Origin: Candidatus Methylomirabilota bacterium | GTDB taxonomy: Bacteria > Methylomirabilota > Methylomirabilia > Methylomirabilales > CSP1-5 | Assembly (NCBI GenBank): GCA_019456075.1 | Contig: VRUN01000010.1 | Span: forward strand, 1-38,093 | Length of the DNA: 38,093 nt | Direction of reading: 5' to 3' | Shown here: positions 1 to 38,093 of the stretch, piece by piece | How positions within the stretch are numbered: position 1 is the stretch's first letter | Layout: the number at the start of each line of letters is the position of its first letter | Notes under the pieces: model-generated | What the model was told of the DNA's origin: nothing | The model's database searches: none | The model's input: the letters and a program-made list of their open reading frames with translations, nothing else | Made by a program: the position numbers and the translations under genes

Positions 1-600
1 CTAGTCTTGCTTCTGCTGGGCGACCTTTAAGCGAGCCAGAGCGGTCTCCGCCTCCCGGGCCTTCCCCAGGAGTCCTGCAATGTCCTCCTTGGGGAACTGT
101 CCCTGTCCCTCGCCACCCCCGTCAAGGAGGGTCTCGAGGCGGCGGGTGAGATCCCCCAGGGGGCGCCGGGTCTCCTGGATGGTATCGGCCAGGGTTTCGA
201 TGGCCCGGTTCACGGCCGTCTCCAACTCCATGAGATCATCTCCCTTGCGTAGCCTGAACCGGGTTGAGAGATCGCCTGCCGCCATCTGATCCACCACCTG
301 GCGGAACCGATAGATTGGGCCAGCAAAGCGGTGGGTGACAAACATGCTTAGGGAACCCGAAACGAGCATGGCAAGAAAGACGGCTGGCCAAATCCGGAAC
401 CCCAGGGCCCGAAGGTCCTGCACGATTGCACTCTTGGCGGCGGGAGAGGCCGAGGAGTAGAGGAGGACATCCATCGGGAGGAAGAGGAAGACGATAATCA
501 GAAAAGCAGAGATCAGGATGGGGACAAGCGAGAGGAAAAAATACTTCCGCTGGATACTGTGGACGTAGAATCGGCGCCGTCGCGTGGGGGGACGACTCAT
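1..600 (-). CDS. HAMP domain-containing membrane protein
   Basis: N-terminal TM segments (YFFLSLVPILISAFLIIVFLFL, VFLAMLVSGSLSMFVTH) followed by HAMP-like RFAGPIYRFRQVVDQMAAGDLSTRFRLRKGDDLMELETAVN; ATG at 600 overlaps the upstream stop (ATGA). Confidence 0.75.
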   Translation of the reverse strand: MSRPPTRRRRFYVHSIQRKYFFLSLVPILISAFLIIVFLFLPMDVLLYSSASPAAKSAIVQDLRALGFRIWPAVFLAMLVSGSLSMFVTHRFAGPIYRFRQVVDQMAAGDLSTRFRLRKGDDLMELETAVNRAIETLADTIQETRRPLGDLTRRLETLLDGGGEGQGQFPKEDIAGLLGKAREAETALARLKVAQQKQD

Positions 601-1370
601 TTCACCCCTCCGGCCAAGAATCCCCACACACCGACACCACCTCTGCGTCCTGGAGTCCCGCCTCCCGCCTGTCCTGCTTCCGCCGCTTCACCCGAATAGC
701 CACTCGTGGGCGGTGCAGGGGGACGACCGGCGTTTAGAGTCATCAAAACTTCCTCATCCGTCAGCTGGGAAAAGGCGCGATAAAAGCTGCCGACCGCAAA
801 GCTCGAGGCGTCGCTGACGTGGAGCGTAACCAACCGGTCTACCGCGGGCTGTACCAGCCCGACCGCGCAATCGGAAGCCACGGGGGAAGCAACGATCACC
901 TGCCGCGGCCCGGCTTTCTTCAGACACTCCACGGCCGCTAGCATTGTGTATCCAGAGGCCAGCCCGTCGTCGGTCAGGATAACCGAGCAACCCGCCACCC
1001 GGGGGAACGGCCGTCCCCCGCGATAGATTTGTTCCCGGCGCTCTGCCTCCCGTAGCACTTCCCCCTTGACGTGCTCGACCTCCCCCGGGCTCGATTGAGT
1101 CCGCTCGAGGAGGTTGTGATTCTGAACCACGGTGCCGTCGAGGGCGACCGCGCCAAAACCCAACTCCGGATTCCACGAAAAGGCCAGTTTCTGCACGACC
1201 ACCACATCCCACGGGCACCGCAACGCCTCTGCGATGCGGGCGGCAATGGGAACCCCACCCCTCGGGATAGCCAGGACTAGAGGGTCCGGGAGGGGTTCCT
1301 GCGCGAGGGCCTGCGCCAGCCGGTGACCGGCATCACTACGATCCCGGAACCGCACGGAATGCCACCTCAC
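597..1370 (-). CDS. phosphoribosyltransferase family protein
   Basis: PRGGVPIAARIAEAL and VILTDDGLASGYTMLAAVECLKKAG PRTase motifs; GTG start at 1370 overlaps the ntrX stop; the 391-aa ORF is an over-extended start. Confidence 0.8.
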   Translation of the reverse strand: MRWHSVRFRDRSDAGHRLAQALAQEPLPDPLVLAIPRGGVPIAARIAEALRCPWDVVVVQKLAFSWNPELGFGAVALDGTVVQNHNLLERTQSSPGEVEHVKGEVLREAERREQIYRGGRPFPRVAGCSVILTDDGLASGYTMLAAVECLKKAGPRQVIVASPVASDCAVGLVQPAVDRLVTLHVSDASSFAVGSFYRAFSQLTDEEVLMTLNAGRPPAPPTSGYSGEAAEAGQAGGGTPGRRGGVGVWGFLAGGVK

Positions 1371-2773
1371 GAATGGGCCTCCCGGTCGGGAGGGTTTCCG
1401 ATACCATAGGCCTTCAACTTCCGGTGGAGGTTTGACCGTTCGATCTTCAGTCGCTCCGCGGTCCGCGTGACGTTCCCCTGATTTTCCTGCAGGTGCATCA
1501 GAATATACTCCCGTTCGAACCGGTTTCGCGCCTCGCGGAGCGACGCGGTCCGCGAAATTTCGGGGACGAATGAAGTCCCCTCTGCCCGGACCGGGCGGGC
1601 CTGCAGCGCGGGGTCCACATGGAAGCGGTGAATAACCTCCCCGGGAACCATGATCACCAAACGCTCGACAACGTTCTTCAGCTCTCGAACGTTCCCCGGC
1701 CAGGGGTGTTGCAAGAACAGTTCCATCGCGTCCGGCGACAGAGTCTTCTCCTTTTTTCCGTACTCCGCACAAAACCCCTTCAGGAAGTGCCTGGCCATGA
1801 GTAGAATATCTTCCCGGCGCTCCCGGAGCGGGGGGACCTCAATGGGGACAACGTTCAGGCGGTAGTAGAGGTCTTCCCGGAATCGACCGGCGCGGGTTTC
1901 CTCCTCCAGATCCTTGTTGGAGGCGGCGATGACCCGCACATCCACCCGGAATACCTCGGTCCCCCCTACCCGTTCAAAGACTTGCTCCTGCAGCACACGG
2001 AGCACTTTGGACTGAGCCTTGAGACTCATGTCGCCCACCTCGTCGAGAAAAATGGTCCCCTCGTCGGCAAGCTCAAATTTTCCCCGGCGAGTGGTGAGGG
2101 CCCCGGTGAAGGCTCCTTTCTCGTGGCCGAACAGTTCACTCTCGATGAGTTCATCGGGGATGGCAGCGCAGTTGACCTCCACAAAGGGCCTCTCCCGCCT
2201 GAGACTTGACCGATGAATGGCCCTGGCGATGAGCTCCTTGCCGGTTCCACTCTCGCCCCGGATTAACACCCGCCCATGACTTGGCGCGACCGACTCGACC
2301 TGCGTCAGGATCCTCCGGATCGCTGGACTTTCGCCGATGATCTCATACTGCCGCTCCAAGTGCTGGCGCAAGGCCCGGTTCTCTTGCAGGAGGCGCTGCT
2401 GCTCCAGGCCGTGCTGGACCGCCAAGAGGGTCCGCTCGATGGTTGGGGGTTTCTCGATGAAGTCGTAGGCCCCCATCTTGATGGCCCGGACCGCCGTCTC
2501 GATGGTTCCGTGCCCGGAGATCATGATCACCGGGGTCTCTGGAACCACCCCCTTCAGGACGTCCAGGGTCTGCAGCCCATCCATCCCGGGCAGCCAGATA
2601 TCCAAAATCACGAGGTCGGGACTCGAGCGCTGAACCTCCGCGAGGGCGTCCTCCCCACTGTGCGCGGTCCGCACGCGATACCCTTCGTCGGTCAAAATAT
2701 CCCCAAGTACCTTCAGGATGTTGGGTTCGTCATCCACGACCAGGATGTTTTCTCGCGGCACGGCCAGCCTCAC
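1367..2773 (-). CDS. ntrX: sigma-54-dependent response regulator, NtrC/NtrX family
   Basis: Receiver ([24 protein letters not shown]), AAA+ ([21 protein letters not shown]), C-terminal Fis-type HTH. Confidence 0.9.
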
Positions 2774-5013
2774 ACCACCTCAGCCGCCACCGGCAGGGCG
2801 GGAAACTCGATGATCATCCGGGTGCCTCTCGGGTGATTCTCCTCCACCCGAATCGTTCCATTATGTTCAGTGACGATTCGGTACACGATGGCAAGACCCA
2901 GTCCGGTCCCGGACTTCTTGGTGGAGAAGTATGGGAGAAAGAGACGCGCCCGGTCCTCTAGCGGAATGCCAGGACCAGTGTCGGTCACCTCCAGACGAAC
3001 CTTTCCCTCCTCCGCGAGATACCGCGTCACTAGGCAGATCTCCCCGGCCTCCCCTCCCTCTCCCACCGCCGTGACCGCATTGTCCACCAAATTGACCAGG
3101 GCCCGCTTCATATGATCCGGGTCGAGATTAACAAGAGGCACCTGAGGATCGAGAACGGTGGTCAGCTGGGTGTGTCGAGTGACTCCCGAGTAGAGATTCG
3201 TGACCTGCTTGATCAACGTGTGGAGATCTCCCGGGCGAGGGGAAGAGGTGGGCATTCGGGCATAGCGGGAGAATTCATCTACTAAGGCCTTCAGCGCGTC
3301 CACTTCATGAATGATGGTCTGGGTACACTGGTCAAAGACCCCCGAGAAATCGGTGGACTGTTCGGCGAACTTCTTCCGCAGACGCTGGGTGGAGAGCTTG
3401 ATAGGGGTCAACGGGTTCTTGATTTCATGAGCGATTCGCCGGGCGACCTCACCCCACGCCATGGCCTGCTGGGCGCGGATCAGCTGCGTAATGTCATCAA
3501 AGACTACCACCAACCCGAGGTACTGTCCTCCCCGATCCCTGAGGCTCGAAACATTGACCACGAACGTGGCCCCCCGACCGGGGACGGACAGGGGCACCTG
3601 CTCATTGACCGTGCCTCGTCCCTCCTGGACCATGCGGTCCATTAGACGGCAGAGCGGGGTCAACGGTTCGGCGGCGAAAACGGTGCGATAGTGCCGTTGG
3701 AGCGCCTCGGTTGGCTCGAGGGCTAGCATCCGAGATGCTGCGCGGTTCAAAGTATTCACCCGTCCCGCCGTGTCCAATGAAAAGACACCCGCCCCGATGC
3801 TTTCCAGGGTCGTTTCCATGTACGCCCGGATCTGGTTCAGCTCGACGTTGGTTCGCTGCAAATCCCGGTTCGTATCCGTGAGCTCCACCTCGCTTCGGCG
3901 CAGGTCCTGGGTCATCCGATTAAAGGAGTCTACCAGGATTCCAATCTCATCATCCGCCTCCACCTGCACGCGATAATCGAGGTCTCCAGCCGCCACGGCC
4001 CGTGTCCCCTCGGCGAGCTTTTGAATGGGGACGGTGATTCGACGAGCCATGTGCACGCCGACCCATACGGCAGCGAAGATAATCACCAACGTGACCATCA
4101 GAAAGAGCATAACGTAGATGCCCTTTATCGGGTTCTTGAGCAGCTTCAGCTGCTTATACTCTTGGATCCCCCTAGTGATGTCGGTGATCTTCCGGCCCAT
4201 CCCCCCGGGGATGAGATACCCCACCGCGGCCGCTCCAATGATCTCGTCCTTTTGTGACGGGAGAACGATCGGCACGACACCCTGAACAAGATCCCCTGTC
4301 CCGGTCGGCCGGATCAGAGACTGCTCCCGGCCATTCAAGGCCCGCCGGACGTAGCGGGAGGATACCGTAAACGCCTCACCGCCGGTCATCTGCTCTCCCC
4401 GAAACTGCAGCCGCTCGCGGCCCCTGCGGTCAAAAATCTGGAGAACGGCCAGCCGGAATTCCTGGACCTTCTCCTTCGCAACCCGATTGAGGTAGGGCTC
4501 GTTCGCGTCCAGGAGACCTTCGGCGGCGATGCGCCGCGCGATCTGCCTCGCCGAACCGAGGGCCCGGTCGTGGACGCCCTGATAATAGGTTTCTGCCACT
4601 TCGAGGGAGCGTTCGAGCGATTCCTCCACCTGGATGTTAAACCAACCGTCCACACTGGTGGTGATAAGGTTGGAGGCCACCAGGAACAGCAGGGCCGCAG
4701 GAAGCAGCGCGAGGCTCAAGAAAGTCACCACCAACTTCACCCGGAACTTGGACCCCAAGAGGTTGTCCCGGCGCTCCAGATAAATCTTGAACAGATGCCG
4801 AAAGAGCAGGAGGATGAGGAGGATCAGGAGGATCAGGTTCACATTGACCAGGGCGAAGATCAGGATATTGCTCGGAATGGGGGAGGGAAACCGGAGATGC
4901 TGGATCAGGACTTGGACCCCGGTGAGCACCAGGACGAGCCCACCCACCCCGGCAATGATCAGCCGCGTCCGCCGCCGCTGCTGGTCCATCTCGTTGTCGC
5001 GATTCGGCTCCAT
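2770..5013 (-). CDS. ntrY: NtrY-like sensor histidine kinase
   Basis: TM region, HAMP, PAS, HisKA (RRIAHEIKNPLTPI), HATPase (DTGPGIPLEDRARLFLPYFSTKKSGTGLGLAIV). Confidence 0.9.
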   Translation of the reverse strand: MEPNRDNEMDQQRRRTRLIIAGVGGLVLVLTGVQVLIQHLRFPSPIPSNILIFALVNVNLILLILLILLLFRHLFKIYLERRDNLLGSKFRVKLVVTFLSLALLPAALLFLVASNLITTSVDGWFNIQVEESLERSLEVAETYYQGVHDRALGSARQIARRIAAEGLLDANEPYLNRVAKEKVQEFRLAVLQIFDRRGRERLQFRGEQMTGGEAFTVSSRYVRRALNGREQSLIRPTGTGDLVQGVVPIVLPSQKDEIIGAAAVGYLIPGGMGRKITDITRGIQEYKQLKLLKNPIKGIYVMLFLMVTLVIIFAAVWVGVHMARRITVPIQKLAEGTRAVAAGDLDYRVQVEADDEIGILVDSFNRMTQDLRRSEVELTDTNRDLQRTNVELNQIRAYMETTLESIGAGVFSLDTAGRVNTLNRAASRMLALEPTEALQRHYRTVFAAEPLTPLCRLMDRMVQEGRGTVNEQVPLSVPGRGATFVVNVSSLRDRGGQYLGLVVVFDDITQLIRAQQAMAWGEVARRIAHEIKNPLTPIKLSTQRLRKKFAEQSTDFSGVFDQCTQTIIHEVDALKALVDEFSRYARMPTSSPRPGDLHTLIKQVTNLYSGVTRHTQLTTVLDPQVPLVNLDPDHMKRALVNLVDNAVTAVGEGGEAGEICLVTRYLAEEGKVRLEVTDTGPGIPLEDRARLFLPYFSTKKSGTGLGLAIVYRIVTEHNGTIRVEENHPRGTRMIIEFPALPVAAEVV

Positions 5014-5095
5014 CCGTGTCTATCCTCGGTCCCTCCGACCCTCCCGACACAAAAAACAGGGAAGCCCCGGGGGGATCCACACACAGTGGAAGCTA

Positions 5096-5125
5096 ACTAT
5101 AGCCAAAACCGGAACGCTCTGACAA
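5096..5125 (-). promoter_or_regulatory. putative sigma70 promoter for ntrYX
   Basis: Minus strand TTGTCA - 18 nt - TATAGT upstream of ntrY. Confidence 0.45.
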
Positions 5126-5139
5126 GGACAAACGGGGCC

Positions 5140-6060
5140 TTATACGGCAGGGGAGCCGAGGGGTTTCGCCGAGGCAGGCACGGGGAACGAGAGGGGTTCA
5201 GGGGCCGCTACGACACATCGGGAGACCTGGTCCGATTCGAGGTGGCGCTGAATTTCCCTCACCAGGGTGGTGTGGAGAAGATGACCTGCCCCTTTCGCCA
5301 CGACGGTCCCCTGCAGCGGCCGCCCCAAGAGGTACAGATCACCAATGAGATCCAATACCTTGTGCCGAATCAGCTCGTCTCCGAAGCGGAGGTCATTGAG
5401 GGGCCCCTCGTCGCCGATGACCACCGTATTCTCCAGGGAGCCGCCAAGGGCGAGGCCCCGGCGCCAGAGGTACTCGACATCCCGGAGAAAGCCGTAGGTC
5501 CGAGAGGGGGCGATCTTCCGTATAAAGGTGCGCCGAGAGATGAGGAGCTCGATCGACTGCTCAGGAAAGCGAGGATGGTCAAAGCCCATGGAATAATGGA
5601 TCCGAAATCGTTTGGAGGGGAGAATCTGGATGCTCCGATTCCCCATTTCGATGACAAGAGGCTTGGTGACCACGATGTAGGTCTTCGGGACGTAATGCCT
5701 CCGGATCCCCGCCTGGAGGAGGAGGTCGACGAAGGGAGCGGCACTCCCATCCATGACAGGAACCTCGGGCCCCGAAATCTCCACCATGAGGTTGTCGATT
5801 CCGAGGCCCGCGAGAGCAGCCAGCAGGTGCTCTACGGTCTTTACCTCGACCCCCGCCTTCCCAAGGGTCGTGGCGTAGTGGACATCCAGGATGTTTTCGG
5901 GACGGGCCTGGACGACCGGCGTATCAGGAAGGTCCATCCTCCGGAAGATGATCCCTGTGTCCGGGGGCGAGGGGCAGAGGTTCATGGAGACTTCCTGCCC
6001 GGAATGGAGCCCGATGCCAGAGCAGGTGATCGGTCTCCCTATCGTTTTCTGCCGGCCCAC
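5140..6060 (-). CDS. lpxC: UDP-3-O-acyl-N-acetylglucosamine deacetylase
   Basis: ITCSGIGLHSG, VKTVEHLLAALAGLGIDN, LRFGDELIRHKVLDLIGDL. Confidence 0.96.
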   Translation of the reverse strand: MGRQKTIGRPITCSGIGLHSGQEVSMNLCPSPPDTGIIFRRMDLPDTPVVQARPENILDVHYATTLGKAGVEVKTVEHLLAALAGLGIDNLMVEISGPEVPVMDGSAAPFVDLLLQAGIRRHYVPKTYIVVTKPLVIEMGNRSIQILPSKRFRIHYSMGFDHPRFPEQSIELLISRRTFIRKIAPSRTYGFLRDVEYLWRRGLALGGSLENTVVIGDEGPLNDLRFGDELIRHKVLDLIGDLYLLGRPLQGTVVAKGAGHLLHTTLVREIQRHLESDQVSRCVVAAPEPLSFPVPASAKPLGSPAV

Positions 6061-6284
6061 GTCTTCTCCCTTCTCACCTCAGGTTCAAAGACGGAATCGC
6101 CGCCCCATCGGGAAATAGAACGTCACTGCAAGCCCTATACCAATGGGGCGGAACGGGCCTCGTCCGAGAATAAACCTTCAATTTCAACAAGTTGTGAATT
6201 GGTAACCAAGAGCGGTCTTGAACCCCTGTGTTTTTTTTGCAACTCTACACACTCCATTTGTTGAAACAAGACCACAAAAGACTG

Positions 6285-6746
6285 TTAGTCCACCTCCTGG
6301 GCCTTCTTGAGGATCCGAGCCAAGACCTCACGGCACTCCAGATCCTGAACGGGTCGAAGGATCTCCTGGTGATGCATCTGCATCTCAGGTGGGGGACGGT
6401 CGCTTCTCCTCCGAGAGGTGCGTTCAGGCCGAGCAGCGGGAAAGGAGAGTGTGCCGAGGGTGAAGAAGATGTCCAGGACCTTCTGGGAGCCCACGTGCGA
6501 CTCCAGGCGTGCAAGGATGGTAGGCTTCAACATCGTGAGCTGCTGGAGCCAGACCGCATCCACGACTGTCACCTGGAGACGGCCGTTCCTGAGCAGGCCG
6601 GGCTCGCTCCGACGAGCCACCTCTTCTCCCACGACTTCTGCCCAGACGCGGTGAACGATAATATGCACCAAGCCGGCACCCAGCCCAAGCCGTTCCAGGG
6701 TCACCTCCACGGCCTTCCCGAAAGGGGTAAAGCCCGAGTGACTCAC
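6285..6746 (-). CDS. DUF721 / DciA-like protein
   Basis: Small protein with VWAEVVGEEVARRSEPGLLRNGRLQVTVVDAVWLQQLTMLKPTILARL, typical of DUF721. Confidence 0.75.
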   Translation of the reverse strand: MSHSGFTPFGKAVEVTLERLGLGAGLVHIIVHRVWAEVVGEEVARRSEPGLLRNGRLQVTVVDAVWLQQLTMLKPTILARLESHVGSQKVLDIFFTLGTLSFPAARPERTSRRRSDRPPPEMQMHHQEILRPVQDLECREVLARILKKAQEVD

Positions 6747-7369
6747 CCTTCCTCCTTCCCCTGAGCGGTCGCGTTCCCCTTCTGCCGTTCGCTCAGGACG
6801 GCCTCGATCGCCCGATTGGCTAGGAGATCGGCCCGAGTATTCATTCCCCGGCGGACATGGTCAATCTCGAATGCATCGAAAGACCGGAGGAGATTCTGGA
6901 CCTGATCATAGAACTGTCGCAACCGAGGATTCTTGACTCGGTATTCCCCCCGGATCTGGCGTACGAGGAGTTCCGAATCGGAGAAGACATTCACGGCCGC
7001 ATAGCCCAACTCTTTGGCCTTCCGGAGTCCAAAGAGGAGTGCTTCGTATTCCGCCACGTTGTTTGTCGCCTTCCCGATGTAGGCCAGATGCTCCTCCCGA
7101 ATAGAACCGGCTTCATCCCAGAGGACCACGCCGATCCCCGCCGGGCCCGGGTTCCCTCGAGCAGCCCCATCAATGTGGAGGATGAGCGATCGTGTAGCCG
7201 GGTGACGAGACCGGCGAGAAGTGGCCATCTGCTGGACCAGGTGGGAGGCTTCCTCCAGGGCCATCCTCAGGGTGGCAGGAGAAAGACCTGGGAGCTCGCC
7301 GCTCACGACGGTGAGGGCCTTGGTGCGGGCCATCGCCTCAAGGATATCGGCGAGCCGGCGCGGATCCAC
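6743..7369 (-). CDS. ribonuclease HI family (reverse transcriptase-like) protein
   Basis: LHIDGAARGNPGPAGIGVVLWDE, NNVAEYEALLFGLRKAKELG, VFSDSELLVRQI; GTG start at 7369 chosen because it overlaps the upstream stop. Confidence 0.88.
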   Translation of the reverse strand: MDPRRLADILEAMARTKALTVVSGELPGLSPATLRMALEEASHLVQQMATSRRSRHPATRSLILHIDGAARGNPGPAGIGVVLWDEAGSIREEHLAYIGKATNNVAEYEALLFGLRKAKELGYAAVNVFSDSELLVRQIRGEYRVKNPRLRQFYDQVQNLLRSFDAFEIDHVRRGMNTRADLLANRAIEAVLSERQKGNATAQGKEEG

Positions 7370-7370
7370 C

Positions 7371-8102
7371 TTATCCTTTCCAGTAGAGGATCCGATGACA
7401 GTTCGCGCAGCTGAGGAGGACGTCCCCTCTCCGAAGCTCATTATAGGTCTGGGGAGTGAGGGAAACGTAACAGCCGAGGCAGGAGCCGTCCCGCACCGGA
7501 ACCGCCGCGACGCCGCCCCGGCTGCGTAGCAGACGCTGATAGGTCTGAAGAAGTCCCTGCTCCACGCGGCTCGCCTGGCGGTCACGCTCTTCCTGAAGGC
7601 GACTCAGCTCTCCCTGGAGATGCCTGAGCTCTCCTTCCATGGCGGTCCGTTGCTCCCCACACGTCTTTTCCCGCTCCTGAAAAAGAGCGTCCTCATTCCG
7701 GACCGCTCCTTGCGCCCCCTCGATTTGATCAAAGAGTTCGAGGATCTCGTCCTCAAGCTTCGAGCGGCGATCCTTCAGCCCCCCGATCTCTTTCAGAACC
7801 GCGGTATACTCCTGATTCGTTTTGATCTCGAAGAGACGTCCTTGCCGTTTCCGTTGCTCCGCCGTGATTTCCTCCAAGTCCATCTCTTTCCGCCGACGGA
7901 GCTGTTCGAGACTGGCGAAGTGCTCACGAGCCTGCTCCAACGTCCTCCGGGAGTTGATCAATTCTTGCTCGAGGTCGGCGATCCCCCGCGGGATCTCTTG
8001 GACCTCTCTCTGGATCTTGCCGATCTCCAGATCGAGATTCTGCAAATCGACTACCTGAGCCAGATCCTCCCGCACGTCCCTCCTCGGCTCAATTGAGTTC
8101 AC
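7371..8102 (-). CDS. coiled-coil zinc-ribbon protein (C4-type zinc ribbon family)
   Basis: Long coiled coil then CLGCYVSLTPQTYNELRRGDVLLSCANCHRILYW; start uncertain (GTG at 8102 or a downstream GTG after an AGGAGG). Confidence 0.85.
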   Translation of the reverse strand: MNSIEPRRDVREDLAQVVDLQNLDLEIGKIQREVQEIPRGIADLEQELINSRRTLEQAREHFASLEQLRRRKEMDLEEITAEQRKRQGRLFEIKTNQEYTAVLKEIGGLKDRRSKLEDEILELFDQIEGAQGAVRNEDALFQEREKTCGEQRTAMEGELRHLQGELSRLQEERDRQASRVEQGLLQTYQRLLRSRGGVAAVPVRDGSCLGCYVSLTPQTYNELRRGDVLLSCANCHRILYWKG

Positions 8103-8103
8103 C

Positions 8104-8220
8104 GTTCACGGTTCACAGTTCACATTAGTGGTTCAGGGTTCAGAGTCCACGGTTCAGAGTTCCATTTCAGAAATCACAAGAAGACCTCATGCCGTGAACC
8201 GTGAACGGTCAATTGTGAAC
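8104..8220 (-). repeat. heptanucleotide repeat element A1 (hairpin)
   Basis: Plus strand GTTCACG GTTCACA GTTCACA (6-nt slip) GTTCAGG GTTCAGA GTCCACG GTTCAGA GTTCCAT, then inverted CGTGAAC CGTGAAC GGTCAAT TGTGAAC; 8101-8116 and 8194-8209 are a perfect 16-bp inverted repeat. Confidence 0.9.
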
Positions 8221-8225
8221 TGATC

Positions 8226-8301
8226 TGGTGGGCCCACCTGGATTCGAACCAGGGACCGTCCGGTTATGAGCCGGTGGCTCTGACCGCTGAGCTATGGGCC
8301 C
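8226..8301 (-). tRNA. tRNA with CAT anticodon, probably tRNA-Ile2 (lysidine-modified)
   Basis: Minus strand GGGCCCATAGCTCAGCGGTCAGAGCCACCGGCTCATAACCGGACGGTCCCTGGTTCGAATCCAGGTGGGCCCA+CCA; full cloverleaf, anticodon loop CTCATAA, encoded CCA; C4-G69, C5-G68 pairs as in TilS substrates. Confidence 0.93.
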
Positions 8302-8306
8302 GTCCT

Positions 8307-8395
8307 GGTTCACGGTTCTCTGTTCACCGTTCACAGAGAATACTCAGCGGATCTCCAGCCGTGAATCGTGAACCGTGAACCGTGAACTGCGAACC
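8307..8395 (-). repeat. heptanucleotide repeat element A2 (hairpin)
   Basis: GGTTCAC GGTTCTC TGTTCAC CGTTCAC - 25 nt - CGTGAAT CGTGAAC CGTGAAC CGTGAAC TGCGAAC. Confidence 0.92.
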
Positions 8396-8409
8396 AGCCC
8401 CCCTGGGGC

Positions 8410-10179
8410 TTAGGATTCCACGAAGCTTCGGAGCTTCCGGCCTCGGGTGGGATGGCGAAGCTTACGCAACGCCTTGGCCTCAATCTGCCGGATCCGCTCC
8501 CTGGTCACGTCGAATTGCTGCCCCACCTCCTCCAGCGTATGATCCACGCCGTCGCCGATCCCGAAACGGAGACGCAGCACCCTTTTCTCCCGCTCGGTCA
8601 GAGTGCTCAGAACCTCATCGGTCTGGCTCCCGAGGTTCACCCCGATGAACGCACCAAGAGGGGAAATCGCCCCCTTGTCCTCAATGAAGTCACCGAGGTG
8701 CGAATCTTCCTCCTCCCCAATGGGAGTCTCCAAGGAGATAGGCTCTTGAGCGATCTTCAGGACTTTCCGGACCTTGTCCACGGGGAGGTCGATCTTCTGG
8801 CCGATCTCCTCCGGGCTGGGTTCCCGACCGAACTCCTGTACCAATTGGCGGGAAGCGCGGATCAACTTATTGATGGTCTCGATCATATGAACCGGGATCC
8901 GGATGGTCCTGGCCTGGTCCGCGATGGCTCGGGTGATAGCCTGACGGATCCACCAGGTGGCATATGTGGAGAATTTATAGCCTCGCTGGTATTCGAACTT
9001 CTCCACGGCCCGCATGAGCCCGATGTTGCCTTCCTGAATCAGATCCAAAAACTGGAGTCCCCGGTTCGTGTACTTCTTCGCAATGGAGATGACCAAGCGG
9101 AGGTTAGCCTCCACCATCTCCCGTTTCGCATTCAACGCCTTCCGCTCCCCCCGGCTGATGGCCTGAAGCAGCGCGTGCATCTCGGTGGAGCTGGTGCCGG
9201 CCTCTTGCTCGACCCGCTGGATCTTCCTGATAATGACCTGGATCTGCCGCGCAAGCTCTTCCAACTTTTCTCGAGGGAACTTCGTCCGCCGGACCAGGGT
9301 CCGCATAGAGACGCCGTTGCCCATGGCGCTCTCACGGAGCACCTTGAAGTTGGGAGCACTCAAGCGCGCGGAACGCCTGAGCTCTTTCATCTCTAGCTCG
9401 GCCCTCCCGATCCGCTCTAAGATGCTCCGCATGCGGGCGACGATCCGTTCGGTGACGCGCTGGTTCAGGTTGAGTTGCCGGAGGCGCTCGGCTTGGTGGC
9501 TCCTTCTCTCTTGGTTTTCTTGGCGCAGGCGGTCCGCCCGCTTTGCGTTCCCTTGATGCTCAGCCCGCTCGAGCCGCTTGGTCAGGTCCTCGATCTTCTC
9601 CTGATCCTGCCGCAGGCCCTTGAGGGATGGCGCAAGCCCTGCAACCAGCTCCCGCTCCTTCTGTTCCGAGACCTCGTCAAAATCGTTGAGGGTGACGAGA
9701 TCGGCCACTCGAAGCCTCCCCTGGAGCAGACGTTCCCCCAAGAAGGTCACCTCACGGACGGCGATCCCTGCCCGGCAGACCGCCTCGGTGACCTCACGGC
9801 GCCCGTCTTCGATCCGCTTGGCGATCCCGATCTCCCCCTCCCGGGAGAGGAGCGGAGTCTTTCCCATCTCCCGAAGGTACATCCGGACCGGGTCATCGGT
9901 GCGACTCACCGGCGCGGGGGACAGGTCCACCTCCACCTCCGACCCACCCGACGGGGACTTCGCCACCTTCTTTTTCGCCCCGGGTCCTCCCGCCTCGCGG
10001 GGGGCATCGATCACCTCGATGTTCATTTCCTCCAAGAGACCGAGGATCCGATCAATCTGCTCGGCCGAGGTGATATCCTCAGGGAGACTGGTGTTGATTT
10101 CCTCGGTAGTCAGGTATCCCTTTTTCTTCCCCAGGGCCGTGAGAACCTTGAGCGCCTCGATTCTCCCCTCGTCTGTCAT
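8410..10179 (-). CDS. rpoD: RNA polymerase primary sigma factor
   Basis: [64 protein letters not shown]-terminal [22 protein letters not shown]. Confidence 0.97.
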
Positions 10180-10197
10180 GCTGCCACTTCCTCCTTC

Positions 10198-11994
10198 TTA
10201 TCCTGCAGAGTCTCTGTGATCCGCCATGCCCCCTGTGCCCATTCCCTTAATATAGTCCGTTTCGGAGGGTCGGCCACCGTAGAGTGCCTGTTTTTCCTCC
10301 AAAAGCGCTTTCACCCGAAGCAGGTCCCCTTGATCCCGCGCTCTCTTGAGCTCCCCCTGGATTTCCTGGAGCTTCAGTCGGATGAGACAGTCCTGCACAA
10401 TCCGATGCGGATCGGCAAACTCTTCCCCACCCTGGACAAACAGCTCAGCCGCCACCTGGCGGACCACGGGATCAGGATGGTGGGTGAGGGTCCGGGCCAG
10501 ATCCTCCTCTTTGCCCGGGTATTCTCGGAGGAACCGGTAGATGGAACGGAGGGGGGATGCCGAAAGCGCTTCGTCCCGGAGGGTCCCCCACACGAGGGGC
10601 CGCATGTCCGGGAAGAGGAGGCATATCTGGATCAAGGCCTTTTCCACTGGGGGGAACTCCAAGGAGGGGGGGGGTCCCGACGTGAGGGGCGACTCCGAGG
10701 TCCCGAGACGGCTAAGCTCCGCCAAGACGACCCTCTCGGATACCTCCAACCGCTCTGCCAGCTTCTGGACATACTTCGCCCTCCGCACCCCCTCTGGCAT
10801 CCGGGCAATGAGCCGCAGGACCTGCCGGGCCGCGGCCGTCTTTTCATCCACGCCCTTCAGTCCCGTCTGCTCCTCTGCCCGGGTGAGGAGAAAATCAACG
10901 AGATCCTGAGCTGCCTCGACCTGCGCCTGGAGGGCATCCCTGCCGTTCTCTCGGACGAAGGTATCAGGATCTTTTCCCTTCGGGAGGATCACCACCGCCA
11001 CCCCCATATCCTCAGCCACCAAGAGCTCCAGCCCTCGCCAGGCAGCCTGGATCCCCGCGGGATCGGGATCAAAGACGAGTATCGCCTTATCCGCATAGCG
11101 GTGCAGAAGGGTCACTTGGTCGCGGGTCAAGGCGGTTCCAAGGGGGGCGACCGTTTGGGGAAAGCCCGCGCCGTGCAGAGAGATGGCATCAAAGTATCCC
11201 TCCACCACCAGGGCCACCCTCGCCTCCCGGATTGCCCGGGATGCCAGATGGAGACCGTACAGGTGCACCCCCTTCTTATAGACGCCGGTTTCGGGGGAGT
11301 TCATATACTTCGGTGGTTGATCTCCCAGCGCCCGGCCTCCGAATCCCACGATCTTTCCCGTGGAATCGGAAATGGGGATCATCAGACGATCGCGAAATCG
11401 GTCGTAGTATCCACGTCCTGCCTGCCGCGGAAGGGCCAGGCCCGCCGCCTCCACTTGGCCCACGGTGAATCCTCGCTTTGTGAGTTCACGGAGTAGCCCC
11501 TCCCACTCCGCGCCAGCGTATCCCAGCTGGAACCGTTCAACGAGGTCCGCGCCGACCCCCCGCCGACTCAGCACTTCCCTCGCCGGGATTCCCCCCGGAC
11601 CTGTCAGGGCTTTCCGGAAGTAGTCACAGGCCAGCCGCTGAAGCTCGTAGATCTTCAGGAGGCCGTCCGCCTGACGGCTCCGCCCTTTCTCCGGAATCGC
11701 GATGCCGGCCCGCTGGGCGAGATGCCGGACTGCCTCGGGGAAGGTAAACCCCTCTCGCCGCATCAAGAAGCGAAAAACATCTCCCCCCTCTGCACACCCA
11801 AAGCAATAAAAGATCTGCCGCTCCGCATTGACGGTGAAGGAAGGGGTCTTTTCCGAGTGGAAGGGGCAGAGGGCTCGGAAATACTTCCCGGCCTGCTTCA
11901 GGGGCAGATAACCCTCGATCACCTCCACAATGCTCGAGGCCTTGAGAATCTGGTCAATCACTTCCTCTGGGATAAATCCCATCTGGCTCCTCAA
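10198..11994 (-). CDS. dnaG: DNA primase
   Basis: Zinc-binding CPFHSEKTPSFTV...CFGC, TOPRIM VVEGYFDAISLHGAG, DPDPAGIQAAWRGLELL. Confidence 0.96.
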   Translation of the reverse strand: MRSQMGFIPEEVIDQILKASSIVEVIEGYLPLKQAGKYFRALCPFHSEKTPSFTVNAERQIFYCFGCAEGGDVFRFLMRREGFTFPEAVRHLAQRAGIAIPEKGRSRQADGLLKIYELQRLACDYFRKALTGPGGIPAREVLSRRGVGADLVERFQLGYAGAEWEGLLRELTKRGFTVGQVEAAGLALPRQAGRGYYDRFRDRLMIPISDSTGKIVGFGGRALGDQPPKYMNSPETGVYKKGVHLYGLHLASRAIREARVALVVEGYFDAISLHGAGFPQTVAPLGTALTRDQVTLLHRYADKAILVFDPDPAGIQAAWRGLELLVAEDMGVAVVILPKGKDPDTFVRENGRDALQAQVEAAQDLVDFLLTRAEEQTGLKGVDEKTAAARQVLRLIARMPEGVRRAKYVQKLAERLEVSERVVLAELSRLGTSESPLTSGPPPSLEFPPVEKALIQICLLFPDMRPLVWGTLRDEALSASPLRSIYRFLREYPGKEEDLARTLTHHPDPVVRQVAAELFVQGGEEFADPHRIVQDCLIRLKLQEIQGELKRARDQGDLLRVKALLEEKQALYGGRPSETDYIKGMGTGGMADHRDSAG

Positions 11995-12050
11995 CGACCC
12001 CAGTCAGAAAGGCAGGGTCTCTCCTCGCTGGGTTGGAACCGGTCCTTTTG

Positions 12051-14456
12051 TTATTGCTCCCTCAACGTCACAACGGTGGCGCCGCTCCCCCCTTCGTTCA
12101 TTTCGGCCAGGTGAAACCCCCCCACGAAGGGATGCCCGGTCAAAAATTTGTGGACCCCCTTCCGGAGTGCCCCCGTCCCCTTGCCATGAATCACCAGGAC
12201 TCGCGAAAGACCCTCGAGAAAAGCCGCGTCCAAGTACTTTTCTAGACGCCGCGTTGACTCGTCGACGGTGCAACCGACGAGGTTGATTTCAGCGGAACTG
12301 GACTCGGCCTTTTCCACGAAGAGTGGCGCCGCGCCGCGCGGCCTTTCAGAAGTCGCGGCGAGGGTAAGGGTCGTGACGGGTACATGAACCCTGCCTACGT
12401 GCAGTTCTACTTCTACGGTCCCCTGGGGAGAGACCCCGGTTAGGACCCGCCCTTGCCGCCCCAGCCCCGCGACAGTCACCCATTGGCCGGGTCCAATCTC
12501 CACACCGGCCAAAGAACCATCGGGCTGGGGTATCTCGGCCGCTTCGACGGTTGCCTTCAGCCCCTCGAGCCCCTGACGAAAGGCCCGGATCTCGTCTGGC
12601 CGAACCCCCCGGTCTCGGAGCGCCCCGATCAGACCTTCCCCCTGCTGACGGAGTTCAGCGAGGAGCTGCCTCGCTTCCTCCCGTACTCGACGTTTGAGGT
12701 CCTTGACCCCCGCCCGAAGCCGCACCACTAGCCCCTCCGCTTCTCTCCTGAGGGTCGAGGCCTGCCGGACCTCTTCCTGAAGCCGAGCCTTGAGGCCGTC
12801 AAAGACCCGGCGGTCCCGCTCGAGGGTTTCGATGAGGGCCTGGGTTTTTCGGTGTCCCTCGGGGAGGAGTTCGCGTGCCTTGTCCAAGATCCGACGCGGC
12901 AGGCCGAGACGTCCGGCGATCTCCAGTCCATAACTCTTTCCCGGCAGACCCAGCCGGATGGTGTACTCTGGGCTCAGACGTTCGAGATTGAACTCGACAC
13001 TGGCGTTTTCCACTCCAGGCGTGAGGGCCGCAAAGGACTTGACCGCATCCAGATGCGTGGTGGCGATCACCGACGCCCCACACTCTTGGAGAGCCTCGAG
13101 AATGCCGATGCCGAGGGCAGCCCCCTCCGAGGGATCCGTCCCGGCCCCAAGTTCATCGAGGAGGACTAGGGTCTCGGGTCCCGCATGGGCCAGAATCTTG
13201 ACGACCTGACTCAGGTGGGAGGAAAAAGTACTCAGGCTCTGTTCAATACTCTGCTCATCCCCGATGTCGGCGAAGACGGCCCGGTAGCAAGGAACCTCGC
13301 TGTCCGGAGAGGCCGGGATCGGGAGGCCAGACAGGGTCATCAGGGTAAGAAGACCAGCGGTCTTGAGCGCCACGGTCTTTCCACCCGTGTTCGGCCCGGT
13401 AACGACCAGCACAGTGAACGCTCCCCCCACCTCAATGTCAATGGGGACCGGCGCGGGCCGTGCCTCGCCCCGGGCCTCTCCAGTCCCTTCCGCCCCGCTC
13501 ATTCCTCCAGGTGGGGGACCTAGTGCGAGGAAGGGATGACGGGCCCGACGCAGGATAAGGCGGCGGCCCTGGGTGACTCGGGGAATGTCAGCCTCCAGGC
13601 GGACTGCCAACCGCCCCTTGGCTATTAGAAGGTCTAAGTCGCCCAGAAGTTCCACGAGTGCCCCGAGGGTTTCCGCGTCTCGCCCGACCTGTGCTGTCAG
13701 GGACCGAAGGACTTTGGTCACTTCTTCCTCTTCCTGGCGCAGTAGGATCCGCAGCCGGTTGTTCATCTCCACCACCGGGCTCGGCTCCAGGAAAAGGGTC
13801 AGGCCACTTCCTGACTGATCTTGGACGATCCCCCGGATCTTGGCTTTCGCAGCAGACTTCACGGGGATGACGTATCGGTTATTGCGAAGCGTGACGATTG
13901 GTTCGGCGAGGGCCGCTCGGTAGACCGGGGAGACAAGATACCGCTCGAGCTTCGCGATGATCGCCGCTCGAAGGGACCGCAGTTCACGCCGAACCCCTTG
14001 AAGCCCTGGGCTGGCCGCATCGGCCACTTCCCCCTCTGGCGTAATGGCTTCCCCAATCACAGCGCAGAGGGCCTCGGGGGGAACGAGGCCGCTCGCTCGT
14101 TTCCAGAGGAGGGGCGCCGCATCCCGCTCTCGCTGGAAAAAGCTTCGCAGCCGGCGGGCCGCCACCAGGAATTCATGGATCTGCCAGAGGGAGCGCGGCT
14201 CAAGCGAGGCCCCCTCGATTTTGGCGCGGTTGAGATGGGGGCGGATGTCGGTAACCCCCCTGTAAGGGGGCTCCTCACCCCTGAGCAGCAGGTCCTTTGC
14301 CTCCCCCGCCTCGGCAAGGGCCTCCTGTATTTGCTGAAGACCCTCCAGAGGGTGAACCGCAGGCGCCCGCTCCTTGCCGAGAGGGGTAACCGCCGCTCCC
14401 TGGAGAAAATCGAGGATTCCGGCGAACTCTAGCCCCGTCCGTGAACGGTCATCCAT
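12051..14456 (-). CDS. mutS2: endonuclease MutS2
   Basis: VTGPNTGGKTVALKTAGL, LLDELGAGTDPSEGAALG, C-terminal Smr domain VLVIHGKGTGALRKGVHKFL. Confidence 0.95.
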   Translation of the reverse strand: MDDRSRTGLEFAGILDFLQGAAVTPLGKERAPAVHPLEGLQQIQEALAEAGEAKDLLLRGEEPPYRGVTDIRPHLNRAKIEGASLEPRSLWQIHEFLVAARRLRSFFQRERDAAPLLWKRASGLVPPEALCAVIGEAITPEGEVADAASPGLQGVRRELRSLRAAIIAKLERYLVSPVYRAALAEPIVTLRNNRYVIPVKSAAKAKIRGIVQDQSGSGLTLFLEPSPVVEMNNRLRILLRQEEEEVTKVLRSLTAQVGRDAETLGALVELLGDLDLLIAKGRLAVRLEADIPRVTQGRRLILRRARHPFLALGPPPGGMSGAEGTGEARGEARPAPVPIDIEVGGAFTVLVVTGPNTGGKTVALKTAGLLTLMTLSGLPIPASPDSEVPCYRAVFADIGDEQSIEQSLSTFSSHLSQVVKILAHAGPETLVLLDELGAGTDPSEGAALGIGILEALQECGASVIATTHLDAVKSFAALTPGVENASVEFNLERLSPEYTIRLGLPGKSYGLEIAGRLGLPRRILDKARELLPEGHRKTQALIETLERDRRVFDGLKARLQEEVRQASTLRREAEGLVVRLRAGVKDLKRRVREEARQLLAELRQQGEGLIGALRDRGVRPDEIRAFRQGLEGLKATVEAAEIPQPDGSLAGVEIGPGQWVTVAGLGRQGRVLTGVSPQGTVEVELHVGRVHVPVTTLTLAATSERPRGAAPLFVEKAESSSAEINLVGCTVDESTRRLEKYLDAAFLEGLSRVLVIHGKGTGALRKGVHKFLTGHPFVGGFHLAEMNEGGSGATVVTLREQ

Positions 14457-14474
14457 TCCCTATATGGCTCCGGG

Positions 14475-14509
14475 GAAAAATCGAGGGACCCCTTGCGGAG
14501 TCCCTCGAT
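14475..14509 (-). terminator. rho-independent terminator between yqeY and mutS2
   Basis: Minus strand ATCGAGGGACTCC-GCAA-GGGGTCCCTCGAT followed by TTTT. Confidence 0.85.
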
Positions 14510-14542
14510 CCATCTTGAACTTCGCACCCGGTTGTGGATGGG

Positions 14543-14995
14543 TCATGCCCCCCCCGAAAGCTCCTGCCGTACCAGGTGGCTGACCTCTTTTCCGTCAGCC
14601 CGCCCAGCGACTTGAGGCATCAGATAGGCCATCACCTTTCCTATGTCCTTCACTGATGCGGCCCCCGTAGCGGCAATCGCCTCCCTCGCCTTGGCCAAAA
14701 GCTCCTCGGGGGTCATCGCCTTGGGCAGGAGTTTCTCGAGGACTTGGAGTTCCGCCTCTTCTCTGAGGACGAGGTCCTCGCGCCCTCCGCGGCGGAACTG
14801 CTGGATGGATTCTCGCCGTTGGCTACTTTCCTTGACGATGAGCTGCAGGATTTCGGGCTCGGTCAGTTCTCCCCGCTTTTCCACTTCGCGAGTCTTGATG
14901 GCGTTGAGCAGCAGACGAAGGGTCGAAGTCTCCACTTTCCCGCCGGCCTTCATGGCCGCCCGAAGGTCCTGATGAAGGCGGGCCTTTAGATCCAT
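14543..14995 (-). CDS. yqeY: GatB/YqeY domain-containing protein
   Basis: LKARLHQDLRAAMKAGGKVETSTLRLLLNAIKTREVEKRGELTEPEILQLIVKESSQRRESIQQF. Confidence 0.92.
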   Translation of the reverse strand: MDLKARLHQDLRAAMKAGGKVETSTLRLLLNAIKTREVEKRGELTEPEILQLIVKESSQRRESIQQFRRGGREDLVLREEAELQVLEKLLPKAMTPEELLAKAREAIAATGAASVKDIGKVMAYLMPQVAGRADGKEVSHLVRQELSGGA

Positions 14996-14996
14996 C

Positions 14997-15191
14997 TTAC
15001 TCGATCACACGCATCTTCTTTAGCATCTTCTTCCGGGGAGCGATAGCCTTCTTCTTGCGGCGGACGCTCGGCTTTTCATAGTGCTGCCGCCTCCGCGTCT
15101 CTGAGAGCACCCCAGCCTTCTCCACCTGCTTCTTGAAGCGCCTCAGGGCATTTCCGAAGCTCTCGTCCTCCCGGACAAGCACGGCCCTCAC
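14997..15191 (-). CDS. rpsU: 30S ribosomal protein S21
   Basis: [46 protein letters not shown] start at 15191 with AGGAGG 8 nt upstream. Confidence 0.93.
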
Positions 15192-15299
15192 CCCTGACAC
15201 CTCCTAACTTGTATTTATTTTTCCAATAGCTGCTATCGGTAAAAGCAAGGACATCTGAGGAATTATACGTCTAAAGACTAACAGATCCCAGCCCTTTTG

Positions 15300-16019
15300 T
15301 CAATGTTTTTTCCGCGCGTTCCCCCTACTTTTTTTGTATTCTGCCTTCCTTTTCCCCACCCGTCCCTGAAACTCCTTCCACAGCTGATTCAAGGGGATAC
15401 CGCGCGCCCCGAGGAGGACCAGGGTGTGAAACCAGAGGTCCGCCACCTCATAGACGATCTCCTGGCGCCGGCGCCTCTTACCACTCAGGACGACTTCTGA
15501 GGCCTCCTCAGCGATCTTCTTGAGGATTTTGTCCTCCCCATTCTGGAGGAGGGAGGTTACATAAGACCCTGGAGGCCTCTTCTTCTTGCGCTCCAAGATG
15601 GTACGATAGACCGCTTCCAGGATCTGGGATGAGGGGCTGTAGACCCTCTCAGGGCGAAAGACCTGTCCCATAACAGGGGAGGAGGGCCTAAGGTCCCCCT
15701 TTACCTGCCGGAAGAAGCAGGACCGATACCCGAGATGGCAGGCAGCCATCTGCTGTTCCACCTGCAGAAGCAAGGCATCGCCGTCGCAGTCGAGGCGGAC
15801 CTCTCGGACCCGCTGCACGTGCCCCGACTCTTCCCCCTTCTTCCAGACCCGACCCCGGGACCGGCTGTAGTAGTGCGCAAAACCGGTTTCCAGGGTCCTC
15901 CGGAGGGTCTCCCGGGTCATATAGGCGGTCATCAAGACCTGCCCCGTCTTGGCATCTTGGGCGATGGCCGGAATGAGACCCTTCTTGTCAAACTTCAAGC
16001 CATCCGGGAGCTTGGCCAC
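15300..16019 (-). CDS. hisIE: bifunctional phosphoribosyl-AMP cyclohydrolase / phosphoribosyl-ATP pyrophosphatase
   Basis: [45 protein letters not shown] plus HisE domain [28 protein letters not shown]. Confidence 0.95.
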
Positions 16020-16037
16020 AACAACCCTCCTTTGCTT

Positions 16038-16140
16038 CGATGACCGACGTCCGCAATTCGATGACCGATGACCGACTACCGATGACCGTTAGAACCTAGA
16101 GGACTTTTTCCGTCGTCGGAATACGGTCGTCGGGTCATCG
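16038..16140 (-). repeat. heptanucleotide repeat element B (hisIE/hisF junction)
   Basis: CGATGAC CGACGTC CGCAATT CGATGAC CGATGAC CGACTAC CGATGAC CGTTAGA, then inverted GTCGTCG GAATACG GTCGTCG (+1) GTCATCG. Confidence 0.9.
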
Positions 16141-16148
16141 GCGCGGCC

Positions 16149-16979
16149 CTAGGGGCGCACGGCGATGCCGCGCCCTCTCAGGTACGCCTTAGCTTCGGGT
16201 ACGGAGATTTCCTGAAAGTGGAAGATGGAGGCCGCCAGGGCCGCATCAGCCTTCCCGACCGCAAAGGCCTCGTAGAGATGCTCCACCGTCCCGGCACCGC
16301 CTGAGGCGATCACCGGAACCGCCACACGCTCGGCAACCGCTGCGGTCAGTTCCAAATCGTACCCGTCCCGCGTTCCGTCACGATCCATGCTGGTCAGGAG
16401 GATCTCCCCCGCCCCCAACACCACTCCCTGCTCTGCCCATTGTACTGCGTCCAGACCGGTAGGCGTGCGACCTCCGTGAATAAATACCTCCCAGCGTGGA
16501 GCAAGGGCTGAGGGCTGAGGGGTGAGGGGTGAGGGGTCCGGTGGTGACTCTGGACTCTCGACTCTCCACTCTGGGCGTCGTTTGGCGTCGATAGCCACAA
16601 CGATGCACTGACTTCCGAACCGCTCCGCGGCCTCTCGGACGAGACTCGGGTTTTGGACCGCCGCGGTGTTGAGCGAGACCTTATCTGCCCCAGCGAGGAG
16701 GAGGGCCCGGATATCCTCAAGATCCCGAATGCCACCCCCTACGGTGAGGGGGGTAAAGGCCCGTTCGGCCGTTTTTTTGACGACGCCGATCAGAATCTTC
16801 CGGCGTTCGGCCGACGCGGTGATGTCGAGGAAGACCAGTTCATCGGCCCCCTCTCGATCGTACCGTTCGGCAACCTCTGCTGGATCTCCCGCGTCCCGGA
16901 GGTCCACGAATCGGGTCCCCTTGACCACCCGGCCATCCTTGACATCCAGGCAGGGGATGATGCGTCTTGCTAGCATCAA
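16149..16979 (-). CDS. hisF: imidazole glycerol phosphate synthase subunit HisF
   Basis: [67 protein letters not shown]; carries an internal repeat-encoded insertion. Confidence 0.96.
16504..16571 (-). repeat. heptanucleotide repeat element C, in-frame within hisF
   Basis: Plus strand AGGGCTG AGGGCTG AGGGGTG AGGGGTG AGGGGTC then GACTCTG GACTCTC GACTCTC CACTCTG; translates within [21 protein letters not shown]. Confidence 0.9.
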
Positions 16980-17707
16980 CGAACCGTCTCTGCCGCCACG
17001 ACACGCAGCGCCGCCTCGAGCTCGACCGCACCGCTGTACAGGGCCTTGCCGACGACGGCTCCCGCCACACCCTTTATCGTGCAGAGTCGCCGAATATCAT
17101 CCAGGCAGGCGATACCCCCCGAGGCAAGAATCGGATGATGGCTCCGCCTGACTATCGCTTCCAGCCCCTCAAAATTCGGTCCTTCCAATGTCCCGTCCTT
17201 CACGATGTCGGTGTAGAGAATGGCGCCTAACTCCAGGGAAGCCACACTCTCTGCCACTTCCCCCACCGAACGGTCCGAGACCTCACGCCACCCCTTGACC
17301 GCGACCTTTCCCTCCTTGGCATCGAGCGCGAGGATGATGCGCCTCGGATAGGCCGTGCACGCGTCTTCGAGAAAACGCGGATCCAGGATCGCAGAGGTCC
17401 CCACAACCGCCATGGCGACACCCGCGTCAAAAAGTGCATCGATCGATTCCCGCGTTCGAAGGCCACCCCCTGCCTGAATCGGAATCTTGACCGCCCGCGC
17501 AGCCGCTCCGATCAAGGCGAGCTGTTTCGGACTGCCGGCGAAGGCTCCATCCAGGTCGACCACGTGTAGCCGCGGCGCCCCTCTCGCCTCCCACGACGCG
17601 GCGACTGCCACAGGATCGTCCGCATACACTATCTCTTGCGTCGGATCCCCCTGAGTAAGGCGGACCACTTTCCCATTCCTCATATCGACGGCAGGAACGA
17701 CCAACAT
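16976..17707 (-). CDS. hisA: phosphoribosylformimino-5-aminoimidazole carboxamide ribotide isomerase
   Basis: [45 protein letters not shown]. Confidence 0.95.
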
Positions 17708-17729
17708 AGCCTCTGCTCTTTACAAGCTA

Positions 17730-17818
17730 GAAGGCTGGAACGCTAGAATGCCCGGAGGGTCGGACGATTGGCTGTGCTCTGCCTTCTAGCCCTCTCGCCT
17801 GCTAGCCTTCCAGCACTC
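17730..17818 (-). repeat. octanucleotide repeat hairpin element F (hisA/hisH junction)
   Basis: AGCTAGAA GGCTGGAA CGCTAGAA TGCCCGGA ... CTTCTAGC CCTCTCGC CTGCTAGC CTTCCAGC; 8-nt period rather than 7. Confidence 0.8.
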
Positions 17819-17833
17819 AAGCCGCTGACAGCG

Positions 17834-18478
17834 TTACTTGTGGGCCAGTCTGCCAAAATTGGCGAGAATCTGGAGGCCCAGGGCCTGGCTCTTTTCCGGA
17901 TGAAACTGGGTGGCAAAGAGATTGTCCCGCCAGATCATGGAGGTGAAGGGAATCCCATATTCCGTAATGCCGGCAATCGTGCCTTCCTCCTCTGGCTCCA
18001 CGTAGTAAGAGTGCACGAAGTAGAAGTACGAACCGTCCGGGATCCCTTTCATGATCGGCGCTTCTCGCTTCAGATGCACCTGGTTCCACCCCATATGGGG
18101 CACTTTTAGGACTGAGGGCTGAGGGCTGAGGGCTGAGGGAGGGACGGCATTGGGGAAGCGGCGCACCCGTCCTCGGATCAGATCCAGGCCCTTATGGAGG
18201 CCGAACTCCTCGCTCTCTGAAAAGAGAAAATGGAGGCCGAGACAGATCCCCAAGATTGGTTTCCCGGATTGGATTCCCCGGAGCAGGGGATCGATGAACC
18301 CCGCCGCCTCCAGTGTCGCGATCCCGTCGGCGAACGCCCCCACGCCCGGGAGAACGATCCCTGCCGCGTCGCGGAGCTGGCGAGACTCTCTGACCACTTG
18401 GGCAGGGACCCCGGCCTTTTCGAACCCCTTCTCGACGCTTCGGAGATTGGCAATCCCGCTGTCGATAATGGCAATCAT
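17834..18478 (-). CDS. hisH: imidazole glycerol phosphate synthase glutaminase subunit HisH
   Basis: IIDSGIANLRSVEKGFEKAG, VLPGVGAFADG, PILGICLGLHFLFSESEE, VPHMGWNQV; carries a short in-frame repeat insertion. Confidence 0.96.
   Translation of the reverse strand: MIAIIDSGIANLRSVEKGFEKAGVPAQVVRESRQLRDAAGIVLPGVGAFADGIATLEAAGFIDPLLRGIQSGKPILGICLGLHFLFSESEEFGLHKGLDLIRGRVRRFPNAVPPSALSPQPSVLKVPHMGWNQVHLKREAPIMKGIPDGSYFYFVHSYYVEPEEEGTIAGITEYGIPFTSMIWRDNLFATQFHPEKSQALGLQILANFGRLAHK
18109..18143 (-). repeat. heptanucleotide repeat element D, in-frame within hisH
   Basis: GGACTGA GGGCTGA GGGCTGA GGGCTGA GGGAGGG; translates as PPSALSPQPSV. Confidence 0.9.
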
Positions 18479-18483
18479 GCTTG

Positions 18484-18525
18484 GCTCAGGGTTGAGGGTT
18501 GAGAGTTGAGGGCTCAGAGTTCACC
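18484..18525 (-). repeat. heptanucleotide repeat element E (upstream of hisH)
   Basis: GCTCAGG GTTGAGG GTTGAGA GTTGAGG GCTCAGA GTTCACC. Confidence 0.88.
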
Positions 18526-18733
18526 CACCCACAAGCCGGCGAGGGAAGTAAGTCCTGAGGAAGGCGGAATCTGGTTTGCGGGCGACTCCGAACAGGTTCG
18601 GAGAGCGTAGCGCAGGCGGGGGTGGTCGTCCTGATGCCGCATGATTCGCTCGGCGCGGAACACAGAGACTTCATCACAGCAACCCGTGAAATTTTCCGCC
18701 GACGAAGGATGCTTCCCGAGCCGGCTTTCCCCA

Positions 18734-19321
18734 CTAGAGTTTGCCTTTCGTCGAGGGGATACCCGTGACTCGGGGATCCAGAGAGATCGCCGCGTCGAGA
18801 GCCCGGCCCGCGGCCTTAAAGACCGCTTCGGCCATATGGTGGGTGTTCTCGCCGTACGGAATCCCGATGTGCAAATTGGCCTTGAGGGCCGTCGCAAAGG
18901 CCCGAAAGAACTCTTTCAGGAGCACGGCGTCAAACTCCCCGATCTTTCCTACCAGCCCGTCAGCCCGATACGCCAGGTAGGGCCGACCACTCAAGTCCAC
19001 GGCCACCGAGCCCAACGCGTCATCCATCGGCACCGTTGCCTGACCGTAGCGCCGAATACGTGCCCGGTTCCCCAGCGCCTGGGAGAAAGCCTCCCCGAGG
19101 GCCAACCCCACATCCTCCATGGTGTGGTGGGGATCTACCTCCAAATCTCCCTTGGCCCGAAGCGTGAGGTTGAAGAGGCCGTGCTTGGCCAGTTGCGCCA
19201 GCATGTGATCGAAGAAGGGGAGACCCGTCTTGATCCGGTAGCTTCCCTGCCCGTCGAGCTCGAGCTCGACGGCCACATCTGTTTCGGTCGTCCGGCGACG
19301 GACGGTCGCCTTGCGAGCCAT
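18734..19321 (-). CDS. hisB: imidazoleglycerol-phosphate dehydratase
   Basis: RTTETDVAVELELDGQGSYRIKTGLPFFDHMLAQLAKHG, DPHHTMEDVGLALG; start set at MARKATVRRRTTET. Confidence 0.95.
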   Translation of the reverse strand: MARKATVRRRTTETDVAVELELDGQGSYRIKTGLPFFDHMLAQLAKHGLFNLTLRAKGDLEVDPHHTMEDVGLALGEAFSQALGNRARIRRYGQATVPMDDALGSVAVDLSGRPYLAYRADGLVGKIGEFDAVLLKEFFRAFATALKANLHIGIPYGENTHHMAEAVFKAAGRALDAAISLDPRVTGIPSTKGKL

Positions 19322-19352
19322 CGGTCTTTTCCTCACTCCCAAGGCTCCTCCT

Positions 19353-20645
19353 TCACGATCGTTGCCGAATCCGGACGGCCCGGGCATGGCCGTCCAACCC
19401 TTCGAGAGATGCCAACGTCATGGCAGGTCCCCCCAGCCGATTCAACCCCTCCTCGGTGAAATGGAGGAGGCTCATCCGGTGCAGAAAATCCTCCACCGAG
19501 AGCGGGGAAGCAAACCGCGCCGTCCCCCCCGTGGGCAGGACATGGTTCGGGCCGGCCAGGTAGTCCCCGAGGGCTTCCGGGGAAAAACCCCCCAGGAAGA
19601 CGGCCCCCGCGTGCCGGACACGGTTCACATGGGACCACGGGTCCTGACAGTGGAGTTCCACATGTTCGGGCGCGATGCTGCTGACTAACGCAAACGCCGC
19701 CTCAAGGCTCGGGACCAAGAGGATGGCCCCGTTTTTCGCAAGGCTCGCCTCGGCAATCCTGGCCCGCGGGAGATCATTGAGCTGTTGCCTCAGTTCGGCC
19801 ACCAGCGCTTCGGCGAGGGACTCGCTCACCGTGATGCAGAGGCTCATGGCCTCCTCATCATGCTCTGCCTGGGCCAGAAGATCTGCGGCAACGTACGCGG
19901 GGTTGGCCGCCGCGTCCGCCACCACCACCACCTCGGTCGGCCCCGCGATCGCATCAATTCCCACCTCCCCGGCCACCAGCCTTTTGGCGGTTGCGACGTA
20001 GATATTGCCCGGACCCACGACCTTGTCCACACGGGGGATGGAGACAGTCCCGTACGCCAATGCCGCGATCGCATGCGCCCCACCCACCTTGTAGATCTCT
20101 GTAATCCCTGCCACCGAGGCAGCGACGAGCACCGCCGGATGCACCGCCAGATCGGAAGAAACCGGGGTGCAGATTACCCTCCGCTCGACCCCTGCCACGG
20201 CCGCAGGCACACCAATCATCAGGACGGTGGAGGGATAGACCGCCTTCCCGCCGGGGATGTAGATCCCGACGGCGTCCAGCGGCCGACAGAGCTGACCGAG
20301 GACCGTGCCTTCCTCGGTGAGGAACCAAGAGTGGGGGAGCTGCCGGCGGTGAAAAGTTTCGATCCGCGCTGCGGCCAGCTTTAAGGCCGCGATCGCCTCG
20401 GGCGGAAGTTCGTCAAAAGCCCGCTCCACCTCTGCAGCCGTGACCCGGAGTGTCGCGGGCGTCAGCGTCGCTCCATCGAATCGTTGCGCGTATTCCATGA
20501 CGGCCGCCTCGCCTTTCTCACGCACATCGGTGAGGATGGGGCGAACCGCCATCTCCGCCTCGGCGGACACCGTCGCCCGCCGCACAGCGAGCTCTTTCAG
20601 GAAGGCGGTCCCTGCATCTCCACCAGCGTGGAGGAGTCGAATCAT
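19353..20645 (-). CDS. hisD: histidinol dehydrogenase
   Basis: GIYIPGGKAVYPSTVLMIGVPAAVAG, IDAIAGPTEVVVVAD, GPNHVLPTGGTARFASPLSVEDF; ATG at 20645 (MIRLLHAG). Confidence 0.96.
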   Translation of the reverse strand: MIRLLHAGGDAGTAFLKELAVRRATVSAEAEMAVRPILTDVREKGEAAVMEYAQRFDGATLTPATLRVTAAEVERAFDELPPEAIAALKLAAARIETFHRRQLPHSWFLTEEGTVLGQLCRPLDAVGIYIPGGKAVYPSTVLMIGVPAAVAGVERRVICTPVSSDLAVHPAVLVAASVAGITEIYKVGGAHAIAALAYGTVSIPRVDKVVGPGNIYVATAKRLVAGEVGIDAIAGPTEVVVVADAAANPAYVAADLLAQAEHDEEAMSLCITVSESLAEALVAELRQQLNDLPRARIAEASLAKNGAILLVPSLEAAFALVSSIAPEHVELHCQDPWSHVNRVRHAGAVFLGGFSPEALGDYLAGPNHVLPTGGTARFASPLSVEDFLHRMSLLHFTEEGLNRLGGPAMTLASLEGLDGHARAVRIRQRS

Positions 20646-21298
20646 GCCCCTCCTCCCTGAATGGCAGCCGTCAGGCGCTCGATCATTCCACGCACCTGCT
20701 GGTATTTGGTCTTCAAGGCTGCCCGATTGACGATGAGCCGCGCCGTTGCGGTGGTGATCTCTTCCACCTCCTCTAACCCATTTTCCTGCAAGGTCCGTCC
20801 CGTGTCGACCAGGTCCACAATCCGTTCGCAAAGCCCCGCCAAAGGCGCCAGCTCGATGGACCCTGAGAGGCGAATGATCTCCACCTGGACCCCTTGTTCA
20901 GTGAAATACCGTTCGGTCAACGTCGGATATTTGGTGGCGACGCGCAAGGAAGAAAAACCGACGGGTCGCCCCTTGTCTTCCAGGTTCGTCGGTCGAGCCA
21001 CCACCAAGCGACACGCTCCGTATTTAAGATCCAGCGGCTCGTACACGTCCCGCTCCTGCTCGAGCAAGATGTCCTTTCCCACCACGCCCATATCGGTGGC
21101 CCCGTACTCCACATAGGTGGGAATATCGGCGGGACGCAGCACCAGGAAGCGGTAGGCCCCTGTGAAGTCCTCGCACAAGAGACGCCGAGATTCCGCCAGC
21201 CCCTCGAGCCCCTGGACCCCGGTCGCCTCGAAGAGCTTGATGGCCTCCGCAAGAAGCCGCCCCTTGGGCAAGGCGATTGCGATTTGTCCCCGCCGCAT
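20642..21298 (-). CDS. hisG: ATP phosphoribosyltransferase (short form)
   Basis: IALPKGRLLAEAIKLF, GATDMGVVGKDILLE, IVDLVDTGRTLQENGL; 218 aa. Confidence 0.95.
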   Translation of the reverse strand: MRRGQIAIALPKGRLLAEAIKLFEATGVQGLEGLAESRRLLCEDFTGAYRFLVLRPADIPTYVEYGATDMGVVGKDILLEQERDVYEPLDLKYGACRLVVARPTNLEDKGRPVGFSSLRVATKYPTLTERYFTEQGVQVEIIRLSGSIELAPLAGLCERIVDLVDTGRTLQENGLEEVEEITTATARLIVNRAALKTKYQQVRGMIERLTAAIQGGGA

Positions 21299-22555
21299 TT
21301 AGCCCTCCACCCGATAAATGTCCCCCCCGAGGGAGCGGAGCTTTGCCTCTAATGTCTCGTAGCCTCGATCGAGGTGATAAATGCGATGGACCACCGTCTC
21401 ACCGCGGGCCTGGAGTCCTGCCAAAACCAGGGAGGCACTGGCGCGGAGATCGGTCGCCATGACGGGGGCTCCCCGGAGGAAGGGAACACCGCGGACCAAG
21501 GCCGAGCGACCCGTAACCGCAATATCTGCTCCCATGCGCAAAAGCTCCGGGATGTGCATAAAGCGATTCTCGAAGACCGTCTCCGTGATCACGGACTTTC
21601 CCTCGGCGATCGCCATCAAGACCATAATCTGGGCCTGCATATCGGTGGCGAAGCCAGGAAAGGGCTCAGTGGCGATATCCACCGGCCGCGGCCGGGCAGC
21701 CATCCTCACCCGGACCCCACCGGCCTCTTCCGCCACACCTGCCCCTGCGTCTCGCAGTTTTGTCATCACCGCATCGAAGTGCTGAGGCACACACCCCTGG
21801 ATCAAGACGTCTCCCTGGGTGATCGCCGCTGCCACCGCAAAGGTCCCCGCCTCTATCCGGTCCGGAATAATCCGGTGTGGTGCCCCCGTCAAATCTTCGA
21901 CCCCCTCGATGGTGATGGTGGATGTCCCCGCTCCCTCGATTCGCGCCCCCATCTTCTGAAGGAGACGGGCCAAGTCTTCAACCTCCGGCTCGCAGGCGGC
22001 ATTTTCGAGGACCGTGGTCCCCTTCGCCAAGGTCGCCGCCATCATGAGGTTTTCGGTCCCCGTGACCGTGATCGTGTCAAACAACAGACGCGTCCCGCTC
22101 AGGCGAGACGCCTTGGCCACCACATATCCCTCCACCAGGTCGATCTCGGCCCCCATCGCTTGGAGGCCCACCAGATGCAGGTTGATAGGCCGGGGGCCAA
22201 TGGCACACCCTCCTGGAAGTGAAACCCGAGCCTTGCCAAACCTGGCGAGGAGCGGCCCGAGCACCAGAACCGATGCCCGCATCGTCCGCACGAGATCGTA
22301 CGGAACCTCGAACCGCCGAACCGCTCGTGAGGTGAGACCTATCGTCCCAGGGGCCGCCACCCGCGACTCCACCCCCATGAACCCGAGCAACCGCTCGATG
22401 GTCGCGACATCCTGAAGTGAGGGGACATTCTCGAGCGTGAGCTCCTCAGATGTGAGGAGCACGGCTGCCATGGCGGGCAGGGCAGCATTCTTCGCCCCGC
22501 TGACCTTCACACTGCCCACCAACGGCTTTCCGCCCCGAATCACCAGTCGGTCCAT
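21299..22555 (-). CDS. murA: UDP-N-acetylglucosamine 1-carboxyvinyltransferase
   Basis: [71 protein letters not shown]. Confidence 0.96.
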
Positions 22556-22574
22556 CTCACGCCCCGTGTTTATC

Positions 22575-23534
22575 TCACACTGCCTTTTCCACGGTGAAAC
22601 CCCTCTGTGCCGGGGGGTCCGCAGACCCTGAATCTGTGAAGCGGGCAATCGCCACTCGCTCCCGACCGGTCAAGTCACGGGTGATCGCAACATCGGTAAA
22701 CGCCCCCCGATCGCAAAGAAGCTTCACGAGCGAATGTCCTTGCCCCGGCGCCATCTCCAGAGCCACCCATCCCCCAGACCGCAGCAGGGCTCGAGCCCCT
22801 TCACTGATCCGCCGGTGAAATGCCAGGCCGTCCGGGCCCCCATCCAACGCGATCACCGGCTCATAGTGGACCTCGGGCGGTAGGGCCACCAGATCGGACG
22901 TTGCAACGTAGGGAGGGTTGCTAACAATCAGGTCGCACTGTCCGGCAAGACCCGCACCCCAGAGCGGCTCTAGCAGATCGCCCTGAAGGAAAGAGATCTG
23001 CCCGAGAACCCCATGGTCTCTGGCATTTTCTCGGGCGACCTCCAGGGCCCTGCCGGAAATCTCGGTTGCAAAGATCCGGGCGTCGGGACGCGTCTTTGCG
23101 ATCGCCACGGCGATGGCTCCGGCGCCGCTCCCGATATCCACGATCACAGGTCCCTGAAGCATGCCCAGCCGCGTGAGAGCCGTCTCAACAAGGATCTCGG
23201 TCTCGGGGCGGGGGATCAGGACAGCAGGGGTCACCCGGAGGGACAGGGACCAAAATTCCTTCGTCCCCGTGAGATAGGCTAAAGGCTCCCGGGCCTGCCG
23301 CCGGGCGACAAGGGCCCTGTAACCTTCAAGAACCGGAAGAGGGAGCCGTTCTTCAGTAGCCGCATACAGGTCGAGGCGCTCACAGCCAAGCAGAGAAGCC
23401 AAGAGACATTCGGCATCCAGCCGAGCCGTATCCACGCTGGCAGATCTCAGGAGCGCAGTCGCCCACACCAGGGTCTCGCCGACAGATGAACCCGTCGGAG
23501 TGAGGATCGCCTTCTCCTTGACCAACCGTCCCAC
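22575..23534 (-). CDS. prmC: peptide chain release factor N5-glutamine methyltransferase
   Basis: [37 protein letters not shown]. Confidence 0.94.
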
Positions 23535-23555
23535 CGCAGTTCTCCCTCTTCGGTG

Positions 23556-24638
23556 TCATGATGCTGAAGACGCCTTGAGTCGCTCTGCCTCGTGATGAGC
23601 CATGAGGGCCTGTGTCAACCCCTGGAGGGTGCCATCGATCACCTCCGGGAGATTATACAGCGTTAACCCGATGCGGTGATCGGTCACGCGGCCCTGGGGA
23701 AAATTGTACGTCCGGATTCGTTCGCTCCGATCCCCGGTCCCGACCTGCTGTCGCCTGGCGTCCGCGATCTCCCGTTCCTGCTCGGCCCGAGCCTGCTCCA
23801 AAAGACGCGCGCGGAGGACCTTGAGGGCCTTGGCTTTGTTTTTGTGCTGGGACCGTTCGTCCTGACACGAAACCACCAAGCCCGTCGGAAGGTGGGTCAT
23901 GCGCACCGCCGAATCGGTGACGTTCACATGCTGTCCCCCGTGACCGCTGGCCCGGAAGACGTCAATATGCAGATCCTTCGGATCGATTTGAACGTCCACT
24001 TCCTCCGCCTCGACCAGGACCGCGACGGTCACCGTCGAGGTGTGAATGCGACCGCTGGCCTCAGTGACCGGCACCCGCTGAACCCGATGAACGCCACTCT
24101 CGTGCCGGAGCTTCCGAAAGGCCCCCTTCCCCTCAATCGCCAGGATGACTTCTTTCATCCCACCGATCCCCGTAGGATGCCCCGAGAGCATCTCTATCCT
24201 GAAGCCCTCAGATTCCGCGTACCGGGTATACATCCGAAGCAGATCGGCGGCAAACAGGGCGGCTTCATTTCCCCCCGCCCCGGCTCGGATCTCCATGATC
24301 ACCCCTTTTTCATCCGCCGGGTCCTTCGGAAGGAGCATCTCCTGCAGCTCATGCTCCAAGACCTCTCGCCGACCTCTCAGCACCTTGAGTTCCCCCTCAG
24401 CGAGCGCCCGCATTTCGGGGTCGAGGGCCTCCTCGAGGAGGGCGGCCGCCTGTTCCTGCTCGTGCACCAGTCGCTGGTACGCCCGGTGTTTTTCGACGAT
24501 GGGATGAAGATCCGCGTGGGCCTTGGCGTGCCGTTGAAAGGTCTTGGGATCCTGCAGGACGACAGGATCAGCCATCTTTTGGCTCAAGTCCTCGTACCGC
24601 TTCTCGATCTCCCGCAGCTTATCGGACCACGTCAACAT
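23556..24638 (-). CDS. prfA: peptide chain release factor 1
   Basis: GGQ motif [46 protein letters not shown]. Confidence 0.95.
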
Positions 24639-24701
24639 AAGAGGTCGTTCACACTTCCCTGGTCACCGAGGGGCTGGAGTGCCCCCTGGGGAGCCGGTGA
24701 A

Positions 24702-24917
24702 CTATGAACCCGAATCCGTCTTCCGACCGTACCTCCGCTGGAATCGCTCCACACGCCCCTCGGTGTCCACGAGCTTCTGCCGTCCGGTAAAGAACGGATG
24801 ACATTTGGAGCAGATCTCCACCCGCATCTTCGGCACGACCGAACGGGTATGGATGACCTCGCCGCAGGCGCACGTGATGTCACAATCCACGTACTCTGGA
24901 TGGATGCCCTTCTTCAT
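24702..24917 (-). CDS. rpmE: 50S ribosomal protein L31
   Basis: [26 protein letters not shown]...[34 protein letters not shown] (Cys-containing form); start at 24917. Confidence 0.95.
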
Positions 24918-25001
24918 TTCGGCCTCTCCCGTCCACAACTCGAGCGATGTCCGGCCTCTCGACCCGTAAGGAATTGTAGCACGCTGGGCCCTCAGGGCAA
25001 G

Positions 25002-25026
25002 AAAAAAGCAGCCTTTCGGCTGCTTT
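25002..25026 (-). terminator. rho-independent terminator downstream of rho
   Basis: Minus strand AAAGCAGCC-GAAA-GGCTGCTTTTTTC. Confidence 0.85.
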
Positions 25027-25049
25027 CGCGCGTGGACCTGCACACCACC

Positions 25050-26417
25050 TTACGTGTTCATCGAGCGCAGAAATTCCGCGTTGTCTTTGGTCTCGGACAG
25101 TTTCCCCTGGAGGAGCTCCATCGCCTCGACCACCCCCATGGAGGCCAGGACCTTCCGGAGCACCCACATCCGATTCAGCTCTTCCTGGGTCAGGAGCAGC
25201 TCCTCCTTCCGGGTCCCGGACCGGAAGATGTCGATGGCAGGAAACATTCGCTTATCCACTAAGCGCCGGTCCAAGTGCAACTCCATATTCCCGGTCCCCT
25301 TGAACTCTTCAAAGATCACATCGTCCATCCGGCTGCCGGTATCGACCAAGGCCGTCGCGATGATGGTGAGAGATCCTCCCTCTTCGGTGTTCCGGGCAGC
25401 CCCGAAGAAGCGCTTGGGGCGCTGCAGGGCGTTGGCGTCGACCCCTCCCGAGAGAACTTTGCCGCTCGGCGGACAGACGGCGTTGTAGGCGCGGGCGAGT
25501 CGGGTGATCGAGTCGAGCAGGATGACCACAGCCCGCTTGTGCTCCACGAGACGTCTCGCCTTTTCCAAGACCATCTCCGACACCTGGACGTGGCGACTGG
25601 CCGGCTCGTCAAACGTCGAGCTAATCACTTCCGCCTTCACCGATCGCTGGAAATCGGTCACTTCTTCCGGGCGCTCATCGATCAGGAGCACGATGAGAAA
25701 CACCTCCGGGTGATTCTTGGTGATGCTGTTCGCAATCTTTTGAAGCAGGATCGTCTTCCCGGTCCGGGGCTGCGCCACGATGAGTCCCCGCTGCCCCTTC
25801 CCGATGGGCGTGATCAAATTCATGACCCGCATGGCGACCTCATCCCCGGTGGTTTCGAGGCCGAGCCGCTCGTCCGGAAAGAGAGGGGTCAGACTATCGA
25901 AGAGGATCTTGTCTTTGATCGCCTCGGGGTTTTCAAAGTTCACGGCCTCCACCTTGAGAAGGGCAAAATACCGTTCCCCCTCCTTCGGTGGGCGGACCTG
26001 GCCTGACACGGTATCGCCGGTCCTCAGATCGAAACGCCGGATCTGGGATGGGGAGACATAGATATCATCGGGCCCCGGAAGGTAGTTATAGTTAGGCGCC
26101 CGGAGGAAGCCGAAACCATCCGGGAGGACTTCCAAGACTCCTTCGGCAAAGATGAGCCCGTTCTTTTCCGCCTGCAGCTCTAACACTTTGAAAATGAGTT
26201 CCTGCTTCCGGAGGGCGCTGGCGCCTACCAAGCCCAGGCCGCGCGCAATAGCAGTGAGTTCAGGGATAGTCTTCTCGGTTAACTCCGCCAAATTCATCAG
26301 ACCTTCGCGAGGAGGCTCCTTGACCACATCTCGGGTCATGTCCTTTGTCTCCCTCGTCTCTTTCCCCTCTTTGGTCGCCTCCTTGGCGGCTTCGGTGGTA
26401 TGGCGTTGGGACGGCAT
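25050..26417 (-). CDS. rho: transcription termination factor Rho
   Basis: Rho N-domain [76 protein letters not shown]; start could be internal at MNLAEL. Confidence 0.96.
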
Positions 26418-26712
26418 AGCGTTTTTTCTTCCCTCCTTGTCGCTCCTGTCGCGGGCCCGGGAACCCCCCGGCTTTCTTATCCTCTTGCACTAACCCCCGG
26501 AGCGTACATTCGTTGCTTACAGCGTCACGACACCTCGATGCGGGATCGGGCGCGATCGCCCCAGATACCGTGTGTGGGGCCGAGATGTCCTTGTTCGTAT
26601 ATGTGCACTAACCGATACAGGGGATCTCCCGAGACTGATCAGGATAGCTGACGTTCGGAGGTGGAATACATTTGAGAGTGAGGAGAAGTCTGCATCCAAA
26701 ATGTCTACGATA

Positions 26713-26741
26713 ATACTAAGTACCCCCCTAGACCTTGTCAA
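26713..26741 (-). promoter_or_regulatory. putative sigma70 promoter for rho
   Basis: Minus strand TTGACA - 17 nt - TAGTAT, about 290 nt upstream of the rho start. Confidence 0.65.
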
Positions 26742-27349
26742 GTTCTTTCTGAGCCTGTCCGGAGCAGCACATCGTAGATTTCCCGCACCCTTCGCTCCGT
26801 CTCCCAAAGATCCCCTCCATTATCGATGACGAAATGGGCTCGCTTCACCTTTTCCCGAAGCGGCACCTGACTCCGAATGCGGGCCAAAGCCTCCTCTTGG
26901 CTCAGCCCCCGATCACTCATGAGGCGAGCGACCTGCGCCTCTTCGGGGGCGGTAACGACTACGACCCAATCGAACCGACGCTCGGACTCAGCCTCGATGA
27001 GAAGTGGAAGTTCCACCACACATATGGAGACCCCCTGTGTCCGAAGTTCAACCACTCGCTCTTCCACCGCGGCGACTAGGGCAGGATGGACAATGGTCTC
27101 GAGCCGCCTCCGGAGCTCCTTATCACGAAAGACCATTTCTCCTAATGATTTCCGATCGAGGGTCCCGTCATCTTGCAGGATGAGACTTCCGAAGGCCTCA
27201 ACGATGGATTCAAATACTGGTGTCCCTGAATACTGCAATTCTCGGACCATCTCATCAGCATCGAGGACCGCGGCTCCCCGCTCCGCGAACATGCGGGCGA
27301 CGGTACTCTTACCGGTGGCGATCCCCCCCGTCAGCCCCACACGGATCAT
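26738..27349 (-). CDS. coaE: dephospho-CoA kinase
   Basis: RVGLTGGIATGKSTVARMFAERGAAVLDADEMVRELQ, VVVTAPEEAQVARLMSDRGLSQEEALARI. Confidence 0.95.
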   Translation of the reverse strand: MIRVGLTGGIATGKSTVARMFAERGAAVLDADEMVRELQYSGTPVFESIVEAFGSLILQDDGTLDRKSLGEMVFRDKELRRRLETIVHPALVAAVEERVVELRTQGVSICVVELPLLIEAESERRFDWVVVVTAPEEAQVARLMSDRGLSQEEALARIRSQVPLREKVKRAHFVIDNGGDLWETERRVREIYDVLLRTGSERT

Positions 27350-27353
27350 ACGA

Positions 27354-28217
27354 TCACAGCATCCCTGGTCCTGTTCCCTCGAGGCTTGCGAGCAGACGCG
27401 TAAACTCGAGCTCGCGGAACAGGTTCCGAAGGCGCTCCCAATCGGGGAGCGGGCGCCGCAAGGCCTCAGGCGAGACGGAAACGGGAACGTCGGTCCGGAT
27501 GGTGACGAGGGTGTGGTTCATTTGGATTTGCTCAGTATGGGCCTTTAAGGCCTCGCGGAGCTTTGGCCGCTTCACGCGATCAAGGGATCCCAGGAGATGC
27601 TCGAGCGTCCCGAATTCTTGGATCAGGGCGCTGGCCGTCTTCTCGCCCACACCAGGCACTCCCGGGATGTTATCGACGGCGTCCCCCGTGAGACTCATGA
27701 GGTCCGTCATCGCCTGAGGCGGCACCCCGTACCGGTCCACGACATCTTGCACGCGATAGGTCTTGTCGCGCATGGGATCGTAGACCTGGACGGCAGGCCC
27801 CACCAACTGAAACAGATCCTTGTCCCCGGAAACGATGGTCACCTGGAAGCCATGGTCAGCCGCTCGAACCGCGATGGTCCCTATAATGTCGTCCGCCTCG
27901 TAGCCCTCCTCCATCAGGGTCGGAACCTTAAGCGCCTCCACGACCTGATAAATATAGGGGACCTGAGAAGCCAGGGCATCGGGCATCGGCGGTCGCTGCG
28001 CCTTGTAGGCTTCGAACGCCCGGTGGCGCTCCGTTTCCCCTCCAGCATCGAACACCACGGCCGCATACTCCGGAACTCGTTCCCGCAGGACCTTACAGAA
28101 CATGTTGGTAAACCCGTAGACTGCACTCGTCGGCAGCCCCCGAGAGTTACTCATGGGTGGAAGGGCATAGAAGGCTCGATAGATGTAAGCCGTGCCGTCA
28201 ATAAGGTATATCTGCAT
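27354..28217 (-). CDS. 5'-3' exonuclease (PolA N-terminal domain only)
   Basis: IYLIDGTAYIYRAFYALPPMSNSRGLPTSAVYGFTNMF, SGDKDLFQLVGP, H3TH LTGDAVDNIPGVPGVGEKTASALI; stops right after LFRELEFTRLL, where full PolA would continue. Confidence 0.9.
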   Translation of the reverse strand: MQIYLIDGTAYIYRAFYALPPMSNSRGLPTSAVYGFTNMFCKVLRERVPEYAAVVFDAGGETERHRAFEAYKAQRPPMPDALASQVPYIYQVVEALKVPTLMEEGYEADDIIGTIAVRAADHGFQVTIVSGDKDLFQLVGPAVQVYDPMRDKTYRVQDVVDRYGVPPQAMTDLMSLTGDAVDNIPGVPGVGEKTASALIQEFGTLEHLLGSLDRVKRPKLREALKAHTEQIQMNHTLVTIRTDVPVSVSPEALRRPLPDWERLRNLFRELEFTRLLASLEGTGPGML

Positions 28218-28243
28218 TGCCAATCACTGGCTGGTCAAGCCCC

Positions 28244-28507
28244 TCAGCCCAGGTCACCCCAGCGGTGCTGGAGAATAGCCAGGGCGGACTCTCTCGACGC
28301 CGATCGCTCCTCCACGATCCGACCGACGACCTCTCGGGGAGAGGCCGCCACGATCTGCACCTCCCACTCTTGCCCGCTCCCGTTGAACGTCAAGACGCGA
28401 CTGCCCACCCCCATCCGGAGGACCCGGATGATCTGGCGAACCGGGGCTGCGCTGAACCGAACTTCGCCCCCCAGGCGGTGTTCCGCGGTCACATAAAACC
28501 GATGCAT
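28244..28507 (-). pseudogene. truncated RsmE (16S rRNA m3U1498 methyltransferase), PUA-like N-domain only
   Basis: MHRFYVTAEHRLGGEVRFSAAPVRQIIRVLRMGVGSRVLTFNGSGQEWEVQIV resembles the RsmE N-terminus; ORF ends at about 87 aa with no SPOUT domain. Confidence 0.75.
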
Positions 28508-28515
28508 GACTTGCC

Positions 28516-28634
28516 GTCCAACGTCCAAAGTCCACAGTCGTGCGAAATGCAACGTCCGAGGCGCAACATCAGTTGAAAATCGTTCGTTGGCATTTGACCT
28601 TGGACTTTGGACATTCGACTTTGGACATTAGCAA
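28516..28634 (-). repeat. heptanucleotide repeat element G (dnaJ/rsmE junction)
   Basis: GTCCAAC GTCCAAA GTCCACA GTCGTGC ... TTTGACC TTGGACT TTGGACA TTCGACT TTGGACA. Confidence 0.9.
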
Positions 28635-28677
28635 GTTTCGCGGGAAGATCTGACGAGGAAAAAAGCGGGAAATCGAT

Positions 28678-29775
28678 TTAGCCGCCTAAGAGCTCCCGGA
28701 CCCTTTCGAAGAAGCCCTTGCTCAGGGGAGTTCCCTCCCCGTTATCGAGGCGATGAAGCTCCTCCAGGAGCTCCCGCTGCTTGGGCGTGAGGCGGCTCGG
28801 AATCTCTACCAAGACCTTGACTCTGAGGTCTCCCCGGCCGTAGCCCCGAAGACTTGGAAGGCCGTATCCGCCGAATCGAAATTCCGTGCCTGGTTGGGTC
28901 CCAGGAGGAATGTGAATGGGGATCATCCCGTTGAGAGTGGGAACCTGGGCGTCGCCCCCCAAGGCAGCCTGGGTGAAGGCGATCGGGACTTCACAGATCA
29001 AATCATCCCCCTCCCGATGGAAAATCGGGTGCTCCGCCACATGGACCTCCACGTACAAATCACCGGCGGGTCCTCCTCTGATCCCTGCCTCCCCCTCGCC
29101 ACTGATTCGGAGCCGCGTCCCGGTCTCCACCCCTGGGGGGACCTTCACCTTCACCGTCCGCTCCGTTACGATCCGGGCCTCCCCTCGACACGCCCGGCAG
29201 GGGGACCCGATAACGTTCCCCTCTCCTCCGCAGCGACGACAGGTCTGACTGACCGTGAGAAAACCTCTGGAAAACCGGACCTGGCCTCTCCCGCGGCAAT
29301 CCGGACAGGTGGCTGCCCGGGTCCCCGGCTGAGCCCCGGTCCCCCGACAGCTTTCACACGCCTCCAGTCGGGGAACGAGAATCTCCTTCTTTGCCCCCTT
29401 CGCAGCTTCCTCTAAGGTTACGGAGAGGTTATAGCGGAGGTCGGCCCCCCGGTGGGTGGCGCTCCGCGTGCCGAATCCTCCAAAGAACCCTCCCAGGATG
29501 TCCTCAAAAATCCCTCCGAACCCCACACCGAAATCGGACGCCTCGGTTATCCGGGGACCCCCCACGGCCCCATACAGGTCGTATTCCTGCCGCCGCTCAG
29601 GTTCCGACAAGACCTCGTAGGCTTCGTTGATTTCCTTGAACTGTTCCGCCGCCGCAGGGTCGTCGGGATTCTTATCGGGATGGAACCTCAAGGCCAGGCG
29701 GCGATAGGCCTTCTTGATCTCTTCAGGGGAGGCTCTTTTGGAAACCCCAAGAATCTGGTAGAAGTCTTTACTCAC
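28678..29775 (-). CDS. dnaJ: chaperone DnaJ
   Basis: J domain [34 protein letters not shown], zinc-finger CXXCXGXG repeats. Confidence 0.96.
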
Positions 29776-30394
29776 CGGCTTTCACCTCCGAGCGGCTTTC
29801 TGCCTCCCCGGGACGGGCCGGACCGGTGGACACCTTGACCAGGGCGGGGCGGAGGACCTTTTGGTCTAGCAGGTACCCCCGGAGAACCTCCTCTACGACG
29901 GTGTTCTCGGGATAGTCCGTCGTCCGCACCTGCTCCACGGCGTGATGCACGGTGGGATCGAACTCCCGTCCGACGCTCTCGATTTCCTTCACCCCTTCCT
30001 TTTCGAGCACCCCTTTGAAGAGACGGAGGGTGATTTCTACCCCTTCGATCACGGCCTCGTTTGCTCCAGACGACACGGCGGACGCACGCGCGGCGGCCAG
30101 GGCGCGCTCGAGATTATCCAGCACCGGGAATAACTCTATGAGCAGATCCTCGTGCGCGGTTCGGATCAGCTCGGCCCGCTCCCGGACGACCCGCTTCCGG
30201 TAATTATCAAACTCAGCCGCCAGGCGAAGATACCGGTCCTGAAGCTCCTCGATCTCTTTTGCCTGGGCCGCGACCTTCTGCGACAACCCCTCCTCCGGGG
30301 TCATCTCCTCCGGTAGCACTGGTCCCTCGGACACGGGGATGACCTGCCCCTTCTCTTCCGAGCCGAACTCCTCTTCCCGCCGCTCCTCGGACAT
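29768..30394 (-). CDS. grpE: nucleotide exchange factor GrpE
   Basis: [52 protein letters not shown]-like C-domain. Confidence 0.94.
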
Positions 30395-30460
30395 CTCCAA
30401 TTCCCCTGAAGGCACAAAAGGCGAGAGAGAATCCTCCCGCCCTCGAGATCCCAGCGTTCG

Positions 30461-31507
30461 CTACGAGGCGACTTCCGTCAAGTGCCGGCTCACCAGCTTC
30501 GCGGTAAAGTCCACGAGGGGGATGATTCGGCTGTACTCCATCCGGGTCGGACCGATCACCCCGAGCGTCCCCAGAAGGTGCTCCCCACACCAATACGGGG
30601 CCGTCACCAGACTCAGGTCTTGCAATTCTCGGATGACGTTTTCCGAGCCGATGATTGTGGTCAACGCCTCTTGGGTCAAACATTGGTCGAGGATCTTCAC
30701 GAGCTTCGACGTCTCCTCGAAGGCCGCAAAAATCGAACGCATCTTCTCGACATCGGCAAACTCTGGCTGATCCATGATGTTGGCGGTCCCGCCGATGTAG
30801 ACTTCTCCCTCCATGTCTCCCGCAAAGCTCTTCTGCCCCAGCTTGAGGGCCCGGCGGAGGAGTTCGTCATACATCGCCTTTTCCTCAGCCATCTTCTTCA
30901 CGAGAAGCTGCCGCACCCGAGAAAGGGACAACCCCTCCACCAAGGTGTTGAGTAGCCTGGCAATCTTATTCAACTCGTCCTGGGGAATCACCTCGTCAAG
31001 GATGACCATGCTATGATGGACCTGCCCGGACGTGGTAATCAGGATAACCAGGACCCGCTCCCCTGCCAGGTGGAAGAACTCGATTCGCTTGACCGCCAAC
31101 TGGTCCACCCGAGGTACGAGGACCACTCCGACCGACCGCGAGAGGCCAGAGAGCAGCTTCGAGGCTTCACGCATCAGGTCCTCCACTTCCCCTTGGGGGG
31201 GACGGAATTTCCTCTCGATCATGCTCTCCTCTGCCCGGGTGAGCGGGCGCCGACTCATCAGGCTGTCGACGTAGACTCGGTACCCCAGGTCAGTGGGAAC
31301 CCTGCCCGCGGAGGTATGGGGCTGGTCGAGATACCCGAGCTCCGCCAGATCGGCCATGATATTCCGAATGGTCGCCGGACTGAGTCGGAACCCGTATTTC
31401 CGCGCAACGCTTCGGGAGCCGACGGGCTCAGCACTCGAAATATAATCCTGAATGATCGCCCGCAGGACGTCCCGTTCCCGTTCGGTCAACCCGGCTGACG
31501 TGCCCAT
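30461..31507 (-). CDS. hrcA: heat-inducible transcription repressor HrcA
   Basis: LTERERDVLRAIIQDYISSAEPVGSRSVARKYGFRLSPATIRNIMADLAELGYLDQPHTSAGRVPTDLGYRVYVD. Confidence 0.96.
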   Translation of the reverse strand: MGTSAGLTERERDVLRAIIQDYISSAEPVGSRSVARKYGFRLSPATIRNIMADLAELGYLDQPHTSAGRVPTDLGYRVYVDSLMSRRPLTRAEESMIERKFRPPQGEVEDLMREASKLLSGLSRSVGVVLVPRVDQLAVKRIEFFHLAGERVLVILITTSGQVHHSMVILDEVIPQDELNKIARLLNTLVEGLSLSRVRQLLVKKMAEEKAMYDELLRRALKLGQKSFAGDMEGEVYIGGTANIMDQPEFADVEKMRSIFAAFEETSKLVKILDQCLTQEALTTIIGSENVIRELQDLSLVTAPYWCGEHLLGTLGVIGPTRMEYSRIIPLVDFTAKLVSRHLTEVAS

Positions 31508-31576
31508 CGGTACACCTCGCGCTCGTCCCGATCAGACAGCTTGCCAAGGGCTCTGGACAAGCCCATATTCGTCGAT

Positions 31577-31677
31577 CGGATCGGGGTTAGCCCCGATCCG
31601 AAATTCTGCCGTGATCTCTAAAGGAGCCAATACACCTCGATCTCGGGCTCCGCGGAGGCCATCCGAGGTGCTGGCTC
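31577..31677 (-). promoter_or_regulatory. structured 5' leader of hrcA (two strong stem-loops)
   Basis: CGGATCGGGG-TTAG-CCCCGATCCG at 31577-31600; GAGCCA/CACCTCG (31624-31639) pair with CGAGGTG/TGGCTC (31664-31677). Confidence 0.55.
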
Positions 31678-31699
31678 TCAATCTTCCTTCGGATCGGGG

Positions 31700-31726
31700 C
31701 TAGCACTCTCATCTTATGAGTGCTAA
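31700..31726 (-). promoter_or_regulatory. CIRCE operator
   Basis: CTAGCACTC-TCATCTTAT-GAGTGCTAA versus consensus TTAGCACTC-N9-GAGTGCTAA, one mismatch. Confidence 0.93.
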
Positions 31727-31740
31727 TTCCTCGCACCACG

Positions 31741-31769
31741 AAGATAAAAAGCAGCCCACCCCTTGTCAA
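31741..31769 (-). promoter_or_regulatory. sigma70 promoter of the hrcA-grpE-dnaJ operon
   Basis: Minus strand TTGACA - 17 nt - TATCTT directly upstream of CIRCE. Confidence 0.75.
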
Positions 31770-31811
31770 GGGGAAAGGGGGTTGCCCTTGGACGGTGCAC
31801 TTCGGACATTT

Positions 31812-32486
31812 TTAGTCGATGACCTTGCCGATCCGATTCCAGCGCGGCCCCCCCTCCTGCGAGTCCCAGGACCAGTATATGACGAACGCCTCCCCCTCCA
31901 CCTTGTGGATGTCCAGAAAGCCCCAAAACCGGCTATCTTGGCTATGGTCCCGGTTGTCGCCGAGGACAAAGAGCTTGTCCATCGGCACGGTGATCGGCCC
32001 AGAGAAGCCTCCGACCGAATGGGGATTCGCAGGTCGTGCCGAGTCCTCGTACATGGCGTGGGACTCCCCCAGCGGCTTGTTATTGATGTACACCTGGTTC
32101 CCGCGAACCTCCACCACCTCTCCCGGGAGTCCGATGACTCGCTTGATGAAGTCGCGACTCTCATCATTGGGATACTTGAAGACGATGATATCCCCCCGCT
32201 CCGGAGCCCAGGGGCCGAGGATCCACGTATCAAGCACGGGGATGCGGATCCCGTAAATAAACTTGTTCACCAGGATATGGTCCCCAACCACCAGTGACGG
32301 TATCATGGACCCGGAGGGGATCTTGAACGCTTGGACCACGAAGGTCCGGATGAACAAGGCCAAGAGAACGGCAACGACCAGCGCTTCTATCCACTCCCGG
32401 GTGGCTGATTTTTGCCGCCCGCGGACCTCCACGCCCGCCGTTTCCTCCACTCCCACTCGCGTCTCGTGTTCCTGCCCGCGATCCAT
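31812..32486 (-). CDS. lepB: signal peptidase I
   Basis: FKIPSGSMIPSLVVGDHILVNKFIYG, RGDIIVFKYP, DFIKRVIGLPGE, LGDNRDHSQDSRFWG. Confidence 0.96.
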   Translation of the reverse strand: MDRGQEHETRVGVEETAGVEVRGRQKSATREWIEALVVAVLLALFIRTFVVQAFKIPSGSMIPSLVVGDHILVNKFIYGIRIPVLDTWILGPWAPERGDIIVFKYPNDESRDFIKRVIGLPGEVVEVRGNQVYINNKPLGESHAMYEDSARPANPHSVGGFSGPITVPMDKLFVLGDNRDHSQDSRFWGFLDIHKVEGEAFVIYWSWDSQEGGPRWNRIGKVID

Positions 32487-32524
32487 CTCTTTCCCTTCTC
32501 CGATGCGCGGGGCGCGTCGTCCGA

Positions 32525-34372
32525 TTACGCCTCGCCGGAACCCTTGGTCCCCCGGAACCCGCCCTCTCCCCCCCGCATGGTCAGAACGGCCATAAAAGCC
32601 TCCTGGGGAATCTCCACGCGCCCCACCTGCTTCATCCGCTTCTTCCCCTCCTTCTGCCGCTCCAACAGCTTGCGCTTTCGGGTCACGTCACCCCCGTAGC
32701 ACTTGGCGGTGACCTGTTTGCGGAGGGGCTTGACGTTTTCCCGGGCGATGATCTTCCCCCCGATCGCGGCCTGGAGCACCACCTCAAAGAGTTGTCGGGG
32801 GATGAGATCCCGGAGTGTTGCGACCAGCTGTCGCCCCCGGTGATAGGCCTGATCTTGATGCACGATGGCAGACAAGGCATCCACCGGCTCCCCGTTGACG
32901 AGGATATCCAGCTTGACGAGATTCGCTTCCCGGAAATCGATCAGCTCATAATCCAGCGAGGCATACCCCCGGCTGAGCGATTTAAGCCGGTCGTAGAAAT
33001 CGAGGACGATCTCGGCCAAGGGGAGATCATAGGTCACGACGATGCGGTGATCCTGCTGATATTCCAGGCCGACTTGAACCCCCCGCTTCTCTTGGCACAG
33101 GGTGAGGACCGGACCCACGTACTCCACCGGAGCCATGATCATGGCCCGAATGTACGGTTCTTCGATGCCAACGACCCGCTCGCGGGCGGGAAGACGAGAG
33201 GGGTTGTCCACTTCCACCAGCGCCCCGCCGGTGAGTCGGACCCGGTAGACAACGGTCGGAGCAGTGGTCAAGAGTTCCACGTCGAATTCTCGCTCTAATC
33301 GCTCCTGGACGATCTCGAGATGGAGCAGTCCCAAGAAACCAGACCGAAAGCCAAATCCCAGAGCCGCCGAGGTCTCTGGCTCAAAGGTAAAGGCCGAGTC
33401 GTTGAGCCGCAATTTCTCCAAGGCCTCCTTGAGGCGAAGATAGTCTCCCCCTTCCACCGGATAGAGCCCGGCAAAGACCATCGGCCGGACCTCACGAAAG
33501 CCCGCGAGGGGGGCAGATGTGGGCCGGTCTGCCTCAGTGATGGTATCCCCGACCCGGACCTGACGCACATCTTTTATCCCCGCCGTGAGATACCCGACCT
33601 CTCCTGCGTGTAACATCGGGACCGGTCGCATGTGTGGGGAGAAGACCCCCACCTTGCTCACCTCGAACGTGACACCACTCGACATGAGGCAAATCCGGAG
33701 CCCCGGCCGGACCAGCCCGTCCACCACGCGGATATAGGCAATCACCCCCTGGAAGGGATCAAACCAGGAATCAAAGACCAATGCCTTGAGGGGCGCGCCG
33801 GGATCTCCCTGCGGTGGGGCGATACGCGCGACGATCGCCTCAAGGATCTCCTGAGTCCCGATCCCCTCCTTGGCGCTGCAGAGGATCACCTCGGACGGAT
33901 CGAGCATCAGGGTGTCTTCCATCTGCTGTGTGACGCGGGCCACGTCGGCGATGGGGAGGTCGATCTTGTTGACCACTGGAATGGGGGTGAGGTTGTGCTC
34001 ACGGGCCAGGTGGAGATTGGCCAGCGTCTGCGCCTCAACGCCCTGAGAGGCATCCACCACCAAGAGGACCCCCTCGCAGGCGCTCAAGGCCCGGCGGACT
34101 TCATACGTAAAGTCGACATGCCCCGGTGTGTCGATCAGGTTGAGGGTGTACCCCGTCCCCTCCCGCGATTCATAAGAGAGCCGGACGGCCTTGGCCTTGA
34201 TGGTGATCCCTCGCTCCCGCTCCAGCTCCATCTGGTCCAGGACCTGCTCGCGCATCTTTGGTGCCGGGACGGTCCCTGTATACTCCAGGAGTCGATCGGC
34301 CAACGTGGACTTCCCGTGGTCGATGTGAGCGATAATGGAGAAGTTCCGAATATACTTCGGGTCATGACTCAT
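32525..34372 (-). CDS. lepA: elongation factor 4
   Basis: [58 protein letters not shown] at 34372. Confidence 0.97.
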
Positions 34373-34424
34373 CGCGGGTTCAAGGGCTGGGGCTTCGAGT
34401 CTTGGAGACGGCATCCACGACCCA

Positions 34425-35402
34425 TCACCACTTCCGCTCGGCGATGAAATCCACCAACATCTCGAGGGACCGCCGGGCGGCCGTGTCAGCAAAGGGGACT
34501 AGCTGTTCCCGCGCTTTGCCCACGTGTCTCCTGGCCTCTTCCACCGTCGCATCGACCCCGCCCCCCTCCGTCACATACCGACGAATCGTTTCCACCTCGG
34601 CCTCCCCCACCTGTCCATCACAGAGGAGACGGCGGATTTCATCCCGCTTTGGGCTCCGGTCCCGGTGGAGGACGTGAATCAGAGGATAGGTTACCTTCCC
34701 CTCCAACAGATCGTTTCCCACAGGCTTTCCGAGGACCTCTTCACTGGCCGCGAAGTCCAAGGCATCGTCCACGAGCTGAAAGCCGATCCCCAGGTTCAGG
34801 CCGAACTCCGTCAAGGCTTCCACCCGCGTTTCGTCCACTCCCGCAATCAATGCCCCCGTCCGGCACGCGGCGGAGAAGAGGGCCGCCGTCTTGCAAGTAA
34901 TGACCATAAGATAGTCCTCGTACAGAATGTCGGGATTCCGGTGCCACTTGAGTTCCAAGATCTCCCCTTCGGTCATCGCCACGGTGGCGTCCGCGAAGGC
35001 TTTGAGGATACGGAAGTCCCCATCACTCACCAGCCGCAGAATCGAGTGTGAGTACAAAAAGTCGCCCGCGAGGACCGAGACGTGGGGGCCCCATCTGGCA
35101 TGAGCTGACGGCTGGCCCCGGCGCTTTTGGGCGTTATCGATAATGTCGTCATGAATGAGGGTGGCGACGTGCATAAACTCGGCCACCACCGCCAAATCGA
35201 CGGCCCGCTCTCCGCCTTCGCATTCGCACACCCGAGTGGAGAGAAGGAGGAGGGCAGGCCGCACCCGCTTTCCGCCGCTACCGAGCACATACGTGGTCAC
35301 CTCGGAGATGAGGTCAGCGCGGCTCGAGATCCTCGCCTGAATTCTCCGTTCGACCTCAGCTAACTCTTTCGCGACCGGGGCGAAGACGAGTTCACGCAAC
35401 AC
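34425..35402 (-). CDS. polyprenyl synthetase family protein
   Basis: [50 protein letters not shown] start at 35402 with upstream GAGGAG. Confidence 0.92.
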
Positions 35403-35515
35403 GGAGTGAGCTCCTCGCGCAGAGGCCTCCCGCGCGACATCGCGGCCGCGCGGCCCGTTGGGCAACGCCGTCCACCATAGCACAGGGACACATCGCGTTC
35501 AACACCCATCAAGAG

Positions 35516-35612
35516 GTTCAGAGTTCAGGGTCCATGGTTCATGGTTTAGAGTTTTCAGAAAGAAATCGCGAAGTTGCCCTGAACGATGAACCCTGGCCCA
35601 TGAACTATGTGA
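35516..35612 (-). repeat. heptanucleotide repeat element H (downstream of the PAP2 gene)
   Basis: GTTCAGA GTTCAGG GTCCATG GTTCATG GTTTAGA GTTTTCA ... CCTGAAC GATGAAC CCTGGCC CATGAAC. Confidence 0.88.
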
Positions 35613-36138
35613 GGCGCTTTTCCGCTCCACGCATGAGGCGGATGAACATGGCAGCGCAGATCAGGCCCACAAGGACCCCGCCTACCACATCGGCTGGATA
35701 GTGAACCCCGACATAGACCCTGGAATACCCCACCGCAGCGGCCACCAGGAGGAGGGGGATCGCCAAGATCCGGTAGGAATAGGCAAAAAGGACGGCCTGG
35801 GCCGTGACATTCGTGGCGTGACTCGAAGGAAAGGAGAAAGGGCTCCCATTACAGCTGACGAGGACACGCACAGCCTCCAGGGCCTGACAGGGCCGAGGGC
35901 GCTGGAACCAATGCTTGAGCAACTCGCTCACCCCATACGAGACGACAAACAGCAGCAAGGCCATGACGACCACGACCCGTCCCTTTCGATCTCCCCAGAC
36001 GAGTAGCCCGATTCCCCCGACGGCAAGAAAGAGGAGGAGAGGACCGGGATCGGTGATAGCCGGCATGAGACGATCGAAGACAGCATTGCTGAGATCACTG
36101 TTGATCACCCGAAAGATGGTGAGGTCAAGACCAGACAT
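35605..36138 (-). CDS. PAP2 family phosphatase
   Basis: KHWFQRPRPC, SFPSSHATN, YSRVYVGVHYPADVVGG; start at MSGLDLTIF. Confidence 0.88.
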   Translation of the reverse strand: MSGLDLTIFRVINSDLSNAVFDRLMPAITDPGPLLLFLAVGGIGLLVWGDRKGRVVVVMALLLFVVSYGVSELLKHWFQRPRPCQALEAVRVLVSCNGSPFSFPSSHATNVTAQAVLFAYSYRILAIPLLLVAAAVGYSRVYVGVHYPADVVGGVLVGLICAAMFIRLMRGAEKRLT

Positions 36139-36208
36139 CACGCGTCCCGCTTCGCCAGGAGAAAGATGGACCGGTGTGTCACCACGAGTCTTTTTCCGTG
36201 GCCCACCC

Positions 36209-36587
36209 TCACTCCTCAACCGGTCTGCGGAACACCTGACGGACTGCGTAGACCGGGTTGCCTTGCGATTCGTGATAGACCCGGACCAAGAGCTCTCCCA
36301 ACAGCCCCAGGACGATGAGCTGGACCCCCCCGATCGCGAGCGGGACAGTGAGCAGGAGGAGGGGACGGGTGCCGATATCGTGTCCCCCCACCACCGGAGA
36401 CGACCTAGTTGGCGATTCGAGAGGGGAGTCGCCGGCTCCCCTCATCCACCAGGACCACCTCGTAGGGGAGGCCGAGGGGATCCCAGGCCTCTCCAATGGC
36501 GCTCCCCAGGGGGCGCAGGTTTTTCTCCTCGTTGACCCCCGGGATCACGAGAGAAAGGGGGAGGGTTTGGGATGGATCAGGGTTCAT
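36209..36587 (-). pseudogene. remnant of a family 2 glycosyltransferase (internal deletion)
   Basis: N-terminal piece LSLVIPGVNEEKNLRPLGSAIGEAWDPLGLPYEVVLVDEGSR then stop; C-terminal piece RPLLLLTVPLAIGGVQLIVLGLLGELLVRVYHESQGNPVYAVRQV in another frame; middle absent. Confidence 0.78.
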
Positions 36588-36614
36588 GGTTCAGGGTTTC
36601 GGAGTTACAGTTTA
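36581..36614 (-). repeat. heptanucleotide repeat element I1
   Basis: GGTTCAT GGTTCAG GGTTTCG GAGTTAC AGTTTAG; contains the start codon of the glycosyltransferase remnant. Confidence 0.7.
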
Positions 36615-36738
36615 GGGGCCACGATCACTGTGTGGACCCTGACAAAAGAAATCGCGGACCGCGCAGTCCATAGGAAGGGGTCCGCTCAACTTGGCGAGAT
36701 GCTACCACACCCCACTTCCGTGTCCAGCGCTTTGTTTT

Positions 36739-36766
36739 GGTTCACGGTTCACAGTTCACGGTTCAC
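36739..36766 (-). repeat. heptanucleotide repeat element I2
   Basis: GGTTCAC GGTTCAC AGTTCAC GGTTCAC. Confidence 0.9.
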
Positions 36767-36856
36767 GGAAGAGCCTTACGATCCCCTGACGATCAATAAT
36801 GCAGCAGCAACTGTACTTACGAGGTGGGTTACGTTGAAAGGAGGTGGGGAAATTCG

Positions 36857-37597
36857 TTAGGGAAGATCGTCGAAGGACCCCATCAGCCGGTAGAACCGCT
36901 TGAGCGTCACTTCCGGATCTTGCTCCACGCTCCTTCCCTCGAGGAGCAGGGCGATCTTTTCAGCCAGGAGAATCCGCTCGGCGTGGGTTGGATGGCCGCC
37001 CGCCTCTGTATCCCCGAACCCCGAGGCAAGTTCGACCGCCATCCGCTCAAACACTTTGGTCCCAACCTTGATATCATAGCCGGCGCGGTGCGCGTAAAAC
37101 AGTCCCCGAATGTCCGCCTCTCGCTCTGCCCCTTTCTGGGTCCCTCCGAGCAGACCGTGATCAGCCAAGCTGGGGAGATGGCCCAGCTCGTGGCCTACGA
37201 CCACCGCCAGTTCATCGTCGCTCTTGACGAACCTGAGCATTCCCAGGCACACCTTGATCCGCTCCTCCCCCACATAGGCGTCCACCGCATCACACCCCAC
37301 CACCTCATCCGTCACACGGGGCGGGTCCGGCATGCCGAGCAGCAGGCGCGTGAGCACCCCTTCAAGCCGCACCTGCTGACGCCACCTGAACTGCGCGGCC
37401 CTCTGCTCTAACCAGGCGGCCTGGGCTTGTTCCTTCTGCTCGGACACCAATACGCTGAGGCCCGGTTCGCGGAAGCCCGAGGCGCAGGCCGTCAGCAGCG
37501 CTAAGACGCTGGCCGTCAGCACCATTATCCCGAGACGGACCACATTCCGCCCCCGCGTCATCAGACTGTATTCTTTCCGTTCGCCAGTGCTGTCCAA
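36857..37597 (-). CDS. M48-family-like metalloprotease, putative lipoprotein
   Basis: Signal/lipobox MVLTASVLALLTACAS; AVVVGHELGHLPSLADHG (HExxH) and EREADIRGLFYAHRAGYD. Confidence 0.82.
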   Translation of the reverse strand: MDSTGERKEYSLMTRGRNVVRLGIMVLTASVLALLTACASGFREPGLSVLVSEQKEQAQAAWLEQRAAQFRWRQQVRLEGVLTRLLLGMPDPPRVTDEVVGCDAVDAYVGEERIKVCLGMLRFVKSDDELAVVVGHELGHLPSLADHGLLGGTQKGAEREADIRGLFYAHRAGYDIKVGTKVFERMAVELASGFGDTEAGGHPTHAERILLAEKIALLLEGRSVEQDPEVTLKRFYRLMGSFDDLP

Positions 37598-38024
37598 TTA
37601 ATCTCCACCTGGCCGAGAACGCCTCCGGGCCCGCTACGGCTTCAGATCCGCATCCCCCGGGTAGAATCCTTTCCGGAAGCCCCTCTGGCGATGCAGCCTC
37701 CCGGGCTAGATTCCGAGCCTGTGTCCGATCCACCACCCCGAGAGAAATTGGCGTGGTATTTTGTGCACGTTCTATGCCAAGGCCTGAACCCGGTTTGAGG
37801 CAGACTCGGGGAAGTTAAAAGAAGGGGAGGGCACGAGAGAGGCAAGAAACACCGAGGGGCACTGTGGAAGTGTAGGAAATATCCCCACACAAACCCTCAG
37901 CGCCCCTTTGGGAAGTCTATAGCACCCACGAGGAGTAACTTGGAGGACTGATTGAGATTATCGGAGAAGGCGGCCCTAGCAGCGAATCGGTTTCGATGCC
38001 TTCTACGGGGCCCGGGAAATCCCG

Positions 38025-38093
38025 TTACTCGAGCTCGTCAATGCTGTAAACGACCGGGGTCCCCCACCAGCCTTCCTGTTTCGCGAGTTCTCT
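38025..38093 (-). CDS. 3' end of a CDS running off the window edge
   Basis: Open to the edge on minus strand: RELAKQEGWWGTPVVYSIDELE-stop; too short to identify. Confidence 0.35.
   Translation of the reverse strand, partial: RELAKQEGWWGTPVVYSIDELE

What the first reader, a model, noticed from the sequence alone, without database searches (positions are those of the whole stretch)
8104..36766. Dispersed arrays of locus-specific 7-nt (once 8-nt) repeats arranged as inverted-repeat hairpins
At least ten short arrays occur in 29 kb: GTTCACG (8104-8220, 8307-8395, 36739-36766), CGATGAC (16038-16140), GGGCTGA (16504-16571, 18109-18143), GTTGAGG (18484-18525), an octamer GCTAGAAN (17730-17818), GTCCAAA (28516-28634), GTTCAGR/GTTCATG (35516-35612, 36581-36614). 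The unit differs between loci but period and architecture are conserved: several imperfect units, a spacer of roughly 18-60 nt, then reverse-complement units. Most phased units share a loose skeleton G-N-Y-N-A-N-N. Heptanucleotide STRR families are known from cyanobacteria (Calothrix and relatives), but those use few fixed units genome-wide. Different units with one architecture suggest a generating process (templated or slippage synthesis, or a non-autonomous element) rather than copying of one sequence.
Basis: partly seen in the sequence, partly recalled or inferred. Interest (0 to 1): 0.85.

Follow-up and report, generated by a model that had tools for sequence, protein, structure and literature searches.

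The report
Heptamer ends of S23-type mobile elements
The short 7-letter repeat arrays scattered through this bacterial genome look like the ends, or gene-less remains, of a widespread and barely studied mobile element that carries a small four-helix 'S23' protein, which ties together two old puzzles (unexplained heptamer repeats and a protein family without a function).

Summary
In detail: 12 period-7 arrays are detected in the window, against none in shuffled sequence and 0-1 at other periods. Genome-wide the typical unit is 5 fixed plus 2 variable bases. The arrays form hairpins of about 4 units, a 20-35 nt loop and about 4 reverse units, with fixed polarity (79 against 1). They sit between or inside genes, even in frame in hisF, and are swapped for arrays of another unit between about 97% identical relatives. 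The explanation came from relatives. Genes of the S23 / 23S-rRNA-IVS four-helix-bundle family (PF05635, TIGR02436) are flanked by inverted arrays of the same kind: 48 of 65 have both-sided arrays, against 23 of 1169 control ORFs. The array unit follows the protein subfamily (Mantel r 0.61, p 2e-4). Of 21 plasmid-borne S23 genes from other phyla examined, 20 show such arrays (7, 8 or 9 nt). At one site a species carries an array-S23-array element where its sister has only a hairpin of another unit. The window's arrays are therefore best read as gene-less derivatives of IVS-like S23 elements. How the elements move is inferred, not shown.

The parts
8097..8222 (.). GTTCANR heptad hairpin (arms about 8097-8167 and 8182-8222) between the ORF at 7371-8102 and tRNA-Met
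   Evidence: best match among S23-gene flanks is L381 (36 against shuffled 13)
8303..8402 (.). GTTCANR heptad hairpin between tRNA-Met and rpoD: 4 units, 28-nt loop, 5 units
8226..8301 (-). tRNA-Met(CAT), flanked on both sides by arrays
16038..16140 (.). ACCGANR (CGATGAC) heptad hairpin between hisF and hisIE
   Evidence: matches the flanks of the S23 gene L345 (43 and 31 against shuffled 14)
16149..16979 (-). hisF, with an in-frame array insertion in the loop between ..AIDAKR and WEVF..
16486..16588 (.). array inside hisF (GGGCTGA/GGGGTGA units, then GACTCTC units)
17730..17818 (.). octad hairpin (GCTAGAAN) between hisH and hisA
   Evidence: resembles both flanks of the S23 gene in L375 (G003), score 20 against shuffled 14
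17834..18478 (-). hisH, with an in-frame array of constant length but different unit in seven relatives
18106..18154 (.). array inside hisH (CTGAGGG)
18475..18529 (.). GTTGAGG heptad array at the start of hisH
28515..28639 (.). GTCCAAA heptad hairpin downstream of dnaJ
   Evidence: no clear S23 partner found in the sample
35516..35612 (.). GTTCAGR/GTTCATG heptad hairpin between a polyprenyl synthetase gene and a PAP2 gene
   Evidence: G001 has an AGTCC-type array at this site
36563..36614 (.). degenerate GTTCANR array
36727..36772 (.). GTTCACG heptad array, single arm

Best explanation
The arrays are the terminal repeats, or gene-less hairpin derivatives, of small mobile elements whose gene-bearing form is [heptad array]-S23-type four-helix-bundle gene-[inverted heptad array]. 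They are relatives of the intervening sequences (IVS) of 23S rRNA. Each protein subfamily goes with its own unit of five fixed bases plus two free bases (in other subfamilies 6, 8 or 9 nt). This fits a ring-shaped pentamer that recognises the repeated core at regular spacing. Short derivatives (about 4 units, loop, about 4 units) spread and replace one another at tolerated sites: downstream of genes, between operon genes, and in protein loops such as that of HisF. Shown: the association, the unit-protein correspondence, the architecture, the turnover, and one orthologous exchange of a gene-bearing element with a hairpin. Inferred: that the S23 protein binds the units and acts in trans, and that copying goes through an RNA made into DNA by a reverse transcriptase of the cell (the fold is that of Avd from diversity-generating retroelements).
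For: Both-sided arrays of one period within 200 bp: 48/65 S23 genes against 23/1169 ORFs, 7/387 small ORFs and 5/850 random windows. Named plasmids of cyanobacteria, Azospirillum and Gemmatirosa: 20 of 21 loci read, 7/8/9-nt units. All six viral-contig relatives show TCGGC-NN ends, by eye in two. Unit similarity follows protein identity, also across host families: r 0.61, p 2e-4. S23 genes pass the cut-off in 25 of 31 array-bearing genomes, 0 of 4 in the array-poor family f3, and 1 of 59 elsewhere; that one (G089) carries octad arrays. Three window families match S23-gene flanks: ACCGA, GTTCA and the octad. Same site: G006 has array-S23-array, G003 a GTTCA hairpin. Hairpin polarity 79:1, arms mostly 4 units. 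HisF arms co-vary across 22 genomes. Coxiella IVS has tandem GACAGAT heptamers before its S23 ORF, number varying by strain (PMC4990558). Predicted fold matches XCC0516/S23 and Avd.
Against: The window's own genome has only a 36-residue S23 remnant, and complete genome G026 has none, yet both have many arrays; acting in trans would need a past or lost source. No target-site duplication or clean empty site was defined. No S23 partner was found for the GTCCAAA or GAGAGTC units. 17 of 65 S23 loci failed the both-sided test, though several show octads, nonads or short arrays by eye. One plasmid locus (Pseudanabaena PCC 7367) has no arrays. Binding and movement are untested.
Confidence: 0.78

Rival explanations
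1. Local replication slippage with a 7-nt preference, plus template switching between the arms of a quasi-palindrome, creates and homogenises the arrays; no element is involved.
For: Perfect short arrays and gains or losses of single units or pairs exist between close species. Heptamers are reported as the commonest long repeat class in bacteria (PMC4679880). HisF arms co-vary.
Against: Neighbouring dinucleotides are not copied (9 identical against 15.4 expected) and dinucleotides of facing units match less than chance (24 against 43.2, P 0.0005). Polarity is fixed 79:1. Whole hairpins including the loop are dispersed. The link to S23 genes is unexplained.
Confidence: 0.1
2. REPIN-like hairpins mobilised by a REP-associated tyrosine (Y1) transposase.
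For: Hairpins of about 85-100 nt, dispersed, rarely in divergent gaps (6 of 61 gaps with arrays against 107 of 414 without, p 0.003).
Against: Y1 transposase genes (PF01797) are absent from G000, G024, G027, G010 and G034, which carry arrays; there is no REP-type sequence tag.
Confidence: 0.03
3. Operator or centromere-like arrays for ribbon-helix-helix proteins, like the 7-bp WATCACW repeats of pSM19035 (PMC9499535).
For: Period 7, a five-base core, direct and inverted orientation, and at least four contiguous repeats needed there.
Against: Many cores in one genome, array identity switching at the same site, arrays inside coding sequence, and the S23 association.
Confidence: 0.03
4. The S23 genes are the passengers: they insert into, or survive near, pre-existing arrays that arise by another process.
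For: Arrays outnumber S23 genes, and genomes without an intact S23 gene have arrays.
Against: The unit type follows the S23 subfamily across distant hosts, and arrays sit within tens of bases of both gene ends in plasmids and in a lineage (f7) otherwise free of arrays.
Confidence: 0.12

Closest known systems
23S rRNA intervening sequences (IVS) with S23p ORF, e.g. Coxiella burnetii (PMC4990558)
   Same: S23/IVP four-helix-bundle ORF between complementary ends; tandem heptamers at the 5' end, number varying between strains; described as selfish
   Different: Known IVS lie in rRNA genes and are cut out by RNase III; these lie between and inside protein genes, in many copies, with gene-less hairpins and many units. 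The general heptad/octad rule and the unit-protein correspondence were not found in the library
GGGAATC heptamers of Xanthomonas and GGGGAYT of Nostoc (PMC4692102)
   Same: Heptads, often as convergent pairs in Xanthomonas, intergenic, variable in length between species
   Different: Treated as G-quadruplex repeats with one unit; no S23 link in that paper. The Xanthomonas protein XCC0516 (2gsc) is the nearest solved relative of the S23 proteins here
TAACTGA heptamers of Beggiatoaceae (PMC4679880) and cyanobacterial STRRs
   Same: Short tandem heptamers in intergenic regions
   Different: One or few fixed units, mostly direct; proposed translational role; no associated gene proposed
REPIN/RAYT (PMC3116915)
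   Same: Non-autonomous palindromic derivatives with a single-gene partner and species-specific sequence
   Different: Different protein family, hairpin sequence and recognition pattern; Y1 genes not co-distributed
Avd of diversity-generating retroelements
   Same: Same fold (TM about 0.81-0.84) and a weak profile match
   Different: Avd works with a reverse transcriptase encoded beside it; none was looked for or seen beside these genes

Membership tests
S23/IVP four-helix-bundle elements (IVS-like) | ORF of PF05635/TIGR02436 inside the element | tested here: not met
   No hit in the window; the window's arrays are gene-less. Met for the gene-bearing relatives
S23/IVP four-helix-bundle elements (IVS-like) | Complementary ends around the ORF or loop | tested here: met
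   Inverted arrays on both sides of S23 genes; hairpins in the window and genome
S23/IVP four-helix-bundle elements (IVS-like) | Same end sequences as gene-bearing elements | tested here: met
   ACCGA, GTTCA and octad arrays of the window match flanks of S23 genes L345, L381/L356 and L375; GTCCAAA does not
rRNA IVS | Location in 23S/16S rRNA helices and excision by RNase III | tested here: not met
   Window arrays lie in protein operons and next to a tRNA; RNase III action not testable here
REPIN/RAYT | Y1 transposase in the genome | tested here: not met
   Absent from G000 and other array-rich genomes
Cyanobacterial STRR / Xanthomonas heptamers | One or few fixed heptamer units genome-wide | tested here: not met
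   Many units per genome, differing by locus and species
RHH (omega) heptads | One conserved core bound by one RHH protein | tested here: not met
   Several cores per genome, switching at the same site
Diversity-generating retroelement | Template and variable repeats with an RT beside Avd | not tested
   Only the fold similarity was tested

The most novel reading that the evidence does not exclude
Heptamer (and octamer) repeat arrays across bacteria are the ends of one large class of single-gene mobile elements. In these, a pentameric four-helix-bundle protein reads its own 'five fixed + two free bases' code on RNA or single-stranded DNA wrapped round the ring, and the elements are copied through RNA by a reverse transcriptase of the cell. 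The gene-less hairpins rewrite intergenic regions and protein loops quickly.
Probability: 0.35. Interest if true: 0.95.

Novelty: new variant of a known kind. Interest (0 to 1): 0.85.

Why it matters
The S23/IVP protein family has solved structures but no assigned function, and heptameric repeats of cyanobacteria, Xanthomonas and Beggiatoaceae have been reported for years without a cause. If they are the two halves of one element, both become testable at once: each protein subfamily predicts a repeat unit and each unit predicts a protein. It would also add a fast source of change to intergenic regions, operons and even enzyme loops such as that of HisF.

Tried and rejected
Y1/RAYT transposase as partner: not co-distributed. 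Ribbon-helix-helix heptads as a model: does not explain unit switching or arrays in coding sequence. GNYNANN skeleton: replaced by the 5+2 pattern. Perfect palindromes: dinucleotides of facing units match less than chance. Rfam: only the tRNA in the window. Literature searches for the repeat strings found no paper; searches joining S23/IVS with heptamers found only the Coxiella IVS paper. S23-type genes in phages: none; in viral contigs one query gave six loci with arrays, three others gave none and one gave a weak hit not analysed. A first flank analysis was discarded because its profile had taken in translated array sequence; it was redone.

Full report
Observation. With a detector for lag-7 self-similarity (28 comparisons, at least 20 matches) the window holds 12 arrays; shuffled sequence gives 0 and other periods 0-1. 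In 20 contigs of the same genome (185 kb, chosen by contig number, not by content) there are 25, against 0 in shuffles. An earlier 180-kb sample was chosen because it held GTTCACGG and is biased. Two arrays lie inside genes: hisF (a 23-residue insertion in frame) and hisH.

Anatomy. Across sampled relatives, arrays have five conserved positions and two adjacent variable ones (78 of 138 with a clear pair adjacent, one third expected, p 2e-8). For TCAGC arrays in the genus, the two free bases are any base plus a purine (183 of 195), with the first base even over the four letters, and neighbouring units share the dinucleotide no more than chance (9 against 15.4). Hairpins are (unit)4 - loop - (reverse unit)4: for GTTCA 26 of 36 5' arms and 27 of 36 3' arms have exactly 4 units, with median loops of 20-35 nt for the main families. 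Polarity is fixed, 79 against 1. Dinucleotides of facing units match less often than permuted (24 of 282 against 43.2, P 0.0005). Gaps between divergent genes are under-represented (6 of 61 gaps with arrays, 107 of 414 without, p 0.003).

Distribution. The genome belongs to an order in which one member (G026) is a single contig of 2,752,854 bases; from memory this is the size of Candidatus Methylomirabilis oxyfera, so the phylum is probably Methylomirabilota (not verified with a tool). TCAGC-NN arrays occur in 31 of 35 genomes of the order and 3 of 59 others; the four without are family f3. Period-7 arrays are rare in f3 (1 in 68 kb) and absent from the f7/f8 sample (0 in 84 kb).

Turnover. 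The his operon is syntenic in about 25 genomes. The same junctions and the same site in the HisF loop hold arrays in most members of families f1, f2, f4 and f6, but with different units. In HisF the two arms co-vary across 22 genomes (permutation p 5e-5), although in the window's own HisF they do not match. G003 and G006 are about 97% identical, yet the HisF array is GTTCAGG in one and GTCCAAA in the other, with the change at the insertion borders. Over about 55 kb of this pair arrays are among the most divergent sites: some identical, some with unit gains, some rewritten, and at least four switched to another unit family. Whole hairpins including the loop are dispersed in related copies.

The partner gene. 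One switched site in G006 holds, between its arrays, a gene for a four-helix-bundle protein of the S23 / 23S rRNA IVS family; G003 has a short GTTCA hairpin there. A search for PF05635 over the phylum found it above the cut-off in 25 of 31 array-bearing genomes, in 0 of 4 f3 genomes and in 1 of 59 others. Of 65 distinct genes with enough flank, 48 have arrays of the same period on both sides within 200 bp, against 23 of 1169 ORFs, 7 of 387 small ORFs and 5 of 850 random windows. In 25 of 35 loci with two heptad arrays these are better aligned inverted than direct. Of the genes without heptads, many have octads, one nonads and one hexads. The single S23 gene over the cut-off in the array-poor class relatives (G089) has octad ends.

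Specificity. The array unit follows the protein: Mantel r 0.61, p 2e-4. Proteins over 60% identical from different host families have array similarity 0.45-0.71, against 0.07 for distant ones. TCAGC-flanked proteins from f1 and f6 form one clade (support 95, 75-77% identical), and the relatives in viral contigs (64-67% identical) have TCGGC units. Period is clustered on the tree (6 changes).

Outside test. Twenty-one S23 genes on named plasmids were read, 16 best hits (near-duplicates skipped) and five weaker ones. Twenty have inverted arrays of 7 nt (14, plus one of low complexity), 8 nt (4) or 9 nt (1); Pseudanabaena PCC 7367 has none. With the automatic thresholds 18 of 22 of the first 16 plus six viral loci pass; the rest were judged by eye. 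Independently, the Coxiella IVS was described with three tandem GACAGAT heptamers just before its S23 ORF, varying in number between strains (PMC4990558). The predicted structure of an S23 protein here (pLDDT 96.6) matches XCC0516 (2gsc, TM 0.93), BT_0352 and Avd of diversity-generating retroelements (TM about 0.81-0.84).

Link back to the window. The window has no S23 gene and its genome only a remnant. Its ACCGA array matches both flanks of the S23 gene in L345; its GTTCA arrays match L381, L379 and L356; its octad array resembles both flanks of L375. For GTCCAAA no partner was found in the sample. The window's arrays are therefore read as gene-less derivatives.

Mechanism. Shown: association, unit-protein correspondence, architecture, turnover. 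Inferred: the S23 protein, a ring of five four-helix bundles in the Xanthomonas structure (stated in PMC4990558), binds repeated cores with two free bases as spacers, as the trp RNA-binding protein does with triplets (own knowledge), and the elements move with its help, perhaps through RNA as the Avd fold suggests. Not tested: binding, movement, a reverse transcriptase partner, target-site duplications.

Noticed in passing
L330 (G006:C134) and G003; also G004 and G005 at junctions orthologous to window 23535-23555 and 25044-25060: A separate palindromic element of about 200 bp (CTAGCCCAGATTATTCAC...GTGAATAATGCGGGCTAGG) is present or absent between close species, with many diverged copies in G003.
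   Followed up: no
L030 and L069 (Omnitrophota): HisF of two Omnitrophota also carries period-7 arrays, in L069 as an inverted pair at the same loop; the HisF loop is long in several other phyla too.
   Followed up: partly
L408, L414, L416 (cyanobacterial plasmids): S23 genes with array ends sit inside CRISPR-Cas operons (cas6-S23-cas4; cas10-S23-cmr3).
   Followed up: no
L126 around 12080-13886 (G026): hisH-hisA junction of G026 contains a partial duplication of hisH and a 1.2-kb insertion.
   Followed up: no
window 31508-31715: Repeated GATCGGGGTTAGCACTCTC-type sequence (possibly a CIRCE-like inverted repeat) upstream of 31507; not examined further.
   Followed up: no
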